From Rhodopseudomonas sp. (GTDB lineage Bacteria; Pseudomonadota; Alphaproteobacteria; Rhizobiales; Xanthobacteraceae), in assembly GCF_013377015.1 (NCBI RefSeq), contig NZ_JACABA010000002.1, forward strand, positions 1,083,691-1,147,690: DNA of 64,000 bases, written 5' to 3'. Of this stretch, positions 1 to 64,000 are shown in pieces. Under the pieces are notes generated by a model. That model saw nothing but the letters and a program-made list of their open reading frames with translations. It was not told the origin of the DNA and made no database searches. Every line of letters starts with the position of its first letter. Position 1 is the stretch's first letter. Made by a program: the position numbers and the translations under genes.

Positions 1-543
1 TTCAACAGCGATTTCGCCAGCATCGGCGGCGACCGCGTCGCCAAATGCCGCAAGCCGACGATCGCCGCAGTGTCAGGCTACGCGCTAGGCGGCGGCTGCG
101 AACTGGCGATGATGTGCGATATCATTATCGCCGCCGACACCGCCAAATTCGGGCAACCTGAGATTTCGCTCGGCACCATCCCCGGCATCGGGGGAACGCA
201 GCGCCTGACCCGCGCGATCGGCAAGTCGAAGGCGATGGACCTGTGCCTGACCGGCCGGATGATGGACGCCGCGGAGGCGGAGCGCTCCGGACTGGTCAGC
301 CGCATCGTACCCGCCGACAAGCTGATGGAAGAAGCCGTTGCGATCGCCGAGAAGATCGCGTCGATGTCACGCCCGGCGGCGGCAATGGCGAAAAGCGCCG
401 TCAATCGCGCCTTCGAGACCACGCTGACCGAGGGGATGGCGGTCGAGCGCGACCTGTTCCACGCCACCTTCGCGCTGGAGGATCGCGCCGAGGGGATGGC
501 GGCCTTCATCGAGAAACGCAAGCCGCAGAACAAGAACCGCTGA
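1..543 (+). CDS. Enoyl-CoA hydratase/isomerase (crotonase family), 5'-truncated by window edge
   Basis: Crotonase-fold enzyme that hydrates trans-2-enoyl-CoA in beta-oxidation-type pathways. The reading frame is open from base 1, so the N-terminus lies outside the window; 180 codons are visible. The visible part has the oxyanion-hole/catalytic segment [15 protein letters not shown], with the first catalytic Glu in GGGCE, and then [18 protein letters not shown], which carries the second conserved Glu and the Gly-rich CoA-binding turn. The C-terminus ([11 protein letters not shown]) is typical of FadB/EchA-type hydratases of about 258-260 residues. The substrate cannot be told from sequence. 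The next gene lies on the other strand, so this is probably the last gene of a unit entering from the left. Confidence 0.9.
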
Positions 544-563
544 ACCGTCAGATTCGCGGCAGC

Positions 564-884
564 TCAATGCAGCTTCTGGTAGTTGCAGGCTCGTTCGGTC
601 GCAACTCCAGGCGCCCTGTGGCTAATCTCATCGAGCGGCGACGCGACGCGGTCGTGGCACTTCTGGATCTGCTTCGGCGGAAACGTCGGGCCGCGAACCT
701 TTGTGACCGCCACGTTGGTGTCGCCCAAGGCACGGCCAGTCGCGGCGCAGATGAAATGCTGCTGCGAGCAGGCGAGACAGAACACAGCCTCATAGGTCAG
801 CCGATCGGCTGACGGCGTCTCGGCCAGCCAAGTCTGGGTCATCAGACCAATTTGCGGACATCGGTAAACTAATAAGGTAGCCAT
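564..884 (-). CDS. Small conserved Cys-containing protein, function unknown
   Basis: 106 residues from the ATG at 884. The core begins MATLLVYRCPQIG, continues through TYEAVFCLACSQQHF and ends near TGRALGD. This pattern (YRCP, then CLACxxxH, then a G-x-x-LGD end) resembles a short conserved hypothetical family of Rhizobiales that I know only from memory; the Cys-x2-Cys and His suggest a small metal-binding fold. The last ~50 residues, after TGRALGD, look less conserved and may be a read-through tail. A longer in-frame start at 971 would have to cross the FNR/FixK-like palindrome at 919-932, so 884 is preferred. No function is assigned. Confidence 0.5.
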   Translation of the reverse strand: MATLLVYRCPQIGLMTQTWLAETPSADRLTYEAVFCLACSQQHFICAATGRALGDTNVAVTKVRGPTFPPKQIQKCHDRVASPLDEISHRAPGVATERACNYQKLH

Positions 885-918
885 ATCGTGAATTTTGCAC
901 GCGATGACGGTGGGTTGC

Positions 919-932
919 TTGACGCAGGTCAA
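919..932. promoter_or_regulatory. FNR/FixK-like box upstream of the small Cys protein
   Basis: TTGACGCAGGTCAA is a perfect TTGAC-N4-GTCAA inverted repeat, the form recognised by CRP/FNR-family regulators (FixK, FnrN, AadR) in alphaproteobacteria. Its centre is about 41 nt upstream of the ATG at 884, which fits class II activation only if the transcript has almost no leader. Assignment is by motif alone. Confidence 0.55.
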
Positions 933-994
933 TCTCGATATGCGGTCTTTTGCCGCGCGACCTGTCGCCATACGGTCGCGTGCGAGAAATTGCC

Positions 995-1016
995 GGGCTC
1001 CGGAATCCGGAGTCCC
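995..1016. repeat. Short inverted repeat in the divergent intergenic region
   Basis: GGGCTCCGGAATCCGGAGTCCC, a near-perfect palindrome between the divergent genes starting at 884 and 1144. It could be an operator or part of a dispersed palindromic element; no regulator is assigned. Confidence 0.3.
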
Positions 1017-1143
1017 GAATCGGACGTGCCAGAAATCTGAACCTCGTAGTTATACGCGCGGTTGAGTTGGCTCAATGTTAGCCCTTTGGGGCTACCTATT
1101 GCTCGCGGGCAACCGGTCCGTCGCTCTTGGAATGACAACCACC

Positions 1144-2007
1144 ATGTCAGTCTCAGGTCTCAGGCGTCGCTTGGCGTGTCCGTCGCTGTCAGCCGCAAGG
1201 CTCTGCGGCTTCGCCGCGGGTGTCGTGTTTGCGCTCGGAATCGCACCGACCGACTCGCACTGCGAGACGCTGCGGACCGGCGGAACCGGCGCGGCGGTCG
1301 GAATGCTGCAGCAACTCAGCGCCGCTTTCAGCGCGCATGATCTCGACACCAAGCTCGAGGTGATTCCCGGTCTCGGCAGTTCAGGCGCGATCGCGGCCGT
1401 CGCCGACGGCGCGCTCGATTTCGCGGTCGCAGGGCGTCCGCTCAAGCCCGACGAGGCCGTCAAGTCACTGACCTCGGTGGTGCTCGCACGCACACCATTT
1501 GGGCTGGCGAGTTCGTATCCGGCTCCCGGCAACATCGCCAGCCGTGACATTGCGGCCTTCTTCCTGAATCCGACGGCGGCCTGGCCCGACAGCACCAGGG
1601 TTCGCATCATCCTGAGGACAAGGGATGACTCCGACACGTCAACCCTTGGCGCCGCCTTTGCAGGAATGCTGGCTGCGGTCGAGCAACTCAGGCAGCGTGC
1701 CGAAATTCCGATCGCGGTGACCGACCAGGACAATGTCCGGATCGCCCGGCAAGTCGAGGGGGCGCTGACGGCGGTCAGTCTGACCCAGGTCGTGACCGAG
1801 AGCCCCTACCTGCACTTCCTCGCAATTGACGGCGTCGAGCCGACGCTGGAGAATTTCGAGCGCGGCACCTACCCGTATGGCAAGGACCTGTTCATTGTAT
1901 TCCCTGCGCGCAACAAACCCGCGATCGAACGCTTGGTCGCATTCATTCGATCCCCCGAAGGCGAAAAGCTGCTGCGTGAAACCGGCAATCTCGCAGCGCA
2001 GCCATGA
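1144..2007 (+). CDS. Periplasmic PstS-like (type 2 PBP) substrate-binding protein coupled to a c-di-GMP enzyme
   Basis: 287 residues from ATG 1144; ATG 1132 and 1075 are in-frame alternatives, and GGA at 1129-1131 suits 1144. An Arg-rich n-region and a hydrophobic stretch (CGFAAGVVFALGIAP) form a probable Sec signal peptide. The mature part starts with ETLRTGGTGAAVGMLQQL and contains PGLGSSGAIAAVADGALDF, the pattern of phosphate-binding PstS-like proteins, and it ends IRSPEGEKLLRETG as PstS-like domains do. The stop overlaps the start of the GGDEF-EAL gene by 4 nt. No Pst transporter genes are nearby, so a sensory role (presenting a ligand to the membrane c-di-GMP enzyme) is inferred rather than uptake. 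Confidence 0.75.
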   Translation: MSVSGLRRRLACPSLSAARLCGFAAGVVFALGIAPTDSHCETLRTGGTGAAVGMLQQLSAAFSAHDLDTKLEVIPGLGSSGAIAAVADGALDFAVAGRPLKPDEAVKSLTSVVLARTPFGLASSYPAPGNIASRDIAAFFLNPTAAWPDSTRVRIILRTRDDSDTSTLGAAFAGMLAAVEQLRQRAEIPIAVTDQDNVRIARQVEGALTAVSLTQVVTESPYLHFLAIDGVEPTLENFERGTYPYGKDLFIVFPARNKPAIERLVAFIRSPEGEKLLRETGNLAAQP

Positions 2008-4382
2008 GCGGGCCTGACCGCACTTCGATCGCCACCAACGCCCGGTCGTTGCGCAAGACCGTCAATGTCGTCGCGCTCGTCGTGGCATTGACGATCACGA
2101 TTTCCGCGCCACTCGCATTTGGGCTGATCGGATATCAGATCGAAGCGACACGCGCGACGTTCAGGGCGGAGCTCAGCGCAAACCGTCTGGCTCGTTACAT
2201 CTACCGCAGTCCCGAGATGTGGGAGTATCAACCGGCGCGTTTGGGCGAGCTGATCGAGCTGCCCGAAGCGCCGTTCAAACTCGGCCGAAACCGGATCGTC
2301 AATCGTGCCGGCCGAACGTTACTGGTTGAAGGCAACGGCGAGTTGCCGGCGCATTTTCTGATCACCCGGAGTTATCCGATCGTGGTTGCCGGCGTCACCG
2401 AAGGGATCGTCCAGTTCGACGCTGCTTTGGACCCGCTGCTGGAGCGAATTGGCATCGCCAGCCTGATCAGCCTGCTGCTTGGCCTGTGCAGCTATTTCGC
2501 GGTGCGCGTGTTCCCACTGCGAGCGCTCGACCGGACCTTGCGCGACCTCGAGCAGGCCAACGAGATCATTCACGACAAGAATACCAAGCTGGAAATCCAG
2601 AATCGCGCGCTGCGGGTGCGCGAACGGGCGCTGGAAACCACCAAGGCGGCCCTGAAACATCGCTCCAGCCAGTTGATCGAAGCTCAACAGCTCGGCAAGA
2701 TCGGCGACTGGAGCTATCGGCTCGGCGAGACGCATGTCGACTGGGCGCCCGAAATCTACAACCTGCTCGGCTACGACCCCAGCTTCGGCTCCAGCCACGC
2801 CGCGGTGATGTCGATCTACGTCGGCGATGGCGCGCATCGGGTTCTGGAAGCGCAGGCCGAAGTGTTGCGGACCGGCCAGGTCAAGACTGTCGACGTCAAG
2901 GGCCGGCGCGGCGACGGATCGCTGATGGATTGCGCGGTGACCAGCAAGGCGATGACCGATGCCGAGGGCCGCGTCATCGGCTTCCGCGGCACCATCCAGG
3001 ACATCTCCGAGCGCAAGCACGCCGAAGAGCAACTGGAGAAGCTTGCCTATTACGACCCGCTCACCGGCCTTGCCAACCGCGCGTTGTTTCATCGTCAGGT
3101 CAATGACGTGTTGCAGCGCTGCAGCCGCAATGGGACTGAAGCGGCGCTGCTGCTGCTCGACCTCGACCGTTTCAAGGAGGTCAACGACTCACTCGGCCAC
3201 GCCGCCGGCGACGAACTCCTGACCAAGGTCGCAAATATGATTTCGCGCGTCCTGGGGAACGATCATTTTCTGTCCCGGCTCGGCGGCGACGAATTCGCGA
3301 TCATCATGGCCGACTGTACGAACGCGTCCGCGGTCGAAGCCATCGCGACGGACGTGCTGACGGCGATCTCCGGCGCGATCCAGCTGGAGCGCGGCGAGGT
3401 CATGATCGGTACCAGCATCGGCATCGCCATGATGCCGCTCGACGGCGCCAGCCTGAACGACTTGCTGCGCAACGCCGACCTCGCGCTGTATCGCGCCAAG
3501 GAAGACGGCCGCGGTCGTTATCACTTCTTCGAGGCGGCGATGAACGCCCCAGTTCAGCACAAGATGGCGCTGAGCCGCGACCTGCGTCACGCGGTCAACG
3601 AGAACAGTGGGCTTTTCGTCCACTACCAGCCCCAGATCGAGCTGGCGACCGGCCGCGTCGCCGGATTCGAGGCGCTGATGCGCTGGACCCATCCGACACT
3701 GGGCAACGTTCCACCGTCGGAATTCATCCCGATCGCCGAGAGTTCGCATCTGATCTGCGATCTCGGGATATGGATTCTGCGCGAAGCGGCGCGGCAGGCC
3801 AAGGCCTGGCTCGACGCCGACGAGGCGCCGCGCCAGATCGCGGTCAACGTCTCGGCGGCGCAGATCTGGCACACCGACTTCGTCGGCGACGTCGTGCGCG
3901 TGCTCGAGGAAACAGCGCTGCCGCCGCATCTGCTCTGCCTGGAACTGACCGAGAGTCTGCTCGCCGACCACGCCGAGGGCCGAGTGCGGCGGGTGCTGAT
4001 GGAACTGAAACGGCTCGGCGTCACGTTGGCGCTCGATGATTTCGGCACTGACTATTCCTCGCTCGGCTATCTCACCCAGTTGCCGTTCGACAAGCTCAAG
4101 ATCGACCGCATCTTCGTCGACGGGATTTCCACCTCGGAGCGCGCGCGGAAATTGCTGCAGGGCGTGATCGCCCTTGGCCGCGGCCTTGGCATGACCATCG
4201 TGGTGGAAGGCGTGGAGCAGCCCGCGGAGATCGAAATCCTTCGCCGGTTTAATTGCGATATCATCCAGGGCTACGTGTTCGCGCGCCCGACTCCGGCCGT
4301 GCAGGCGCTCGGCTTTGCCCGCAAACTCGACGCCAGACCGATAATGGCCCCGCGTCTGGACGATTGGGCGGCAACGGCCTGA
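2004..4382 (+). CDS. Membrane PAS-GGDEF-EAL protein (c-di-GMP turnover)
   Basis: 792 residues. A membrane segment at about 21-43, a periplasmic region, a second segment at about 150-168, a coiled-coil stretch, a PAS domain with PAC end at about 230-335, GGDEF at about 345-510 and EAL at about 530-780. The cyclase motif RLGGDEF (near residue 426) is intact. The phosphodiesterase motifs EALMRW, NVS, ELTES, DDFGTDYSSL, KIDRIF, EGVE and QGY are all present, so both activities are possible. An RxxD product-inhibition site is not seen in front of GGDEF. The ATG lies inside the end of the PstS-like gene, and a periplasmic loop between the two membrane segments would let that protein act as the input. 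Confidence 0.92.
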   Translation: MSGPDRTSIATNARSLRKTVNVVALVVALTITISAPLAFGLIGYQIEATRATFRAELSANRLARYIYRSPEMWEYQPARLGELIELPEAPFKLGRNRIVNRAGRTLLVEGNGELPAHFLITRSYPIVVAGVTEGIVQFDAALDPLLERIGIASLISLLLGLCSYFAVRVFPLRALDRTLRDLEQANEIIHDKNTKLEIQNRALRVRERALETTKAALKHRSSQLIEAQQLGKIGDWSYRLGETHVDWAPEIYNLLGYDPSFGSSHAAVMSIYVGDGAHRVLEAQAEVLRTGQVKTVDVKGRRGDGSLMDCAVTSKAMTDAEGRVIGFRGTIQDISERKHAEEQLEKLAYYDPLTGLANRALFHRQVNDVLQRCSRNGTEAALLLLDLDRFKEVNDSLGHAAGDELLTKVANMISRVLGNDHFLSRLGGDEFAIIMADCTNASAVEAIATDVLTAISGAIQLERGEVMIGTSIGIAMMPLDGASLNDLLRNADLALYRAKEDGRGRYHFFEAAMNAPVQHKMALSRDLRHAVNENSGLFVHYQPQIELATGRVAGFEALMRWTHPTLGNVPPSEFIPIAESSHLICDLGIWILREAARQAKAWLDADEAPRQIAVNVSAAQIWHTDFVGDVVRVLEETALPPHLLCLELTESLLADHAEGRVRRVLMELKRLGVTLALDDFGTDYSSLGYLTQLPFDKLKIDRIFVDGISTSERARKLLQGVIALGRGLGMTIVVEGVEQPAEIEILRRFNCDIIQGYVFARPTPAVQALGFARKLDARPIMAPRLDDWAATA

Positions 4383-4796
4383 CGGATCGGTTCACGGAAT
4401 ATCGGTGGTGGCGGCGTGAGGCGCACGAGATCCGCACCGGGCCAGGCTGATCCCGCTGAACCGCCACAACCGGAGCCGCGACGCACGATCGCGCGGCCGC
4501 GGGTCTGTACGCAGCAAACGGCAGCGACGATTACTACGCGTTTGCGCTACCGGTCGAGGATGCCCCATCGATCGAGGCGCCGACAACATAGCCGCCGTCG
4601 ATGCCGTCAGCCGATGGCTCGACGGTTGGCGCTGCTCCCGGCCAACATGACTATCGTTCGCGGCGGCGCGGGAAAGACGAAATCGGCGCCGGTCGCACAA
4701 TCTGGATCATCCGCGGCGCTCGAATCGCTTCGGCGACCGCCCCGATCGCCGGTCGCTCCTGCGACCTGTTACTAACTAGAATGGTGACAAAGCAGC
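4383..4796. other. Intergenic stretch without a recognisable gene
   Basis: 414 bases between the GGDEF-EAL stop and the stop of the CoA-transferase on the other strand. Open frames here are Arg/Pro/Ser-rich and look like GC-rich noise. A short segment at 4658-4684 (gcggcgcgggaaagacgaaat) resembles the arm of a dispersed palindromic element, but I cannot find its partner. Nothing else seen. Confidence 0.5.
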
Positions 4797-6191
4797 CTAA
4801 GACGACGGCCAGCGCGGCGGATGGCTGCCCAGCGGCACCGCCGGACGCGCCCAACTGGCCGGCGTCCGTGACAGCGCCGCCGCATGGCGCACCGCGGACA
4901 ACACGCCGAAGCCGGACTCGATCTGCTCGATGAAGGGGGTTGCCGCCTCGGCCTTGATGTCCTCGGCGGCCAGCCCGTCTTTGACCCTGCCCATGTCCCA
5001 CAGCCATTTCCCGGTGCGCGCCAGCGACACCTGGACGTGCCAGCTGCCACCCTCGCGCGCCTGCCGCGCTTTGGCGATCATCGCGCCGAACGCCATCAGA
5101 TAGCCGGTGGCGTGATCGAGTATCTGCGCCGGCAATTCCTTCGGCGCTTCGATGCCGGCGGCCTGTCCCTCGGCGTGATTGAAGCCGGTGGCGCACTGCA
5201 CCAGCGAGTCGAAACCGCGCCGCTCGGCCCACGGCCCGGCACGGCCATAGGCCGACAACGACACCGAGATGATGCCGGGATTGATCCGCGCAGCGTCCTG
5301 CGGCGCAAAGCCGAGTGCGGCCAGCGCGTGCGGCCGATAGCCCTGCGAGAAAATGTCAGCGTCCTTGAGCAGGTCGCGTAGCGCCGCACGGCCGGCCTCT
5401 GTTTTCAAATCGGCAAAACTCGATAGCTTGCCGCGACCGGTGTCGATGGTGAGCCACGGAATCGCCGGCAGTTCCGGGCCGGAGACCAGCATGACGTCGG
5501 CGCCGTGCGCCGCCAGCGTGCGACCGGCGACGGGACCCGCGATCACCCGCGACAAATCAAGCACGCGCAATCCGGACAATGGTCGCTCGCCAGCCGGCCA
5601 CGGCTTCGGGTCAGCCTCGCCGATCTTCTCGATCTCGACCAATGGCAGTGCGGCGAGTGCGGCGGCCTGCGGCAGCGCACGCCATTGCTCATATGAGCGC
5701 ATCAACGCCACCACGCCGCCTTCGGCGTAGGCTGCGGTTTCGAAGGCTTCGCCGTCCCATTGCCGGAGCGCGGCCTGCACCGCATCGCGCTCTGGCTTGC
5801 AGTTCAGCACCTTGCAAACCGCGTCGCGATGCTGCGGGAAGTTGGTGTGCAGCCGGACGAAGCGGTTGTCACCGGTGCTATAGACTCCGGCGATCGGGTC
5901 CCACATCGGCGGCGGCGGATTGCCGTCGCAACGCAGATAGCGTTCAGAGCGGCATTCCACCGCGGCGTGGCGCATGTCGACCGAAACTTGTTGCGATTGC
6001 CCGCTGCGCAGCCGCCAGATCTCGGCCGCCGCCAGCCCCGCCGCGGCGATGCTGACCTGCGCCGCCACGCCGACCCGAAACGATGACGGCAATTGCGGCT
6101 CCTCGCCGGTCAGCGTAACGGCGTCGAGCGCCGCAAGCTCACCGCCGGAAGCAGTCCACAACTCGGCGAGAATATCGTGGGGGGATCGCAT
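4797..6191 (-). CDS. Class III CoA-transferase (CaiB/BaiF family), apparently domain-permuted
   Basis: 464 residues from ATG 6191, with a GAGAGAAG ribosome-binding site upstream. Family members move CoA between carboxylic acids or racemise 2-methylacyl-CoAs. The motif LSGLRVLDLSRVIAGPVAGR, normally at the N-terminus of CaiB proteins, sits near residue 205. The block with the catalytic Asp (QILDHATGYLMAFG) follows at about 357. The first 200 residues (QQVSVDMRHAAVECRSERY, then DPIAGVYSTGDNRFVRLHTN) resemble what usually lies in the second half. The order therefore looks circularly permuted. Substrate unknown. It is divergent from the SulP gene. Confidence 0.85.
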   Translation of the reverse strand: MRSPHDILAELWTASGGELAALDAVTLTGEEPQLPSSFRVGVAAQVSIAAAGLAAAEIWRLRSGQSQQVSVDMRHAAVECRSERYLRCDGNPPPPMWDPIAGVYSTGDNRFVRLHTNFPQHRDAVCKVLNCKPERDAVQAALRQWDGEAFETAAYAEGGVVALMRSYEQWRALPQAAALAALPLVEIEKIGEADPKPWPAGERPLSGLRVLDLSRVIAGPVAGRTLAAHGADVMLVSGPELPAIPWLTIDTGRGKLSSFADLKTEAGRAALRDLLKDADIFSQGYRPHALAALGFAPQDAARINPGIISVSLSAYGRAGPWAERRGFDSLVQCATGFNHAEGQAAGIEAPKELPAQILDHATGYLMAFGAMIAKARQAREGGSWHVQVSLARTGKWLWDMGRVKDGLAAEDIKAEAATPFIEQIESGFGVLSAVRHAAALSRTPASWARPAVPLGSHPPRWPSS

Positions 6192-6537
6192 GATATAGCT
6201 TCTCTCAAGGCTCAAAAGCGGCCACGGGCGCCAAGTTTGCTGAAGTTTTTCTCCAACCTCTCCATAGCCCTCGGCTTGTCGCACCACCATGGAGGATTTC
6301 CGATGGCTGCTATCGAATAGGGCGGCTCGCCACTGTGACCGATTGGGCGAAGCCGGCGCTGAGCGTCGGAGTGAGGCCGTTGTCCGCGGGGGCGTTGTGG
6401 TTCCGGCACTCCTGCTCACACTTGGCGTGATGGCAGGTCAGGGACCTCCTGAAAATCGGGCGATGGCGGCTGGATGCCGGGGCGTTGATGCGGATCAAGG
6501 TGGGACCGCTGCACCCGGACCAAGCTTCACATTAGTC
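6192..6537. other. Divergent promoter region between CoA-transferase and SulP genes
   Basis: 346 bases with no convincing gene. The SulP frame is open upstream to 6289, but that extension (SNRAARHCDRLGEAGAERRS) is not SulP-like, so it is treated as leader DNA. It contains a perfect FNR/FixK-type palindrome at 6485-6498. Confidence 0.5.
6485..6498. promoter_or_regulatory. FNR/FixK-type box upstream of the SulP transporter
   Basis: TTGATGCGGATCAA is an exact match to TTGAT-N4-ATCAA. Its centre lies 46 nt before the ATG at 6538, which suits class II activation with a transcript start a few bases upstream of the ATG. This argues for oxygen-dependent expression of the transporter. Confidence 0.6.
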
Positions 6538-8745
6538 ATGTCGAAGACGATACAGCCAGGTTCGGACGGTTTGATTGGCGATGCCTGGGGCGGCTTGGCT
6601 GGAATGCTGGTTGCGCTGCCCTCGTCGATTGCATTTGGCGTGCTGGTGTATTCCGGGATCGGGCCGGAGCATGCGGGCGATGGCGCCCTCGCCGGCGTGA
6701 TCGGCGCTGCGACGCTCGGGATCATCGCGCCGCTGATTGGTCGCAACGGCGGTTTTATCAGCGCGCCCTGCGCGCCGGCGGCGGCCGTGCTGACCGCGCT
6801 CGCCGTGCAACTCGCCGGCGCAGGCCACGCGCCGGGACGAATCGCAGTGCTGCTGTCGCTCACCGCGCTGCTCGCGGCAGCGCTGCAGCTGTTCTACGGC
6901 ACGATCCGGGCCGGGCGGCTGATCAAGTTCATTCCCTATCAGGTCGTCACCGGCTATCTGTCCGGCGTCGCGGTGCTGATCGCGACCGGGCAGATGCCGA
7001 AGCTGCTCGGCCTGCCCAAAGGCGTGCTGCTGGCGCACGGGATCATTTCGCCCGAGCTCTGGAACTGGACCTCGATCACGGTCGGCATCGTCACCATCGT
7101 GGCGATCTTCGTAGCACCCACCGTGATCCGCAAGGTCCCGGCCGCCATCATCGGGCTGCTCGCCGGCATCGCCACCTATTTCATACTCGCCGCGTTCGAC
7201 CCGGCGCTGTTGAAGCTGGCGGGAAATCCGCTGATCATCGGACCGATCCAGACCGCCGGTTCGTTCGTCCAGATGATCGACGCACGCATCGACGGCCTGC
7301 TCGCCATGCACCCCGGCGATGTCGGCCCGATCCTCGTATCTGCCATCACGCTGTCACTGCTGCTGTCGATCGACACGCTGAAAACCGGCGTGGTGGTCGA
7401 CTCGCTGCTGCTCAGCCGGCACGATTCGAATCGTGAACTGCTGGGACAGGGCGTTGCCAATGCGGCGGCGGCGATACTGGGCGGCATGCCGGGCGCGGGA
7501 ACGATGGGCGCGACGCTGGTCAACATTACCAGCAACGGCCGCTCGTTCCGGTCCGGGGTGATCGAGGGCGTATTGGTGGTGGCGTCCTTCGTGCTGCTCG
7601 GAGGCCTGATCGCCTGGGTGCCGATCGGCGCGCTGGCCGGATTGCTGCTGGCGGTGGCGTGGCGGATGTTCGACAAGAGCATCTTCCGGCTGGCGCTGCG
7701 ACGTTCGACGCGGCTCGATCTCGCCGTGATCGCCGCGGTGATGATCGTGGCGCAAATCGATCTGATCGCCGCCTCGGCCACCGGTATCGGCCTGGCGATC
7801 CTGCTGTTCATCCGCGACCAGGTGAGGTCCTCGGTGATCGTCCGCAAACTCGACCTGCGCACGACACGATCGAAGCGCCGGCGGCTCGGTGCCGAGAACG
7901 AGTTGCTGCTGCGCGACGGCGATCAGGCGATGGCGGTGCAGTTGCAGGGTAATCTGTTTTTCGGCACCACCGACGAACTGTTCTCTGAGCTCGAACCCGA
8001 TCTGAAGACGCTGCGCTTTCTGCTGTTCGACCTGCGGCGGGTGCAATCGATGGATTTTACCGCCGCTCATCTGTTCGAACAGATGCGCGAACGGCTGAAG
8101 CAACGCGACGGCGAATTGCTGCTCAGCGGCATGCCGTCCAGCCTGCCGACCCGCTACGACATCGAAAACTACCTGGCTCAGCTCGGCCTGGTCGGCGCGC
8201 AAGGCGGCATCCGCACATTCGAGACGCACGACGCTGCGATCCAGTGGATGGAGGAACGTATTCTGGAAGCCGCCGGCTGGACGCCACACGGTGAAGCGCC
8301 ACCGCTCGGTCTCGAAGGAATCGAGCTGTTGGCGGGCCTCGGACGCCATGAGATCGCAGCGCTTGCCGGCATCGTGACCGAGCTGTCGGTCGAGGCCGGC
8401 CGCCGCGTTTTCGCCGCCGGGGACCAAACCGATGAAATGTTCATGGTGCGGCGCGGCAGAATTCGCGCGTTGCTGCCGCTAACCGGCGACAAGCGGCACC
8501 ACGTCGCCACTTTCGAGGCCGGCGACTTTTTCGGCGAACTGGCATTTCTGGATCATCAGGTGCGCTCGGCCGACGCCGAGGCTGAGACGCCGACAGAGCT
8601 CTACGTGCTCTCGCGCAGCCGCTTCGATGAACTGGCTCGCAACAACCCGGCGCTGTACGGCGAGATCTTCGAACGGCTGGCGCTGACGTTGTCGAAGCGG
8701 CTCAGGGTGGCGGACACCGAGCTGCGCGTGCTGGAACAGCGCTGA
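6538..8745 (+). CDS. SulP-family anion transporter with STAS and cyclic-nucleotide-binding domains
   Basis: 735 residues from ATG 6538. About 10-12 membrane segments in residues 15-430 form the SulP core (ALPSSIAFGVLVYSGIGPEH is the conserved first-helix region). A cytoplasmic STAS domain follows at about 460-575 (MAVQLQGNLFFGTTDEL, then LLFDLRRVQSMDFTAAHLF), and then a Crp-type cyclic-nucleotide-binding domain at about 595-725 whose phosphate-binding cassette reads FGELAFLDHQVRSADA with the Arg retained. The transported anion (sulfate, bicarbonate or dicarboxylate) cannot be told. The C-terminal domain and the upstream FNR/FixK box suggest both post-translational and transcriptional control. 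The upstream ribosome-binding site is weak, so the start is moderately sure. Confidence 0.88.
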   Translation: MSKTIQPGSDGLIGDAWGGLAGMLVALPSSIAFGVLVYSGIGPEHAGDGALAGVIGAATLGIIAPLIGRNGGFISAPCAPAAAVLTALAVQLAGAGHAPGRIAVLLSLTALLAAALQLFYGTIRAGRLIKFIPYQVVTGYLSGVAVLIATGQMPKLLGLPKGVLLAHGIISPELWNWTSITVGIVTIVAIFVAPTVIRKVPAAIIGLLAGIATYFILAAFDPALLKLAGNPLIIGPIQTAGSFVQMIDARIDGLLAMHPGDVGPILVSAITLSLLLSIDTLKTGVVVDSLLLSRHDSNRELLGQGVANAAAAILGGMPGAGTMGATLVNITSNGRSFRSGVIEGVLVVASFVLLGGLIAWVPIGALAGLLLAVAWRMFDKSIFRLALRRSTRLDLAVIAAVMIVAQIDLIAASATGIGLAILLFIRDQVRSSVIVRKLDLRTTRSKRRRLGAENELLLRDGDQAMAVQLQGNLFFGTTDELFSELEPDLKTLRFLLFDLRRVQSMDFTAAHLFEQMRERLKQRDGELLLSGMPSSLPTRYDIENYLAQLGLVGAQGGIRTFETHDAAIQWMEERILEAAGWTPHGEAPPLGLEGIELLAGLGRHEIAALAGIVTELSVEAGRRVFAAGDQTDEMFMVRRGRIRALLPLTGDKRHHVATFEAGDFFGELAFLDHQVRSADAEAETPTELYVLSRSRFDELARNNPALYGEIFERLALTLSKRLRVADTELRVLEQR

Positions 8746-8751
8746 GCGTCC

Positions 8752-11700
8752 TCAGTGAAAATCCCTCGAAAGGGGAAGTATCCGGACGTCGCGCGGGTGA
8801 CGGATTTTCTGTACCGGGTTTTCCGGATGGTCGCGGCGGTCGTCGTTGAGCGGCTCGGCCAGGAACGGCCCGGTCGGAATTGCGCGCCGGGTCAGCGTGT
8901 CGGACAATCGCGCCATCTCGAAACTGCGATCGGTCAAGCGCTCGGCGACCAGATGTACCACGCCCTCGGGGCTGGCCTGGATGCGGCCCTCCACCAGCAG
9001 CAGCCGCGCGCCCATCACTTCCTTTCGAAATTGCGCCATCACCGTCGGCCACACCACGATGTTGGCGATCCCGGTCTCGTCCTCCAGCGTCATGAACACC
9101 ACGCCCTTTGCGCTGCCCGGCCGCTGCCGCACCAGCACCACGCCGGCGCAGCGCAGCCGCCGGCCGTTGCGGCGGCTTTCCGAGACGCTGCGGCAGGTGA
9201 CCACCTTCTCCGCATCGAACATCGCGCGCAAAAATTCCATCGGGTGGCCCTTCAGCGACAGCCGGATGGTCTGATAGTCGGCGACCACATGCTCGGCGAC
9301 CGACATCTGCGGCAACGGCTGCGTTGCTTCATCGGGTTGCTCCCGCGCGGAAGCCGCTTCGAACAGCGGCAGCGCCACATCGTCGGGCAGCCGCCGCACC
9401 GCCCATAGCGCGGCGCGACGATCGAGCCCGATCGAACGGAACGCGTCGGCATCCGCCAGCAGGATCAGCGCGCGCTTCGGCAGGCCGGTGATCCGCGCAA
9501 ATTGCTCGAGCGAGGTGAATGGTCCCCTCGTCCGCGCCGCGACGATGCGTTCGGCCCAGTCCTCCGCCGGCGGCTTGCCGCCGGCGCGCCGCGCCCGCGC
9601 CTCGTCGGGATCGGCCCAGACGAAGCCGTCGATCTGGCGGAAGCCGAGCCGCAGCGCGCGATAACGGCCGCAGCGTTCTTCCAGCGTGCTCTGGCCGTGG
9701 CTGAAGCCGACATCGATGCCGCGCACCGTGACGCCATTGGCGCGGGCGTCGCCGACGATCTGCGCCGGCGCGTAGAATCCCATCGGCTGCGAATTCAGCA
9801 GCCCGCAGCAGAACGCGTCGGGATGGAAATGCTTCAGCCAGGACGAGACATAGACCAGTTGCGCGAAGCTCGCGGCATGGCTTTCCGGAAAACCGTAGCT
9901 GCCGAATCCCTTGATCTGCTCGAAGCAGTTCTGCGCGAACACCGGATCGTAGCCGCGCGCCACCATGTTGCTGACCATCCGGGCTTCGAACGTGCCGATG
10001 GTGCCGACATTGCGGAACGTCGCCATCGCGCGACGCAGCCCATTGGCCTGCTCCGGCGTGAACTTCGCCGCCTCGATCGCGATCCGCATCGCCTGTTCCT
10101 GGAACAGCGGCACGCCGAGGGTCTTGTGCAGCACCTTGCGCAGCTCATCCTTGTCGCCATGAAGCGGCGACGGCGACGGATAGTAGACGTTTTCCTGGCC
10201 GTTGCGCCGCCGCAGATAGGGATGCACCATGTCGCCCTGGATCGGCCCCGGCCGCACGATCGCGACCTCGATCACCAGATCGTAGAACCGGCGCGGCTTC
10301 AGCCGCGGCAGCATGTTCATCTGCGCCCGGCTCTCGACCTGGAACACGCCGAGCGACTCGCCGCGGCACAGCATGTCGTAGACCGCCGGCACCTCGCGCG
10401 GGACGCTCGCCAGCTCCCAGCGTTCGCCTTTGTGGGCATCGATCAGGTCGAAGCATTTGCGGATGCAGGTCAGCATGCCGAGCGCCAGCACGTCGACCTT
10501 CATCATCTTCAGGACGTCGATGTCGTCCTTGTCCCATTCGATGAAGGTGCGGTCCTCCATCGCGGCGTTGCCGATCGGTACGTACGTATCGAGCCGGTCC
10601 TGGGTCAGCACATAGCCGCCGACATGCTGCGACAGGTGCCGCGGAAACTCGATCAGCTCGGCGGCCAGCGCAACCGCGCGGGCAATCATCGGGTTGTGCG
10701 GATCGAGTCCGGCCTGCCTGACCTGCGCTTCGTCGAGGCCCGGCCCCCAGCTGCCCCACACCGTATCGGCCAGCGCCGAGGTGACGTCCTCGGTCAGCCC
10801 CAGCGCCTTGCCGACGTCGCGGATCGCGCTGCGCGGCCGGTAGTGAATCACGGTGGCGACGATCGCGGCGCGGTGGCGGCCGTAGCGGCGATAGACATAT
10901 TGCATCACCTCCTCGCGGCGGATGTGCTCGAAATCGACGTCGATATCGGGCGGCTCCAGCCGCTCCTTGGAGATGAAGCGCTCGAACAGCAGGTCGATCT
11001 CGGCCGGATTGACCGCGGTGATGCCGAGCACGAAGCACACCGCGGAATTCGCCGCCGAGCCGCGGCCCTGGCACAGGATGTTCTGCGAGCGGGCGAACCG
11101 CACGATGTCGTGCACGGTGAGGAAGTAATGCGCGTAGCGCAGCTTGCGGATCAGTCGCAGTTCCTTGTGCAGCACCTTTCTGGTGCGCGGCGGAATCCGG
11201 GCCGGAAAGGCCCGGTGCGCGCCTTCCCAGGTCAGATCCTCCAGATGCCGCTGCGCGGTCTTGCCGGCCGGCACCGGCTCGTCGGGATATTGATATTTCA
11301 ATTGATCGAGCGAGAACGAGATCCGCGCCGCGAAGCGGATGGTTTCGGCGATCGCGCCCGGGGCATCGCGAAACAGCCGGAGCATTTCGCTCGCCGGTTT
11401 CAGATAGCGCTCGGCATTGGCCTCGAGCCGCTTGCCGATGGTCTCGATCGAGGCCTTCTCGCGGATGCAGCTCAGCACGTCCTGCAGCGGCCGGCGCGAC
11501 GGGTGATGATACAGCACCTCGTTGCTCGCCAGCAACGGCATGCAGGCCATCGCGGCGAGGCGCAGCAAGCGGGCGAGCCGGCGCCGGTCGTCGCCGCGAT
11601 ACAGCAGGCTGGCGCCGAGCCAGACCCCGTCGGCACGGCTGTGCCGCAATCGATCCAGCACGTTCAGCGCGTCGGCGCTGTCGAAGCGATGCGGCAGCGC

Positions 11701-12114
11701 CAGCACCAGCAACTGGCCTTCGGCGTAGCCCAACAGATCGGCCAGCATCAGCTCGCATTCACCCTTGTCGGCGGCGCGCTTGCCATGGGTCAGCAGCTGG
11801 CACAGCCGGCCATAGGCGGCGCGGTCGCGCGGATAGGCCAGGATGTCCGGCGTGCCATCGGCAAACACCAGGCGGGCGCCGATCAGCAATTTCGGTTTGT
11901 GTTTCAGTTCGGGATCGTCGAGCGCCTTGTAGGCGCGCACCACGCCGGCCAGCGTGTTGCGGTCGGCGATGCCGATCGCGGCGAGCCGCAACTCGGCAGC
12001 CTGGCGGACATAGTCCTGCGGATGCGAGCCGCCGCGCAGGAACGAGAAATTGGTAGTGACGCCGATCTCCGCATAGTCCTGCGGAGTCGTTTGCAAGGTC
12101 TCTGGCGCGGTCAC
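8752..12114 (-). CDS. imuC: Error-prone DNA polymerase ImuC (DnaE2)
   Basis: 1120 residues from the GTG at 12112-12114; the longer open frame to 12444 overlaps imuB in another frame and is not protein-like. A C-family polymerase that carries out translesion synthesis in SOS mutagenesis together with ImuA and ImuB. The N-terminal PHP region starts EIGVTTNFSFLRGGSHPQDY. The polymerase palm holds PPDIDVDFEHIRREEVMQYVY with the Asp residues of the active site, and the C-terminal OB fold (GVVFMTLEDETGIANIVVWP) is present. Its GTG overlaps the imuB stop codon (GTGA), so the two are translationally coupled. Last gene of the operon. Confidence 0.96.
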   Translation of the reverse strand: MTAPETLQTTPQDYAEIGVTTNFSFLRGGSHPQDYVRQAAELRLAAIGIADRNTLAGVVRAYKALDDPELKHKPKLLIGARLVFADGTPDILAYPRDRAAYGRLCQLLTHGKRAADKGECELMLADLLGYAEGQLLVLALPHRFDSADALNVLDRLRHSRADGVWLGASLLYRGDDRRRLARLLRLAAMACMPLLASNEVLYHHPSRRPLQDVLSCIREKASIETIGKRLEANAERYLKPASEMLRLFRDAPGAIAETIRFAARISFSLDQLKYQYPDEPVPAGKTAQRHLEDLTWEGAHRAFPARIPPRTRKVLHKELRLIRKLRYAHYFLTVHDIVRFARSQNILCQGRGSAANSAVCFVLGITAVNPAEIDLLFERFISKERLEPPDIDVDFEHIRREEVMQYVYRRYGRHRAAIVATVIHYRPRSAIRDVGKALGLTEDVTSALADTVWGSWGPGLDEAQVRQAGLDPHNPMIARAVALAAELIEFPRHLSQHVGGYVLTQDRLDTYVPIGNAAMEDRTFIEWDKDDIDVLKMMKVDVLALGMLTCIRKCFDLIDAHKGERWELASVPREVPAVYDMLCRGESLGVFQVESRAQMNMLPRLKPRRFYDLVIEVAIVRPGPIQGDMVHPYLRRRNGQENVYYPSPSPLHGDKDELRKVLHKTLGVPLFQEQAMRIAIEAAKFTPEQANGLRRAMATFRNVGTIGTFEARMVSNMVARGYDPVFAQNCFEQIKGFGSYGFPESHAASFAQLVYVSSWLKHFHPDAFCCGLLNSQPMGFYAPAQIVGDARANGVTVRGIDVGFSHGQSTLEERCGRYRALRLGFRQIDGFVWADPDEARARRAGGKPPAEDWAERIVAARTRGPFTSLEQFARITGLPKRALILLADADAFRSIGLDRRAALWAVRRLPDDVALPLFEAASAREQPDEATQPLPQMSVAEHVVADYQTIRLSLKGHPMEFLRAMFDAEKVVTCRSVSESRRNGRRLRCAGVVLVRQRPGSAKGVVFMTLEDETGIANIVVWPTVMAQFRKEVMGARLLLVEGRIQASPEGVVHLVAERLTDRSFEMARLSDTLTRRAIPTGPFLAEPLNDDRRDHPENPVQKIRHPRDVRILPLSRDFH

Positions 12115-13706
12115 GCGAACAATCCGTGCATGAACCAGTTCGGCTGGCCGGCGGCGGGCATCACCTCGCTGCCATAGAGCCCGTCGCGATACAGCCAGAA
12201 CCGCAAGCCGGCCTCGTCCTCGACCCGGAAATAATCGCGCGTCAACGTCACGCCTTCGGCGCGCCACCATTCCATCGCGACGCGTTCGGGGCCTTCGGCG
12301 CGCACCACCGCATGGGTGGCGCGACGCCAGCGGAATTGCGCCGGGGGGCCGTCCGGCACCCCGGCGATCACCTGGATCGGCTCCGGATGTTCGAACAGTC
12401 GCAGCGGCCGCAGCGGCGGCTCGTCGGCGACCCGCGTCTGCCACACCGCCTGCGCGGCGTGGCCGAGGTGCTGCTGCGCCGACACCGCCAGCACCGCGCG
12501 CTCCGGAATGTGGGTGTCCTGCGGCAGATGCACCACGACGCGGCGATCGCCGAGCCGCGCCGCGATGCGGTCGATCAGCGCCGACAGTTCGTCATTGTCG
12601 TGGATGTGGGCGCCGAGATCGCGCTGCTGCTGCACCACGATTTCGGTGCGGCTGGCGGACAGCCGGATCAGATCGAAGCCGAAGCCGGGATCGAGCGGAT
12701 CGGCGATCGCGTCGAGCCGTTCGCGAAACAACCGGTCGATCACCTCGGCCTTGGTGACCGGCTGCCCGGTATCGACCGCGATGCTGCGCACCGCGCCGTC
12801 GGTGCGGAAGAAACTGGCCTGCAAGCGCCGCGCGCCCTTGCCCTGCCGGTCCATCGCCGCGACCAGCATGCAAGCAAGGCTGGTGAGCGTCGCGGCGATC
12901 ACGCCATCGGTGGCGACCGGTTCGGCGAAGCGCTTCTCGACGATGTAGTCCGGCAACGGCTGCTTCGGCGAGATCGGCGCGTCGCCCTGCCCCAGCGCCT
13001 GCTCCAGCAGCGTGGTGAAGCCGGCGCCGAACCGCGCGGTGATCTCGTGGCGCGCACGCGCGGCAACATCGCCGATGGTCTTCAGCCCGGCGCGGCGCAG
13101 CCCGCTGGTGATCGCCGCATCGGCGCCGAGCGTCGCCACCGGCAACGGCGCCACCGCCGCGGCCTCGTCGCCATCAGCGACGATGCGGCCATGGCGAGCG
13201 CGACTGATGGTGCGCGCGCATACCGCGGTCGAGGCGATCGCCGCGCTGACCGCGAAGCCCTGCGCGGCCAGCGCGGTACACAGCATTTGCAGCAACGCGA
13301 CCTCGCCGCCGAACAGATGCGCGCAGCCGGTGATATCGAGCAGCAAGCCATCGGGGGAATCGAGCGCCACCAGCGGGGTGAAGCGGTCGCACCAAGCGGC
13401 GACATGATCGAGCGTCTGGGCGTCGGCGGCTGCGTCGGCGTCGAACACCTGCAACTCGGGACAGATCGCGCGAGCATTGGCGAGCGGCACGCCGACCGTG
13501 AGGCCGATCGCGGAGGCTGCGTCATCGAGCGCGACAATCTGCAGCGCGTTGTTGTGCTTGGCGACGACGATCCACGGCGGATGAATTGCCTGGTTACTAA
13601 CCGGCGCGGCGTTGCCATGCGATAGCAGCCGCCGGATGCGATCGGTCGGCAGCCGCGGCAGCCACAGGCTGAGGATGCGCCGGCGCGTCACGGAAAAGGC
13701 ACTCAT
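12111..13706 (-). CDS. imuB: ImuB, Y-family polymerase-like hub protein of the SOS mutasome
   Basis: 531 residues from ATG 13706 (MSAFSVTRRRILSLWLPRLP). It resembles Y-family DNA polymerases (little-finger and palm regions, GLKTIGDVAARARHEITARFG as the helix-hairpin-helix) but lacks the usual acidic triad: the DxD-type N-terminus is absent and the normal SIDE position reads LLLDITGCAHLFGG. ImuB is known as a non-catalytic adapter that joins the beta clamp, ImuA and ImuC. The start lies 110 nt inside the end of imuA in another frame, and the stop overlaps the imuC start. The C-terminus includes the conserved FRVEDEAGLRFWLYRDGLY. Confidence 0.94.
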   Translation of the reverse strand: MSAFSVTRRRILSLWLPRLPTDRIRRLLSHGNAAPVSNQAIHPPWIVVAKHNNALQIVALDDAASAIGLTVGVPLANARAICPELQVFDADAAADAQTLDHVAAWCDRFTPLVALDSPDGLLLDITGCAHLFGGEVALLQMLCTALAAQGFAVSAAIASTAVCARTISRARHGRIVADGDEAAAVAPLPVATLGADAAITSGLRRAGLKTIGDVAARARHEITARFGAGFTTLLEQALGQGDAPISPKQPLPDYIVEKRFAEPVATDGVIAATLTSLACMLVAAMDRQGKGARRLQASFFRTDGAVRSIAVDTGQPVTKAEVIDRLFRERLDAIADPLDPGFGFDLIRLSASRTEIVVQQQRDLGAHIHDNDELSALIDRIAARLGDRRVVVHLPQDTHIPERAVLAVSAQQHLGHAAQAVWQTRVADEPPLRPLRLFEHPEPIQVIAGVPDGPPAQFRWRRATHAVVRAEGPERVAMEWWRAEGVTLTRDYFRVEDEAGLRFWLYRDGLYGSEVMPAAGQPNWFMHGLFA

Positions 13707-14406
13707 CACACTTCCATTCCATGATCCAGTGGCCGTTCGGGCCATGACGATTGCGGACCAGTGTTGTTTCCAGCACCGGCGCCCCCCAGATTTGTTGCCA
13801 GGGAGCCGTTCCGAACCGCGTCGGCGGCGAATGCGCTGCCCGCACGATCCATCTGGTCTCCGCGCTCGATGGCATTGGCGCCGCCGCCACCCGCAGCAGC
13901 AGCCCGGTGACGCCGGAGCCACGCGCCGCCAGCGTCAGCTTGCGCGACGCGACCAGGTCGAGATGCCGTGTCTCGCCCCAGATCTCGAGCACCACGCAGC
14001 CCAGCGCGTCGCAGGCCAGCGCATCGGCGGCGGTGCGCAGCGCGGCTTCGGCGTCGGGTGCGCGCACCGTCACCAACAGACGCGGATCGAGACCGAGTTC
14101 GCGATAGCCGCTCAGCGACAGCGCGCCGGATTCGCGCTCCGCGAAATCCTGCCGCACCCACAGCAGCGGCCGGACGCCGATCCGCCGCGCCAGGCCGGCG
14201 ACGAAGCCGGTCGCCGCGGCGCTGTGCCGGCTGGCCTCGGCGAACACCTCATGCAGCGCGCCGAGCGCCAGCCCGCCCTGCAGCGCGGCATCGGCCCCGG
14301 CATGGCCGAGCGCCACCCGGCGCAAATCCTGCGCGTCGGTGTGACTCTCGATCCGCTCGATATCGCCGCGCAAATCCGCAAGCGCGGTCAGGCGTGCGCT
14401 GGTCAT
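13597..14406 (-). CDS. imuA: ImuA, RecA-like accessory protein of the SOS mutasome
   Basis: 269 residues. First gene of imuA-imuB-imuC. It resembles RecA/SulA-type proteins without a clear Walker A, as ImuA does: GALHEVFAEA near residue 50, then PLLWVRQDFAERESGALS and GYRELGLDPRLLVTVRAPD. The C-terminus HWIMEWKCDECLFRDAPAH reads through the beginning of imuB, an unusually long 110-nt overlap. Since the ending with MEWxCDxC and a His/Pro tail is typical of ImuA, the overlap is probably real and not a frameshift. A LexA-type GTTC-N7-GTTC box lies 63 nt upstream. Confidence 0.9.
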   Translation of the reverse strand: MTSARLTALADLRGDIERIESHTDAQDLRRVALGHAGADAALQGGLALGALHEVFAEASRHSAAATGFVAGLARRIGVRPLLWVRQDFAERESGALSLSGYRELGLDPRLLVTVRAPDAEAALRTAADALACDALGCVVLEIWGETRHLDLVASRKLTLAARGSGVTGLLLRVAAAPMPSSAETRWIVRAAHSPPTRFGTAPWQQIWGAPVLETTLVRNRHGPNGHWIMEWKCDECLFRDAPAHPQPVAAAAADRSHPAAAIAWQRRAG

Positions 14407-14468
14407 GCGCCGCTCCTTTGGAATGGGTTGCCGTCACAGGTCGGGATCAACCCATGTCCGGCCCATTT

Positions 14469-14483
14469 GTTCATGATATGTTC
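14469..14483. promoter_or_regulatory. LexA (SOS) box of the imuABC operon
   Basis: GTTC-ATGATAT-GTTC matches the alphaproteobacterial LexA direct-repeat operator GTTCN7GTTC exactly. It sits in an AT-rich patch 63-77 nt before the imuA ATG, so LexA would repress imuABC until DNA damage. Confidence 0.85.
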
Positions 14484-14631
14484 TAATATAAAGCTAACAG
14501 CGGCCCGAGAGTCAATCGGGATCGGGATCAAGTTTTTTGCTGAACTGAATCAAGGCCTTCGTCGTTCCCCGCCGCGCCGGACGGGCAGCCCCGGCTTGCT
14601 GGACCGGGCAAGGCCCGGCATAACCGCTGCA

Positions 14632-15909
14632 ATGAATGACAAACGCAAACTGCTGCGCGCGATCTTCGACGCCGCCGTCGCCGCCGCGCATCCCGCTCAT
14701 GTGTTGCGCGCGCATCTGCGCCCCTTGCCGCGCGGCCGGGTGATCTGTCTCGCCGCCGGCAAGGGCGCCGCCGCGATGGCCGCAGCCGCCGAGCGGCATT
14801 ATCTCGACGATCTTGGACTTGAGCCGCAGCGTCTGATCGGCGTCGCCACCACGCGCCACGGCCATGGCGTGCCGACCCGGCGGATCGAAGTGATCGAGGC
14901 CGGCCACCCGGTGCCCGACGAGGCCGGGCTGCGCGGCGCCGAAGCCAGCCTCGCGCTGGCGCATGGCGCCACCGCGGAGGATCTGTTGCTGGTGCTGCTG
15001 TCGGGCGGTGGCTCGGCGAATTGGATCGCGCCGGTCGCCGGCATTTCTTTCGCGCAGAAGCAGCAGCTGACGCGGGCGCTGCTGCGCTCCGGCGCGCCGA
15101 TCGGCGAGGTCAACACCGTCCGCAAGCATCTGTCGCGAATCAAGGGCGGCCGGCTTGCCCGCGCCGGACAGCGCGCCGAAATCGTCACGCTGGCGATCTC
15201 CGACGTTCCGCGCGACGAACCCTCCGCAATTGCCTCGGGGCCGACAGTGCCGGACCCGACCACGCTGGCCGACGCCCGCGCCATCGTCGCGCAATACGGC
15301 CTCGCGGTGGACGACGCGATCCGCCACGCGCTCGACGATCCGGCCAATGAGAGCTGCAAGCACGGCGACGCCGCCTTCGCCCGCGCCAGTTTCGAGCTGA
15401 TCGCGCGGCCGCGGCAATCGCTCGACGCCGCGATCGAAGTCGCGCGCGACGCCGGCTACGCCATCGCCGATCTCGGCGCCGATCTCGAAGGCGAGGCCCG
15501 CGACGTCGCCGCCGAGCACGCCCGGCTGGCGCTACAGGCGCGCGCCGAGGGCAAGAAGCTGGCGATCATGTCGGGCGGCGAACTGACGGTGACGGTGCGC
15601 GGCAATGGCCACGGCGGCCCCAACCAGGAATACGCGCTGGCGCTGGCGATGCATCTCAAGGACATGCCCGGTCTCGCGGCGCTGGCCGCCGATACCGACG
15701 GCGCCGATGGCGGCGCCGGCAGCGCGACCGATCCGGCCGGCGCCATCATCGACGACGGCAGCTTCGCCAAGATCAAAGCGCTCGGGCTCGACCCCGCCGC
15801 CTATCTCACCAACAACGACGCCACCGCGTTCTTCGCCGCCACCGGCGATCTGCTCGTCAGCGGCCCGACGCTGACCAATGTCAACGATATCAGGGTGATC
15901 CTGACTTAG
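14632..15909 (+). CDS. Glycerate 2-kinase (GckA/TtuD type, MOFRL family)
   Basis: 425 residues from ATG 14632 (MNDKRKLLRAIFDAA). Phosphorylates D-glycerate to 2-phosphoglycerate, linking glyoxylate/hydroxypyruvate metabolism to glycolysis. The GckA N-terminal domain contains VICLAAGKGAAAMAAAAE, VIEAGHPVPDEAG and LLSGGGSANW. The C-terminal MOFRL domain contains MSGGELTVTVRGNGHGGPNQ, AADTDGADGGAGSATDPAGA and TNNDATAFFAATGDLLVSGP. All the family's Gly-rich motifs are intact. The frame is open far upstream into the imu region, but that part is antisense to imuA. Symbol left open because gckA and ttuD are both used. Confidence 0.95.
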   Translation: MNDKRKLLRAIFDAAVAAAHPAHVLRAHLRPLPRGRVICLAAGKGAAAMAAAAERHYLDDLGLEPQRLIGVATTRHGHGVPTRRIEVIEAGHPVPDEAGLRGAEASLALAHGATAEDLLLVLLSGGGSANWIAPVAGISFAQKQQLTRALLRSGAPIGEVNTVRKHLSRIKGGRLARAGQRAEIVTLAISDVPRDEPSAIASGPTVPDPTTLADARAIVAQYGLAVDDAIRHALDDPANESCKHGDAAFARASFELIARPRQSLDAAIEVARDAGYAIADLGADLEGEARDVAAEHARLALQARAEGKKLAIMSGGELTVTVRGNGHGGPNQEYALALAMHLKDMPGLAALAADTDGADGGAGSATDPAGAIIDDGSFAKIKALGLDPAAYLTNNDATAFFAATGDLLVSGPTLTNVNDIRVILT

Positions 15910-15985
15910 GCGACACCGCGGCTTCGCAATGCCGGTCTGGGTCACAACTTCAACAATTCAAGATATCGCGGGTCCGGGCGTGCTT

Positions 15986-15999
15986 ATGATCTGCGTCAA
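15986..15999. promoter_or_regulatory. Possible FNR/FixK-like box
   Basis: ATGATCTGCGTCAA matches NTGAT-N4-GTCAA with one base off in the left half-site. Its centre lies about 61 nt upstream of the ATG at 16054. Weaker than the perfect boxes at 919 and 6485. Confidence 0.3.
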
Positions 16000-16053
16000 T
16001 GCCTGAAAGCCGCAACACATCCTCATATCGTCGGGCAATTGTGGAGGATGCCA

Positions 16054-16473
16054 ATGTCGGACTACCTCACCGAGGCCGATCTCATGATCCGGTTGCGGCA
16101 GCAGGCCGAAGCCCACGGGCTGCACGTGGGCGCCGACGCCGAACACGGGGTGAGTGGAGACATCGAATCGATTCTGGCGAAGTGGTGGCTTGGCGGTCGC
16201 AAGGTCAGCTACCGCATGTCATGCCGGCTGACCGAAGCCGATCACAGCGTATATTTTCGCGAAGCGGTGGTCGAACGGAGTTGGGGGCTTCCGCCGCCGA
16301 CCCTGTCGGTCGAGACGACGACGCTGAGCGGATCGAAGCTGTCCGGACGGCGCCGCGACGTATCTGTCGGCGGCGGCGGCACCATCGACTACGCGAAGCT
16401 GCGCGACGCCATCGCGCAGTCGGTTGTCGCCGCCGGCTGGAGCTTCCGGTTCGAAGCCGGCCGTATGCCCTGA
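16054..16473 (+). CDS. Conserved-looking hypothetical protein
   Basis: 139 residues; the ATG at 16054 is preceded by GGAGG with 7-nt spacing, which decides the start over the upstream TTG. Soluble, mixed alpha/beta composition, no signal peptide or membrane segment. Distinct segments are YLTEADLMIRLRQQAEAHGL at the start, KVSYRMSCRLTEADHSVYFR in the middle and IDYAKLRDAIAQSVVAAGW near the end. I do not recognise the family. The GC-rich third-position bias and good ribosome-binding site support a real gene. It converges with the DUF3124 gene. Confidence 0.65.
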   Translation: MSDYLTEADLMIRLRQQAEAHGLHVGADAEHGVSGDIESILAKWWLGGRKVSYRMSCRLTEADHSVYFREAVVERSWGLPPPTLSVETTTLSGSKLSGRRRDVSVGGGGTIDYAKLRDAIAQSVVAAGWSFRFEAGRMP

Positions 16474-16494
16474 GCGCGACCCCGCCATTCGCTA

Positions 16495-17085
16495 TCAGTT
16501 CCCAGCTGGGTTCTTGCCGACCGTTTTCACCGATCGGCCCTGGGTGATGAAGGCGTAATGGCCGCTGGCGATGCTGCCGATCATCAGCGCCTCGACCACC
16601 GATTCGGCGATCTCGCCCGATGCCGCCCAATCCACCACGAAGTTGGCGCCGGTGCCGCCGCGGATATCGGTGGCGGCGACGAACGCCTCGATGGTCGCGA
16701 ACGGCTTCAGCGCCACCGGCGCCTTGAGAAAGCTTTCGACCAGTTTGCCCGCGGTGTCGAAATAGGCGATCCGCTTGATCACCAGCGGCGTGGTCTCGGA
16801 CGCATTGTGCACGCTCAGCGTCACCGAGAAATCGGCGCGCAGTTTTCCCTGACTCATCGAGACGCTCGAATAGGCCGGCACGTAGAACGATCCCGTCACC
16901 GCGAGAGGCTGCGATGGCATCGCCGTCAGCGACGTCGCGAAGCTTTGCTCGATGCTGCTGGGCTCGGCGCAGGCGGGCGCGGCTTGCGCCAGCATCAGGC
17001 AAAGCAGGCCCGACACAACCACTCCGCCCGCGCGATTATGACAAATCGCACGGACGCTCCGGCGAATGAGGTCTTTGATCGGCAT
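16495..17085 (-). CDS. DUF3124 family exported protein
   Basis: 196 residues from ATG 17085 (MPIKDLIRRS). A basic n-region, hydrophobic core (VVVSGLLCLMLAQAAPA) and ACA-EP cleavage site give a Sec signal peptide; the Cys is not in a lipobox. The mature domain carries GSFYVPAYSSVSMSQGKLR, YFDTAGKLVESFLKAPVALK, TDIRGGTGANFVVDW and VEALMIG, the pattern of DUF3124. Function unknown. In this family the conserved RGGSGANF block is usual, and it is present here. Confidence 0.82.
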   Translation of the reverse strand: MPIKDLIRRSVRAICHNRAGGVVVSGLLCLMLAQAAPACAEPSSIEQSFATSLTAMPSQPLAVTGSFYVPAYSSVSMSQGKLRADFSVTLSVHNASETTPLVIKRIAYFDTAGKLVESFLKAPVALKPFATIEAFVAATDIRGGTGANFVVDWAASGEIAESVVEALMIGSIASGHYAFITQGRSVKTVGKNPAGN

Positions 17086-17136
17086 GGCGGCACCTTTAGT
17101 CTTCGAATCTCGGATGACGATAACGGCTATTGGCGC

Positions 17137-17367
17137 ATGCACGAGCCTATTCGCGACATCACGCTATGCATTCTGCTCGCCTGGATGCTCGGGCTTTCGG
17201 CGCATTTCTTCCGACAACCGCTGATCCTCGCCTACCTTATCGCCGGCTTCCTGATTGGTCCATTCGGCCTTGGGTGGTGAAATCATAGGATTCGATCGGC
17301 GTGATTTCCGAACTCGGCCCGATCTTCATGCAGTCTATGATCGGGCTTGAGATCAATCATCGATGCA
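17137..17367 (+). pseudogene. Remnant of a Kef-type CPA2 cation:proton antiporter (N-terminal fragment)
   Basis: From ATG 17137 the frame reads MHEPIRDITLCILLAWMLG, then FFRQPLILAYLIAGFLIGPFG, a typical first-helix region of Kef/YbaL-type antiporters, and stops at TGA 17278. In the neighbouring frame the homology goes on: VKS, a TAG, then DSIGVISELGPIFMQSMIG and LEI. So there is one frameshift near 17275 plus a nonsense codon (probably CAG to TAG). After about 17367 the sequence runs into couR, so over 80% of a normal antiporter (about 400-600 residues) is missing. A decayed, truncated gene. Confidence 0.7.
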
Positions 17368-17369
17368 GC

Positions 17370-17885
17370 TCAGAATTCCCGCGCCAAGGTGGCGAGCATC
17401 GACAGCAATGCCGCGCGGTTGGCGGGGCCGAGCAATTCGCTGAGTCTCGCTTCGTGCTTGGTCGCCACCAGTTTCTTGGCGCGCGCCAGCGTGGCGCGGC
17501 CCTTGTCGGTCAGCATCAGGATATGAGAGCGGCGATCATTGGCCGACCGCGTACGCACGCACAATCCGCGGCTCTCCAGCGCATCGAGCATCGCCACGAA
17601 ATTCGGCCGCAGGATGCCGAGCGTGGTCGCGATCTCGGTCTGGTTGCGGCCGGGATTATTGTCCAGCAGCAGCAACACGGAAAACTGCGCCGGCGTCAGC
17701 TGCAGCGGCGCAACGCAGTGCAGAAAATCCTCGAACACCCGAAGCTGCGCCCGCTTCAGCGAATAGCCCAGCAACTCGGACAGTTCGCCCATCAGCAGCG
17801 CGCCGCCATCGGCGACCGGTTCGACCGGCGGCGACTTGCGCCCGGCCCGCGGCGCCTTGACAATGGCGGATCTTGAAGCGGTCAT
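17370..17885 (-). CDS. couR: MarR-family repressor CouR (p-coumaroyl-CoA-responsive)
   Basis: 171 residues. A MarR winged-helix protein: LTPAQFSVLLLLDNNPGRNQ, TEIATTLGILRPNFVAMLDALE as the recognition helix region, and RTRSANDRRSHILMLTDKG as the wing. CouR of R. palustris represses p-coumarate genes and is released by p-coumaroyl-CoA. The identity rests on family plus context: the gene order couR-couSTU-couP-couB-couA-tarMQP is the one I recall from R. palustris. It is divergent from the ABC transporter, with two tandem palindromes between them (17951-17981), implying autoregulation. The basic N-terminal tail of about 20 residues is unremarkable. Confidence 0.85.
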   Translation of the reverse strand: MTASRSAIVKAPRAGRKSPPVEPVADGGALLMGELSELLGYSLKRAQLRVFEDFLHCVAPLQLTPAQFSVLLLLDNNPGRNQTEIATTLGILRPNFVAMLDALESRGLCVRTRSANDRRSHILMLTDKGRATLARAKKLVATKHEARLSELLGPANRAALLSMLATLAREF

Positions 17886-17950
17886 CGCCCGGTGCTCGCG
17901 ATCCAGATCAAATGGTTCAAAAAGCCCGGCGCTGGACCGCGGGCCTTGAG

Positions 17951-17981
17951 ATTATAATCGATAATTGTTATAGATCATATC
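17951..17981. promoter_or_regulatory. Two tandem CouR-type operators between couR and couS
   Basis: ATTAT-AATCG-ATAAT at 17951-17965 and GTTAT-AGATC-ATATC at 17967-17981, both of the 15-bp (G/A)TTAT-N5-ATAA(C/T) form, centre to centre 16 bp. Related sites lie upstream of couA (26996-27010) and tarP (30698-30712). The AT-rich block stands out in GC-rich DNA. Confidence 0.6.
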
Positions 17982-18072
17982 AAATAGCCCGCGCAGAATT
18001 CAACTGCCGGATGGCGATGGTTGGACGGGCTCCAGGCCCGCTACAGCCCGACGCGTGAGGGGAGCGCCGGCT

Positions 18073-19113
18073 TTGAACACCACGATCTTGCTGTTCCTGC
18101 TACAGGACGGCATCACCACCGGCGCGATCTATGCGCTGCTCGGCCTGTCGCTGGTGCTGGTATTCGCGGTCACCCGCGTGATCCTGATTCCGCAGGGTGA
18201 ATTCATCACCTACGGCGCACTGACCTATGCCACGCTGGCGACCGGCAACGTGCCGGGCACGGCGCGGCTGGCGCTGGCGATGGGCGTGGTGGCGTTCGGC
18301 TTCGACCTGTTCGCCGCGCGAAAATCGCTGCATGCCAGACGGATCCTGCGCGCGGCCGCGGTCGACCTCGGCTTTCCGCTGGCCGTCCTCGGCCTGACCA
18401 TGGCGCTGGCCGGCAGCCATACGCCGATCGCGGTCAACATCGCGCTGTCACTCTTGATCGTCGCGGCGATCGGGCTGTTCCTCTATCGCATCGCATTCCA
18501 GCCGATCGCCCACACCTCGGTGCTGGTGCTGCTGATCGCCTCGGTCGGCTGCCACCTGGCGCTGCAGGGCTTCGGGCTGGTGTTCTTCGGTGCCGAGGGC
18601 CTGCGCGGCCCGACCGTCTCCGACGCGGCGGTGACGATCGGGTCATTACGCTTCACCGGCCAGAGCATCGCGGTTTACGCCATCACGATCGCGCTGATCG
18701 TCGCGCTCTGGCTGTTCTTCGGCTTCACGCTGTACGGCAAGGCGTTGCGCGCCACTGCGGTGAACCGGCTCGGCGCCCGGCTGGTCGGGATCAGGACCTC
18801 ATTGAGCGGTCAGATCGCGTTCCTGCTGGCCTCGGTGATCGGCGCGATCTCCGGCATTCTGATCGTGCCGATCACCACGCTGTATTACGACACTGGATTC
18901 CTGATCGGGTTGAAGGGCTTCGTCGCCGCGATCATCGGCGGGCTGGTCAGCTATCCGCTCACCGCCGTCGCCGCTCTGGTGGTCGGCACGGTGGAGGCGT
19001 TCTCATCGTTCTACGCCTCGAATTACAAGGAGGTCATCGTCTTCACGCTGATTCTTCCGGTGCTGGTGCTGCGCTCGCTCGCCGCCCCCGCGGTCGAAGA
19101 AGAAAAGGACTAG
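18073..19113 (+). CDS. couS: Branched-chain-type ABC permease (LivH-like) of the CouPSTU aromatic acid transporter
   Basis: About 346 residues from the TTG at 18073, which follows AGGGGAG with 8-nt spacing; a GTG at 18055 is the alternative, but the Shine-Dalgarno lies downstream of it. Eight or more hydrophobic segments; the LivH pattern GAIYALLGLSLVLVFAVTRV near the N-terminus and GLKGFVAAIIGGLVSYPLTA near the C-terminus. Inner-membrane permease for lignin-derived phenylpropenoids such as p-coumarate, with CouP as the periplasmic receptor. Symbol by position as I recall the R. palustris locus, so it is less certain than the function. 4 nt separate it from the next gene. Confidence 0.85.
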   Translation: MNTTILLFLLQDGITTGAIYALLGLSLVLVFAVTRVILIPQGEFITYGALTYATLATGNVPGTARLALAMGVVAFGFDLFAARKSLHARRILRAAAVDLGFPLAVLGLTMALAGSHTPIAVNIALSLLIVAAIGLFLYRIAFQPIAHTSVLVLLIASVGCHLALQGFGLVFFGAEGLRGPTVSDAAVTIGSLRFTGQSIAVYAITIALIVALWLFFGFTLYGKALRATAVNRLGARLVGIRTSLSGQIAFLLASVIGAISGILIVPITTLYYDTGFLIGLKGFVAAIIGGLVSYPLTAVAALVVGTVEAFSSFYASNYKEVIVFTLILPVLVLRSLAAPAVEEEKD

Positions 19114-19117
19114 CGCG

Positions 19118-20887
19118 ATGACCCGTTTACTCCCGATCGCCCTGTTCGCGCTGGCGATGGCGGTGCTGCCGCTGATCCCGGGCATGCCGCCGTTCTGGAT
19201 CGTACTGCTGGACAATATCGGCCTCGCCGCGCTGGTGGCGATGGGCCTGGTGCTGCTGACCGGGGTCGGCGGACTGACCTCGTTCGGCCAGGCGGCATTC
19301 TGCGGGTTTGGCGCCTACACCACCGCGGTGCTGACCACCGCCTATGGCGTCTCGCCCTGGCTGACGCTGCCGCTGGCGCTGATCGTGTCCGGCGGCGCCG
19401 CGGTGCTGCTGGGGCTGATGACGGTGCGGTTGAGCGGCCATTATCTGCCGCTCGGCACCATCGCCTGGGGCATCAGCCTGTATTACCTGTTCAGCAAGTT
19501 GGAATTCCTCGGCCGCAACGACGGCATTTCCGGAATCCCGCCGCTGCAAATCGGATCGCTGAAGATGCTCGATCCCGGCTCGATCTATTATGTGATCTGG
19601 ATCGCCGTGCTGATCTGCGCGCTACTGAGCATGAACCTGCTCGACTCCCGCACCGGCCGCGCGATCCGCGCGCTACGGCGCGGCCATATCGCCGCCGAAT
19701 CTTTCGGCGTGCAGACCGCGCGCGCCAAATTGCTGGTGTTCATCTATGCCGCGGTACTGGCCGGGCTGTCCGGCTGGCTCTATGCGCATTTCCAGCGGGC
19801 CTCCAATCCGACCCCGTTCGGACCGCAGGCCGGCATCGAATATCTGTTCATCGCCGTGGTCGGCGGCGCTGGCTATGTCTGGGGCGGCGTGCTCGGCGCG
19901 GCGCTGGTGGTGATCCTGAAAGAGATCCTGCAGGGCTATCTGCCGCTGCTGTTCGGCGGCCAGGGTCAGCTCGAAATCATCGTGTTCGGGATCATGCTGG
20001 TGGTGCTGTTGCAACTGGCGCCGACCGGCGTGTGGCCGTGGCTGACGGCACTGCTGCCGATCAAGCCGCGCCGCGAGCGCCCTGACGCAACGGTGCCGCT
20101 GCTGCCACGCGCGCGCAGCGATGCCCACAGTGGCGCGCTGCTGCGGGTCGATCATGCGCGCAAGCAGTTCGGCGGCGTGATCGCCGTCAATGACGTTTCA
20201 TTCGAGGTCCAGTCCCGCGAGATCGTGGCGCTGATCGGGCCGAACGGCGCCGGCAAGAGCACCACCTTCAATCTGATCACCGGCGTGCTGAGCGCGAGCG
20301 GCGGCAGCATCGCGGTGCAGGGCAAGACCATCGACAACTCGCCGCCGCAGGAGGTGGTCAAGCTCGGTATCGCCCGCACCTTCCAGCACGTGAAACTGGT
20401 GCCCGACATGACCGTGCTGGAAAACGTTGCGATCGGCGCACATTTGCGGGGGACCGCCGGCGTGTTCGCCAGCATGCTGCGGCTCGACCGCGCCGACGAA
20501 GCGCGGTTGCTGGCCGAGGCCGCGCGGCAGATCGAGCGCGTCGGATTGTCCGCGGAGATCGATCAGCTCGCGGGCTCGCTGTCGCTCGGCCAGCAGCGCA
20601 TCGTCGAAATCGCGCGGGCGCTATGCGCCGACCCGATCCTGCTGCTGCTGGATGAACCCGCCGCCGGTCTGCGGCATATGGAAAAGCAGCAGCTCGCCGC
20701 GCTGCTGCGGCAATTGCGCGACGGCGGCATGTCCGTGCTGCTGGTCGAGCACGACATGGGGTTCGTGATGGATCTAGCCGACCGCATCGTGGTGCTGGAT
20801 TTCGGCACACGGATCGCCGAGGGCACGCCCAATGCGATCAAGACCGATCCCGCGGTGATCAAGGCCTATCTCGGAGCGGCGACATGA
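19118..20887 (+). CDS. couT: Fused LivM-type permease and LivG-type ATPase of the CouPSTU transporter
   Basis: 589 residues. Residues 1-320 are a LivM-like permease ([59 protein letters not shown]). Residues 345-589 are a LivG-like ATPase with Walker [10 protein letters not shown], signature [14 protein letters not shown], Walker [12 protein letters not shown] and H-loop LLVEHDMGF. Fusing permease and ATPase in one chain fixes their stoichiometry; such fusions are known for this transporter class. Translationally coupled to the next gene by an ATGA overlap at 20884. Symbol assigned by position. Confidence 0.9.
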
Positions 20888-21615
20888 GCGCGCTATTGCA
20901 GGTCACCGACGTTTCGGTCGCCTACGGCAAGGTCGAGGCGGTGCGCGCGGTCACGCTGGCGGTCGCCGCCAACGAGATCGTTACCATCATCGGCGCCAAC
21001 GGCGCCGGCAAGACCACGCTGCTCAACGCCGTGATGGGCATCCTGCCGCTGAAGGGCGACGTCGCCTTCGCCGGCGAGTCGATCGCGCGGCACGATATCG
21101 AGGATCGCGTCGCCGCCGGCCTGTCGCTGGTGCCGGAGCATCGCGAATTGTTCGCCACCATGACGGTCGAGGACAATCTGCAGCTCGGCGCGTTCCGGAT
21201 CGTCAAGGCGGTCGCGGCGCAGTCCTTCGAGCGGGTCTACTCGCTGTTTCCGAAGCTGAAGGAACGCCGCAGTCAATTGGCCGGCACGTTGAGCGGCGGC
21301 GAACAGCAGATGCTGGCGATGGGCCGCGCGCTGATGGGCGCACCGAAGCTGTTGATGCTGGACGAGCCGAGCCTCGGCCTCGCCCCGATTATCGTCGCCG
21401 ACATCTTCCGGACCGTCTCCGAGCTGAAGGCCGCCGGAGTTTCGGTGCTACTGGTGGAGCAGAACGCCAAGGCGGCGCTGCGGATCGCCGACCGCGCCTA
21501 TGTGATGGAGCTCGGCGAGTTCGTGCTCGACGGCACTGCCTCCGAGATCGCCGCCAACGCCCAGGTCGAGGCAAGCTATCTGGGATTTTCGCACGCCGAG
21601 AAGGGCGCGGTCTGA
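20884..21615 (+). CDS. couU: LivF-type ATPase of the CouPSTU transporter
   Basis: 243 residues. Walker A GANGAGKTT, Q-loop region VPEHRELFATMTVEDNLQLG, signature TLSGGEQQMLAMGRALMG, Walker B LLMLDEPSLGLAP and H-loop LLVEQNAK, the typical LivF set. Second nucleotide-binding subunit, pairing with the ATPase half of the preceding fusion protein. The ATG overlaps the upstream stop codon. It converges with a diguanylate cyclase gene whose stop is 4 nt away. Symbol assigned by position. Confidence 0.88.
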   Translation: MSALLQVTDVSVAYGKVEAVRAVTLAVAANEIVTIIGANGAGKTTLLNAVMGILPLKGDVAFAGESIARHDIEDRVAAGLSLVPEHRELFATMTVEDNLQLGAFRIVKAVAAQSFERVYSLFPKLKERRSQLAGTLSGGEQQMLAMGRALMGAPKLLMLDEPSLGLAPIIVADIFRTVSELKAAGVSVLLVEQNAKAALRIADRAYVMELGEFVLDGTASEIAANAQVEASYLGFSHAEKGAV

Positions 21616-21619
21616 GACG

Positions 21620-22414
21620 TCACGCCGCTTCGGCGGCGACGGCGACCGGCATCGCGTTGATCTGAACCACGCAATTGCGACCGTTATCCTTGGCCTGATA
21701 GAGCGCCTGATCGGCGAACCGCATGATGGTCGACAGATCGGTTTTGCGCTGCGGCGATGTGATTCCGATACTGACGGTCACCGGCGTGGAGGTGCCGTTT
21801 TCCGACACCTCGGTCGAGCACAGCCGGCGCAGCGTCTCGGCGTAGAGCATCGCCTGCTCGTTGCTGACCCCGACCATCAGCGCGGCGAATTCCTCGCCGC
21901 CGTGCCGGGCAATCAGGATATCGCTGACATCGGAAAACTCCCGGAGAATATCGCCGATCGCGACCAGCACCCGGTCGCCGAATTCGTGACCGAACCGGTC
22001 GTTGATCGACTTGAAGCGGTCGATGTCGCACATCAACGCGACAACCTGCTGATCCTGCTGCTGTGCGAGCGCCAGCGTCACGCCGGCCTCGTCGTCGAAA
22101 CCGCGCCGGTTGAGCAGGCCGGTCAATTGATCGGTGCGTGAGATCCGCAGCAATTCCCGGCGCGTCTTCGTCAGCTCCCGCATCAGAATTGCCGACCGAT
22201 AACTCAGCGCCGCCGACAGCACCATCGAGACCGCGACGCTGACAAGAATGCTGAAAGCGATCACCTGCCCAACACGCACGGTGGCATCCGGATCGGTCCC
22301 CAGATGCATCGTGACCACGGCCGCCGTCGTCGCGCCGGTCGCCGCGACCGTAAAGGTCACACGCCCCGCGGCGTAGCGGATCACGTCCCGGCGGGTGAGA
22401 AACTGGCTGGTCAT
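21620..22414 (-). CDS. Membrane-bound diguanylate cyclase (GGDEF)
   Basis: 264 residues from ATG 22414. Two N-terminal membrane helices (FTVAATGATTAAVVTMHLG and VIAFSILVSVAVSMVLSAAL) with only a short loop between them, then a signalling helix and a GGDEF domain: DQLTGLLNRRGFDDE, CDIDRFKSINDRFGHEFGD and the active site ARHGGEEFAALM. No EAL domain and no recognisable RxxD inhibition site, so probably an active cyclase making c-di-GMP. It lies between the CouSTU genes and couP, and I recall a gene at the same place in R. palustris. Whether it responds to aromatics is unknown. Confidence 0.9.
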   Translation of the reverse strand: MTSQFLTRRDVIRYAAGRVTFTVAATGATTAAVVTMHLGTDPDATVRVGQVIAFSILVSVAVSMVLSAALSYRSAILMRELTKTRRELLRISRTDQLTGLLNRRGFDDEAGVTLALAQQQDQQVVALMCDIDRFKSINDRFGHEFGDRVLVAIGDILREFSDVSDILIARHGGEEFAALMVGVSNEQAMLYAETLRRLCSTEVSENGTSTPVTVSIGITSPQRKTDLSTIMRFADQALYQAKDNGRNCVVQINAMPVAVAAEAA

Positions 22415-22516
22415 GAGGCCCCGTTGCTGCCTCGGGAATCTACCAGCCAATCTTTTCACGGAATGTTAAGACAGCCCCTCGCCCGGCCGGAAAGCTTAAC
22501 AGTCGGATAACGTCAA

Positions 22517-22542
22517 AGCCGGCCTCCTTGCGAAGGCCGGCT
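22517..22542 (-). terminator. Terminator-like hairpin after couP
   Basis: AGCCGGCCT-8 nt-AGGCCGGCT forms a perfect 9-bp stem about 40 nt beyond the couP stop. On the minus strand only a weak T-rich stretch follows, so efficiency is uncertain. Confidence 0.55.
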
Positions 22543-22580
22543 CTGGATCGGTTGGCGGAGAACAGCTCGACCGCGGCGCC

Positions 22581-23738
22581 CTACTTCGCCATCAAATATT
22601 TGCCGTCCTTCACCGTCAGCAGAATGCGCGAGCGGTCGTCGAGGCCGTAGCGATCCTTTTCGGTGAAGTTGTAGACGCCCTGGGTGGCGGCGATGTCCTT
22701 CTCGGTCATCAGCGCCTGGCGGATCGCCTCGCGGAATTCTGGCGTGCCGGGCTTCGCGGTCTTCAGCGCCACCGGGATCACGCGTTCCAGTACCAGGAAG
22801 GCGTCGTAGGAATGTCCGGCGAACTGGCTGCGGCTGCTCGGGCCATACTTGGCCTCATAGGCACTGTTCAGCGCCAGACCGGGCTTCTTGGTCAGCGCGG
22901 TGTCGGGCTGATCTTCCGGGTCCATCACCGGTCCCGACGCCATCAGCACGCCCTCGGCGGCCTTGCCGGCGATCCGGATGAAGTCCATCGAGGCCGCGCC
23001 ATGGGTCTGATAGATCAGGCCCTTGTAGCCGCGCTCGCGCAATGCGGTCTGCGGCAAGGCGGCCGCGGTGCCGGAGGCGCCGACCAGGATGACGTCCGGA
23101 TTGGCGGCGACCAGCTTCAGCACCTGGCCGGCGACCGAGGTGTCGGGCCGCGCGAAGCGCTCTTCGTCGACGATGCTGAGACCCATCGCCTCGCCCTGCT
23201 TCTTCAGGTCGTTGAACCACAGGTCGCCGTAGGAATCCGAATAGCCGATATAGCCGACGGTCTTGGCGTTGTGCGCCTTCATATGCTCGTACAGCACCTT
23301 GCCCATGATCGGGACCGGCTGCGGCATGCCGACCGACCACTTGGCGCGGTCCGGCGTGATCGGGAACGGCGCCAGGCCGAAATGCGGAATCCCTGCCTCG
23401 TTGGCGACGTTGGACACCGCCACCGTCGGCGGCGTGACCGACGAGCCCATGATGATGTCGGCTTTGGTTTCGGTGACGAAACGCCGCGCATTGGTGGTCG
23501 CGGCGGTCGGGTCGCCGCCGTCGTCCAGCACGGTGACCTTGATCGGCACGCCGCCGATCTGCTTCGGCACGAATTCCAGCGCATTGCGCTCCGGAATCCC
23601 GAGCGCGGCGCCGGGGCCGGTGGTGGTGACAGTGATGCCGATATTGATCTCGGCGGTCTGCGCCCGCGCCGGCGCCGACAATCCCGGCAGCGCCAAGGCG
23701 GCCGCGATCGCAACGGCGGAAATAGCAATCTTCTTCAT
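22581..23738 (-). CDS. couP: CouP, periplasmic aromatic-acid-binding protein (LivK family)
   Basis: 385 residues from ATG 23738, with GAGGAAAAT just upstream. Signal peptide MKKIAISAVAIAAALALPGL with cleavage after ARA. The mature protein is a type 1 periplasmic binding fold: INIGITVTTTGPGAALGIPE, VTVLDDGGDPTAATTNARRF, ADIIMGSSVTPPTVAVSN, VGYIGYSDSYGDLW and ANPDVILVGASGTAAALPQT. It would hand p-coumarate and related phenylpropenoids to the permease pair couS/couT. Family and gene order identify it; binding specificity is inherited from the R. palustris protein and not visible here. A hairpin follows the gene. Confidence 0.88.
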   Translation of the reverse strand: MKKIAISAVAIAAALALPGLSAPARAQTAEINIGITVTTTGPGAALGIPERNALEFVPKQIGGVPIKVTVLDDGGDPTAATTNARRFVTETKADIIMGSSVTPPTVAVSNVANEAGIPHFGLAPFPITPDRAKWSVGMPQPVPIMGKVLYEHMKAHNAKTVGYIGYSDSYGDLWFNDLKKQGEAMGLSIVDEERFARPDTSVAGQVLKLVAANPDVILVGASGTAAALPQTALRERGYKGLIYQTHGAASMDFIRIAGKAAEGVLMASGPVMDPEDQPDTALTKKPGLALNSAYEAKYGPSSRSQFAGHSYDAFLVLERVIPVALKTAKPGTPEFREAIRQALMTEKDIAATQGVYNFTEKDRYGLDDRSRILLTVKDGKYLMAK

Positions 23739-23844
23739 ATTTTCCTCCCTCAAGGTGACGGTACTGGTTCGGCGTCGAACAAACTGGCTTTTGCCAGCGT
23801 CTTTTGCTTGGTCGTTGTAGTCTTAAGGCAGGCGGAGCCGCGAG

Positions 23845-24264
23845 TCAGCCCCGCATGAATTTTACGACAATATCCTCCGGCACCGGTGCGGATTTCAGCT
23901 TCGAAGGATCGTCGGGGTGACGCCCGACCAGCACCCTGGTCTCGAACGCCTCGATTGCCAGCGCCTCGCCCTTGAACACTTTGTGACTCACCTCGAAGCT
24001 GGAGCGCTTGAAGCTTTCGACCCGGCTTTCGATCGTGATCCAGTCGCCATGGGTCGAGGAAATGTAGAATTTCGCTCGGGTGTCGACCATCGGAATGCCG
24101 ACCAGGCCGTAATGATGAATGATCTCCTGTTTCGAACAACCAGCGGTCTCGAACAGGATCGATGTGGAATCGTCGAACATCGCAAAGTAACGCGGGTAAT
24201 AGACGATGTTGGCAGGATCGCAATCGCCCCACTGGATCTGCACATCGCGTCGGTTGGTAAACAT
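23845..24264 (-). CDS. Acyl-CoA thioesterase, 4-hydroxybenzoyl-CoA thioesterase family
   Basis: 139 residues. The hotdog-fold catalytic segment IQWGDCDPANIVYYPRYFAM matches the 4HBT active site (the Asp of GDCDPA being the catalytic residue). It ends VPEDIVVKFMRG. In the cou locus it would release free acid from aromatic CoA thioesters, for example 4-hydroxybenzoate from 4-hydroxybenzoyl-CoA for ring attack by PobA. It could also recycle CoA when the pathway is overloaded. Same strand and tight spacing (3 nt) with couB, so co-transcribed. Substrate inferred from context only. Confidence 0.88.
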   Translation of the reverse strand: MFTNRRDVQIQWGDCDPANIVYYPRYFAMFDDSTSILFETAGCSKQEIIHHYGLVGIPMVDTRAKFYISSTHGDWITIESRVESFKRSSFEVSHKVFKGEALAIEAFETRVLVGRHPDDPSKLKSAPVPEDIVVKFMRG

Positions 24265-24267
24265 GCC

Positions 24268-26166
24268 CTACCCCAGCGCGACGACGTGCGCCGGCGGCGG
24301 CTCGGCGTAGAGATCGGCGATCAGGGCGGCGCGACTATCCAGCACCGCGCGCTGGTTGACCGAGCCCTTGTCGGTGACCTCGCCGCGGTCGATCGACAGC
24401 GGCTCGGCGAGCAGGATCGCCCGCGTCACCCGCGTCGACGAACCGGTGGCCTGACCCAGGAATTTCTCGAACCGTTCGGTGAACGCGGCGCGGATCAGCG
24501 GGTCGGCCGCCATCGCGGCGAGATCCTCAAGTGGCAGCGTCGGATTGATCAGCTTGCAGCCGTCGAGATCGAGGATTACCAGCGCCGAGACCTCGTCACG
24601 GTCGAGTCCCGCGATCACCACGTCGCGCACCAGCGGCGCGCAGGCGGCGACGAATTTCGCCCGCAGCGGGCCGACGCTGACCCAGGTGCCGCTGGCGAGC
24701 TTGAAATCCTCGGAGATCCGGCCGTCGAAATCGAACCCTGCGGTGAGATCGTCGGGGTTGGACGGCTTCAGCGCGTCACCGAGCTTGTAGAAGCCCTCCT
24801 CGTCGAAGGCTTTCGCGGTCAAATCCGGCGCCCGCCAATAGCCCGGCGTGATGTTCGGCCCGCGGGCGCGCACCTCGAGCTTGCCGTTGTTCGGCACCAG
24901 CTTGGCCTCGTTGCCGGGCACCGGCAGGCCGACATGGCCGGAGCGGCTGGTCTGCGGCGTCACAGACATGAAGAACGGCGCAGTTTCGGTCGAACCGAGC
25001 CCGGTCAGCATCGGCACCCGCGCGCCGGTTTCCTGCACGCCGAGTTCGTCGAGGCCGTTCCAGACATGCGGCGCGAGACTTGCGCCGGAAAAGAACATCG
25101 CATGCAGCTTGCTGAAGAACATCTTTCGCAAGGCAGCGTCCTCGCGCAGCACCGGCAGCAGCGACTCGTAGCCTTTCGGGACGTTGAAATACACCGTCGG
25201 CGAAATCTCGCGCAAATTGCGGATGGTCTCAGCGATCCCCGATGGCGTCGGCTTGCCGGCGTCGAGATACATCGATCCACCGTTGAACAGCGTCAGGCCG
25301 ATATTGTGATTGCCGCCGAAGGTGTGATTCCACGGCAGCCAGTCGACGATCACCGGCGGTTCGTCCTTCAGGAACGCCATCGCCTCGCGGATCATCACCT
25401 GATTGGCGCAGATCATCCGCTGGGTGTTGATCACCGCCTTCGGATTGCCGGTCGAGCCCGAGGTCAGCAGGAACTTGGCGATGGTGTCGTGGCCGATCGC
25501 GTCGTGCGCCCGTTCGAGATCGGGATGTTCGGGCGTCGCCAGCAAGTCCGCCAGCAGGGTGACGCGGCGCCCGGGCAATTCGCCGCGCGTGCCCGCGATC
25601 TCGACGTCGGCGGGGACCTTGGCGAGAATCGCCGGCGCAAACGCCGAGACCTCGTCGGCGAACACCAGACCCGGCGTCAGCAGCTTGACGATGTGATCGA
25701 GCTTGCCGAAATCCTTCGATACCAGCGAATAGGGCGGCGACACCGGACACATCGCGACGCCGGCATAGAGCGCGCCGAACATCATCAGCGCGTGATCGAT
25801 CGAATTGCCGGACAGGATCATCACCGGCCGCTCGGCCGACAGCCCCCGCGTCAACAGCGCCGAGGCGATCTTTCGCGCGGCTCGCAGCATTTCCGAATAG
25901 CTGATTTCGCGCCAGCCGCCCGCCGCGTTGCGCTCGGCCATGAACACGCGGTCGGGCGCCTGCTCTGCCCAGTGGTGCAGCCGGTCGGTGATGCGCACCG
26001 GATAGTCCACAAGCGTGGTGGTCGAGCGGACATAGATGGTGCCGTCGGCGCGACGCTCGGTCGAGATCCCGATCTCGCCGAACGAAATGTCGCGCAATGG
26101 ATGGCGATCGTCACGCGCGTGCGCATCGTCGGGCGGAATCGAATTCAGCTTTGTCATCGCATCCAT
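24268..26166 (-). CDS. couB: CouB, p-coumarate:CoA ligase (feruloyl-CoA synthetase type)
   Basis: 632 residues; an ATG at 26157 is an alternative start. AMP-forming acyl-CoA synthetase that activates p-coumarate, ferulate or caffeate. P-loop FLLTSGSTGNPKAVINTQRM near residue 234, A5-type motif LTGLGSTETAPFFMSVT, and the C-terminal part FDFDGRISEDFKLASGTWV. The long N-terminus and the LGSTETAP motif fit feruloyl-CoA synthetases more than benzoate ligases. It starts 1 nt after the couA stop, so the couA-couB pair is co-transcribed. Its product, p-coumaroyl-CoA, is both the substrate of CouA and the ligand of CouR. Confidence 0.9.
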   Translation of the reverse strand: MDAMTKLNSIPPDDAHARDDRHPLRDISFGEIGISTERRADGTIYVRSTTTLVDYPVRITDRLHHWAEQAPDRVFMAERNAAGGWREISYSEMLRAARKIASALLTRGLSAERPVMILSGNSIDHALMMFGALYAGVAMCPVSPPYSLVSKDFGKLDHIVKLLTPGLVFADEVSAFAPAILAKVPADVEIAGTRGELPGRRVTLLADLLATPEHPDLERAHDAIGHDTIAKFLLTSGSTGNPKAVINTQRMICANQVMIREAMAFLKDEPPVIVDWLPWNHTFGGNHNIGLTLFNGGSMYLDAGKPTPSGIAETIRNLREISPTVYFNVPKGYESLLPVLREDAALRKMFFSKLHAMFFSGASLAPHVWNGLDELGVQETGARVPMLTGLGSTETAPFFMSVTPQTSRSGHVGLPVPGNEAKLVPNNGKLEVRARGPNITPGYWRAPDLTAKAFDEEGFYKLGDALKPSNPDDLTAGFDFDGRISEDFKLASGTWVSVGPLRAKFVAACAPLVRDVVIAGLDRDEVSALVILDLDGCKLINPTLPLEDLAAMAADPLIRAAFTERFEKFLGQATGSSTRVTRAILLAEPLSIDRGEVTDKGSVNQRAVLDSRAALIADLYAEPPPAHVVALG

Positions 26167-26167
26167 C

Positions 26168-26974
26168 TCAGGTCGGACGAACCTTTGCGGTCTTGTGGTC
26201 GAGGAACGCGCGAATCCGGGTCTTGGCTTCTTGGTCGCTCTGCGCCACCGTCGCCATCAGCGATTCCATCAGCAGACCGGTCTGCGGATTGGCCTCGGCG
26301 ATCATCGGCAGCGCCTGCAGCACGGCGAAATTGGTCAGCGGCGCGTTGCCGGCGACCCGCGCGCCGAGTTCCATCGCCTTGGCGAGCGCGCCGCCGGCCT
26401 CGGTGAGATATTGCGTGAAGCCGTGCACGACGCCTTCGGTCGCCGAATAGACCCGCCCGGTCAGCATCATGTCGGCCATCCGCGCCACCCCGATCAGTCG
26501 CGGCAGCCGCACCGAGCCGCCGCCGCCGACGAAGATGCCGCGGCTGCCCTCCGGCAATGCGAAATAGGCCGACGGTTCGGCGACACGGATATGCGCCGCG
26601 CAAGCGAGTTCCAGCCCGCCGCCAATCACCGCGCCCTGCAGCGCCGCGATCACCGGCACCCGGCAATATTGAATACGGTCGAACACCCGGTGCCAGGTCT
26701 GCGAGTGCACCAGACCTTCGGTGGCGTCGCGTTCGCGCAATTCGGAGAGGTCGAGCCCTGCGGAAAAATGCTCGCCGATGCCGTGCACCACGACGGCGCG
26801 GATGCCGTCGGGCAAATCGGAGAAGCACTGCTGGATCGCGGCCATCATGCCGTCGTTCAGCGCATTGCGCTTGCTGGCACGATTGAGGCCCACCGTCAGC
26901 ACCGGGCCGACGGTTTCGATCACCAGCGTCGCGGGGTCCGCGACGGCGGCAGAGACGGCGTTTCCTGTGAGCAC
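26168..26974 (-). CDS. couA: CouA, p-coumaroyl-CoA hydratase/lyase-type crotonase
   Basis: 268 residues from the GTG at 26974, preceded by AGGACC; an open frame up to 27028 runs through the operator and is not used. Crotonase fold: VLTVGLNRASKRNALNDGMM, HGIGEHFSAGLDLSEL, LQGAVIGGGLELACAAHIRV and GSRGIFVGGGGSVRLPRLIG. In R. palustris CouA opens the non-beta-oxidative route from p-coumaroyl-CoA to 4-hydroxybenzaldehyde and acetyl-CoA. The usual first catalytic Glu (GGGLE) is kept, while the second position lies in GSRGIF rather than PE-x-GLG, common among crotonases with retro-aldol chemistry. A perfect palindrome lies 22 nt upstream of the start. Confidence 0.88.
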   Translation of the reverse strand: MLTGNAVSAAVADPATLVIETVGPVLTVGLNRASKRNALNDGMMAAIQQCFSDLPDGIRAVVVHGIGEHFSAGLDLSELRERDATEGLVHSQTWHRVFDRIQYCRVPVIAALQGAVIGGGLELACAAHIRVAEPSAYFALPEGSRGIFVGGGGSVRLPRLIGVARMADMMLTGRVYSATEGVVHGFTQYLTEAGGALAKAMELGARVAGNAPLTNFAVLQALPMIAEANPQTGLLMESLMATVAQSDQEAKTRIRAFLDHKTAKVRPT

Positions 26975-26995
26975 TTTTAGGTCCTGTGAAGAATA

Positions 26996-27010
26996 GTTAT
27001 AGACTATAAC
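26996..27010. promoter_or_regulatory. CouR-type operator upstream of couA
   Basis: GTTATAGACTATAAC, a perfect 15-bp palindrome (GTTATAG-A-CTATAAC) ending 22 nt before the couA GTG. Same half-sites as the couR/couS and tarP regions. It probably overlaps the promoter or transcript start, as expected of repression. Confidence 0.7.
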
Positions 27011-27045
27011 GATTTTGACCGGAGTCAATCACGCGTTGCCCTTGC

Positions 27046-27200
27046 CTTCACCCTCCCCTGCAGGGGACGGTCGGCGAACGAAGTTCGCCGGGGTGGGGTG
27101 AGACACAAGCACAGCGCTCACAATTCACGCTTCACAAGACGAGAGGCTGCCACCCCACCCCGCTCGCTGCGCGAGCGCCCCTCCCCCGGGAAGGGTAAGA
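27046..27200. repeat. Intergenic palindromic repeat, CCCTCCCC/GGGGTGGGG type
   Basis: The left part (cttcaccctcccctgcagggg ending in ggggtggggtg) and the right part (ccaccccaccccgct ending in cccgggaagggt) are imperfect inverted copies, so the block can fold into a long stem. Short palindromes of this sort are dispersed between genes in Bradyrhizobium/Rhodopseudomonas genomes. It separates the couA promoter from the end of the tar operon. Confidence 0.5.
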
Positions 27201-27223
27201 ACTGGTCAATTCGGCACAATCAT

Positions 27224-27685
27224 TCACAGCACCTGATGCACGTCGATCACCACGCGGTCGACGTGGCGCGCCGCCGACCCGATGAACAGGCTGTGCATCA
27301 GCCATTGATAGGCCGGGTGGCCAGTCTCGAATTTCGGCCTTGTGCGGAAATAGATCAGCTTCGGGTCGACCGGCTCGCCGCGCTTCAGCTTCTGCAGCAG
27401 CTCGATCGGTCCGAACCTTATGCCGGGGTTCTCGACATAGACCACCGCGCCGTCGTCGGTCTCGAAGGCGTATTTGGCCTCCAGCTCGATCAGCTCGTTC
27501 GGCCGGATGATCTGGAAGTCGGCGCCGAACGGCAGCACCTTGCCGTTGACGCCCTCTCCTCTGACCTCGCCGCCGTGGATCGGAACGATCCGGCGCACGC
27601 CGTGGCCGATCTCGCCGGCCGTGGTGACGTCGCCGACCAGCGCCGTAATCGTGAAGACGTATTTCGTCGCCAGAACTGGGACCAT
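27224..27685 (-). CDS. DUF3237 (UPF0311) family protein
   Basis: 153 residues, no signal peptide. DUF3237 proteins are small beta-barrel proteins of unknown function. The pattern is visible in ITALVGDVTTAGEIGHGVRR, GADFQIIRPNELIELEAKYA, GAVVYVENPGIRFGP and FRTRPKFETGHPAYQWL. It follows tarM by 3 nt, so it is the last gene of the tar operon. I recall a UPF0311 protein at the same place in the R. palustris locus. Proteins of this family often neighbour aromatic catabolism genes; a role in handling aromatic acids or their CoA esters is guesswork. Confidence 0.88.
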   Translation of the reverse strand: MVPVLATKYVFTITALVGDVTTAGEIGHGVRRIVPIHGGEVRGEGVNGKVLPFGADFQIIRPNELIELEAKYAFETDDGAVVYVENPGIRFGPIELLQKLKRGEPVDPKLIYFRTRPKFETGHPAYQWLMHSLFIGSAARHVDRVVIDVHQVL

Positions 27686-27688
27686 GAA

Positions 27689-28993
27689 TTATCCAATCAT
27701 CCGTTGCGGCAGCCAGGTCGCTATCATCGGGAACAGGATCAGGATGACGAGGCGGATCAGGTCCGTCACCACGAACGGCAGCACGCCGACAAAGATCGTC
27801 GACATCTTGACGTCCTTGATCACGCTCTTGATCACGAACACGTTCATCCCGACCGGCGGGTGAATCAGGCCAAGCTCGACCGTCATCACGATGATGATGC
27901 CGAACCAGATCGGATCGAAGCCGAGCGCCATCACCACCGGGAACACGATCGGCACGGTGAGGATTACCATCGCCATCGCGTCCATCAGGCAGCCCAGCAC
28001 CAGATACATCAGCAGGATCAGCGCCAACACGCCGTAGGGTCCGAGCCCGAGGCCGGTCAGGAATTCGGTGACGTGCTGCGGCGTCTGGGTGATGGTGAGG
28101 AAATAACCGAAGCATAGCGCGCCGATCAGCACGGTGAAGACGGCTGCCGCCGTGCGGGTCGCTTGCAACAGCGATTGCAGGATGCTGTCCTTGTTCAATT
28201 TGCCGCGCGCCACACCGATGATGAAGGCGCCGACTGCACCGACCGCGCCAGCCTCGGTCGGAATGAACAGCCCGCCATACAGCCCGCCGATCACAAACAG
28301 GAACAGCAAGAGCGGCGACCAGACGTCGCGGAATGCGATGAGGCGCTCCTTCCACGAACTGCGCGGCCCGGCCGGCAAAAATCCTGGCTTCACCACGCCG
28401 ATGATCGCGATGGTGATGATGTGCATCACGATCGCCAGCAGCCCCGGCATGATGCCGGCGATGAACAGCTTGCCGATGTCCTGTTGGGTGATGATGCCGT
28501 AGACGGCGAGCACGGTGGATGGGGGCAGCATCGCGCCCAACGTGCCGCCGACCGCGATCACGCCGGTGGCGAAGGACTGCGGATAGCCGAACCGGCGCAT
28601 CTCCGGATAGGCCACCGCCGAGAACGTCGCAGCGGTCGCTACCGACGAACCGGAGATCGCCGCGAAACCGCCGCAGGCGCAGATCGTGGCGATGCCGAGC
28701 CCGCCCTTCCAGTGCCCGACGATGGTGTTGCCGGCGCGGAACAACTCGCGGCTGATGCCGGACACCGAGACGAAGGCGCCCATCAGCAGGAACATCGGGA
28801 TCACGCCGAACGAATAATCCGTCACCGTGCGCATCGTGGTTTGGCCGATGAGCTTCAACGCCGGCTGAAAGCCGGTGAGATAGCCGAAGCCGGTAATGCC
28901 GACGAGCCCCATCGCCATGCCGACCGGCACGCGCAACAGCATCAGCACGAACAGGCTGATAAAGCCGAAGATAGCGACTGCCTCGTTACTCAT
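27689..28993 (-). CDS. tarM: TRAP transporter large permease (DctM type) TarM
   Basis: 434 residues, about 12 hydrophobic segments. DctM hallmarks: FGFISLFVLMLLRVPVGMAM at the N-terminus, AISGSSVATAATFSAVAYPE and VIAVGGTLGAMLPPSTVLAV (the two Ser/Gly-rich substrate/sodium regions) and the C-terminal VPIVFPVVMALGFDPIWFG. With TarQ and the receptor TarP it forms a sodium-driven importer for p-coumarate and related aromatics, overlapping in role with CouPSTU. 3 nt separate it from tarQ. Confidence 0.92.
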   Translation of the reverse strand: MSNEAVAIFGFISLFVLMLLRVPVGMAMGLVGITGFGYLTGFQPALKLIGQTTMRTVTDYSFGVIPMFLLMGAFVSVSGISRELFRAGNTIVGHWKGGLGIATICACGGFAAISGSSVATAATFSAVAYPEMRRFGYPQSFATGVIAVGGTLGAMLPPSTVLAVYGIITQQDIGKLFIAGIMPGLLAIVMHIITIAIIGVVKPGFLPAGPRSSWKERLIAFRDVWSPLLLFLFVIGGLYGGLFIPTEAGAVGAVGAFIIGVARGKLNKDSILQSLLQATRTAAAVFTVLIGALCFGYFLTITQTPQHVTEFLTGLGLGPYGVLALILLMYLVLGCLMDAMAMVILTVPIVFPVVMALGFDPIWFGIIIVMTVELGLIHPPVGMNVFVIKSVIKDVKMSTIFVGVLPFVVTDLIRLVILILFPMIATWLPQRMIG

Positions 28994-28996
28994 GCG

Positions 28997-29566
28997 CTAC
29001 TCGACCGGCTTGATTTTGGCGTCGTGGATATCTTCCGGGTGGAAGATCAGACGATAGGTGCGGATCGCGATCAGCAGCACCGCGGAGACGTCGCCGATCC
29101 AGGACACCAGGAAGAACGGCCAGATCGGAATCTGCAGATCCATGGTGACAATATGATCGGCGCGGGTCGTCATCACCTTGTCGAACAGCGTGTAGGTCTG
29201 CACCGTCACCACGAACAACAGGACCAAAGTGGCGAAGATGTCGATGAAGCGCTGATAGCGCGGCCTGACGTTGGCCCATACAAGATCCACGGTGATGTGA
29301 GTGCCGCGATAGCTGGTGGCGGCGATGCCCCAGAAGATCAAAATGCCGAGCATGAACTGCCCGACATTGTAATAGTCCGGGATCGTCACCGCGAAGAATT
29401 TGCGCATGAATACTGCGACGAACGTGTTCAGCGCCACGATGCCGACGAACAGCGCGGCGATCCATTCGATCGAATCGATGAAGCGGTCCATGCCGCTCTT
29501 GCGCGTGGGCTCGGCCGGCGGAGCGCCGAGCGTGCCGTCACTGGAGATTTGCGGGGTGGCGGTCAT
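28997..29566 (-). CDS. tarQ: TRAP transporter small permease (DctQ type) TarQ
   Basis: 189 residues with four membrane segments (IEWIAALFVGIVALNTFVAV, FMLGILIFWGIAATSYRGTH, FATLVLLFVVTVQTYTLFDK and FFLVSWIGDVSAVLLIAI). The GILIFWGIAATSYRGTHI block is the conserved DctQ motif. It complexes with TarM. The soluble N-terminal tail of about 25 residues is rich in Pro and Ser. A palindromic repeat lies between its start and the end of tarP. Confidence 0.9.
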   Translation of the reverse strand: MTATPQISSDGTLGAPPAEPTRKSGMDRFIDSIEWIAALFVGIVALNTFVAVFMRKFFAVTIPDYYNVGQFMLGILIFWGIAATSYRGTHITVDLVWANVRPRYQRFIDIFATLVLLFVVTVQTYTLFDKVMTTRADHIVTMDLQIPIWPFFLVSWIGDVSAVLLIAIRTYRLIFHPEDIHDAKIKPVE

Positions 29567-29590
29567 GAAACCTTACAAACAAAGAGGAGC

Positions 29591-29633
29591 GTCATTCCGG
29601 GGCGCGAGCACTTGCGAGCGAGCCCGGAATGAC
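29591..29633. repeat. Palindromic repeat between tarP and tarQ (GTCATTCCGG type)
   Basis: GTCATTCCGGGGC at the left and GCCCGGAATGAC at the right form a strong stem with a GC-rich loop. A longer relative with the same arms lies at 36131-36257. In the transcript it would sit directly after the tarP coding region. Confidence 0.6.
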
Positions 29634-29638
29634 AGGTC

Positions 29639-30649
29639 TCACAGCCCGGCGTCGTACTTCTTCAGCGCCGCCTTCAGATCGGCGTCGACCGCGACCGGGT
29701 CGCCGCCGGCTTTCTTCACCGCCTCGGCCCAGCTGGCGTGTAGCGGCTCGACCGCTTTCTTCCATTCGGCGAGCTGTGCCGGCGTCAGCGGATAGACCTC
29801 GTGACCTTCCAGCGCCTTCATCTTGACGCGACCATTGGCCTCGAATTCGGTCCACGGATCGGTCACCTTCGACGCCCATTCCGGCGTGCAATGATCGTCG
29901 ATGATCTTCTTCTGATTCGCCGACAGCGCATCGTAGGCCTTCAGTCCGATATTGTAGGTGAACACCGTCGAATACAGCGGCACGTCCATGTGATACTTCA
30001 CCACCTTGTCGATCCCGAACAGGAAGATCGATCCCCAGGGGAAAGTGATCTCGTCGGCGACGCCGCGCTCGATCGCGTCGCGCGCTTCCGGCGCCGAGGC
30101 CTGCACATTGGTGCCGCCGAACATCTTGACCATTTCGCCGATCGTCGACTGCGCCGGCCGCACCTTGACGCCCTTGAGATCGCCCGGCACCTCGATCTTC
30201 TTCTTGCCGTGCAGCGCTCCCGGATCGTGAATGAAGGCGAAGCACAGTTTGGTGTCCTTCATCTCGGTCGGCGCATATTTGTGGTACCATTCGTTCAGCG
30301 CCAGCGTGCCCTTCTTGCCGTCGGAGAACACGAAGGGAAGCTGCCCCGCGGCGACGATCGGGAATCGTCCGGGCTGATAGCCGGGATTGACATAGGTGAT
30401 GTCGGCGATGCCGTCGCGCGCCATGTCGTAATGGTCGAACGCCTTGCCGAGCTGCTCTGATGGAAACACCGTCATCTTGATGCTGCCGCCCGAGGCCTTT
30501 TCGATATCCGCGGCCCAGGCCTGGGTGGCCGGCACCAGCGGATGCGCCGGCGGCACCCACAGCGACACCTTCCAATTCACGGTCTTGTCTTGCGCAAGCG
30601 CAGGCGTCACGCTGGCGGCGAGCAGCAGCGCGAGAACGGTTTTCCTCAT
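29639..30649 (-). CDS. tarP: TarP, TRAP transporter periplasmic receptor (DctP family)
   Basis: 336 residues. Signal peptide MRKTVLALLLAASVTPALA with cleavage before QDKT. DctP features: WKVSLWVPPAHPLVPATQAW, GSIKMTVFPSEQLGKAFDHY, DMARDGIADITYVNPGYQPG, the conserved Arg region KVRPAQSTIGEMVKMFGGTN, and GADEITFPWGS-like DEITFPWGSIFLFGIDK. TarP binds p-coumarate, ferulate and caffeate in R. palustris; here specificity is inferred from locus identity. First gene of the tar operon, with a CouR-type palindrome 49 nt upstream of its ATG. The hairpin downstream may let tarP transcripts outnumber those of the permeases. Confidence 0.9.
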   Translation of the reverse strand: MRKTVLALLLAASVTPALAQDKTVNWKVSLWVPPAHPLVPATQAWAADIEKASGGSIKMTVFPSEQLGKAFDHYDMARDGIADITYVNPGYQPGRFPIVAAGQLPFVFSDGKKGTLALNEWYHKYAPTEMKDTKLCFAFIHDPGALHGKKKIEVPGDLKGVKVRPAQSTIGEMVKMFGGTNVQASAPEARDAIERGVADEITFPWGSIFLFGIDKVVKYHMDVPLYSTVFTYNIGLKAYDALSANQKKIIDDHCTPEWASKVTDPWTEFEANGRVKMKALEGHEVYPLTPAQLAEWKKAVEPLHASWAEAVKKAGGDPVAVDADLKAALKKYDAGL

Positions 30650-30697
30650 TCAGGTCTCTCCCAATTGGCAGGGCTTCCGCGGCCCCTTGGCTACATT

Positions 30698-30712
30698 GTT
30701 ATATGCCATAAC
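30698..30712. promoter_or_regulatory. CouR-type operator upstream of tarP (divergent to pobA)
   Basis: GTTAT-ATGCC-ATAAC, 15 bp with perfect half-sites identical to those at couA. It is 49 nt before the tarP ATG and 110 nt before the pobA ATG, so it could act on either. Confidence 0.65.
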
Positions 30713-30738
30713 CATCAATGCAAGTGACCGACTCGTAA

Positions 30739-30765
30739 TAGCTGCTAGACAACGAGCAGCAGCTA
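30739..30765. promoter_or_regulatory. Inverted repeat upstream of pobA
   Basis: TAGCTGCT-11 nt-AGCAGCTA, perfect arms, ending 57 nt before the pobA ATG. Possible operator for a pobA regulator that is not encoded nearby, or a leader hairpin. Confidence 0.4.
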
Positions 30766-30809
30766 GACGGCGGCCGGGCGATCCCATAACGAGGCTGTAA
30801 TGCCAATAA

Positions 30810-31997
<1,188 letters not shown>

Positions 31998-32012
31998 GCG
32001 AGCGCCCAAGGC

Positions 32013-32130
32013 CGTCATTGCGAGGAGAAAAGCGACGAAGCAATCCAGGAACTCAGCATTCGGGGCACTGGATTGCTTCACGGAGCCTGTCATCGAGCCG
32101 GCGAAGCCGGGCCCGTTGGCTCGCAATGAC
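32013..32130. repeat. Dispersed palindromic repeat, GTCATTGCGAG type
   Basis: Begins GTCATTGCGAGG and ends CTCGCAATGAC, with inner segments gaagcaatccag and ctggattgcttc also inverted to each other. A compound stem-loop of the sort scattered through Bradyrhizobium/Rhodopseudomonas intergenic regions. It fills most of the space between the convergent pobA and DUF2848 genes. Confidence 0.7.
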
Positions 32131-32205
32131 GACCGCGACGCAGTGATCGTCAGCTCACCCGGAACTACGGCGCGCGCTCCACGGATGCGGGGAGGCTCAC
32201 CGACC

Positions 32206-32889
32206 TCAGCCCAATACCGGCAACTCGATCACATCATAGCCGTGGCGAATACTGCGCTTCAGCACCGGGTCTTCGATTTCGAAATCAAATCGTGTCGCCG
32301 GCCGTATCCCGCCCTTGGCGGCGAAGGTACCGCCGAATAGCGCGCAGCCATCGGGCAGCGTTCCGCCAAAACCGCGCGCGATCAGGTCGGCGACCGGCAG
32401 CATGCCGTCGAGCTTGCCTTCCTGGTACAGCGCCCGCGCGCCATCGATGGTGGCGAAGGAGCGAAGCACGATCATGTCCCAGTGATCGGCGAGCTCGGCG
32501 AAGTCCCATAGCTCCGGCGCGACCGGCTTGTCGCACATCTGCTTCGACACCGTGACGCCATAGGTCTCGACCTTGCGGTCGGTGTGGTCGGAGCCGACGC
32601 CGACCAGGATGCGCCCCTGCGCTCCGAACAAGACGAATTCGACCTCGCCGCTGGAGTCGCCGCCGCTGACCTCGATGCTGCTCGCGGTGGTCAGCCGCCG
32701 CGCCGCGACCCGATAATAGATCGGCGTCGAGGCCGGGCGCGCGATGCCGATCGCCTCGAGTTCGGCGATATGGTGATCGCGCGCCACCGGATCGCGGCCG
32801 GTCCAGCCGGCGATCACCAGCTGGCGGATCGGCAGCGTCAGGGGCGAACGGTGCCCGGTCGCGTCCAGCGCGAAGGCGATATCAACCAC
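32206..32889 (-). CDS. DUF2848 family protein (fumarylacetoacetase-like)
   Basis: 227 residues from a GTG that overlaps the amidase stop by 8 nt. DUF2848 members have a fumarylacetoacetate-hydrolase-like fold. Visible features: PIRQLVIAGWTGRDPVARD, ISF-type replaced by PIYYRVAARRLTTAS, GEVEFVLFGAQGRILVGVGS, SDHTDRKVETYGVTVSKQMC and FGGTFAAKGGI. The overlap with the amidase points to one function, probably two successive steps in breaking down an amide- or ureido-containing compound. The actual substrate is unknown. Confidence 0.82.
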   Translation of the reverse strand: MVDIAFALDATGHRSPLTLPIRQLVIAGWTGRDPVARDHHIAELEAIGIARPASTPIYYRVAARRLTTASSIEVSGGDSSGEVEFVLFGAQGRILVGVGSDHTDRKVETYGVTVSKQMCDKPVAPELWDFAELADHWDMIVLRSFATIDGARALYQEGKLDGMLPVADLIARGFGGTLPDGCALFGGTFAAKGGIRPATRFDFEIEDPVLKRSIRHGYDVIELPVLG

Positions 32890-34231
32890 GAATGATGTCT
32901 TCCATCCCCGCCGCGAGTTGAAATATCCGCCGGTCCGAACCGCCGATACCGGCCAGCATCAGGCCGACCGGGACCTCGCCGTCGCGATGACATGGCAGCG
33001 AGATCGCGCAGCCGTCGATCATGTTGATCAGCGTGCAGTTGCGCAAGGCCCGCAGGTTGGCCTTGGTGAACGCCTTGTCGTCGGCCATCTCGGCGATCGT
33101 CGGCGGGGTGTTGGCAGTGGTCGGCAACACCAGCGCGTCGTAAGGGGCGATGCGGACGCCGGCGCGGGCGATCAGCGATTTGCGCGCGTGGATCAGGTCG
33201 ACGTAGTCCGCCGCACTTTGCGATTCGCCGCGCAAAATGCGATCGCGCACCCGCGGATCGTAGACGTCGCCATGGGCGACGATCAGATAGCGATGCCAGG
33301 CGTAGCTTTCCGCGGCGGCAAAGCCGCCCTTTGCGCTCATCGGCGCAATGTCGAGAAACTCCGGCACTTCGATGCGCTCGATCAATGCGCCGTTGTTGGC
33401 GAGTCGCTCAAGCGCGCGTTCGAACGCCGCAGCCACCGCATCGTCAAGCTCGTCGAGCGCCACCGTGGTCGGCACCGCCAACCGCATCCCCGCAACCGAG
33501 CGGGGGTGCAACGACTGCAATGGCTCGTCGGCCAGCACGGCGTCCATCGTGGCGCAGCAGGCCACGCTGCGCGCCAGCGGGCCGATGCTGTCGAGGCTGA
33601 ACGACAGCGGCACCGCGCCATCGAGTGGCACCCGGCGCTGCATCGGCTTGAAGCCGACGATGCCGTTATACGCCGCCGGGATCCGGCACGAACCACCGGT
33701 GTCGGTGCCGAGCGCGCCATGCGCCATGCCGTCGGCGACCGAGACGGCGGCGCCCGCCGAGGAGCCGCCGGGAACGTGGCCGACCTGACGCTGCCAGGCG
33801 CCCTTCGGCGTGCCGTAATGCGGGTTGATGCCGATCCCCGAAAAGGCGAACTCGGTCATGTTGGTGCGGCCGATCACCACGAAGCCGGCGCGCCGCAACC
33901 GCGCCACCGCGGGCGCGTCGATCTCGGCTGGCGGATTGTCGTCGAGCGCACGGGAGCCGGCACGGGTCACCTGGCCCCTAATGTCAAACAGGTCCTTGAT
34001 CGATACCGGGATGCCGGCGAACGGCGACGGCGCCGCCTTGGCCTCGCGCAGCCGGTCCATCGCTTCGGCGGCTTCGATCGCGGCCTCGGCATCGACATGA
34101 ATGAAGGCCCGCGCGCCCTCGCCGCTCTGATCGGCGATATTGGCCAAGCATTGATCGACCAGTTTGCGGGCGGTGGTGCGGCCGGCGTCGAGATCGGCCG
34201 CGAGCGCGGCGAGCGTTGGAAGCGATGTCAT
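32882..34231 (-). CDS. Amidase (amidase-signature family)
   Basis: 449 residues. The Ser-cisSer-Lys catalytic triad is present: Lys in GIPVSIKDLFDI, cis-Ser in PGGSSAGAAVSVADGM and the nucleophilic Ser in GTDTGGSCRIPAAYNG. The N-terminus (LAALAADLDAGRTTARKLVD) and short C-terminus fit a general amidase or an AtzF/GatA-like hydrolase without the extra C-terminal allophanate domain. It is the first gene of a two-gene operon with the DUF2848 protein. Cytoplasmic; substrate unknown. Confidence 0.92.
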   Translation of the reverse strand: MTSLPTLAALAADLDAGRTTARKLVDQCLANIADQSGEGARAFIHVDAEAAIEAAEAMDRLREAKAAPSPFAGIPVSIKDLFDIRGQVTRAGSRALDDNPPAEIDAPAVARLRRAGFVVIGRTNMTEFAFSGIGINPHYGTPKGAWQRQVGHVPGGSSAGAAVSVADGMAHGALGTDTGGSCRIPAAYNGIVGFKPMQRRVPLDGAVPLSFSLDSIGPLARSVACCATMDAVLADEPLQSLHPRSVAGMRLAVPTTVALDELDDAVAAAFERALERLANNGALIERIEVPEFLDIAPMSAKGGFAAAESYAWHRYLIVAHGDVYDPRVRDRILRGESQSAADYVDLIHARKSLIARAGVRIAPYDALVLPTTANTPPTIAEMADDKAFTKANLRALRNCTLINMIDGCAISLPCHRDGEVPVGLMLAGIGGSDRRIFQLAAGMEDIIRG

Positions 34232-34571
34232 GAGAAATCCTGTTCAGCGTGGTCGGTCTGCGCGATGCGGGGCCTGATAACGTCGCCTGCGCCTACGGCA
34301 CACGCCCCGCATTGCCCACTGCCGTTGCACCACGAAATCCCGCGCCGCGACATTTGGCAATTCGTAGCGAAACCACTCGGGCGGCCCTGCGGCCTTGCTC
34401 AACCTAACCCGGCCGGTCGCAGCCGCACAAGGCGCGCCACCGACGCGCTGTGCGCCCAGCGGATACGGCTATGCGTTGCGCCGCAGGGCGTTGACGCTGG
34501 CCGGTCAAATGTCGCATCAAGACCGCAATCAACGGGCCGATAGCCCGATTTTCAGGGAGAGAACACCGATC

Positions 34572-34985
34572 ATGGCCGAACCCGCCCGCGCCAAGCCGAA
34601 ACCGACGCCGGAGACGCAGCATTTCTGGGACGGCACCCGCGCCGGCGAATTGCGGCTGCAGCGCTGCGACGACTGCGCCCATGTGTACTTTCCACCGCGG
34701 CCGTTCTGTCCGTCCTGCGGCTGCCGCAAGGTCAGCGTGTTCAAGGCCTCCGGCAAGGCGAAGCTCTACAGCTACGTCATCAATCACCGTCCCGCCGCGC
34801 CCGGCTTCACGCCGCCTTACGCCATCGCGGTGGTCGAGCTCGACGAAGGGCCGCGGATGATGAGCAACATCCTGGATTGCCCGCAGACCCCGGAGGCGCT
34901 CGAACTCGACATGAAGCTGGAAGTGGCGTTCGAACAGCTTGACGACGCCATCACCCTTCCCCAGTTCCGTCCGGCGAAGGGTTAG
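34572..34985 (+). CDS. DUF35 Zn-ribbon/OB-fold acyl-CoA-associated protein
   Basis: 137 residues from ATG 34572. An N-terminal helix (TPETQHFWDGTRAGELRLQR), a four-Cys rubredoxin-like zinc ribbon (CDDCAHVYFPPRPFCPSCGC) and an OB fold (SYVINHRPAAPGFTPPYAIA, then VELDEGPRMMSNILDC). DUF35 proteins act as partners of thiolase-like enzymes, and here the thiolase-like gene starts 4 nt later. In steroid degraders such a partner (the DUF35 part of ChsH2) is needed by the Ltp2 retro-aldolase. First gene of the plus-strand catabolic operon. Confidence 0.88.
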   Translation: MAEPARAKPKPTPETQHFWDGTRAGELRLQRCDDCAHVYFPPRPFCPSCGCRKVSVFKASGKAKLYSYVINHRPAAPGFTPPYAIAVVELDEGPRMMSNILDCPQTPEALELDMKLEVAFEQLDDAITLPQFRPAKG

Positions 34986-34989
34986 TCTG

Positions 34990-36129
34990 ATGCGCAGAAA
35001 TCAGGTCGCCGTCGTCGGCGCCGCCGAGACCACCGAGCTCGGAATCATTCCCCATATGTCGCAGCTGCAATTGCACGCCGACGCCGCGCTGAACGCGATG
35101 GCGGATTGCGGGCTGAAGCCGTCGGACATCGACGGCGTCGCCACCGCGGTGGAGACGCCGCAGCAGATCGCGCATTACCTCGGCATCACCCCCAGCTGGG
35201 TCGACGGCACTTCGGTCGGCGGCTGCTCGTTCATGCTGCATGTCCGCCATGCCGCGGCGGCGATCGAAGCCGGGCTGTGCAAGACCGTGCTGATTACGCA
35301 CGCCGAAAGCGGCAAGTCGATGATCGGCAAGCAGCCGCGCTCGACCCCGGCCGACAGCCTCAATGGCCAGTTCGAAGCGCCGTTCGGGGTCTACGGCCCG
35401 CCCAGCATGTTTCCGATCCCGGTGCTGCGCTACATGAAGACCCACGGCATCACCCATGAGCAGATCGCTATGGTGGCGGTGGTGCAGCGCGAATGGGCGG
35501 CGAAGAATCCGCGCGCCACGATGAAGAAGCCGATCACCGTCGAGGACGTGCTGAATTCGAAGATGATCGCCTATCCGTTCCGCATCCTGCAGTGCTGCCT
35601 GGTCACCGACGGCGGCGGCGCCTTGATCCTGACCTCGGCCGAGCGCGCCAAGGATTTTCCGACCAAGCCGGTCTACATCCTCGGCACCGGCGAGAGCGTC
35701 GAGACCCCGATGGTCAGCCAAATGCAGACGTTCGACTCCTCGCGCGCGTTCCGCACCGCGGGGCCCACGGCCTTCAGGGAAGCTGGCATCGCCCACAAGG
35801 ACGTCGATCATCTGATGATCTACGATGCTTTTGCGCATCTGCCTTTGTACGGCCTCGGCGATCTCGGCTTCATGCCGCACGAAGAGACCGGTCCATTCAT
35901 CGCCGCTGGCCATACGCGGCCCGGCGGCAAGCTGCCGCTCAACACCAATGGCGGCGGCCTCAGCTACATGCATTCCGGCATGTACGGCATGTATGCGCTG
36001 CAGGAAAGCGTGCGGCAGATGCGCGGCATCGCGCCGGCGCAGGTGCCGGGCGCCAAGATCTCGGTGTGCCACGGCGTCGGCGGCATGTTCGCAGCGTCAG
36101 GCACGATCATCTTTACCAATGAGACATAG
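34990..36129 (+). CDS. SCP2-thiolase-like protein lacking the nucleophilic Cys (Ltp2-type aldolase candidate)
   Basis: 379 residues. Thiolase fold: RRNQVAVVGAAETTELG at the start, then WVDGTSVGGCSFMLHVRHAA where true thiolases have NNNCSTGSTALFLARQA. Aligning these by eye puts Ser at the nucleophile position. The later motifs are NTNGGGLSYMHSGMYGM (His kept) and VCHGVGGMFAAS. Loss of the nucleophile plus a DUF35 partner fits the Ltp2 family, which cleaves beta-hydroxyacyl-CoA by retro-aldol reaction using Tyr residues; Tyr are present in YDAFAHLPLYGLGDLGF and LSYMHSGMYG. A non-decarboxylating thiolase remains possible. Confidence 0.82.
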   Translation: MRRNQVAVVGAAETTELGIIPHMSQLQLHADAALNAMADCGLKPSDIDGVATAVETPQQIAHYLGITPSWVDGTSVGGCSFMLHVRHAAAAIEAGLCKTVLITHAESGKSMIGKQPRSTPADSLNGQFEAPFGVYGPPSMFPIPVLRYMKTHGITHEQIAMVAVVQREWAAKNPRATMKKPITVEDVLNSKMIAYPFRILQCCLVTDGGGALILTSAERAKDFPTKPVYILGTGESVETPMVSQMQTFDSSRAFRTAGPTAFREAGIAHKDVDHLMIYDAFAHLPLYGLGDLGFMPHEETGPFIAAGHTRPGGKLPLNTNGGGLSYMHSGMYGMYALQESVRQMRGIAPAQVPGAKISVCHGVGGMFAASGTIIFTNET

Positions 36130-36130
36130 C

Positions 36131-36257
36131 CGTCATTCCGGGATGCAGGTCGGTCGGCGCAGCCGGCTGGCCTGCAGACCCGGAATCCCGAGCTGTTCAA
36201 CCATCTCTGGATTCCGGGGTCGCTCACGGCTCGCGCCGCTCGCGCCCCGGAATGACG
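36131..36257. repeat. Palindromic repeat, CGTCATTCCGGG type
   Basis: Begins CGTCATTCCGGGATGCAGG and ends CGCGCCCCGGAATGACG; inner segments gacccggaatcccgag and ggattccggggtcgctcac add further stems. It shares its arms with the element at 29591-29633. It lies between the thiolase-like and SDR genes of one operon. Confidence 0.65.
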
Positions 36258-36295
36258 ACTGAACATTCAGACCGAAACAACGGGAGGGAATAAGC

Positions 36296-37213
36296 ATGAC
36301 CACCAAATCACTCGACGGCAAAGTCATCGTCGTCACCGGCGCCGGGCGCGGCATCGGTCGTGAGATCGCGCTGCTGGCAGCTGCCGAAGGCGCCAAGGTC
36401 GTGGTCAACGATCCCGGCGTCGCCGCCGACGGCTCCGGCACCGACGCGGCGCCCGCCGACGAGGTGGTGGAAGAGATCAAGAAGCGCGGCGGCACCGCGG
36501 TGGCCAATTTCGAGACCGTGGCCGAAGCCGTTCCGGCGAGCAAAATCATCAAGATGGCGGTCGACACCTATGGCAAGCTCGACGCCGTGGTCAACAATGC
36601 CGGCATCCTGCGCGACGCCATCTTCCACCGCATGAGCATCGACGCCTTCGAGCAGGTCATCAAGGTGCACCTGATGGGCTCGTTCTACACCTCGCATGCC
36701 GCGGCGCGGCTGTTCCGCGAGCAGGAGAGCGGCAGCTTCGTGCACTTCACCTCGACCTCGGGGTTGATCGGAAATTTCGGCCAGGCCAATTACGCCGCCG
36801 CCAAGCTCGGCATCGTCGGGCTGTCGAAATCGATCGCGCTCGATATGGAGCGCTTCAACGTCCGCTCCAACTGCGTGTCGCCGTTCGCCTGGAGCCGGCT
36901 GATCGGCACGATTCCGACCGAGACCGACGAGGAGAAGGCGCGGGTCAAGAAGATCCAGCAGATGGGGCCGGAGAAGATCGCGCCGCTGTCGGTGTTCCTG
37001 CTCAGCGACGCAGCGAAGGACGTCACCGGCCAGATCTTCGCGGTGCGGATGAACGAGATCTTCCTGATGAGCCAGTCGCGTCCGATCCGCTCGATCCATC
37101 GCTCCGAAGGCTGGACCTGCCAGTCGCTGGCCGAACACGGCATGCCGGCGCTGAAGTCGTCGTTCTACAAACTCGACCGCTCCGCCGACATCTTCAATTG
37201 GGATGCGATCTGA
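36296..37213 (+). CDS. Short-chain dehydrogenase, multifunctional-enzyme/HSD17B4-like
   Basis: 305 residues. NAD-binding VTGAGRGIGREIALLAAAEG at the N-terminus, NNAGILRD, and the catalytic Ser/Tyr/Lys in FTSTSGLIGNFGQANYAAAK. The segment VVVNDPGVAADGSGTDAAPA between strands 2 and 3 resembles the (3R)-hydroxyacyl-CoA dehydrogenase domain of peroxisomal multifunctional enzyme 2. The C-terminal 40 residues extend past a typical 250-residue SDR. Likely oxidises a 3-hydroxyacyl-CoA in this operon. It is preceded by GGGAGGGAAT at good spacing. Confidence 0.88.
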   Translation: MTTKSLDGKVIVVTGAGRGIGREIALLAAAEGAKVVVNDPGVAADGSGTDAAPADEVVEEIKKRGGTAVANFETVAEAVPASKIIKMAVDTYGKLDAVVNNAGILRDAIFHRMSIDAFEQVIKVHLMGSFYTSHAAARLFREQESGSFVHFTSTSGLIGNFGQANYAAAKLGIVGLSKSIALDMERFNVRSNCVSPFAWSRLIGTIPTETDEEKARVKKIQQMGPEKIAPLSVFLLSDAAKDVTGQIFAVRMNEIFLMSQSRPIRSIHRSEGWTCQSLAEHGMPALKSSFYKLDRSADIFNWDAI

Positions 37214-37282
37214 ATGACGCGATCCATATAATCAAAGGTTGGTCGTTGCAGGAATCGGCAAACACCACTGAGGGAGCGAAAC

Positions 37283-38503
37283 ATGCGAATGAGATTCTCG
37301 ATTCTTGTGCTGGCCGTGGTGATGGCCGGCGCCGCCCCGTTCGCATCCTCGGCCGCCGAGAAGAAATACGGCCCCGGTGTCACCGATACCGAAATCAAGA
37401 TCGGTCAGACGATGGCCTATAGCGGCCCGGCGTCGGCCTACGGCACCGTCGGCCGGCTGGAAACCGCCTATTTCGAAATGATCAATTCGCAAGGCGGGGT
37501 GAACGGCCGCAAGATCACGCTGATCAGCCTCGACGATTCCTACAGCCCGCCGAAGACGGTGGAACAGACTCGCCGGCTGGTGGAACAGGATGAGGTGCTG
37601 GCGATCGTCGGACAGCTCGGCACCCTGACCGCCTCGGCCGTGCAGAAATATCTTAATATCAAGAAAGTCCCGCAGATCCTGATCACCTCGGGGGCCGCCA
37701 AATGGGACAATCCGACGGCGTTTCCCTATTCCACCTACCTGTATTCGCCTTACCATCTGGAGGGGCAGATCTTCGCCAAGTATCTGCTGAAGAACAAGCC
37801 GGACGCCAAGCTCGGCGTGTTCTCGCAGAACGACGATGCGGGCCGAGACTATGTCCGCGGGCTGAAGGATGGTCTCGGCGACAAGGTCGCGACGATGATC
37901 GTCAAGGAACTGACCTACGAGACCACCGAATCGCTGATCGATTCGCAGATCGTGACGCTGAAATCCACCGGCGCCGATACGCTGTTCATGATGACCACGC
38001 CGAAATTCGGGGCGCAGGCGATCCGCAAGATCGCCGAATTGGGCTGGAAGCCGCTGACCTACCTGTCGGCGGTGTCGTCGTCGATCAAGACGGTGCTGGA
38101 GCCCGCCGGCGTGGAGAACGCCAAGGGATTGATCACCGCGCTCGCCGTCAAACGGCCGGAAGATCCGAGGTGGGAGAACGAGAAAGACGTCCTGGACTAC
38201 AAGGCCTTTCTCAAGCAGTGGTACCCGGCGGGGAACCTGACCGACAGCAGCAACATTGCCGGATACATGGCGGCCTATGTAGCGGTGAAGATTCTCGAAC
38301 GCTGCGGCGACGAACTCACGCGGGAGAATGTGCTGAAACAGGCGACGAACCTGACCGCGCTTCCGGCGCCGCTGCTGTTGCCGGGCATCACCATCACCAC
38401 GACGCCCACCCGGTATACGCCGTTCAGTCAGATGCAGATCGCGCGCTTCAACGGCACCACCTGGGAGCCCGAAGGCGCGCTGATCAACGCGATCGAGCCG
38501 TAA
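37283..38503 (+). CDS. ABC transporter substrate-binding protein 1 (LivK-like)
   Basis: 406 residues. Signal peptide MRMRFSILVLAVVMAGAAPF with cleavage near SSAAE. Type 1 periplasmic binding fold of the Leu/Ile/Val family: GVTDTEIKIGQTMAYSGPAS, NGRKITLISLDDSYSPPKTV, LAIVGQLGTLTASAVQKYLN and FSQNDDAGRDYVRGLKDGLG. Such receptors in catabolic operons often bind aromatic or other hydrophobic acids. It is one of two receptors here for a single downstream ABC transporter (41146-44429). GGGAGCGAAAC precedes the ATG. Confidence 0.9.
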   Translation: MRMRFSILVLAVVMAGAAPFASSAAEKKYGPGVTDTEIKIGQTMAYSGPASAYGTVGRLETAYFEMINSQGGVNGRKITLISLDDSYSPPKTVEQTRRLVEQDEVLAIVGQLGTLTASAVQKYLNIKKVPQILITSGAAKWDNPTAFPYSTYLYSPYHLEGQIFAKYLLKNKPDAKLGVFSQNDDAGRDYVRGLKDGLGDKVATMIVKELTYETTESLIDSQIVTLKSTGADTLFMMTTPKFGAQAIRKIAELGWKPLTYLSAVSSSIKTVLEPAGVENAKGLITALAVKRPEDPRWENEKDVLDYKAFLKQWYPAGNLTDSSNIAGYMAAYVAVKILERCGDELTRENVLKQATNLTALPAPLLLPGITITTTPTRYTPFSQMQIARFNGTTWEPEGALINAIEP

Positions 38504-38535
38504 CACCGAAACCTGCCGCCGCGAGGGAAGCAACA

Positions 38536-39720
38536 ATGAGCATGGATGTACGGGTGGTCGGCGTCGGCATGGTGCCGTTCGCCAAGCCGGGTGCAAGCGA
38601 AAGCTATATCGAGATGGGGTCCAAAGCGGTGGCGGCGGCTCTGGCCGACGCCGGCTTGCCCTATTCGGCGATCCAGCAAGCCTATGCGGGTTACGTGTAC
38701 GGCGATTCGACCTGCGGGCAGGCCGTGCTCTATCCCGCCGGCTTGACCGGAATCCCGATCGTCAACGTCAACAACAACTGCTCGACCGGATCGACGGCGC
38801 TGTTCCTGGCCCGCCAGGCGGTCGCCAGCGGGCAGATCGACTGCGCGCTCGCGGTCGGCTTCGAGGAAATGCGGCCCGGCGCGCTCGGCTCGAATTTCCC
38901 CGACCGGGTTGGTCCGATGGCCCGGCATGCCGGGCTGATGGGGGAATTGCAGACACACGATCCGAAGGCGCCGCGCGCGGCGCAGTTCTTCGGCGGCGCC
39001 GGCGCCGAATATGCCGCGAAGTACGGGGCAAGTCCGGAAACCTTCGCCAAGATCTCCGTCAAGGCGCGCGTGCACGCCGCCAACAATCCCTTTGCGCTGT
39101 TCCGCAATCTGCTGTCGGTCGAGGAGGTGCTGGCCTCGCCGCCGCAATACGGCCCGATGACCCGCTATCAATGCTGCCCGCCGACCTGCGGCGCCGCCGC
39201 CGCGATCGTCTGTTCGCCGGCATTCGCCGCACGCCACGGTCTCGACGGATCGATCGCCATCAAGGCCCAGGCGATGACCTCCGATACCGCCAGCACGTTC
39301 GACGATCGCTCGATGATCAAGCTGATCGGCTACGACATGGCCAAGGATGCCGCCGCCGCGGTTTATGAATCCGCGGGCCTTGGCCCGGAGGACATCCAGG
39401 TGGCCGAGTTGCACGATTGCTTCACCGCCAACGAATTGCTGACCTATGAGGCGATCGGCCTGACCCCGGAAGGAACCGCCGAGAAGTTCATCATGGACGG
39501 CGATAATACCTACGGCGGGAAAATCGTCACCAACCCTTCGGGCGGGTTGCTGTCGAAGGGGCATCCGCTCGGGGCCACCGGTCTCGCGCAATGCACGGAG
39601 CTGGTCTGGCAATTGCGCGGCACGGCCGATCGCCGGCAGGTGCCGAACGTCACGCACGCGCTGCAACACAACCTCGGGTTGGGCGGGGCCTGCGTGGTGA
39701 CGCTGTACGGCAGGGTCTGA
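38536..39720 (+). CDS. SCP-X-type thiolase 1
   Basis: 394 residues from ATG 38536. The catalytic Cys is intact in IVNVNNNCSTGSTALFLARQ, the His block reads SKGHPLGATGLAQC and the C-terminus HALQHNLGLGGACVVTLY. Thiolases of the sterol-carrier-protein-X type cut 3-oxoacyl-CoAs, often branched or sterol-like. The protein is clearly a paralogue of the thiolase at 48122-49306 (same length, and the segments VYGDSTCGQ and TGIPIVNVNNNCSTGSTALF are shared). It follows the receptor gene by 32 nt. Confidence 0.9.
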   Translation: MSMDVRVVGVGMVPFAKPGASESYIEMGSKAVAAALADAGLPYSAIQQAYAGYVYGDSTCGQAVLYPAGLTGIPIVNVNNNCSTGSTALFLARQAVASGQIDCALAVGFEEMRPGALGSNFPDRVGPMARHAGLMGELQTHDPKAPRAAQFFGGAGAEYAAKYGASPETFAKISVKARVHAANNPFALFRNLLSVEEVLASPPQYGPMTRYQCCPPTCGAAAAIVCSPAFAARHGLDGSIAIKAQAMTSDTASTFDDRSMIKLIGYDMAKDAAAAVYESAGLGPEDIQVAELHDCFTANELLTYEAIGLTPEGTAEKFIMDGDNTYGGKIVTNPSGGLLSKGHPLGATGLAQCTELVWQLRGTADRRQVPNVTHALQHNLGLGGACVVTLYGRV

Positions 39721-39741
39721 CCGACGCGCGCGTTCTCGGAC

Positions 39742-39770
39742 GCCGCGGCGGCGCATGGTTTCGCCGCGGC
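39742..39770. terminator. GC-rich hairpin between thiolase 1 and substrate-binding protein 2
   Basis: GCCGCGGCG-11 nt-CGCCGCGGC, a perfect 9-bp stem 21 nt after the thiolase stop, with no T-run. It may attenuate read-through into the transporter genes. Confidence 0.35.
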
Positions 39771-39891
39771 CGCCGACCCGGCGCGAAGCAAAATGACATT
39801 TGACGGCGCGGGAAAAACAACGCCTAAGTTTCGGCGAAAACCACGCCTCGAGACGCGCAAATTGAAGACGCGTGAATATGGGAGAGACGAC

Positions 39892-41136
39892 ATGGCCATC
39901 AATCGGAGAACATTCGGAATCGGTGCGTCCGGCGTGCTGCTGGGATCGATTGCCGCGCCGTTCATCGGCCGTGCCGGCGCCGCCGGGCCCACCATCCGTG
40001 TCGGCGTCGTCAATTCCATGAGCGGCGGGCTCGCCGCCTATGCGCAGGAAGGGCAGCCGGCGTTCGAATACATCATCAAGAAGATCAACGCCGAGGGCGG
40101 CATCAAGAGCAAGGGCGGCGCCCAGATCGAGCTGGTGATGGCCGACGACACCAGCCAGCCGGCGCGCACTGCCGCCGAGGCGCGGCGGTTGATCACCGAA
40201 GAAAAAGTCCAGTTGCTCACCGGCACCATACTCAGCGCGCAGATGCTGGCGCTGACGCCGGTGCTCGACGAATTGAAGATGCCGACGCTGTCGGTGTGGG
40301 CCGGCGGCGCGCGCTCCGACTACATGTTCACGCTGGGTTACCCGTACGATCGTGGCTACGCCCAGACCATCAACGACTTCATCGTCGCGCTACGCGACGA
40401 GCACAAATTCAAGATCAAGACCGCGGTGATGGGCTATTCGAATTACGAAGCCGGCCAGCAGGTCAACAAGTTCCTGACCGAGAAGCTGAAGGCCAGCGGC
40501 GTCGAGATCATCGGCGAGGCCGCGCTCGACATCCGCGCGCAGGACCAGACTTCTGCGATGGTCCGGATCCGTTCGCTCAAGCCCGACGTGGTGGCCGGAC
40601 TGGTGACGCCGCGCGACGGCATCCTGCTGCATCAGGCCCGTTACAACCTGAACTACCACGACAGCCTGTTCTGCGGCGGCACCGGCGGCTACACCGATCT
40701 GTCGCTGTGGAAGGACCTCGGTCCCGAGGTCGGCAAGGCGGTGCTGACCAAGAACCTATTCGGCATGACCGGCTTCAGCCCCGGTGCCAAGGTGGATTCG
40801 ATGCAGAAGATCATCGCCGAATTGCGCGACATCGCCAAGCTCGACCGCATCGGGCAGGGCGCGATCCAGTACGCGCAGGCCGCGCGCGTGTTGCAGCAGG
40901 TGCTGGAAAACGCCGCGTCGCTGCAGAGCGACGACCTGCTCAAGGCGTTCCGCAGCGTCAACATTCCGTTCGGCGATCCGAACCTCTACGTCGCCAAGCC
41001 GAAGGGCCTGCAGTTCGCCGAGGACCGCCTGCTGAAGGACGGTTCGGCGATGTTCGTGCAGTGGACTCCGGAGCAGGACCAGCAGGTCGTGTTCCCGAAG
41101 GAATTCGCGCAAGTGCCGCCGCGGCCCCGCGCCTAG
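39892..41136 (+). CDS. ABC transporter substrate-binding protein 2 (LivK-like, probable Tat substrate)
   Basis: 414 residues from ATG 39892 (GGGAGAGACGAC upstream). The N-terminus MAINRRTFGIGASGVLLGS has a twin-arginine pattern with a mild hydrophobic core and a likely cleavage after GRAGA. Type 1 binding fold: IRVGVVNSMSGGLAAYAQEG, IELVMADDTSQPARTAAEAR, QLLTGTILSAQMLALTPVLD and TAVMGYSNYEAGQQVNKFLT. It is adjacent to the ATPase gene (9 nt), so it is the more likely cognate receptor. Only remote similarity to receptor 1. Confidence 0.9.
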   Translation: MAINRRTFGIGASGVLLGSIAAPFIGRAGAAGPTIRVGVVNSMSGGLAAYAQEGQPAFEYIIKKINAEGGIKSKGGAQIELVMADDTSQPARTAAEARRLITEEKVQLLTGTILSAQMLALTPVLDELKMPTLSVWAGGARSDYMFTLGYPYDRGYAQTINDFIVALRDEHKFKIKTAVMGYSNYEAGQQVNKFLTEKLKASGVEIIGEAALDIRAQDQTSAMVRIRSLKPDVVAGLVTPRDGILLHQARYNLNYHDSLFCGGTGGYTDLSLWKDLGPEVGKAVLTKNLFGMTGFSPGAKVDSMQKIIAELRDIAKLDRIGQGAIQYAQAARVLQQVLENAASLQSDDLLKAFRSVNIPFGDPNLYVAKPKGLQFAEDRLLKDGSAMFVQWTPEQDQQVVFPKEFAQVPPRPRA

Positions 41137-41145
41137 GCGATCGGC

Positions 41146-41865
41146 ATGACGTTCCTGACGGTCGACAACGTCACCAAACGCTTCGGCGGGCTGGTCGCGC
41201 TCAACGCGATCGGCTTCTCGGTCGCGCAAGGCGAGATCGTCGGCATCATCGGGCCGAACGGCGCCGGCAAGACCACGCTGTTCGGCGTGATCTCCGGCTT
41301 CATCACGCCGAGCGAGGGCGAGGTGTCTTACGACGGCCACAGCATCCTCGGCATTTCGCCGGATCGCCTGGTATGGCGCGGCCTGATGCGCAGCTTCCAG
41401 ATCGTGCAGTCGTTCGCCGACATGACGGCGCTCGACGTAGTGACGACGGCGGCCTTGACGCGGCGGCCGATGCGCGAGGCGATCGACTACGCGGCCGCAG
41501 CGCTGCTGCGCGTCGGCCTCGGCGGCAAGGAACTGAAGATGCCGCTGACGCTGTCGCTGCAGGACAAGAAGTTGCTCGAACTCGCCAAATGCATCGCCAC
41601 CGATCCGCGATGCATCCTGCTCGACGAGGTGATGGCCGGCCTGACCATGTCGGAGACGGCGGCGCCGATCGCGGTGATCCAGGAACTGAACCGGCAGGGC
41701 GTTACCATCGTGATGGTCGAGCACGTGATGCCGGTGATCATGCGGCTGGCGACCCGGATCGTGGTGATCAATTTCGGCGAGAAGATCGCCGAAGGCACGC
41801 CCGAGGAGATCCTCAAGGATCAGCGCGTGATCGACGCCTATTTCGGGGATCATATCGATGCTTGA
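41146..41865 (+). CDS. LivG-type ABC ATPase
   Basis: 239 residues. Walker A GPNGAGKTT, Walker B CILLDEVMAGL and H-loop VMVEHVMPV. The expected LSGGQ signature is replaced by LTLSLQDKKLLELAKCIATD, a degenerate form seen in some Liv-type ATPases and worth noting because the partner ATPase has a canonical LSGGEQQ. Energises import of the substrate bound by the receptors upstream. The stop overlaps the next ATG by 8 nt. Confidence 0.9.
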   Translation: MTFLTVDNVTKRFGGLVALNAIGFSVAQGEIVGIIGPNGAGKTTLFGVISGFITPSEGEVSYDGHSILGISPDRLVWRGLMRSFQIVQSFADMTALDVVTTAALTRRPMREAIDYAAAALLRVGLGGKELKMPLTLSLQDKKLLELAKCIATDPRCILLDEVMAGLTMSETAAPIAVIQELNRQGVTIVMVEHVMPVIMRLATRIVVINFGEKIAEGTPEEILKDQRVIDAYFGDHIDA

Positions 41866-42562
41866 GATCGAGGGCCTGACGGCGGGCTACGGCGGCATCG
41901 AGGTGCTGCGCGACATCAACGTCCGGCTCGGCGACGGCGAACTGGTCGGCCTGCTGGGCGCCAACAATGCCGGCAAGACCACGATGATCAACAGCCTGTC
42001 CGGCACGGTGAAGCCGATGGCCGGCCGCATCCTGTTCCAGGGCGAGGACATCACCCGTCTGACGCCGCGGCAGCGCGTCGAGCGCGGCATCGTCCAGGTC
42101 CCGGAAGGCAGGCTGGTGTTTCCCGAGATGAGCATCCGCGAAAACCTTTTGCTCGGCGGCATCAACAGCCGGGCGCGGCCGCAGCGCCGGCAGCAGATGG
42201 AGAAGGTGCTGGAGCTGTTCCCGCGGCTTGGCGAGCGGCTGGCGCAGCACGCCGGCTCGCTCTCCGGAGGCGAACAGCAGATGCTGGCGATCGGCCGCGG
42301 GCTGATGGCGGACGCGAAGGTGCTGATGCTCGACGAGCCGTCGCTCGGGCTGTCGCCGCTGTTCGTGCAGTACATCTTCGAGATCATCGACAAATTGCAC
42401 GCCGACGGACTGACCATCCTGCTGGTCGAACAGAACCTGAATTTGACGTTGCGTCATGCCCAGCGCTGTTACGTGCTGGAGCGCGGGCAGGTCGCGGTGG
42501 AAGGGGGCGCGGATGCGGTCAGAAACGATCCTCGCACCAAGAGTGCCTATCTTGGCCTGTGA
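41858..42562 (+). CDS. LivF-type ABC ATPase
   Basis: 234 residues. Walker A GANNAGKTT (Asn in place of the usual Gly), signature SLSGGEQQMLAIGRGLMAD, Walker B VLMLDEPSLGLSP and H-loop LLVEQNLN. Second ATPase of the transporter, overlapping the first gene by 8 nt and followed after 26 nt by the permease gene. Confidence 0.9.
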   Translation: MLEIEGLTAGYGGIEVLRDINVRLGDGELVGLLGANNAGKTTMINSLSGTVKPMAGRILFQGEDITRLTPRQRVERGIVQVPEGRLVFPEMSIRENLLLGGINSRARPQRRQQMEKVLELFPRLGERLAQHAGSLSGGEQQMLAIGRGLMADAKVLMLDEPSLGLSPLFVQYIFEIIDKLHADGLTILLVEQNLNLTLRHAQRCYVLERGQVAVEGGADAVRNDPRTKSAYLGL

Positions 42563-42588
42563 TTCTTGGCCTCTGATCGGAGGGCGGC

Positions 42589-43455
42589 GTGACTGAACTC
42601 TATCAGGCTCTGGCGCAGGGCCTGCTGATCGGCAGCACCTACGGGCTGCTGGCGCTCGGTATGGGCCTGGTTTACGGCGTCAGCGGCGTCGTCAATTTCT
42701 CCCACGGCGACTTCATCTCGCTCGGCATGTTCATGTGCCTGGGGCTGTATTCGGCTCTGTCGCTCGACCCCTATGTGTCGGTGATCATCACGGTTCCGGT
42801 GATGACGGCGATCGGCGCGCTGGTCTATCTGTTCCTGATCAGGCCGATGGTCGGGCACCAGTTCCTGATGGTGGTGCAGCTGACGCTGGGTCTCAGCCTG
42901 GTGCTGCAGAACGGCATCCTGATGGTGTTCGGCGGCCAGCCGGCGCGGACGCCGTCGATCGTCGAATCCAAACTGTGGATTCTCGGCGACGTGGTGCTAC
43001 GCGTGCCGCATGTGATCGCCTTCGTGATTTCCTTCGCGCTGGCGATCGGTCTCTACGTGATGCTGCGCTCGACCGATTTCGGCCGGTCGATTCGTGCCGT
43101 GCACCAGAACGCCCATGCGGCGGCGCTGATGGGCATCGACGTCGGCCGCGTCCAGGTGCTGACCTTCGCGCTCGGCATCGGCATTCTGGCGCTGGCCGCG
43201 GCGCTGCTGCTGCCGGGCACGCCGATCCAGCCGACCCAGGGATTGCGCTACACCGTCATCACCCTGCTGGTCGTGGTGCTTGGCGGCATGACCAATTTCG
43301 TCGGCATCATGCTGGGCGGGCTGATCATCGGCATCGCCGAAGCCTTCGGCACCATCTATCTCGACGGCGCGATCGGCCTGCTGATGCCCTACATCATCTT
43401 CGTGGCGATCATGCTGTTCCGGCCGCAGGGCCTGACCTGGAGGTCGTCGAAATGA
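42589..43455 (+). CDS. LivH-type ABC permease
   Basis: 288 residues, eight or so membrane segments. LIGSTYGLLALGMGLVYGVS followed by VVNFSHGDFISLGMF is the conserved N-terminal LivH pattern, and RSIRAVHQNAHAAALMGID is the cytoplasmic ATPase-contact loop. An ATGA overlap at 43452 couples it to the LivM gene. Compare the couS product, which has the same fold but a different sequence. Confidence 0.92.
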   Translation: MTELYQALAQGLLIGSTYGLLALGMGLVYGVSGVVNFSHGDFISLGMFMCLGLYSALSLDPYVSVIITVPVMTAIGALVYLFLIRPMVGHQFLMVVQLTLGLSLVLQNGILMVFGGQPARTPSIVESKLWILGDVVLRVPHVIAFVISFALAIGLYVMLRSTDFGRSIRAVHQNAHAAALMGIDVGRVQVLTFALGIGILALAAALLLPGTPIQPTQGLRYTVITLLVVVLGGMTNFVGIMLGGLIIGIAEAFGTIYLDGAIGLLMPYIIFVAIMLFRPQGLTWRSSK

Positions 43456-44429
43456 AGCAGGAATTCTACGACACGCTGTCGTCGCCGATCCTGTGGGGCG
43501 TGCTGCTGCTCGCGGCGCTGCTGCCCTTCGCGTTGTCGAGCTACTATCTACACATCGTGACGCTGGCGCTGGTCTATGTCGCGCTGGCGTCGTCGTGGAA
43601 CATCGTCGGCGGCATGGCCGGGCAGGTGTCGTTGGCGCACAGCCTGTTCATCGGCATCGGCGCGATGCTGTCGAGCGCGCTGCTGCTCAAGCTCGGCATC
43701 AATATGTGGCTGGGGCTGGTGATCTCAGCAGTGATCTCCGGCGTCCTCGGCGCCATGATCGCCTGGATCGATTTCCGCTTTCAGCTCGGCCATCTTTCCT
43801 TCGTACTGATCACGCTGGCCTTCGCCGAGATGGGTGCGATCGTGGTCGAGGGCTGGGAATTTCTCGGTGGCGCGTCTGGCATGCTGCTGCCCAAGGACAC
43901 CGGTGATTTCCTCGCCTTTCAGTTCGGCGGCGGCAGTGGCTCGTTCTGGGTGATGCTGACGCTGGCCGCGGTCTGCGTCCTGGTCAATGTCGCGATCCTC
44001 AATGCGCCGCTCGGCTTCTATCTGCGCACCATCCGCGACAACGAGAAGGCGGCGCAGGCGATCGGCGTCAACGTGCTGCGCTACAAGATCACCGCGATGG
44101 TGATCTCGGCCGTGCTCGCCTCGGTGGTCGGCACCGCCTACGTTCGCTATCTGACCTTCGCCGATCCCTATCTGCTGATTTCTCCGGTCATCACCATCGA
44201 GATCGTGCTGTTCGCGACCGTCGGCGGGCTCGGTCGGGCCTACGGCCCCGCGCTCGGCGCGCTGCTGCTGGTGCCGCTCGGCGAAGTGCTGCGAGGCAAG
44301 CTCGGCAGCGCGCTGCCCGGGCTGCATTATTTCATCTACGGTGTGGTGGTGATCGCTGTCATCCTGGCGACGCCGCGCGGACTGCTGCCGCTGTTCGAGC
44401 GGCAATGGGAACGCTGGCGCCGCTCGTAG
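43452..44429 (+). CDS. LivM-type ABC permease
   Basis: 325 residues. SSWNIVGGMAGQVSLAHSLF is the conserved LivM motif, and FYLRTIRDNEKAAQAIGVNV is the ATPase-contact loop. About ten membrane segments. Last gene of the plus-strand operon starting at 34572; its stop is 10 nt from the stop of the crotonase on the other strand, so transcription converges here. Confidence 0.92.
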   Translation: MKQEFYDTLSSPILWGVLLLAALLPFALSSYYLHIVTLALVYVALASSWNIVGGMAGQVSLAHSLFIGIGAMLSSALLLKLGINMWLGLVISAVISGVLGAMIAWIDFRFQLGHLSFVLITLAFAEMGAIVVEGWEFLGGASGMLLPKDTGDFLAFQFGGGSGSFWVMLTLAAVCVLVNVAILNAPLGFYLRTIRDNEKAAQAIGVNVLRYKITAMVISAVLASVVGTAYVRYLTFADPYLLISPVITIEIVLFATVGGLGRAYGPALGALLLVPLGEVLRGKLGSALPGLHYFIYGVVVIAVILATPRGLLPLFERQWERWRRS

Positions 44430-44438
44430 CGCGGAGCG

Positions 44439-45215
44439 TCAGCGGCCGGTGAAGCGGGCCGGGCGCTTCTGCACGAAGGCAGCGGCGCCCTCGCGCAGAT
44501 CCTCGGTCACGAAGGCGCGCGCCTGCGACGACGCCTCGCCGTCGAGCGTCGTGGCCAGCGGCGCCGCCCAGGCGGATTCGATCTGTCCCTTGATCAGGCC
44601 GATGCTGAGCGGCGGACCGTCGGCCAGGCGTTGGGCTGCGGCCAAAGCGGTGTCGAACAGCTCCGCATCCTCCACCATCTTCCAGATCAAGCCCCATTCT
44701 TCTGCCTTCTCGGCGGCCAGGGGTTCGCCGAGCAGCGCCAGCGCGCGGGCGCGGGGGACGCCGATCGCGCGCTGCAGGAACAATGACGTCCCGGCATCGA
44801 GCGCGGCGCCGAGCCGGACGAAGCTGAGGATGAAGCGCGCCGAGCGCGCGGCGATCACGACATCGCCGGCCAGCGCGATGCCGACGCCGGCGCCGGCGGC
44901 CGGACCGTTGACGGCGACGACGATCGGCTTCGGCGCGGCGCGCATCTTCTCGAGCAGCGGGTTGAGCCGGCCGCGCATCATCGTCGCGACCTGCTCGCCG
45001 GCGTCGAAGGTGGCGCCGCCGAGCTGCGCGCCGGAGCAAAACCCCTTGCCGGCGCCGGTGAGCACGATCGACCGCACCGCCGGCTCGGCGAGAGCCGCGT
45101 CGAGCGCTGCACCGAGATCGGCCAGCAGGCTGCCGCCGAGCGCGTTGTATTGCTCCGGATTGTTCAGCGTCAGGATCGCCACGGCGCCGCGCCGCTCGTT
45201 CAGAACCATCGACAT
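44439..45215 (-). CDS. Enoyl-CoA hydratase/isomerase (crotonase family)
   Basis: 258 residues from ATG 45215, GGAGCACCAC upstream; the frame is open to 45428 but that part overlaps the acyl-CoA dehydrogenase. Crotonase motifs: AILTLNNPEQYNALGGSLLA, GAGKGFCSGAQLGG and NGPAAGAGVGIALAGDVVIA. In the first catalytic loop GAGVGIA lacks the usual Glu, and FVRLGAALDAGTSLFLQR also lacks the second one, so it is perhaps an isomerase (PaaG-like) rather than a hydratase. The dehydration step may then fall to the MaoC pair. Last gene of the minus-strand operon. Confidence 0.87.
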   Translation of the reverse strand: MSMVLNERRGAVAILTLNNPEQYNALGGSLLADLGAALDAALAEPAVRSIVLTGAGKGFCSGAQLGGATFDAGEQVATMMRGRLNPLLEKMRAAPKPIVVAVNGPAAGAGVGIALAGDVVIAARSARFILSFVRLGAALDAGTSLFLQRAIGVPRARALALLGEPLAAEKAEEWGLIWKMVEDAELFDTALAAAQRLADGPPLSIGLIKGQIESAWAAPLATTLDGEASSQARAFVTEDLREGAAAFVQKRPARFTGR

Positions 45216-45253
45216 GTGGTGCTCCGTGACCCGCGAGGAATGGACCGATGACG

Positions 45254-46399
45254 CTACAGCGACCGTGCGATCAGCAGCTTCATGATCTCGTTGGTGCCGC
45301 CGTAGATCTTCTGGATCCGCGCATCGACGTACATCCGCGAGATCGGGTATTCCTGCATGTAGCCGTAACCGCCGTGCAATTGCAGGCATTCGTCGACGGT
45401 CTCGACCTGCTTCTGTGTAGTCCACCACTTCGCCATCGAGGCGGTGACGGCGTCGAGGTCGCCGGCCAGCAGCCGCTCGAGGCAGAAGTCGACGAACACC
45501 CGCGCGATCATCGCCTCGGTCTTGCGCTCGGCGAGCTTGAAGGCGGTGTTCTGGAATTCGATGATCGGTTGGCCGAACGCCTTGCGTTCTTTGGTATAGT
45601 CGACCGTTAGCCGAACCGCGCGCTCCATCGCCGCTACGGCGCCGATCGCAATGATCAGCCGCTCCTGCGGCAATTGCTGCATCAGCTGGGCGAAGCCCTT
45701 GCCTTCCTCGCCGCCGAGCAGGTTTTCAGGCGGCGCCACCGCGTCCTCGAAGAACAATTCCGAAGTGTCCGACGCCGGCAGGCCGATCTTGTCGAGGTTG
45801 CGGCCGCGCTTGAAGCCGGCATTGCCCTCGGTCTCCAGCACGATCAGCGACAGGCCCTTGGCGCCGGGGCCGCCGGTGCGGGCGACGACGATGATCAGGT
45901 CAGCGGTCTGGCCGTTGGTGATGAAGGTCTTCTGGCCGTTGATGACATAGGCGTTTCCTTGCAGCCGCGCCGTGGTCCGCACGCCCTGCAGATCCGATCC
46001 GGTCCCCGGCTCGGTCATCGCGATCGCGCCGATCAATTCGCCGCGCGCCATGCCCGGCAGCCAGCGCTTCTTTTGTTCCTCGGAGCCGTAGTTCAGAATG
46101 TAATGCGCGACGATGCCGCTGCTGACGGTGACGCCGCCGAGCGCGTCGGGCACCTCGCTCTCCATTTCCTCGAACACCGCGGCGTCATAGGCGAAGGTGG
46201 CGCCGAGCCCGCCATAGGCTTCCGGAATGCTCGGCAGCAGCGCGCCCATCTTGCCGAGCGCCAGCCAGGCCGAGCGGTCCACCATCTTCTGCGCCCGCCA
46301 CTTTTCGGCGTGCGGCGCCAGGTCCTTGGCGAGGAATTTCCGAAATTGATCGCGGAACGAATCCAGTTCCTCGGTCATCCATGACGATCGATATTGCAT
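45254..46399 (-). CDS. Acyl-CoA dehydrogenase (LCAD/IVD-like)
   Basis: 381 residues. FAD enzyme forming the 2,3-double bond of an acyl-CoA. Signatures AMTEPGTGSDLQGVRTTARL and KTFITNGQTADLIIVVART, and the C-terminal QLHGGYGYMQEYPISRMYVD then IQKIYGGTNEIMK. The MCAD-type catalytic Glu (YEGT) is Gly here (YGGT), and a Glu is found instead in the helix-G position (AIGAVAAMERAVRLTVDYTK), as in long-chain and isovaleryl-CoA dehydrogenases. That points to long or branched substrates. Alternative start at M8. Confidence 0.92.
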   Translation of the reverse strand: MQYRSSWMTEELDSFRDQFRKFLAKDLAPHAEKWRAQKMVDRSAWLALGKMGALLPSIPEAYGGLGATFAYDAAVFEEMESEVPDALGGVTVSSGIVAHYILNYGSEEQKKRWLPGMARGELIGAIAMTEPGTGSDLQGVRTTARLQGNAYVINGQKTFITNGQTADLIIVVARTGGPGAKGLSLIVLETEGNAGFKRGRNLDKIGLPASDTSELFFEDAVAPPENLLGGEEGKGFAQLMQQLPQERLIIAIGAVAAMERAVRLTVDYTKERKAFGQPIIEFQNTAFKLAERKTEAMIARVFVDFCLERLLAGDLDAVTASMAKWWTTQKQVETVDECLQLHGGYGYMQEYPISRMYVDARIQKIYGGTNEIMKLLIARSL

Positions 46400-46410
46400 A
46401 ATGCCTCGCG

Positions 46411-47238
46411 TTAAATGATGAGGCCGCCGCCGCAGACGACCACCTGCCCGCTAATGTAGTTCGATTCCGGGCTGCAAAACAGATAAACCGCGTCGGCGGC
46501 TTCTTCCGGCGTGCCGCCGCGTCCGAGCGGAATCATCCTCGCCATGGCGTCGAGCATCTGCGGCTGGACGCCGACCTTGATGTCGCGGCCGGCGACGTCG
46601 ATGGTGGTCTGCTGCGCCTCGATCGGCTGGGTCAGCCGGGTGTTGATCAGCCCGAACGCCACGCAATTGACGTTGACCTTGTAGCGGCCCCATTCCTTGC
46701 ACAGCGTCCGCGTCAAGCCGATCAGCGATGCCTTGGCGGAAGAATAGCTGGCCTGTCCGGCGTTGCCGTAGAGCCCGGCGATCGACGAGATGTTGACCAC
46801 CTTGCGGAACACCTCCTGGCCGGCTTCGGCTTCCTTCTTCGCCAGAATCCGGATCGGTTCGGCGGCGGCGCGCAGCACCCGAAACGGCGCCACCAGATGG
46901 ACGTCGAGCATCGCCTGGAACTGCTCGTCGGTCATCTTCTGGATCGTCGAATCCCAAGTGTAGCCGGCATTGTTGACGATGATGTCGATGCCGCCGAAGG
47001 TCTCCATCGCGGCGCCGACAAAGCGGTCGGCGAAGCCGGGCTCCGAGACGCTGCCATTGATGGCGATCGCCTCGCCGCCCGCCGCCTTGATCTCGGCGGC
47101 GACCGCGTCGCCCGGCGCGGCATCGAGATCGTTGACCACGACCTTGGCGCCCTCGCGCGCCAGCTTCAGCGCGATGGCACGGCCGATGCCGCGGCCCGAC
47201 CCGGTGATCAGCGCGACTTTTCCTTGCAGTTTCGACAT
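46411..47238 (-). CDS. Short-chain dehydrogenase (FabG/3-hydroxyacyl-CoA dehydrogenase-like)
   Basis: 275 residues from ATG 47238. VALITGSGRGIGRAIALKLA, NNAGYTWDSTIQKMTDEQFQ, catalytic Ser/Tyr/Lys in NISSIAGLYGNAGQASYSSA with the following Lys, and the C-terminal SGQVVVCGGGLII. An insertion between the Tyr region and the C-terminus (QPIEAQQTTIDVAGRDIKVG) is longer than in FabG. It probably oxidises the 3-hydroxyacyl-CoA made by the MaoC-type hydratases encoded next to it. Between hydratase and dehydrogenase genes in a single operon. Confidence 0.9.
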   Translation of the reverse strand: MSKLQGKVALITGSGRGIGRAIALKLAREGAKVVVNDLDAAPGDAVAAEIKAAGGEAIAINGSVSEPGFADRFVGAAMETFGGIDIIVNNAGYTWDSTIQKMTDEQFQAMLDVHLVAPFRVLRAAAEPIRILAKKEAEAGQEVFRKVVNISSIAGLYGNAGQASYSSAKASLIGLTRTLCKEWGRYKVNVNCVAFGLINTRLTQPIEAQQTTIDVAGRDIKVGVQPQMLDAMARMIPLGRGGTPEEAADAVYLFCSPESNYISGQVVVCGGGLII

Positions 47239-47252
47239 CGGGTCTTCCTTGG

Positions 47253-47660
47253 CTATAGGGCGATGATGGCTTCGCCGGCGAGCTTGGTCTCGCCGTGCTG
47301 GTCCTTGGTGGTGAGCGCGATTCTGGCGCGGCGTTCGCCTCCGGTCTCGAGCAGCTCCGCGATATGGCCCTCGCAGGTCAATTGCGCGCCGAGCTGGGTG
47401 ATGGCGGCGAAGCGCGTCGAGAACGAGCGGATCTTCCCAGGTGCCACCGCGTCGGTCAGCGCCTGGCCGAGATAGCCCATCACCAGCATGCCGTGCGAGA
47501 ACACGTCGGGAAATCCCGATGCTTTGGCGAAATCGATATCGACATGGATCGGGTTGTGATCGCCCGAGGCGCCGCAATACAGCGCTAGCGTGTGGCGGGT
47601 GATGGCGGGGAATTCCTTGTGGACGATGCGGTCGCCGACCGCGGGGGCCGTCTTGCTCAT
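47253..47660 (-). CDS. MaoC-like enoyl-CoA hydratase subunit (hydratase-2 motif)
   Basis: 135 residues. Hotdog fold with the hydratase-2 motif YCGASGDHNPIHVD containing the catalytic Asp/His pair, and FSHGMLVMGYLGQALTD. Hydrates enoyl-CoA, giving the (R)-3-hydroxy isomer in family members. Its start overlaps the stop of the second MaoC-like gene by 4 nt; such pairs commonly form a heterodimer, with this one as the catalytic half. Compare ChsH1/ChsH2 of steroid side-chain degradation and HadAB. Confidence 0.88.
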   Translation of the reverse strand: MSKTAPAVGDRIVHKEFPAITRHTLALYCGASGDHNPIHVDIDFAKASGFPDVFSHGMLVMGYLGQALTDAVAPGKIRSFSTRFAAITQLGAQLTCEGHIAELLETGGERRARIALTTKDQHGETKLAGEAIIAL

Positions 47661-48112
47661 GAGCTGGCTCCATTCCGCACCACGATGGTGCGGGCGACGT
47701 CGGCGACGTGGACGCCATTCTGGTTGGTGACCTCGGTCTCGACCACGATCAGCGTCATGGCGCCGCCCTTCTTGTCGGTGACGCTGGTGACCCGCGGGCT
47801 GAAGGTGACGGTGTCACCGACCACGACCGGCGCGTGATAGGCAAAGCTCTGCTCGCCATGCAGCACCTTGCCGAGATCGATGTCGAGCGCGGTGAGGAAT
47901 TCGAACGGCGTCTCGGAGTCCATCAGTTCGAGGCAGAACAGATAGGTCGGCGGGATCGGGATCGCCGTAAAGCCCGCGGCCTTCGCCGCCGCGGCGTCGC
48001 GATAGACCGGGTTGCTCTCGCCCAGCGTTTCAAAGAAATAGCGCAGTCGTCCCGGCTCGACATGCGCGGTGACCGGCGTAAAGCGACGCCCGACGGCGGA
48101 TTGATCGACCAT
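47657..48112 (-). CDS. MaoC-like N-terminal-type (FAS1_DH) hydratase partner
   Basis: 151 residues. The N-terminal dehydratase pattern: VEPGRLRYFFETLGESNPVY, then FTAIPIPPTYLFCLELMDSE, and SFAYHAPVVVGDTVTFSPRV. It lacks the Asp/His hydratase motif of its neighbour, which suggests a structural or substrate-binding half of a heterodimer. 4-nt overlap (ATGA type) with the catalytic subunit gene. Confidence 0.87.
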   Translation of the reverse strand: MVDQSAVGRRFTPVTAHVEPGRLRYFFETLGESNPVYRDAAAAKAAGFTAIPIPPTYLFCLELMDSETPFEFLTALDIDLGKVLHGEQSFAYHAPVVVGDTVTFSPRVTSVTDKKGGAMTLIVVETEVTNQNGVHVADVARTIVVRNGASS

Positions 48113-48121
48113 GATGTGTCC

Positions 48122-49306
48122 TTACGCGCGCTCGTACAGGGTCACCACGCAGGCGCCGCCGAGGCCGAGATTGTGTTGCAGCCCGAGCCGCGCGCCGTCG
48201 ACCTGGGTCGCCGCCGCGGTGCCGCGCAATTGCCGGGTCAGCTCGTAGCATTGCGCGAGGCCGGTGGCGCCGAGCGGGTGACCCTTCGACAGCAGTCCGC
48301 CCGACGGGTTGGTGACGAACTTGCCGCCATAGGTGTTGTCGCCGGCGTCGATGAATTTCTCCGCGCCGCCGTCGGGGCATAGGCCCAGCGCTTCGTAGGT
48401 GATCAACTCGTTCTGCGCGAAGCAGTCGTGCAGTTCGACCACGTCGAGATCATCGGGGCCGACGCCGGCCTTCTCATAGACGGCGTTGGCGGCGGCCCGC
48501 GCCATGTCGAAGCCGACCACCTGCATCATGTCGTGGGCGCCGAAAGTCGACGGGGTGTCGGTGGTCATGCTCTGCGCGGCGATCCGCACATCGGTGCGCA
48601 GGCCGTGCTGCTTGGCGAATTTCTCCGAAACCAGCACCGCGGCGGCGCCGCCGCAGGTCGGCGGACAGGCCATCAGCCGGGTCATCACGCCAGGCCAGAT
48701 CACCTGATCGTTCATGACGTCGTCGGCGGAGACCTCCTTGCGGAACAGCGCGAGCGGATTATTCTTGGCGTGGCGGCTGGCCTTGGCGCGGATCTTGGCG
48801 AAGGACGACAACGGCGTGCCGTATTTCTTCATGTGGCTGAGGCCGGCACCGCCGAAATAACGCAGCGCCAGCGGTACCCCCGGCGCATCGACCAATTGAT
48901 CGGCCGCGGCATCGAACTCGTCGAACGCGCTGGGCCGGTCGGTGTAGACCGAACCGAGCGCGCCGGGCTTCATCTGCTCGAAGCCGAGCGCCAGCACGCA
49001 ATCGGCGGCGCCGGATTCGATCGCCTGGCGGGCGAGGAACAGCGCGGTCGAGCCGGTCGAGCAGTTGTTGTTGACGTTGACGATCGGGATTCCGGTCATG
49101 CCGACCGGGTACAGCGCGCGCTGACCGCAGGTCGAGTCGCCGTAGACGTAGCCGACATAGGCCTGCTGGATCAGACCGTAGTCGAGGCCGGCATCCGCGA
49201 GCGCCAATTTCGTCGCCGTTGCGCCCATCACATGATACGGCTCGTTGGCGCCGGGTTTGACGAATGGGATCATGCCGACACCGGCAACATAGGCGCGAGA
49301 TGGCAT
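48122..49306 (-). CDS. SCP-X-type thiolase 2
   Basis: 394 residues. Catalytic Cys in VNVNNNCSTGSTALFLARQA, His in SKGHPLGATGLAQCYELTRQ, C-terminus QHNLGLGGACVVTLYERA. Paralogue of thiolase 1 (38536). First gene of the minus-strand operon, GGAGG 5 nt before the ATG, and the tetR operator lies just upstream (49341-49354), so it should be under direct TetR control. Cleaves the final 3-oxoacyl-CoA in the inferred spiral. Confidence 0.92.
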   Translation of the reverse strand: MPSRAYVAGVGMIPFVKPGANEPYHVMGATATKLALADAGLDYGLIQQAYVGYVYGDSTCGQRALYPVGMTGIPIVNVNNNCSTGSTALFLARQAIESGAADCVLALGFEQMKPGALGSVYTDRPSAFDEFDAAADQLVDAPGVPLALRYFGGAGLSHMKKYGTPLSSFAKIRAKASRHAKNNPLALFRKEVSADDVMNDQVIWPGVMTRLMACPPTCGGAAAVLVSEKFAKQHGLRTDVRIAAQSMTTDTPSTFGAHDMMQVVGFDMARAAANAVYEKAGVGPDDLDVVELHDCFAQNELITYEALGLCPDGGAEKFIDAGDNTYGGKFVTNPSGGLLSKGHPLGATGLAQCYELTRQLRGTAAATQVDGARLGLQHNLGLGGACVVTLYERA

Positions 49307-49340
49307 CCAATCCTCCGTAAATTACCCAATGGACTTTTTG

Positions 49341-49354
49341 TTACCCATGGGTAA
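49341..49354. promoter_or_regulatory. Operator-like palindrome between thiolase 2 and tetR
   Basis: TTACCCATGGGTAA, a perfect 14-bp palindrome in the 53-nt divergent gap. A second half-site (TTACCCAAT) lies at 49322-49330. Most likely the binding site of the adjacent TetR-type regulator. Confidence 0.65.
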
Positions 49355-49359
49355 TATAC

Positions 49360-50094
49360 GTGGCCAAATCCCGAGTCAATGCGACGCCGCCGGAATTCGA
49401 AATGGACGCCCAGTCGCCAGACGACTCGCCCTGGATGCCGTTCGAAAATCGCCGCCGCGCCCGCGACGAGAAGCGCGAGGCGGTGCTGCGCACCGCCGTG
49501 CATCTGTTTCTCGAGCAGGGCTATCACCGCGCCACGCTGAACGACGTCGCCGAGCGGCTCAACATCACCAAGCCGGCGCTGTACAACTACTTCCGCGGCA
49601 AGGAAGAAATCCTGTTCGAATGCTGCCTGCTGGGGCAGGAGCGGGTCGACGAGGTGATCGCCGAGATCGATGCCGGCGGCGGCACGGGGATAGCGAAGCT
49701 GCGCAAGCTGATCCAAGCCTATGCGGAAGTGATGACGACGGATTACGGCGCCAGTCTGATCCGGTTCGACACCCGCGATCTGTCCGACCGCAACAGCAAG
49801 ATCCTGCGCGACGCCAAGAAGAGCATCGACAGGACCTTTCGACATTACATCACCGACGGCATTGCGGACGGCTCGATCAAGCCGTGCGACGCCAAGATGG
49901 CGGCGTTTGCCATCGCCGGCTCGCTGAACTGGATCGGTCACTGGTTCCAGCGCGGCGGTGACTTGTCGGCCGAGCAGGTCGCGGAGGAATTTTCGGTACG
50001 GCTGACCGAGGGATTGGCGGCACGGGCCTCACGTAAGACGGCGCCGGCGCCATCAAAGTCAAAAAGCAAACAAACCAGCGGAGGGAAACGATGA
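49360..50094 (+). CDS. TetR-family regulator of the acyl-CoA catabolic locus
   Basis: 244 residues from GTG 49360, or 230 from ATG 49402 (GGAATTCGAA upstream). The GTG lies only 5 nt past the operator palindrome and has no Shine-Dalgarno, so the ATG may be the true start. The HTH is REAVLRTAVHLFLEQGYHRA, TLNDVAERLNITKPALYNYF and RGKEEIL, a typical TetR N-terminus. The C-terminal domain resembles the AcrR/FadR-like set that binds acyl-CoA. The Lys/Ser-rich tail overlaps the ligase start by 4 nt. Likely represses the divergent operon and itself until an acyl-CoA accumulates. Confidence 0.88.
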   Translation: MAKSRVNATPPEFEMDAQSPDDSPWMPFENRRRARDEKREAVLRTAVHLFLEQGYHRATLNDVAERLNITKPALYNYFRGKEEILFECCLLGQERVDEVIAEIDAGGGTGIAKLRKLIQAYAEVMTTDYGASLIRFDTRDLSDRNSKILRDAKKSIDRTFRHYITDGIADGSIKPCDAKMAAFAIAGSLNWIGHWFQRGGDLSAEQVAEEFSVRLTEGLAARASRKTAPAPSKSKSKQTSGGKR

Positions 50095-51647
50095 ACACCA
50101 CCCACGGATTGCGGCGGGCGCTGCAGATCAAGCCCGACGGCCTCGCCACGGTGTATGGCGAGCGGCGACGGAGCTGGCGCGAGGTCGGCGAGCGCGTCGC
50201 GCGGCTTGCCGCCGGGCTGCGCGCGCTCGGCGCCGAGCCCGGCGACCGCGTCGCGGTGCTGTCGCTGAATTCCGATCGCTATCTCGAATTGTTCCTGGCC
50301 ACGGCCTGGGCCGGCACCGTGATCGTGCCACTCAACACCCGATGGAGCCCGCTCGAGAACGAAGACGCGCTGCGCGATTGCCGCGCCAATGTGCTGGTGG
50401 TCGACAAGGCGTTCGCGGCGACCGGCGCCGCGCTGGCGAAGGCGTTGCCCGAATTGAAGCTGGTCTATGCCGATGACGGTGATGTCCCGGATGGCATGGA
50501 AAGCTACGAGGCGCTGATCTCGCGTAGCGAGCCGATCCCCGATGCGATGCGTCAGGCCGCCGATCTCGCCGGCATCTTCTACACCGGCGGTACCACGGGC
50601 CGCTCCAAGGGCGTGATGCTCAGCCACGGCAATTTGATGGCCAACGCGCTGAATGCGCTCGGCGAGGGCCTGTTCCCGGGCACCGCGACCTATCTGCATG
50701 CCGCCCCGATGTTTCACCTCGCCAATGGCGCGGCGATGTATTCGCTGCTGCTCAGCGGCGGCGCCAATGTGATGGTTCAGGCGTTCACGCCGGACGGCGT
50801 GATGGCCGTGGTGCAGAAGGAGCGCGTCACCGACGTGCTGCTGGTCCCGACCATGATCCAGATGCTGGTCGATCATCCAGCGCTCGGCTCCCATGACATG
50901 TCGTCGCTGAAGAACGTCGTCTATGGCGCGTCGCCGATCAGCGAGGCGGTGCTCGACCGCGCCACCAAGGCGCTGCCGAAGGCGCAGTTCACCCAGGCCT
51001 ACGGCATGACCGAATTGTCGCCGATCGCCACGCTGCTGCACTGGAACGAGCACATCGGCGAGGGCCGCGCCAAGGGTCGGCACCGCGCCGCCGGTCGGGC
51101 GACGCTGGGCTGCGAGGTCCGCATCGTCGACGCCGACGACAAGCCGGTCGGCTTTGGCACCGTCGGGGAAATCGTGGTGCGCGGCGACAATGTGATGATG
51201 GGCTACTGGGAGCGGCCGGAAGAGACCGCCCGCGCGGTGATCGACGGCTGGATGCACACCGGCGACGGCGGCTACATGGACGAACACGGCTTCGTATTCG
51301 TCGTCGACCGGGTCAAGGACATGATCATCTCGGGCGGCGAGAACGTGTATTCGGTCGAGGTCGAGAACGCCGTCGCCCAGCATCCGGCGGTGGCGCAATG
51401 CGCCGTGATCGGCATTCCCGACGAGCACTGGGGCGAGCGGGTCCACGCCGTGGTGGTGACGCGGGCCGACGCACAGGTCTCAGCCGCCGAACTGATCGAG
51501 TTCTGCAAGACGCTGATCGCCGGCTACAAATGCCCGCGTAGCGTCGAGGTCAGGGCGAGCCCGCTACCGCTGTCGGGCGCCGGCAAAATTCTCAAGCGCG
51601 AGCTGCGCGCGCCGTTCTGGGACAACCGCGAGCGGCGCGTCAGCTAG
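50091..51647 (+). CDS. AMP-forming fatty acid/aryl acid:CoA ligase
   Basis: 518 residues. P-loop FYTGGTTGRSKGVMLSHGNL, AYGMTELSP, GWMHTGDGGYMDEHGF, VDRVKDMIISGGENVYSVEV and the A10 Lys region LPLSGAGKILKRELR are all intact. Activates the imported acid to its CoA thioester, the first committed step for this locus. Medium-chain or cyclic acid ligases and fadD3-like enzymes share this layout; substrate unknown. ATGA overlap with tetR. Confidence 0.92.
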   Translation: MNTTHGLRRALQIKPDGLATVYGERRRSWREVGERVARLAAGLRALGAEPGDRVAVLSLNSDRYLELFLATAWAGTVIVPLNTRWSPLENEDALRDCRANVLVVDKAFAATGAALAKALPELKLVYADDGDVPDGMESYEALISRSEPIPDAMRQAADLAGIFYTGGTTGRSKGVMLSHGNLMANALNALGEGLFPGTATYLHAAPMFHLANGAAMYSLLLSGGANVMVQAFTPDGVMAVVQKERVTDVLLVPTMIQMLVDHPALGSHDMSSLKNVVYGASPISEAVLDRATKALPKAQFTQAYGMTELSPIATLLHWNEHIGEGRAKGRHRAAGRATLGCEVRIVDADDKPVGFGTVGEIVVRGDNVMMGYWERPEETARAVIDGWMHTGDGGYMDEHGFVFVVDRVKDMIISGGENVYSVEVENAVAQHPAVAQCAVIGIPDEHWGERVHAVVVTRADAQVSAAELIEFCKTLIAGYKCPRSVEVRASPLPLSGAGKILKRELRAPFWDNRERRVS

Positions 51648-51664
51648 GCCGGCAGCCAAGACGA

Positions 51665-51919
51665 CTATTCGAGCCCGAGTTCGAACGAGCCGAGATGATA
51701 CTCGTCGGTGGAATCGCCGGGCGGAATTGGGACAAGTGCAAATGCCGCATTGGGGAAGCTCTGCCACACAGCCAGATCATCCTGGGTGATGGTGAGCCAG
51801 CCGAATCTGTAAAGATATCGGCCCGGTTCCGTCACCAGGCCGACTTCCTGCCATGTCACTTTCCGGGCGCGGATATCGACCACGGTTTTCCTCAAGTCTT
51901 GCCGGCGGACAGGCGGCAA
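51665..51919 (-). CDS. Small hypothetical protein
   Basis: 84 residues if the TTG at 51919 is the start (AAGG 7 nt upstream). The sequence TEPGRYLYRFGWLTITQDDL followed by AVWQSFPNAAFALVPIPP is rich in aromatic residues and ordered-looking, and third-position GC is lower than in its neighbours. No family recognised. It could be the C-terminal remnant of a longer gene. Converges with the ligase gene. Confidence 0.4.
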   Translation of the reverse strand: MPPVRRQDLRKTVVDIRARKVTWQEVGLVTEPGRYLYRFGWLTITQDDLAVWQSFPNAAFALVPIPPGDSTDEYHLGSFELGLE

Positions 51920-52268
51920 GGTCAGCCTTGTTCGCCGATCGATCCGGCCGCCGTCGATGCAGCCGAGTTGGAAGGCGACGCCTCTGTCGCTATCCGGATG
52001 ACTTCCATCATATGTTCACATCGGTTGCGGAAAGCGTAGCTCATTCCGATTTCATCGCTGTCTAAGACGTTGGTCTGATCTCCGGTCGAGCGATCGAATT
52101 CGAAGGTTGAGTGAGCCCGGATAGACTCCGATTGGGTGCGGACCGAGCCACATTGGGCCAATCAGGTCGAATGCGCGACAACATCGTTCGGCGAATTCGC
52201 AATGCGATGGGCGCGCGGTGGCTGGAGAGATCGGCGCCATTCGACTATAGTCCGGTGGGGGATGACGA
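51920..52268. other. Intergenic stretch, lower GC, no recognisable gene
   Basis: 349 bases. Short open frames exist (for example 51922-52161 on the minus strand) but have no recognisable motif or good ribosome-binding site. The base composition is visibly less GC-rich than that of the flanking catabolic locus. Confidence 0.4.
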
Positions 52269-53012
52269 ATGCGATTTGTCTTGGCAATGCTGGCGACGCT
52301 TCTGGCCGCTCCGAGTTGGGCCAGCGATGCCGTGGTGAAGGATGGAGGCACCCTCCAGGTCAGGGGCGTGATCTATCGGCTCGACGGCATTGATGCACCG
52401 GAATTCGACCAGGTCTGCGTCGACCAGAAAGCCGATTCCTGGGCCTGCGGCGTCGAGGCGCGCGATCAACTGACCAAGCTGATCGGCGCTCGCGAACTGC
52501 GTTGCGAGGACAAGGGCGCGGTGCCGAAATCGAACAATTGGCGAATCGGGATCTGCACGCTGGCCGGCGAGACGCAGAGCATCAACCAAACGCTGGTGCG
52601 GCAGGGTTGGGCGCTGAGTGCCGAGTCTGGCGTGCCGCGGTTCGGCGCGGACCAAGCCGATGCGCGGGCTAATGAGAGGGGATTGTGGAAAGGCTGCTTC
52701 GCCTCGCCGCAGGAATTTCGCGGCTGGAAGATCGACGCGCCTCTGCTTGGCGCGGCGTGCCGAAGCGACAAGTTGGCGGAGCTGCGGGAGATCTTGTTTC
52801 CCGTCGAACCCGCGATGCCGCCGGGCTGCACGATCAAGGGCAAGCTCGCGGTTCGTGCGAGGTTCACCGGCAACCGGGGCATTTACCACACCCAAAGTTG
52901 CCGCAGCTATCCGGCGCTCACCAGACCCAATCGCTGGTTCTGCTCCGAGGACGACGCGCGGGCCGCGGGGTTTCGCAAGGCGTATAATTGCGGCAGCGGC
53001 CAACGCCGCTAG
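52269..53012 (+). CDS. Thermonuclease-family (SNase-like) exported protein
   Basis: 247 residues. Signal peptide MRFVLAMLATLLAAPSWA with cleavage before SDAV. An SNase-like OB fold follows: RGVIYRLDGIDAPEFDQVC, ARDQLTKLIGARELRCEDKG, NQTLVRQGWALSAE and ADARANERGLWKGCFASPQE. The catalytic Arg/Glu set of staphylococcal nuclease is only partly clear. The C-terminal third contains paired Cys (PPGCTIKG, QSCRSYPAL, RWFCSEDDARAAGFRKAYNC), resembling the small nuclease-associated excalibur/Ada-like segment. Probable secreted or periplasmic protein. Confidence 0.8.
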   Translation: MRFVLAMLATLLAAPSWASDAVVKDGGTLQVRGVIYRLDGIDAPEFDQVCVDQKADSWACGVEARDQLTKLIGARELRCEDKGAVPKSNNWRIGICTLAGETQSINQTLVRQGWALSAESGVPRFGADQADARANERGLWKGCFASPQEFRGWKIDAPLLGAACRSDKLAELREILFPVEPAMPPGCTIKGKLAVRARFTGNRGIYHTQSCRSYPALTRPNRWFCSEDDARAAGFRKAYNCGSGQRR

Positions 53013-53108
53013 GTTCGTGCCGAGATTCGTGAATCCGTCGTTGCGCCCGATCGCGGCTGCGCAGGCTCCGCGCCGACGGGCGGTAGCTGACGCACTGAGA
53101 GGTGTCTC

Positions 53109-53786
53109 GTGATTCCATGGTGTCTGATCGACACGGCGCGGGTGCCCGGCGCCGACGCCGAGCTTCGCCTGATGCGGCGGGGGTCCGAATTCTCGATCAT
53201 GCTGGGGCAAAACGAGCTGATGAACAGCCGTCTCAGCGGCTCGGAACAGGCGCTCGCCACCATCGTCTGCGAGAGGCTACGCGCGGTGGAGCGGCCGCGA
53301 ATGCTGATTGGCGGATTGGGGATGGGGTTCACGCTGCGGGCCGCGCTGGCGCAGCTCGGAAGCGGGGCGAGCATCGTGGTCGCCGAACTGATCCCAGCTG
53401 TGCTGGCATGGGCGCGGGGCCCGATGGCGGAAATTTTCGGGGACAGTCTGACGGATTCGCGCGTCAGCATCCGCGAGGCCGATGTCGGGGAGGTGATCGG
53501 AGCCGGCCGGCTGGCATTCGACGCCATTCTACTCGACGTCGATAACGGCCCCGAAGCGCTGACCCGCGAGGCCAACAATGCGCTTTACGATTTCAGAGGA
53601 TTGCGCGAGGCCCGCGAGGCGCTGCGTCCCGGCGGCGTGCTGGCGGTGTGGTCGTCCGGACCCGATCCGGGTTTCGCCAAGCGACTTCGAGAATCTGGCT
53701 TCGAGGTGGATGAGATCAAGGTGCGCGCCAATGGCGCGCGCGGCGGCGCGCGGCATGTGATTTGGGCGGCGACCCGGCGCGGCTAA
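53109..53786 (+). CDS. Spermidine synthase-like methyltransferase-fold protein
   Basis: 225 residues from GTG 53109. SAM/decarboxy-SAM-binding fold: PRMLIGGLGMGFTLRAALAQ, SIVVAELIPAVLAWARGPM, DAILLDVDNGPEALTREANN and EALRPGGVLAVWSSGPDPGF. It lacks the N-terminal beta domain of true spermidine synthases. Such short SpeE-like proteins of unknown role are common in alphaproteobacteria. No operon partner. Confidence 0.8.
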   Translation: MIPWCLIDTARVPGADAELRLMRRGSEFSIMLGQNELMNSRLSGSEQALATIVCERLRAVERPRMLIGGLGMGFTLRAALAQLGSGASIVVAELIPAVLAWARGPMAEIFGDSLTDSRVSIREADVGEVIGAGRLAFDAILLDVDNGPEALTREANNALYDFRGLREAREALRPGGVLAVWSSGPDPGFAKRLRESGFEVDEIKVRANGARGGARHVIWAATRRG

Positions 53787-53799
53787 TATGTCGCGGGGG

Positions 53800-53892
53800 T
53801 CAGAACCGCCTTGCGATCAGCAGCCCGAGCAGCACCGATCCCGAACACGCGGCGACTGTGACCATGTTCGCCAGGTTCTGGGTGATCACCAT
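53800..53892 (-). CDS. Possible 30-residue single-pass membrane peptide
   Basis: ATG at 53892, stop at 53800. The peptide (MVITQNLANMVTVAACSGSV followed by LLGLLIARRF) has one hydrophobic segment and a basic end, as small membrane proteins do. No Shine-Dalgarno is seen. It may be a real small protein or a leftover C-terminus; confidence is low. Confidence 0.25.
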   Translation of the reverse strand: MVITQNLANMVTVAACSGSVLLGLLIARRF

Positions 53893-53986
53893 CGATATTG
53901 AAAAAGAGGAAGGAAATGACTGCTTCGCCTTGCGGCGCCTCGATGCGGCCGACTTTGTCGATGACATGGTGCTTCCTAAGTGGCGG

Positions 53987-54009
53987 GTCAGGCCGTTTGG
54001 CGGCCTGAC
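53987..54009. terminator. Perfect hairpin upstream of feoA
   Basis: GTCAGGCCG-5 nt-CGGCCTGAC; 9-bp stem without a T-run. Possibly the terminator of the upstream gene or an element in the feo leader. Confidence 0.35.
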
Positions 54010-54162
54010 CCTGACGCCTTCCCTGCCGAGGTTTGCCCCCGATCATGACTGGACCTTCGCATGCCGAGTTGGCTCAAAGCTTAACCGGGCTGGTAAACCA
54101 AAACTGACCGCGATCAATGGTTTACGACTTTCACGCTCATTGCGTGCCGGGCGACCGCAGTT

Positions 54163-54176
54163 TTGTGCCAGATCAA
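54163..54176. promoter_or_regulatory. FNR/FixK-like site upstream of feoAB
   Basis: TTGTGCCAGATCAA: the right half-site GATCAA is exact and the left half (TTGTGC) is near the FixK form TTG(A/C)GC. Centre about 130 nt before the feoA ATG. Very similar to the site before nifA (TTGTTCTAGATCAA, 12 of 14 identical). Confidence 0.4.
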
Positions 54177-54299
54177 ACCAATTTCCGCCGATTCCGTCTT
54201 AGCTGCGAATTGTTGGCGCCTGTTGCAATCGTCTGGAGTTCGGATCGGCGCGGGATTGAATCGATTGACCTCCGCGAGCCGCGATTGGAACAACGGACG

Positions 54300-54581
54300 A
54301 TGACCAAGAACCATCACAAGGGCGGCAAGCATCCCATCCTGCTCGGAAATGCGCGGCGTGGGTTTCGCGGCATTGTCCATGCGATCGAATCCGACGGCGT
54401 GGCCTCGGCGCTGCATCCGGTCGAACTGGAGAGTCGTCTGATCGAACTTGGCTTTGTCGAGGGCGCCAGGATCGAGGTGCTGCACGAAGGCATCATCGGC
54501 CGCGACCCGATCGCGGTCCGTGTCGACAATATTACCATAGCGGTGCGGCGACGCGAGGCGATGGCCGTCGTGTTGATGTGA
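54300..54581 (+). CDS. feoA: FeoA, ferrous iron transport accessory protein
   Basis: 93 residues from ATG 54300, slightly longer than usual FeoA (75-85) because of a basic N-terminal stretch (MTKNHHKGGKHPILLGNARR). The SH3-like core reads ESRLIELGFVEGARIEVLHE, GIIGRDPIAVRVDNITIAVR and RREA, the FeoA pattern. It acts with FeoB in ferrous iron uptake. GTGA overlap with feoB at 54578. It sits next to the nif regulator genes, in line with the high iron demand of nitrogenase. Confidence 0.93.
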   Translation: MTKNHHKGGKHPILLGNARRGFRGIVHAIESDGVASALHPVELESRLIELGFVEGARIEVLHEGIIGRDPIAVRVDNITIAVRRREAMAVVLM

Positions 54582-56476
54582 CGATCGCCGCACGAATGAG
54601 CACAATCGATCTTCGTCCGCTGAATCTTGCGCTGGTGGGAACCCCGAACAGCGGCAAGACCTCGCTGTTCAACGCACTGACCGGCAGCCGTCAGAAGGTG
54701 GCGAACTATCCGGGCGTCACCGTGGAGCGCAAGGCCGGGGTGTTTACCACGCCGGACGGCCGCAGTGTGACGCTGGTCGACCTGCCGGGGACCTATTCGC
54801 TGCGCGGCCGCAGCCCCGATGAGGATATCACCCGCGACATCGTGCTCGGCCGGTTTCCCGGCGAGGCGGTTCCCGACCTCGTCCTGTGCGTCGCCGACAC
54901 CACCAATCTGCGGCTGACCTTCCGCCTTGTGCTCGAACTCAAGGCCACCGGCCGCCCCTTGATGCTGGTGCTGAACATGTACGACATCGCGCTTCGACGC
55001 GGCGTCACCGTCGATGTCGAGCGATTGAGTGCGGCGCTCGGGGTTCCGGTGGTCACCTCGATCGCCGTCCGCAAAGGCGGCATCGCGGACCTGCTAAAGC
55101 GCACTGATGAATTTGCCGCCCGCGCGCCGGCGGCGCTGATCGAAAGCAGCTGGAAGCCGCTCAGCGTCGCCGAGTTGCGCGCGACCCAGCGTCAAGCCGA
55201 CCGCATCATCGCCGATTGCGTCAGTCTGCCGTCGAGGCCGGACACCATGACCGCCCGGATCGATGCGGTTGTGTTGCATCCGGTGGCCGGCCTGGTGCTG
55301 CTGATCGCGGTGCTGTTCGTGATGTTCCAGGCGGTGTTCTCATGGGCGCAGCCGATCATGGAGATCCTGGCCGCCGGTTTCGCCACGCTTGGCCAGTTCG
55401 TCCACGACACCCTGCCGGAAGGCCTGTTGCAGAGCTTTCTGCAGAACGGCGTGATCTCCGGCGTCGGCAGTGTGATCGTGTTCCTGCCGCAGATCGTGAT
55501 CATCTTCCTGGTGATCCTGCTGCTGGAAGATTTCGGCTACATGGCGCGCGCGGCGTTCCTGATGGACCGCATCATGGGCGGCGCCGGGCTGCACGGCCGC
55601 GCCTTCATTCCGCTGCTGTCGAGCTTCGCCTGCGCCATCCCCGGCATCATGGCGACGCGGGTGATCGACAACCGCCGTGACCGGCTGACCACCATCCTGA
55701 TCGCGCCGCTGATGACCTGTTCGGCGCGGATTCCAGTCTACACCCTGATCATTTCGGCGTTCATTCCCTCGGAGCAGGTCTGGGGCTGGGTCAATCTGCA
55801 GGGGCTGGTGATGTTCGGCCTGTACACGGCCGGCATCGTCAGCGCGCTCGCGGTGTCGTTCCTGGTGAAATTCTTCCTGTGGCGGGACTACGAGCCTGCG
55901 CCGTTCATGCTGGAGCTGCCGGACTATAAATTGCCGCGGCTGCGCAGCATTGCGATCGGCGTCTATACCCGTGCCAAGATGTTCCTGCAGCGCGCCGGCA
56001 CCACGATTTTCTCGATGATGGTGCTGATCTGGTTTCTGGCGTCGTTTCCCCGGCCGCCGGCGGGGACGACCGAGCCCGCGATCAATTTCAGTCTGGCCTC
56101 GATCATCGGACACGCGATCGAGCCTCTGCTGGCGCCGCTCGGCTTCAACTGGCAGATCGCGGTGGCGCTGATTCCGGGCATGGCGGCGCGCGAGGTTGCG
56201 GTCGCCGCACTCGGCACGGTCTACGCGATCGAAGGCGGCAAGGAGGCTGCCGAGCAGATCGGGCAGCTGCTGGCAACCAAATGGAGCCTGGCCACCGCGC
56301 TGTCATTGCTCGCCTGGTACATCTTTGCGCCGCAATGCGCCTCGACCCTGGCCGTGATCCGGCGTGAGACTGGGAGCTGGCGCTGGATGGCGGTGACCTT
56401 CGCCTACATGTTCGCGCTGGCCTATCTCGCCAGCCTGATCACCTACAAGATCGCGGTGGCGCTTGGCGCCGGCTGA
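54578..56476 (+). CDS. feoB: FeoB, ferrous iron transporter with G-protein domain
   Basis: 632 residues from GTG 54578; ATG 54596 is the alternative and gives the more typical FeoB N-terminus. G1 GTPNSGKTSLFNALTGS, switch region VANYPGVTVERKAG, G3 DLPGTYSLRGRSPDEDI and G4 NMYD form the GTPase. The membrane part has FGYMARAAFLMDRIMGGAGL, GRAFIPLLSSFACAIPGIMA and PLMTCSARIPVYTLIISAF, the conserved Cys-bearing gate motifs. Shorter than E. coli FeoB (773) but in the range of short forms. No feoC seen. Inner membrane. Confidence 0.95.
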   Translation: MTIAARMSTIDLRPLNLALVGTPNSGKTSLFNALTGSRQKVANYPGVTVERKAGVFTTPDGRSVTLVDLPGTYSLRGRSPDEDITRDIVLGRFPGEAVPDLVLCVADTTNLRLTFRLVLELKATGRPLMLVLNMYDIALRRGVTVDVERLSAALGVPVVTSIAVRKGGIADLLKRTDEFAARAPAALIESSWKPLSVAELRATQRQADRIIADCVSLPSRPDTMTARIDAVVLHPVAGLVLLIAVLFVMFQAVFSWAQPIMEILAAGFATLGQFVHDTLPEGLLQSFLQNGVISGVGSVIVFLPQIVIIFLVILLLEDFGYMARAAFLMDRIMGGAGLHGRAFIPLLSSFACAIPGIMATRVIDNRRDRLTTILIAPLMTCSARIPVYTLIISAFIPSEQVWGWVNLQGLVMFGLYTAGIVSALAVSFLVKFFLWRDYEPAPFMLELPDYKLPRLRSIAIGVYTRAKMFLQRAGTTIFSMMVLIWFLASFPRPPAGTTEPAINFSLASIIGHAIEPLLAPLGFNWQIAVALIPGMAAREVAVAALGTVYAIEGGKEAAEQIGQLLATKWSLATALSLLAWYIFAPQCASTLAVIRRETGSWRWMAVTFAYMFALAYLASLITYKIAVALGAG

Positions 56477-56494
56477 CCAGCGATTGGTGATGCG

Positions 56495-57349
56495 CTACGC
56501 CGGATAGGTCGGCGCAGCGGCGGCGACGCCGGGTCGCCGTGTGCTTGACTCGACCGCGCTCAGCACCGCCTTGGCGATGGTGCGGCCGCGGTCGTCGATC
56601 CCGGTCCATTGTGCATGCCGGCCGCGAGGATCGATTTCCAGCAGCTTGACCCCGGCCGGGACCTCGCTGCCGTCCCGAACGATGCCGCGCAGGATGCCGT
56701 CGCACGGCGCCCGCACCGGGGCGCCGGCCAAGTGACCGAGCACGAAGCCCTTGAACACGCGGGAGCCGATCTCGACGGCAGTGTGCCAGCGGCCCTTGCC
56801 CTGGGAATAGGAGAAGCGCTCGGCGCCGGCCCCGCCGAGCGGGCTGGCAACGCCGTCGGCGGCGTCGGTCCAGCCCTCGCGGACCAGCAGCCCGCTACGG
56901 CCGGGTCGGGTCTCGATCGCAACATCGCAATTCGCGCTGCTCGAGAATCCCGGCCCGAGGCCGATCGCGAGCCGCGCCAGCCGACGCAAATCAGGAGTCA
57001 CGCGATGCTTCTGCAGACGCGCATCGATCAGTACGTCGATCGCCCCAACGGTGAGTAGATCGGGCAAGGCCAGCCAGGTCACCTGAATCCGATCGGAGTG
57101 GCGCAGCGCTTTGAAGACCTGCACACCGTCGTCGGCGCGCTCGCCGGGGATGCCGTTGACCGCGACCGCATCGCCGAACAGCGCGTCGTGAAACGCCATC
57201 TTGCGGCGGATCACCGGCGGATACGGATCGTGCGACAGCACCACGCCATAGCGCGCGCGATGCAGGTGGACCGCGACCGCGGAGGCGATCTCGCTGGTCC
57301 CCAGCACGATGGCGAAGCGTTTCCGGCTATGGTCGGCTGGGTGATGCAT
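56495..57349 (-). CDS. YqeB-like protein (molybdenum hydroxylase accessory family)
   Basis: 284 residues from ATG 57349; upstream codons of the open frame to 57613 are not convincing. A Rossmann-like N-terminus (FAIVLGTSEIASAVAVHLHR, then GVVLSHDPYPPVIRRKMAFH) and VLIDARLQKHRVTPDLRRLA then LAIGLGPGFSSSANCDVAIE match the YqeB/EF2563 family, linked to maturation of selenium-dependent molybdenum hydroxylases. The C-terminus (APCDGILRGIVRDGSEVPAG) looks like a lipoyl/biotinyl hairpin without a carrier Lys motif. No hydroxylase genes are close by. It lies between feoB and the nif genes, on the opposite strand. Confidence 0.75.
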   Translation of the reverse strand: MHHPADHSRKRFAIVLGTSEIASAVAVHLHRARYGVVLSHDPYPPVIRRKMAFHDALFGDAVAVNGIPGERADDGVQVFKALRHSDRIQVTWLALPDLLTVGAIDVLIDARLQKHRVTPDLRRLARLAIGLGPGFSSSANCDVAIETRPGRSGLLVREGWTDAADGVASPLGGAGAERFSYSQGKGRWHTAVEIGSRVFKGFVLGHLAGAPVRAPCDGILRGIVRDGSEVPAGVKLLEIDPRGRHAQWTGIDDRGRTIAKAVLSAVESSTRRPGVAAAAPTYPA

Positions 57350-57640
57350 CCGCGGTGCGCCCGTCACGGTTTTGTTATCCGGCCGCAACAAAGCAAGAGC
57401 CGGACCAGCCGCGCGGTGGCCGGAAGCCGGCGGAGCGGCATTCCGGAACCGCCGTTCATGACCAACTTGGCCGCTTGTGTCGGGAAACGCACGCGAATGC
57501 TGTTTGCAAGCTCCCACCTTGTCGAGCAGCAGACACTCAGCTGTCGGAGGTCTGCCGTTTTTGGCCGGAAAGGCGATGGCCCAATTCCTGCAGTCCCTGT
57601 CGTGAGCTGACAAGAATAAGCAGTTCAGTGGAGAGCGTTC

Positions 57641-58495
57641 GTGGCAGGCATCAGCGAGATTTCATACGCCGATGGGCGAATGCCGGCGGCCGGACCGGCC
57701 GGGACAACCGCACCGGGGGCCTGTCCATTTCACAACGATCAGCGCGAGAGCCGCTCGGGGAAGCAGAAGACGCTGGTCCTGACCGGTGCCTCCCGCGGCA
57801 TCGGTCATGCCACCGGGAAATTGTTCTCGGACGCCGGTTGGCGAATCATCACCTGCTCGCGTCAGCCGTTCGACGACGATCGCTGCCCCTGGAGCACCGG
57901 GATGGACAACCACGTCGCTATCGAACTGTCGGACCACGGCGCGCTGCCGCGCGCCATCGCCGAATTGAAGGAGAAGCTCGCCGGCGCGCCGCTGCACGCG
58001 CTGATCAACAACGCGGCGATCTCGCCGAAGAATTCGGACGGCGAGCGGCTGAGTTCGCTGACGACGCCGGTCTCGACCTGGATGAGCGTGTTCCACGTCA
58101 ATCTGCTCGCCCCGGTGCTGCTGGCGCAGGGCCTGTTCGAGGAATTGCGGGCGGGGAGCGGCTCGATCATTAACGTCACCTCGATTGTCGGTTCGCGGGT
58201 ACATCCGTTCGCCGGCACCGCCTATGCGACGTCAAAGGCCGCGCTGACTTGCCTGACACGCGAAATGGCGCATGACTATGCACCATACGGTATCAGGGTA
58301 AATGCGATCGCGCCGGGCGAAATCAAGACCGACATCCTGTCGCCTGAAACCGAGGCATTACTGGCGCCGACCATTCCGATGGGCCGGATCGGGACGCCGG
58401 ACGAAGTCGCCAAGGTGATGTTTTTTCTATGCTCCGATGCTGCGAGTTACGTCACCGGCGAGGAGATTCACATCAATGGCGGTCAGCACGTCTAA
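57641..58495 (+). CDS. fixR: FixR-like short-chain dehydrogenase upstream of nifA
   Basis: 284 residues from GTG 57641 (GGAGAG upstream). SDR fold with an N-terminal extension of about 40 residues: KTLVLTGASRGIGHATGKLF, NNAAISPKNSDGERL, catalytic Ser/Tyr/Lys in NVTSIVGSRVHPFAGTAYAT followed by SK, and VTGEEIHINGGQHV at the end. In Bradyrhizobium the gene preceding nifA is fixR, an SDR of about this length whose role is not essential. The same position and family here support the name. 288 nt separate it from nifA, more than in Bradyrhizobium as I recall it. Its substrate is unknown. Confidence 0.8.
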   Translation: MAGISEISYADGRMPAAGPAGTTAPGACPFHNDQRESRSGKQKTLVLTGASRGIGHATGKLFSDAGWRIITCSRQPFDDDRCPWSTGMDNHVAIELSDHGALPRAIAELKEKLAGAPLHALINNAAISPKNSDGERLSSLTTPVSTWMSVFHVNLLAPVLLAQGLFEELRAGSGSIINVTSIVGSRVHPFAGTAYATSKAALTCLTREMAHDYAPYGIRVNAIAPGEIKTDILSPETEALLAPTIPMGRIGTPDEVAKVMFFLCSDAASYVTGEEIHINGGQHV

Positions 58496-58567
58496 TACTT
58501 GTCGGCAAAGCCGTGTTGCGGGTTGGTAGGATGTTGCTACCAGCGCCGCTGTTTTGATCGCGGCGAT

Positions 58568-58581
58568 TTGTTCTAGATCAA
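58568..58581. promoter_or_regulatory. FNR/FixK-like site between fixR and nifA
   Basis: TTGTTCTAGATCAA, one base off TTGAT-N4-ATCAA. It is 202 nt before the nifA ATG. It resembles the feoA site. No sigma-54 element was found in this 288-nt gap. Confidence 0.4.
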
Positions 58582-58783
58582 TGACTGGCTCAGAAGTTGA
58601 GATTCGGAGCTAAGTAATCGACCATTTGTAGGGTTTCCGCGGTGGGTAAAATCTGTGCATGTCCAGCTACCAACTTCCGCAGCGATGCAGCCAAGATGAG
58701 CACGACATCTGGTTGAACATCATACACAATCCCGCAATGCTTCGAAGCTAGAGGGGGGAGGTCCGGAGCACAGGAGATAGCAG

Positions 58784-60529
<1,746 letters not shown>

Positions 60530-60551
60530 GCCTGGCCGGTCGGAGTTGGTC

Positions 60552-60586
60552 TGTCAGACTTGCGACATGGTGTCGGGCCCCCGACA
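60552..60586. promoter_or_regulatory. Two NifA upstream activator sites for the first nif ferredoxin
   Basis: TGT-CAGACTTGCG-ACA at 60552-60567 and TGT-CGGGCCCCCG-ACA at 60571-60586, both exact TGT-N10-ACA. The second is a full palindrome, so it may also fold as the nifA transcript's hairpin. The proximal site is centred 63 bp before the -24 GG. Confidence 0.75.
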
Positions 60587-60640
60587 CCGGCGGCGCTCCG
60601 TGCGCGGCGAATCATCAAGCAAATCCAATGACTAACCTTC

Positions 60641-60655
60641 TGGCACGGGGCTTGA
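60641..60655 (+). promoter_or_regulatory. Sigma-54 promoter of the nif ferredoxin gene
   Basis: TGGCACG-GGGC-TTGA: exact -24 box with GG at 60642-60643 and a -12 box reading TTGAA in place of TTGCA, ending about 46 nt before the ferredoxin ATG. Spacing is correct; the GC-to-GA change at -12 may lower strength. Confidence 0.65.
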
Positions 60656-60700
60656 AAGACGATTGCACAATGCAATGTCTGCGAACCTCAGGAGTCTGTC

Positions 60701-60895
60701 ATGGCCTACAAGATTGTCGCCTCGCAATGCACCGTGTGTGGCGCATGTGAATTCGAATGCCCGAACGCCGCGATCTCCATGAAGCGCGGCATGTATGTGA
60801 TCGAAGCGGCGAAATGCACCGAATGCGAAGGTCATTTCGACAAGCCGCAATGCGTCGCGGTATGTCCGGTCGAAAATACCTGCATTCCAGCCTGA
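60701..60895 (+). CDS. Nif-associated 2[4Fe-4S] ferredoxin (FdxN type), copy 1
   Basis: 64 residues. First cluster Cys10-x2-Cys13-x2-Cys16-x3-Cys20 ([12 protein letters not shown]); second Cys39-x2-Cys42-x8-Cys51-x3-Cys55 ([18 protein letters not shown]), the eight-residue insertion being typical of nif and photosynthetic bacterial ferredoxins. A further Cys61 near the C-terminus. Candidate electron donor to nitrogenase or to NifB. It has its own NifA/sigma-54 promoter and lies between nifA and nifB. Names fdxN and frxN are both used, so no symbol is given. Confidence 0.92.
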
Positions 60896-60926
60896 TCGAT
60901 CCGGTTGTGGCAGTGCGCGCATCCAA

Positions 60927-60982
60927 TGTCTCGTTCGCAACAGCGGCGCCTCGATCGGGCGTCGCTTGTCGCCGATATCACA
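60927..60982. promoter_or_regulatory. Two NifA upstream activator sites for nifB
   Basis: TGT-CTCGTTCGCA-ACA at 60927-60942 and TGT-CGCCGATATC-ACA at 60967-60982, both exact TGT-N10-ACA. Centres are 40 bp apart (about four helical turns), and the proximal site lies 63-64 bp before the -24 GG, the same distance as at the ferredoxin promoter. Confidence 0.78.
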
Positions 60983-61036
60983 ACGCGCGCAATGCTAACT
61001 CCTTGCAGTGGCAACGATTCATGAACGAGGCGGCGC

Positions 61037-61051
61037 TGGCACGTTAGTTGC
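61037..61051 (+). promoter_or_regulatory. Sigma-54 promoter of nifB
   Basis: TGGCACG-TTAG-TTGC, an exact match to TGGCACGN4TTGC with GG at 61038-61039 and GC at 61050-61051, ten bases between them. It predicts a transcript start near 61063 and a leader of about 105 nt before the nifB ATG. Confidence 0.9.
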
Positions 61052-61168
61052 GTAGTACCTCTCCGAATGTTGCAAGGCTTCGGTCGACGCCGTCAGGCCA
61101 GACCTATCAGGCCAAGACCAATAACGGGCATGTCGCGCGCCGGGCGCGACGATCAACGAGGGCCGACC

Positions 61169-62725
61169 ATGCAAAAGTTGCTACAGCTGCAAGACTTCGG
61201 TGGGCCCGGCGCAAAGACGCTCGACGAGGTGCGTCGCGAGGCGGCGCAAGGCGGATGTAGCAGCACCGGCGGCAGCGGCAAGGCGAGCTGCGGGTCGGGC
61301 GCCGGGCAGGGTGATCTTTCGCCGGAGGTCTGGGACAAGGTCAAGAACCATCCCTGCTACAGCGAACAGGCGCATCATCACTTCGCCCGCATGCATGTCG
61401 CGGTGGCGCCAGCCTGCAACATCCAGTGTAACTACTGCAATCGCAAATATGATTGTGCCAACGAATCCCGCCCCGGCGTTGTCAGCGAGAAGCTGACGCC
61501 AGAACAGGCCGCGCGCAAGGTGTTGACGGTGGCTTCAACGATCCCACAGATGACCGTGCTCGGCGTCGCCGGCCCCGGCGACCCGCTGGCCAATCCGGGC
61601 AAGACCTTCAAGACCTTTGAACTGGTCGCCGAGACCGCGCCCGACATCAAGCTGTGCCTGTCGACTAACGGGTTGACGCTGCCCGACCACGTCGACCGGA
61701 TTCAGGCGATGAATGTCGATCACGTCACCATCACCATCAACATGGTCGACCCGGAGATCGGCGCCAAGATTTATCCGTGGATCTTCTACAACCACCGCCG
61801 CATCGAGGGCGTCGAGGCGTCGCGGATTCTGTCAGAGCGGCAGTTGCTGGGCCTCGAAATGCTCACCGCGCGCGGCATCCTGGTCAAGGTCAACTCGGTG
61901 ATGATCCCCGGGGTCAATGACAAGCACCTGGTCGAGGTCAACAGAGCGGTGAAGTCGCGCGGCGCCTTCCTGCACAACATCATGCCGTTGATCTCCGAGC
62001 CGGAGCACGGCACGGTGTTCGGCCTGACCGGCCAGCGCGGCCCGACCGCGCAGGAGCTGAAGGCGCTGCAGGATGCCTGCGAGGGCGAGATGAACATGAT
62101 GCGGCATTGCCGGCAGTGCCGCGCCGACGCCGTCGGCCTGCTCGGCGAGGACCGCAGCGCCGAATTCTCCACCGACAAGGTGATGGAGATGGAGGTCGAA
62201 TACGACCTCGAGGCGCGTCAGGCCTATCAGGCCAAGGTCGAGCAGGAGCGCGAGGTGATCGCCAGGGCCAAGCAGGCCGAGCTCGCCAAGCTCGCGGACG
62301 AGACCAGCGCGATCAAGATCCAGGTTGCGGTCGCCACCAAGGGCGGCGGGCGCGTCAACGAACATTTCGGCCACGCCCACGAATTCCAGATCTACGAAGT
62401 CTCGACCACGGGCGCCAAGTTCATCGGCCATCGCCGCGTCGATCTGTATTGCGAGGGCGGCTATGCCAGCGCCGACGGCGTCGAACCGATTATCCGGGCG
62501 CTGAACGACTGCTCCGCCGTGCTGGTCGCCAAGATCGGCGTCTGCCCGAAGGATTCGCTGGAGGGCGCCGGGATCGAGGCGGTCGAGACCTACGCGTTCG
62601 AGTTCATCGAGAAATCGGTGATCGCGTATTTCAAGGACTATCTGGAGCGCGTCGGTAAGTCGGAGATCCGCCACGTCGTGCGCGGCGATGCCGACATCCG
62701 CCAGGGCGCGTTTATCGAGACCTGA
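61169..62725 (+). CDS. nifB: NifB, radical SAM enzyme of FeMo-cofactor synthesis
   Basis: 518 residues from ATG 61169 (GAGGG 7 nt upstream); the open frame to 61067 begins too near the transcript start. NifB fuses [4Fe-4S] clusters and inserts carbide to form NifB-co. Radical SAM motif Cys83-x3-Cys87-x2-Cys90 (CNIQCNYC) followed by Cys96, the SAM-binding region [20 protein letters not shown] and the [16 protein letters not shown] cluster-binding segment. A NifX-like domain starts near 383 ([20 protein letters not shown]). The Cys/Gly-rich N-terminal stretch [19 protein letters not shown] is typical. Confidence 0.97.
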
Positions 62726-62802
62726 GCGTTGCAATCGATGCGCCGCCATCCGCGGCGCGAGACCGAGGAGACCGGGCATCCGCCCGCAGTGAAGGACAGA
62801 AA

Positions 62803-63027
62803 ATGGCTTACAAGATCATCGCCTCGCAATGTACCTCGTGTTCCGCTTGCGAGCCGGAATGCCCGAACGTGGCCATCTACGAGAAGGGCGGCACCTTCGT
62901 CATCAACCCGAAGAAATGTACCGAATGCCTTGGTCATTTCGACGTTCCGCAATGCGTCGCGGTGTGCCCGGTGGAGAACACCTGCGTGATCGACAATTCG
63001 GTTCCGCGCTACCAGGCGCCAGCGTGA
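62803..63027 (+). CDS. Nif-associated 2[4Fe-4S] ferredoxin, copy 2
   Basis: 74 residues. [12 protein letters not shown] and [18 protein letters not shown] clusters, with the last 10 residues ([13 protein letters not shown] end) longer than copy 1. The two ferredoxins share most positions, so they are probably an ancient duplication around nifB. 77 nt after nifB without a promoter of its own that I can see, so co-transcribed. Likely passes electrons to NifB or nitrogenase. Confidence 0.92.
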
Positions 63028-63037
63028 GGAGGCCGCG

Positions 63038-63403
63038 ATGGATTTCAGCTTCACCCCATCGGCTGAGAAATTCATTCGCCGGATGATTCGCTTCAGCGGC
63101 GGCGCCGGTGGATTCCGGTTGTCGGTGAGTTCCGGCGGTTGCTCCGGGCTCGCCGCGGAATTCGACGTCGAGGCCGCGCCGCGCTCCGGCGACGCCGTGG
63201 TCAGCCATGACGACATCAAGCTGTTCCTGCCGGCCGAGAGCCGGCTGCTGCTGCAGGGCGTCACCATCGACTTCGTCGAAACCCCGACGCGGAGCGGCTT
63301 CGTGTTCCACGATCCGAAGCCGAATGTTTGCGGCTGCGCCAGCGACGACGTCGCGGCGACCAAGCCCGCCAGTAACAGCCTGCACCAGTTGCGGGAGTTC
63401 TGA
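63038..63403 (+). CDS. IscA/HesB-like iron-sulfur carrier of the nif operon
   Basis: 121 residues. A-type carrier fold with the first Cys in SVSSGGCSGLAAEFDVE and the C-terminal Cys pair in PKPNVCGCASDD, plus FTPSAEKFIRRMIRFSGGAG at the start. A-type carriers (nif-linked IscA) insert clusters into nif proteins. It follows the ferredoxin by 10 nt. The family's third Cys is present. Symbol not given because nif-linked IscA genes have several names. Confidence 0.88.
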   Translation: MDFSFTPSAEKFIRRMIRFSGGAGGFRLSVSSGGCSGLAAEFDVEAAPRSGDAVVSHDDIKLFLPAESRLLLQGVTIDFVETPTRSGFVFHDPKPNVCGCASDDVAATKPASNSLHQLREF

Positions 63404-63406
63404 GCG

Positions 63407-63946
63407 ATGCCGGGGGCGCTGCACAGCGAGCTGACGATGTCCGGGCCGGAGCAGTCGCTGCTGGCGAACGCCCTGCTCGGCGCGGGACTGCCGTTCGAGG
63501 CGCAGCGGCATCTGGACCTCGCCGGGATGCAATATCAGCGCGACGACATCGCCGAGCAGCATCTGCGCGAGGCGCGGGCGCTGGCGCCGGATCACGCGGC
63601 GGTGCTGATCGGTCTGTACCGGTTCTACTTCTACAAGGGCAAGCTGGACCAGGCGCTGGAGATCGCCGAGTCCTGCCTCGCCAAGGCGGCGCGGGACAAC
63701 GGTCTCGATTCCGACTGGCGCAAGGTACGGCGCGCAGACGCCGAGTTCTCCACCTACGCCGCGGTGCTGCCGCGGTTCTATCTGTTCACGCTGAAGGCCT
63801 ACGCCTATCTGCGGATGCGCTTGGGCGATCTCGGCGAAGGCCACGCGGCGATCGAGAAGCTGCTCGAACTCGATCCCAGCGACAAGGTCAATGCCGGCGT
63901 GCTGCTCGGCGTCTGGCAGCGGATCGGACAGCCCGATGACGACTGA
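63407..63946 (+). CDS. TPR-like protein of the nif operon
   Basis: 179 residues. Two to three tetratricopeptide-type helical pairs: QYQRDDIAEQHLREARALAP followed by DHAAVLIGLYRFYFYKGKLD, then QALEIAESCLAKAARDNG and AYLRMRLGDLGEGHAAIEKL followed by LELDPSD. Soluble and without a signal peptide. Similar small TPR proteins occur in nif clusters of Bradyrhizobiaceae as I recall; function unknown, perhaps in assembling nitrogenase. 3 nt after the IscA-like gene, and its end overlaps the next gene by 13 nt. Confidence 0.82.
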   Translation: MPGALHSELTMSGPEQSLLANALLGAGLPFEAQRHLDLAGMQYQRDDIAEQHLREARALAPDHAAVLIGLYRFYFYKGKLDQALEIAESCLAKAARDNGLDSDWRKVRRADAEFSTYAAVLPRFYLFTLKAYAYLRMRLGDLGEGHAAIEKLLELDPSDKVNAGVLLGVWQRIGQPDDD

Positions 63947-64000
63947 CATCGACGAAGCCAAGGATTGGCGCGGCGAGGAGGTGAGCTGCGCAAGTTGCCC
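63934..64000 (+). CDS. Start of a further nif-operon gene, cut by the window edge
   Basis: ATG 63934 opens MTTDIDEAKDWRGEEVSCAS followed by Cys-Pro in a frame different from the TPR gene. Only 22 codons are visible; the pattern CASC suggests a metal- or cluster-binding protein. No family named. Confidence 0.5.

Follow-up and report, generated by a model that had tools for sequence, protein, structure and literature searches.

A probable three-module arrangement of acyl-CoA degradation genes in a Rhodopseudomonas contig

Positions 34572–51647 of the window (the whole 64,000-nucleotide stretch of Rhodopseudomonas DNA that was analysed) very probably hold three gene modules that lie side by side here and are usually apart in related bacteria. 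Module 1 comprises genes A–C, encoding a DUF35 protein, a thiolase-like protein and an SDR; module 2 (D–J) encodes a Liv-type transporter, two receptors and an SCP-x thiolase; and module 3 (K–S) encodes a crotonase, an LCAD-like dehydrogenase, an SDR, a MaoC pair, an SCP-x thiolase, a TetR regulator and a ligase. The initial annotation had read the stretch as one locus for import, activation and degradation of a carboxylic acid. Pfam and NCBIfam profile searches of the stretch's genes confirmed every gene type that it named, and all steps of a β-oxidation spiral are indeed encoded. As to function, the explanation that fits best is that modules 2 and 3 each degrade 2-methyl-branched acyl-CoAs in the style of animal peroxisomes; we give this about an even chance, with substrate and step order judged from the gene content. 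The features are as follows.

34572..34985, + strand: A, DUF35 protein (Zn ribbon + OB fold), module 1/2; PF12172, PF01796; start ATG 34572 behind AGGGAGAGAA
34990..36129, + strand: B, thiolase-like partner with YDAF motif and a Cys at the aligned position of the thiolase nucleophile; PF22691
36296..37213, + strand: C, SDR of the MFE-2 (17beta-HSD type 4) kind; PDB 2et6 5.6e-98, 1zbq 4.8e-57
37283..38503, + strand: D, periplasmic receptor 1, module 2; PF13458 3.6e-49
38533..39720, + strand: E, SCP-x thiolase 1, module 2; PRK08256 664 bits (cut-off 436 bits); NNNCSTGS/HDCF/GHPLGATG; start placed in this analysis
39892..41136, + strand: F, periplasmic receptor 2, module 2; PF13458 1.1e-45; start placed in this analysis
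41146..42562, + strand: G and H, Liv-type ATPases; ABC_tran; LivG/LivF models below their cut-offs
42589..44429, + strand: I and J, Liv-type permeases; PF02653
44439..45215, − strand: K, PaaG-like crotonase; hydratase Glu absent, PaaG-type Asp140 present; PDB 4fzw 2e-58
45254..46399, − strand: L, LCAD-type acyl-CoA dehydrogenase, catalytic Glu246; human LCAD 8w0t, 50% identity over 368 aligned residues
46411..47238, − strand: M, SDR, module 3; PF13561; YSSAK
47253..47660, − strand: N, MaoC hydratase subunit with GDHNPIH; PF01575
47657..48112, − strand: O, MaoC N-type partner subunit without Asp/His pair; PF13452
48122..49306, − strand: P, SCP-x thiolase 2, module 3; PRK08256 687 bits; PDB 6hsj 5e-139
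49321..49358, no strand: P/R promoter region, palindrome TTACCCATGGGTAA at 49341-49354 between −35- and −10-like hexamers
49402..50094, + strand: R, TetR regulator, ATG 49402 preferred over GTG 49360; PF00440, PF17932
50091..51647, + strand: S, AMP-forming acyl-CoA ligase, module 3; PF00501; PRK06187 508.6 bits (cut-off 476)

Arrangement of the modules in relatives

In a genome of the same genus (G001), the parts lie on one contig at three places: A-B-C at 2.38 Mb, D–J at 2.14 Mb and K–S at 3.35 Mb. The core of module 3 stood without modules 1 and 2 nearby in all 21 family regions inspected, and D was not the next gene after A-B-C in any of the 72 named loci with room for it. The C|D join of the window was also present in another genome, G161, so A-B-C and D–J can form one unit. 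The J|K join was found in one of the four genomes found to hold both modules (G000, G001, G028 and G161), namely the window's own (G000) alone, a set based on a search for gene F in only 61 genomes. A-B-C is a unit common to a group of related genera, and the A-B pair is one that Bradyrhizobium and its relatives have in common; an amidase gene lay no more than 800 bp from A in 38 of the 80 named A-B-C loci.

In relatives, the transporter module comes with a ligase, a regulator and a hydratase of its own; the window's assembly has these at the end of contig C30. Because of this pairing, and with relatives keeping the three modules apart, the single-locus interpretation is not supported. The crotonase, ligase, IclR and MaoC genes on C30 were 87–91% identical to the neighbours of module 2 in G001, where the genes were typed by Pfam. 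The order in G161 is IclR, MaoC', two reverse genes and then A-B-C-D–J, with a second B elsewhere in the genome. At the C30 end, the window strain probably has further genes belonging to module 2: a second A-B-C copy, of which only the start of A' was seen, together with genes for a crotonase, a separate ligase, an IclR regulator and an MFE-2-type hydratase. A PDB look-up with receptors D and F returned only general ligand-binding proteins, giving no clue to the ligand class.

The A-B-C segment and the left join

The match of the window shifts at C from module 1 of G001 to module 2 of G001, and both G001 regions (L130 and L132) match the window's C. A second A gene (A') starts at the end of C30, behind the ligase, regulator, hydratase and crotonase genes, and the 55 bases of the repeat that C30 contains before it ends are identical to those of the window. 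From the position of A' behind the partner genes of module 2, it follows that the window's contig crosses the A-B-C repeat, so that the left flank of one copy may have been joined to the right flank of the other, an assembly error. Alternatively, the order amidase-A-B-C-D–J would be genuine if recombination within the strain between two A-B-C copies had put the left side of module 1 onto module 2, leaving the other product on C30 and C1. The two C copies of G001, 96.6% identical over 925 bases, make C a plausible site for such an event; however, the stop of C30 within the repeat, together with the single full C copy in the window's assembly, is what a collapsed repeat is expected to leave, and we regard recombination as possible but doubtful. 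If the assembly reading is right, it is a caution that the window's assembly may fuse two loci through a repeated segment.

The A and B proteins presumably form a pair that acts on a CoA ester. The PDB matches of B were 4u4e (1e-117) and 6ok1 (1.2e-49). All 88 close B homologues, the window copy counted in, carry the YDAF motif, and in the alignment a Cys occupies the thiolase-nucleophile position in the same 88 of 88 and in 6 of 20 distant homologues. Like the Ltp2 and Sal-DUF35 steroid aldolases, A-B combines a DUF35 protein with a thiolase-fold partner and retains the Tyr of YD.F. In the excerpted text of PMC12329534, the aldolase motif is YDHF in Ltp2 and YDCY in Sal, and CtSal has Gly at the position of the nucleophile, whereas B has Ala in place of the His or Cys of the motif and keeps the nucleophile-aligned Cys. 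A retro-aldol step, which had been proposed as possible for this locus, is therefore doubtful. The benzoylsuccinyl-CoA thiolase BbsAB is likewise a DUF35 and thiolase-fold pair, and A and B gave weak matches to its NCBIfam models, but their scores (33.8 vs a cut-off of 250 bits and 110.4 vs 750 bits) fell far below the equivalog cut-offs. A bolder proposal, which we consider unlikely, is that module 2 and its A-B-C copy would form a complete bacterial pathway, with its own transporter, for a 2-methyl-branched (isoprenoid-like) acid. In it the A-B pair, having the active site of neither a normal thiolase nor a known aldolase, would catalyse an undescribed reaction of a branched CoA ester, either carbon–carbon cleavage or acyl transfer.

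Candidate substrates of modules 2 and 3

If the substrate is a 2-methyl-branched acid, the ligase would convert it to its CoA ester, the LCAD-type dehydrogenase L (in module 3) would produce the 2-enoyl-CoA, a MaoC hydratase and an SDR would lead to the 3-oxoacyl-CoA by the MFE-2 route, and the SCP-x thiolase would release propionyl-CoA. The PaaG-like protein may shift double bonds. Module 3 comprises a TetR gene and a ligase together with one full β-oxidation set. The parallel with peroxisomal branched-chain β-oxidation (MFE-2, SCPx, AMACR) comes from the best PDB matches: SCP2-thiolase for P, MFE-2 dehydrogenase for C and peroxisomal hydratase 2 (MFE-2 type) for MaoC' of C30. Unlike the peroxisomal route, the window system consists of separate polypeptides, has a dehydrogenase in place of an oxidase, has no SCP2 domain in E or P by Pfam and has no racemase within the stretch.

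All 14 orthologues of L with at least 60% identity have the catalytic Glu, and all 18 orthologues of N at that level have the GDHNPIH motif; the equivalent of LCAD Glu291 is retained in L. The SCP-x motifs were complete in all 22 regions considered (21 with P, and L188 with E), three of them having NNNCATGS. The crotonase K had been described as devoid of the catalytic Glu, and it does lack the hydratase glutamates, which we take to be the catalytic ones; its Asp140 nevertheless aligns with an Asp of PaaG, the best PDB match, and all 10 orthologues with at least 60% identity share it.

Clusters of the module 3 kind also occur on plasmids from Rhodococcus, Cupriavidus, Variovorax, Caballeronia and Tsukamurella. 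Those on the Rhodococcus plasmids NZ_CP147922 and NZ_CP046101 share the order thiolase-O-N-M-L at 48–68% identity, with TetR and ligase genes near, but they additionally encode a racemase-type protein as well as an alpha/beta hydrolase, and they lack K. The CaiB-family protein of Rhodococcus L213, the one such protein compared with the PDB, matched the alpha-methylacyl-CoA racemase 1x74 (1e-122). Genes at least 40% identical to it occurred at four further SCP-x plasmid loci, in total 5 of the 15 inspected from among 93 matching records, and a racemase-like gene (57%) lies directly behind an A-B-like pair in Acuticoccus L217. According to the excerpted text of PMC8538451, mcr mutants are cited as unable to grow on methyl-branched isoprenoids, and that of PMC6850023 concerns FadAB on pristane. 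Several observations count against the 2-methyl reading. Neither within 6.5 kb of P in the 21 family regions nor at any of the 80 named A-B-C loci did a gene reach 40% identity to the racemase; Pro132 of LCAD is replaced at the aligned position, although a Pro stands four residues earlier; and in the Rhodococcus clusters L213 and L219 the thiolase resembles E more than P, while the ligase is only 36–37% identical to S.

The absence of a racemase near these family copies is also a point in favour of general or other-chain β-oxidation, according to which modules 2 and 3 would be paralogous and act on acids lacking an alpha branch (fatty, aryl-alkanoic or cyclic), their MFE-2/SCP-x character reflecting ancestry only. 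S scores above the cut-off of the general long-chain model PRK06187, K is PaaG-like and the receptors match general ligand-binding names, all consistent with this. The presence of two SCP-x thiolases and an LCAD-type dehydrogenase argues against it, and the Rhodococcus racemase would be superfluous for a straight-chain substrate; we hold it to be a tentative alternative, with a minor share of the probability. Degradation of acyclic terpenoids (citronellol/geranylate, Atu/Liu-like) was suggested by two roseobacter plasmids, where P orthologues of 73–74% lie within AtuA/biotin-carboxylase clusters together with an SDR 65% identical to M. Since SCP-x thiolases also occur in AtuA-type clusters, the thiolase alone does not settle the substrate. 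AtuA had no match in the window's genome (as a control, none of 14 well-known genomes matched), and there is no biotin carboxylase among the stretch's genes. Of the 39 genomes carrying P, 17 had AtuA, vs 99 of the 257 that lack P (Fisher p 0.60, the 296 genomes of both searches being taken as the same set). This reading was disfavoured as very unlikely.

Degradation of a sterol or bile-acid side chain, which we consider highly improbable, would employ the same enzyme kinds (a DUF35 pair, a MaoC pair and SCP-x thiolases), and human LCAD accepts bulky substrates according to the excerpted text of PMC11153573. Set against this, the stretch has a single dehydrogenase gene (L) rather than the two adjoining genes of an alpha2beta2 enzyme, and the aldolase motif in B is YDAF. 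Moreover, LCAD owes its wider cavity to Pro132, and none of 15 sequences (window + 14 orthologues) has a proline at the aligned position, where Gly, Asn, Thr or Ser stands instead, although a Pro four residues earlier (Pro84 in L), present in all 15, casts some doubt on the loss. An AlphaFold prediction for L, made from its sequence alone, had a pLDDT of 38.8 and was too poor for the helix-E question. A KshA_C search of the window's genome gave one partial, borderline match of 21.7 bits, or 23.3 with neighbours, which equals the cut-off. Dehydrogenase gene number, Pro132 and aldolase motif together led us to disfavour the sterol reading. Of the sterol, terpenoid or branched-acid origin initially suggested for the enzyme types, the branched-acid part is supported, and the sterol and AtuA-type terpenoid parts are disfavoured.

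Distribution and regulation of module 3

P homologues were present in 39 of the 296 family genomes, the window's counted in, and the core P-O-N-M-R was seen in all 21 P regions inspected out of these 39. No characterised locus with this gene set was found in the literature searched. Given the number of family genomes with P and the plasmid clusters of the same kind, the initial description of the stretch as undescribed-looking was overstated. The stretch alone adds no new kind of system and belongs to a widespread, poorly assigned one. If right, the 2-methyl reading would give this SCP-x/MaoC/SDR/LCAD cluster kind a testable substrate class and would suggest a chemistry for the A-B pair of Bradyrhizobium and its relatives.

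The TTAC-N6-GTAA palindrome preceded P in 18 of the 21 family regions and had one match in the window vs 0.01 expected, and the TetR protein R presumably represses from this site. The GTG at 49360 sits just past the −10-like box, and ATG 49402 was therefore preferred as the start of R.

Modular organization of the stretch

The initial annotation had treated the stretch at 34572–51647, with genes lettered A–S, as one import–activate–degrade locus for a carboxylic acid. Comparison with relatives did not sustain this: the stretch is three modules, not one locus, and no new kind of system. Module 1 comprises A (DUF35), B (thiolase-like) and C (SDR); module 2, receptors D and F, SCP-x thiolase E, Liv-type ATPases G and H, and permeases I and J; and module 3, crotonase K, LCAD-type dehydrogenase L, SDR M, MaoC pair N and O, SCP-x thiolase P, TetR regulator R and AMP-forming ligase S. 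In G001, of the same genus, the parts sit at three places on one contig:

Window 27688–37213: match to the first G001 region, 2.38 Mb
Window 36275–44422: match to the second G001 region, 2.14 Mb
Window 44437–51645: match to the third G001 region, 3.35 Mb

Module 2 of G001 has C and lacks A and B. Genome G028 has its modules spread over three contigs, and its module 2 is without C, D and E. Among the four genomes found with both module 2 and module 3, the J–K junction occurred only in the window's, where the 201-bp stretch spanning it is unique in the assembly.

P was present in 39 of 296 family genomes, including the window's own (E ≤ 1e-130), and the module 3 region was examined in 21 of the other 38 (19 plus L131 and L134). 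P, O, N, M and R lay within 6.5 kb at ≥40% identity in all 21, accompanied by S (17 regions), L (14) and K (11). By the same limits, A, B, F and G were near this core in none, and a D homologue (54%) was near it once. Outside these 21, region L139 of G055, from another family, lacks O and N but encodes a homologue of P (74%). In L134 of G028, module 3 has no L orthologue; after K come a dehydrogenase other than L (30%) and a receptor resembling D (54%).

Module 1 was followed in the best 80 of 570 loci encoding a B relative, mostly from Bradyrhizobium, with others from Afipia, Tardiphaga and Rhodopseudomonas. A-B-C was contiguous in 79 of these 80, counting C genes cut by a contig end, or in 76 when at least half of each gene was required. 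D followed C in none of the 72 with ≥1.5 kb beyond C. An amidase >65% identical lay ≤800 bp from A in 38 of the 80 loci and farther away in 27. Since only 7 of 61 genomes sampled one per genus had a B of ≥89%, A-B-C is not family-wide. In 19 of the 80 loci (e.g., L033, L051 and L103), A is preceded, on the opposite strand, by another Liv-type transporter, a distant one whose G, H and I homologues are ≥28% identical.

A repeated A-B-C segment and a possible assembly join

Contig C30 of the window's assembly ends in crotonase, ligase, IclR regulator and MaoC hydratase (MaoC') genes, 87–91% identical to the neighbours of module 2 in G001 and typed by Pfam on the G001 counterparts. A second A gene follows, and its last 55 bases equal window 34582–34636; the assembly has one full copy of C. 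In G161, a single 7.3-Mb contig, the order is IclR-MaoC', two reverse genes, and then A through J; a second B lies 0.43 Mb away, and identity between the two A-B-C stretches is 92.7% (2619 bases). This order, together with C in G001 module 2, indicates that C and D naturally adjoin, whereas the amidase–A side corresponds to module 1. On the window's contig, the left side of one A-B-C copy is thus seen with the right side of the other, for which an assembly join seems more likely than real recombination. From ≈0.9 kb beyond C, the G001 sequence that follows module 1 finds its match at the beginning of contig C1, with 70% identity over the initial 666 bases and 88% beyond them.

G001 itself has C twice (L130 11029–11940 and L132 9293–10204). 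Over 925 bases the two copies share 96.6% identity, which points to a recent duplication or to gene conversion. Between B and C, at 36130–36290, an imperfect palindrome of the GGAATGACG/CGTCATTCC type was seen by eye and looks like a dispersed repeat.

Gene types, catalytic residues and control region

The gene types listed initially were borne out by Pfam and NCBIfam. E and P both scored above the PRK08256 cut-off (NCBIfam), and the top PDB match of P was SCP2-thiolase 6hsj (5e-139). Over 368 aligned residues, L shares 50% identity with human LCAD, whose catalytic Glu it retains. K matched PaaG best (4fzw, 2e-58); it lacks the hydratase Glu residues and retains an Asp that aligns with a PaaG Asp. 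The hydratase motif is present in N and absent from O. The top matches of C were (3R)-hydroxyacyl-CoA dehydrogenase 2et6 and 17beta-HSD type 4, also known as MFE-2.

A possible retro-aldol step had been noted initially. B was compared at the aldolase-motif residues of Ltp2 and Sal, as given in PMC12329534. Its motif, YDAF, keeps the Tyr but carries Ala where these aldolases have His or Cys, and the Cys aligned with the thiolase nucleophile is kept. YDAF, this Cys and two His were conserved in 88 of 88 homologues of ≥80%, the window's included, and the Cys in 6 of 20 more distant ones (3 of 111 loci were left out for short alignments). With this residue pattern, B is assignable neither as thiolase nor as aldolase.

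A TTAC-N6-GTAA palindrome precedes P in the window and in 18 of the 21 family regions; the three regions lacking it are the ones where P is 64% identical and S is missing. A strict TTGGAC-17-TAAYAT spacing was found in 14 of 22 regions, the window failing with ATGGAC; both counts come from related regions and are not independent. At up to two mismatches, the window held one palindrome versus 0.01 expected. We infer autorepression by R, for which ATG 49402 is the better start because of the position of the −10-like box.

Substrate class

SCP-x thiolase, MFE-2-type dehydrogenase and hydratase 2 form the peroxisomal set for 2-methyl-branched acids. The stretch likewise encodes the first two, and MaoC' on C30 matched peroxisomal-type hydratase 2 (7mku, 2.4e-59; 1s9c, 2.4e-55). 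Two Rhodococcus plasmids repeat the order thiolase-O-N-M-L, with TetR, ligase and an extra CaiB-family gene, whose product in locus L213 matched mycobacterial alpha-methylacyl-CoA racemase best in the PDB. A P match was present in 93 plasmid records, from which 15 loci were picked for variety. The thiolase is followed by O and N in nine of the 15; five, counting L213, have genes ≥40% identical to its CaiB-family protein, and four others a CaiB gene of only 29–31%. In Acuticoccus, an A-B-like pair directly precedes a racemase-type gene (57% to the L213 protein), and a B homologue (42%) lies inside the thiolase-O-N-M-L region of Variovorax paradoxus (L222). A mobilizable plasmid of Sporosarcina sp. 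P37 (Bacillota; NZ_CP018869, L226, 307–11829) carries nearly the full enzyme list in one cluster: an annotated OB-fold/thiolase pair, CoA-transferase, ligase, SCP-x, MaoC genes, ACAD and SDRs. Its OB-fold-paired thiolase resembles P (35%) more than B, and its CoA-transferase is only 31% identical to the racemase. These clusters speak for a branched-acid theme shared by all three modules rather than for one particular substrate.

Against a 2-methyl-branched substrate, no racemase-like gene of ≥40% turned up near module 3 in any of the 21 family regions, nor in the 80 A-B-C loci, the best of the 570 above. Likewise, Pro132, a mark of wide LCAD pockets, was missing at the aligned position in 15 of 15 L sequences, all of which have a Pro four residues earlier. 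AtuA-type clusters also contain a P-type thiolase; within the family, AtuA and P did not co-occur (AtuA in 17 of 39 genomes with P versus 99 of 257 without; p = 0.60). What the sequences give is a probable substrate class.

On roseobacter plasmids (L207 and L208), an SCP-x thiolase 73–74% identical to P and an SDR 65% identical to M lie inside AtuA/biotin-carboxylase clusters. To the right of the modules, at window 54578–62725, a GAF/sigma-54 activator and a FeMo-Co-domain radical-SAM protein come after a FeoB-like transporter, as in nitrogen-fixation regions.
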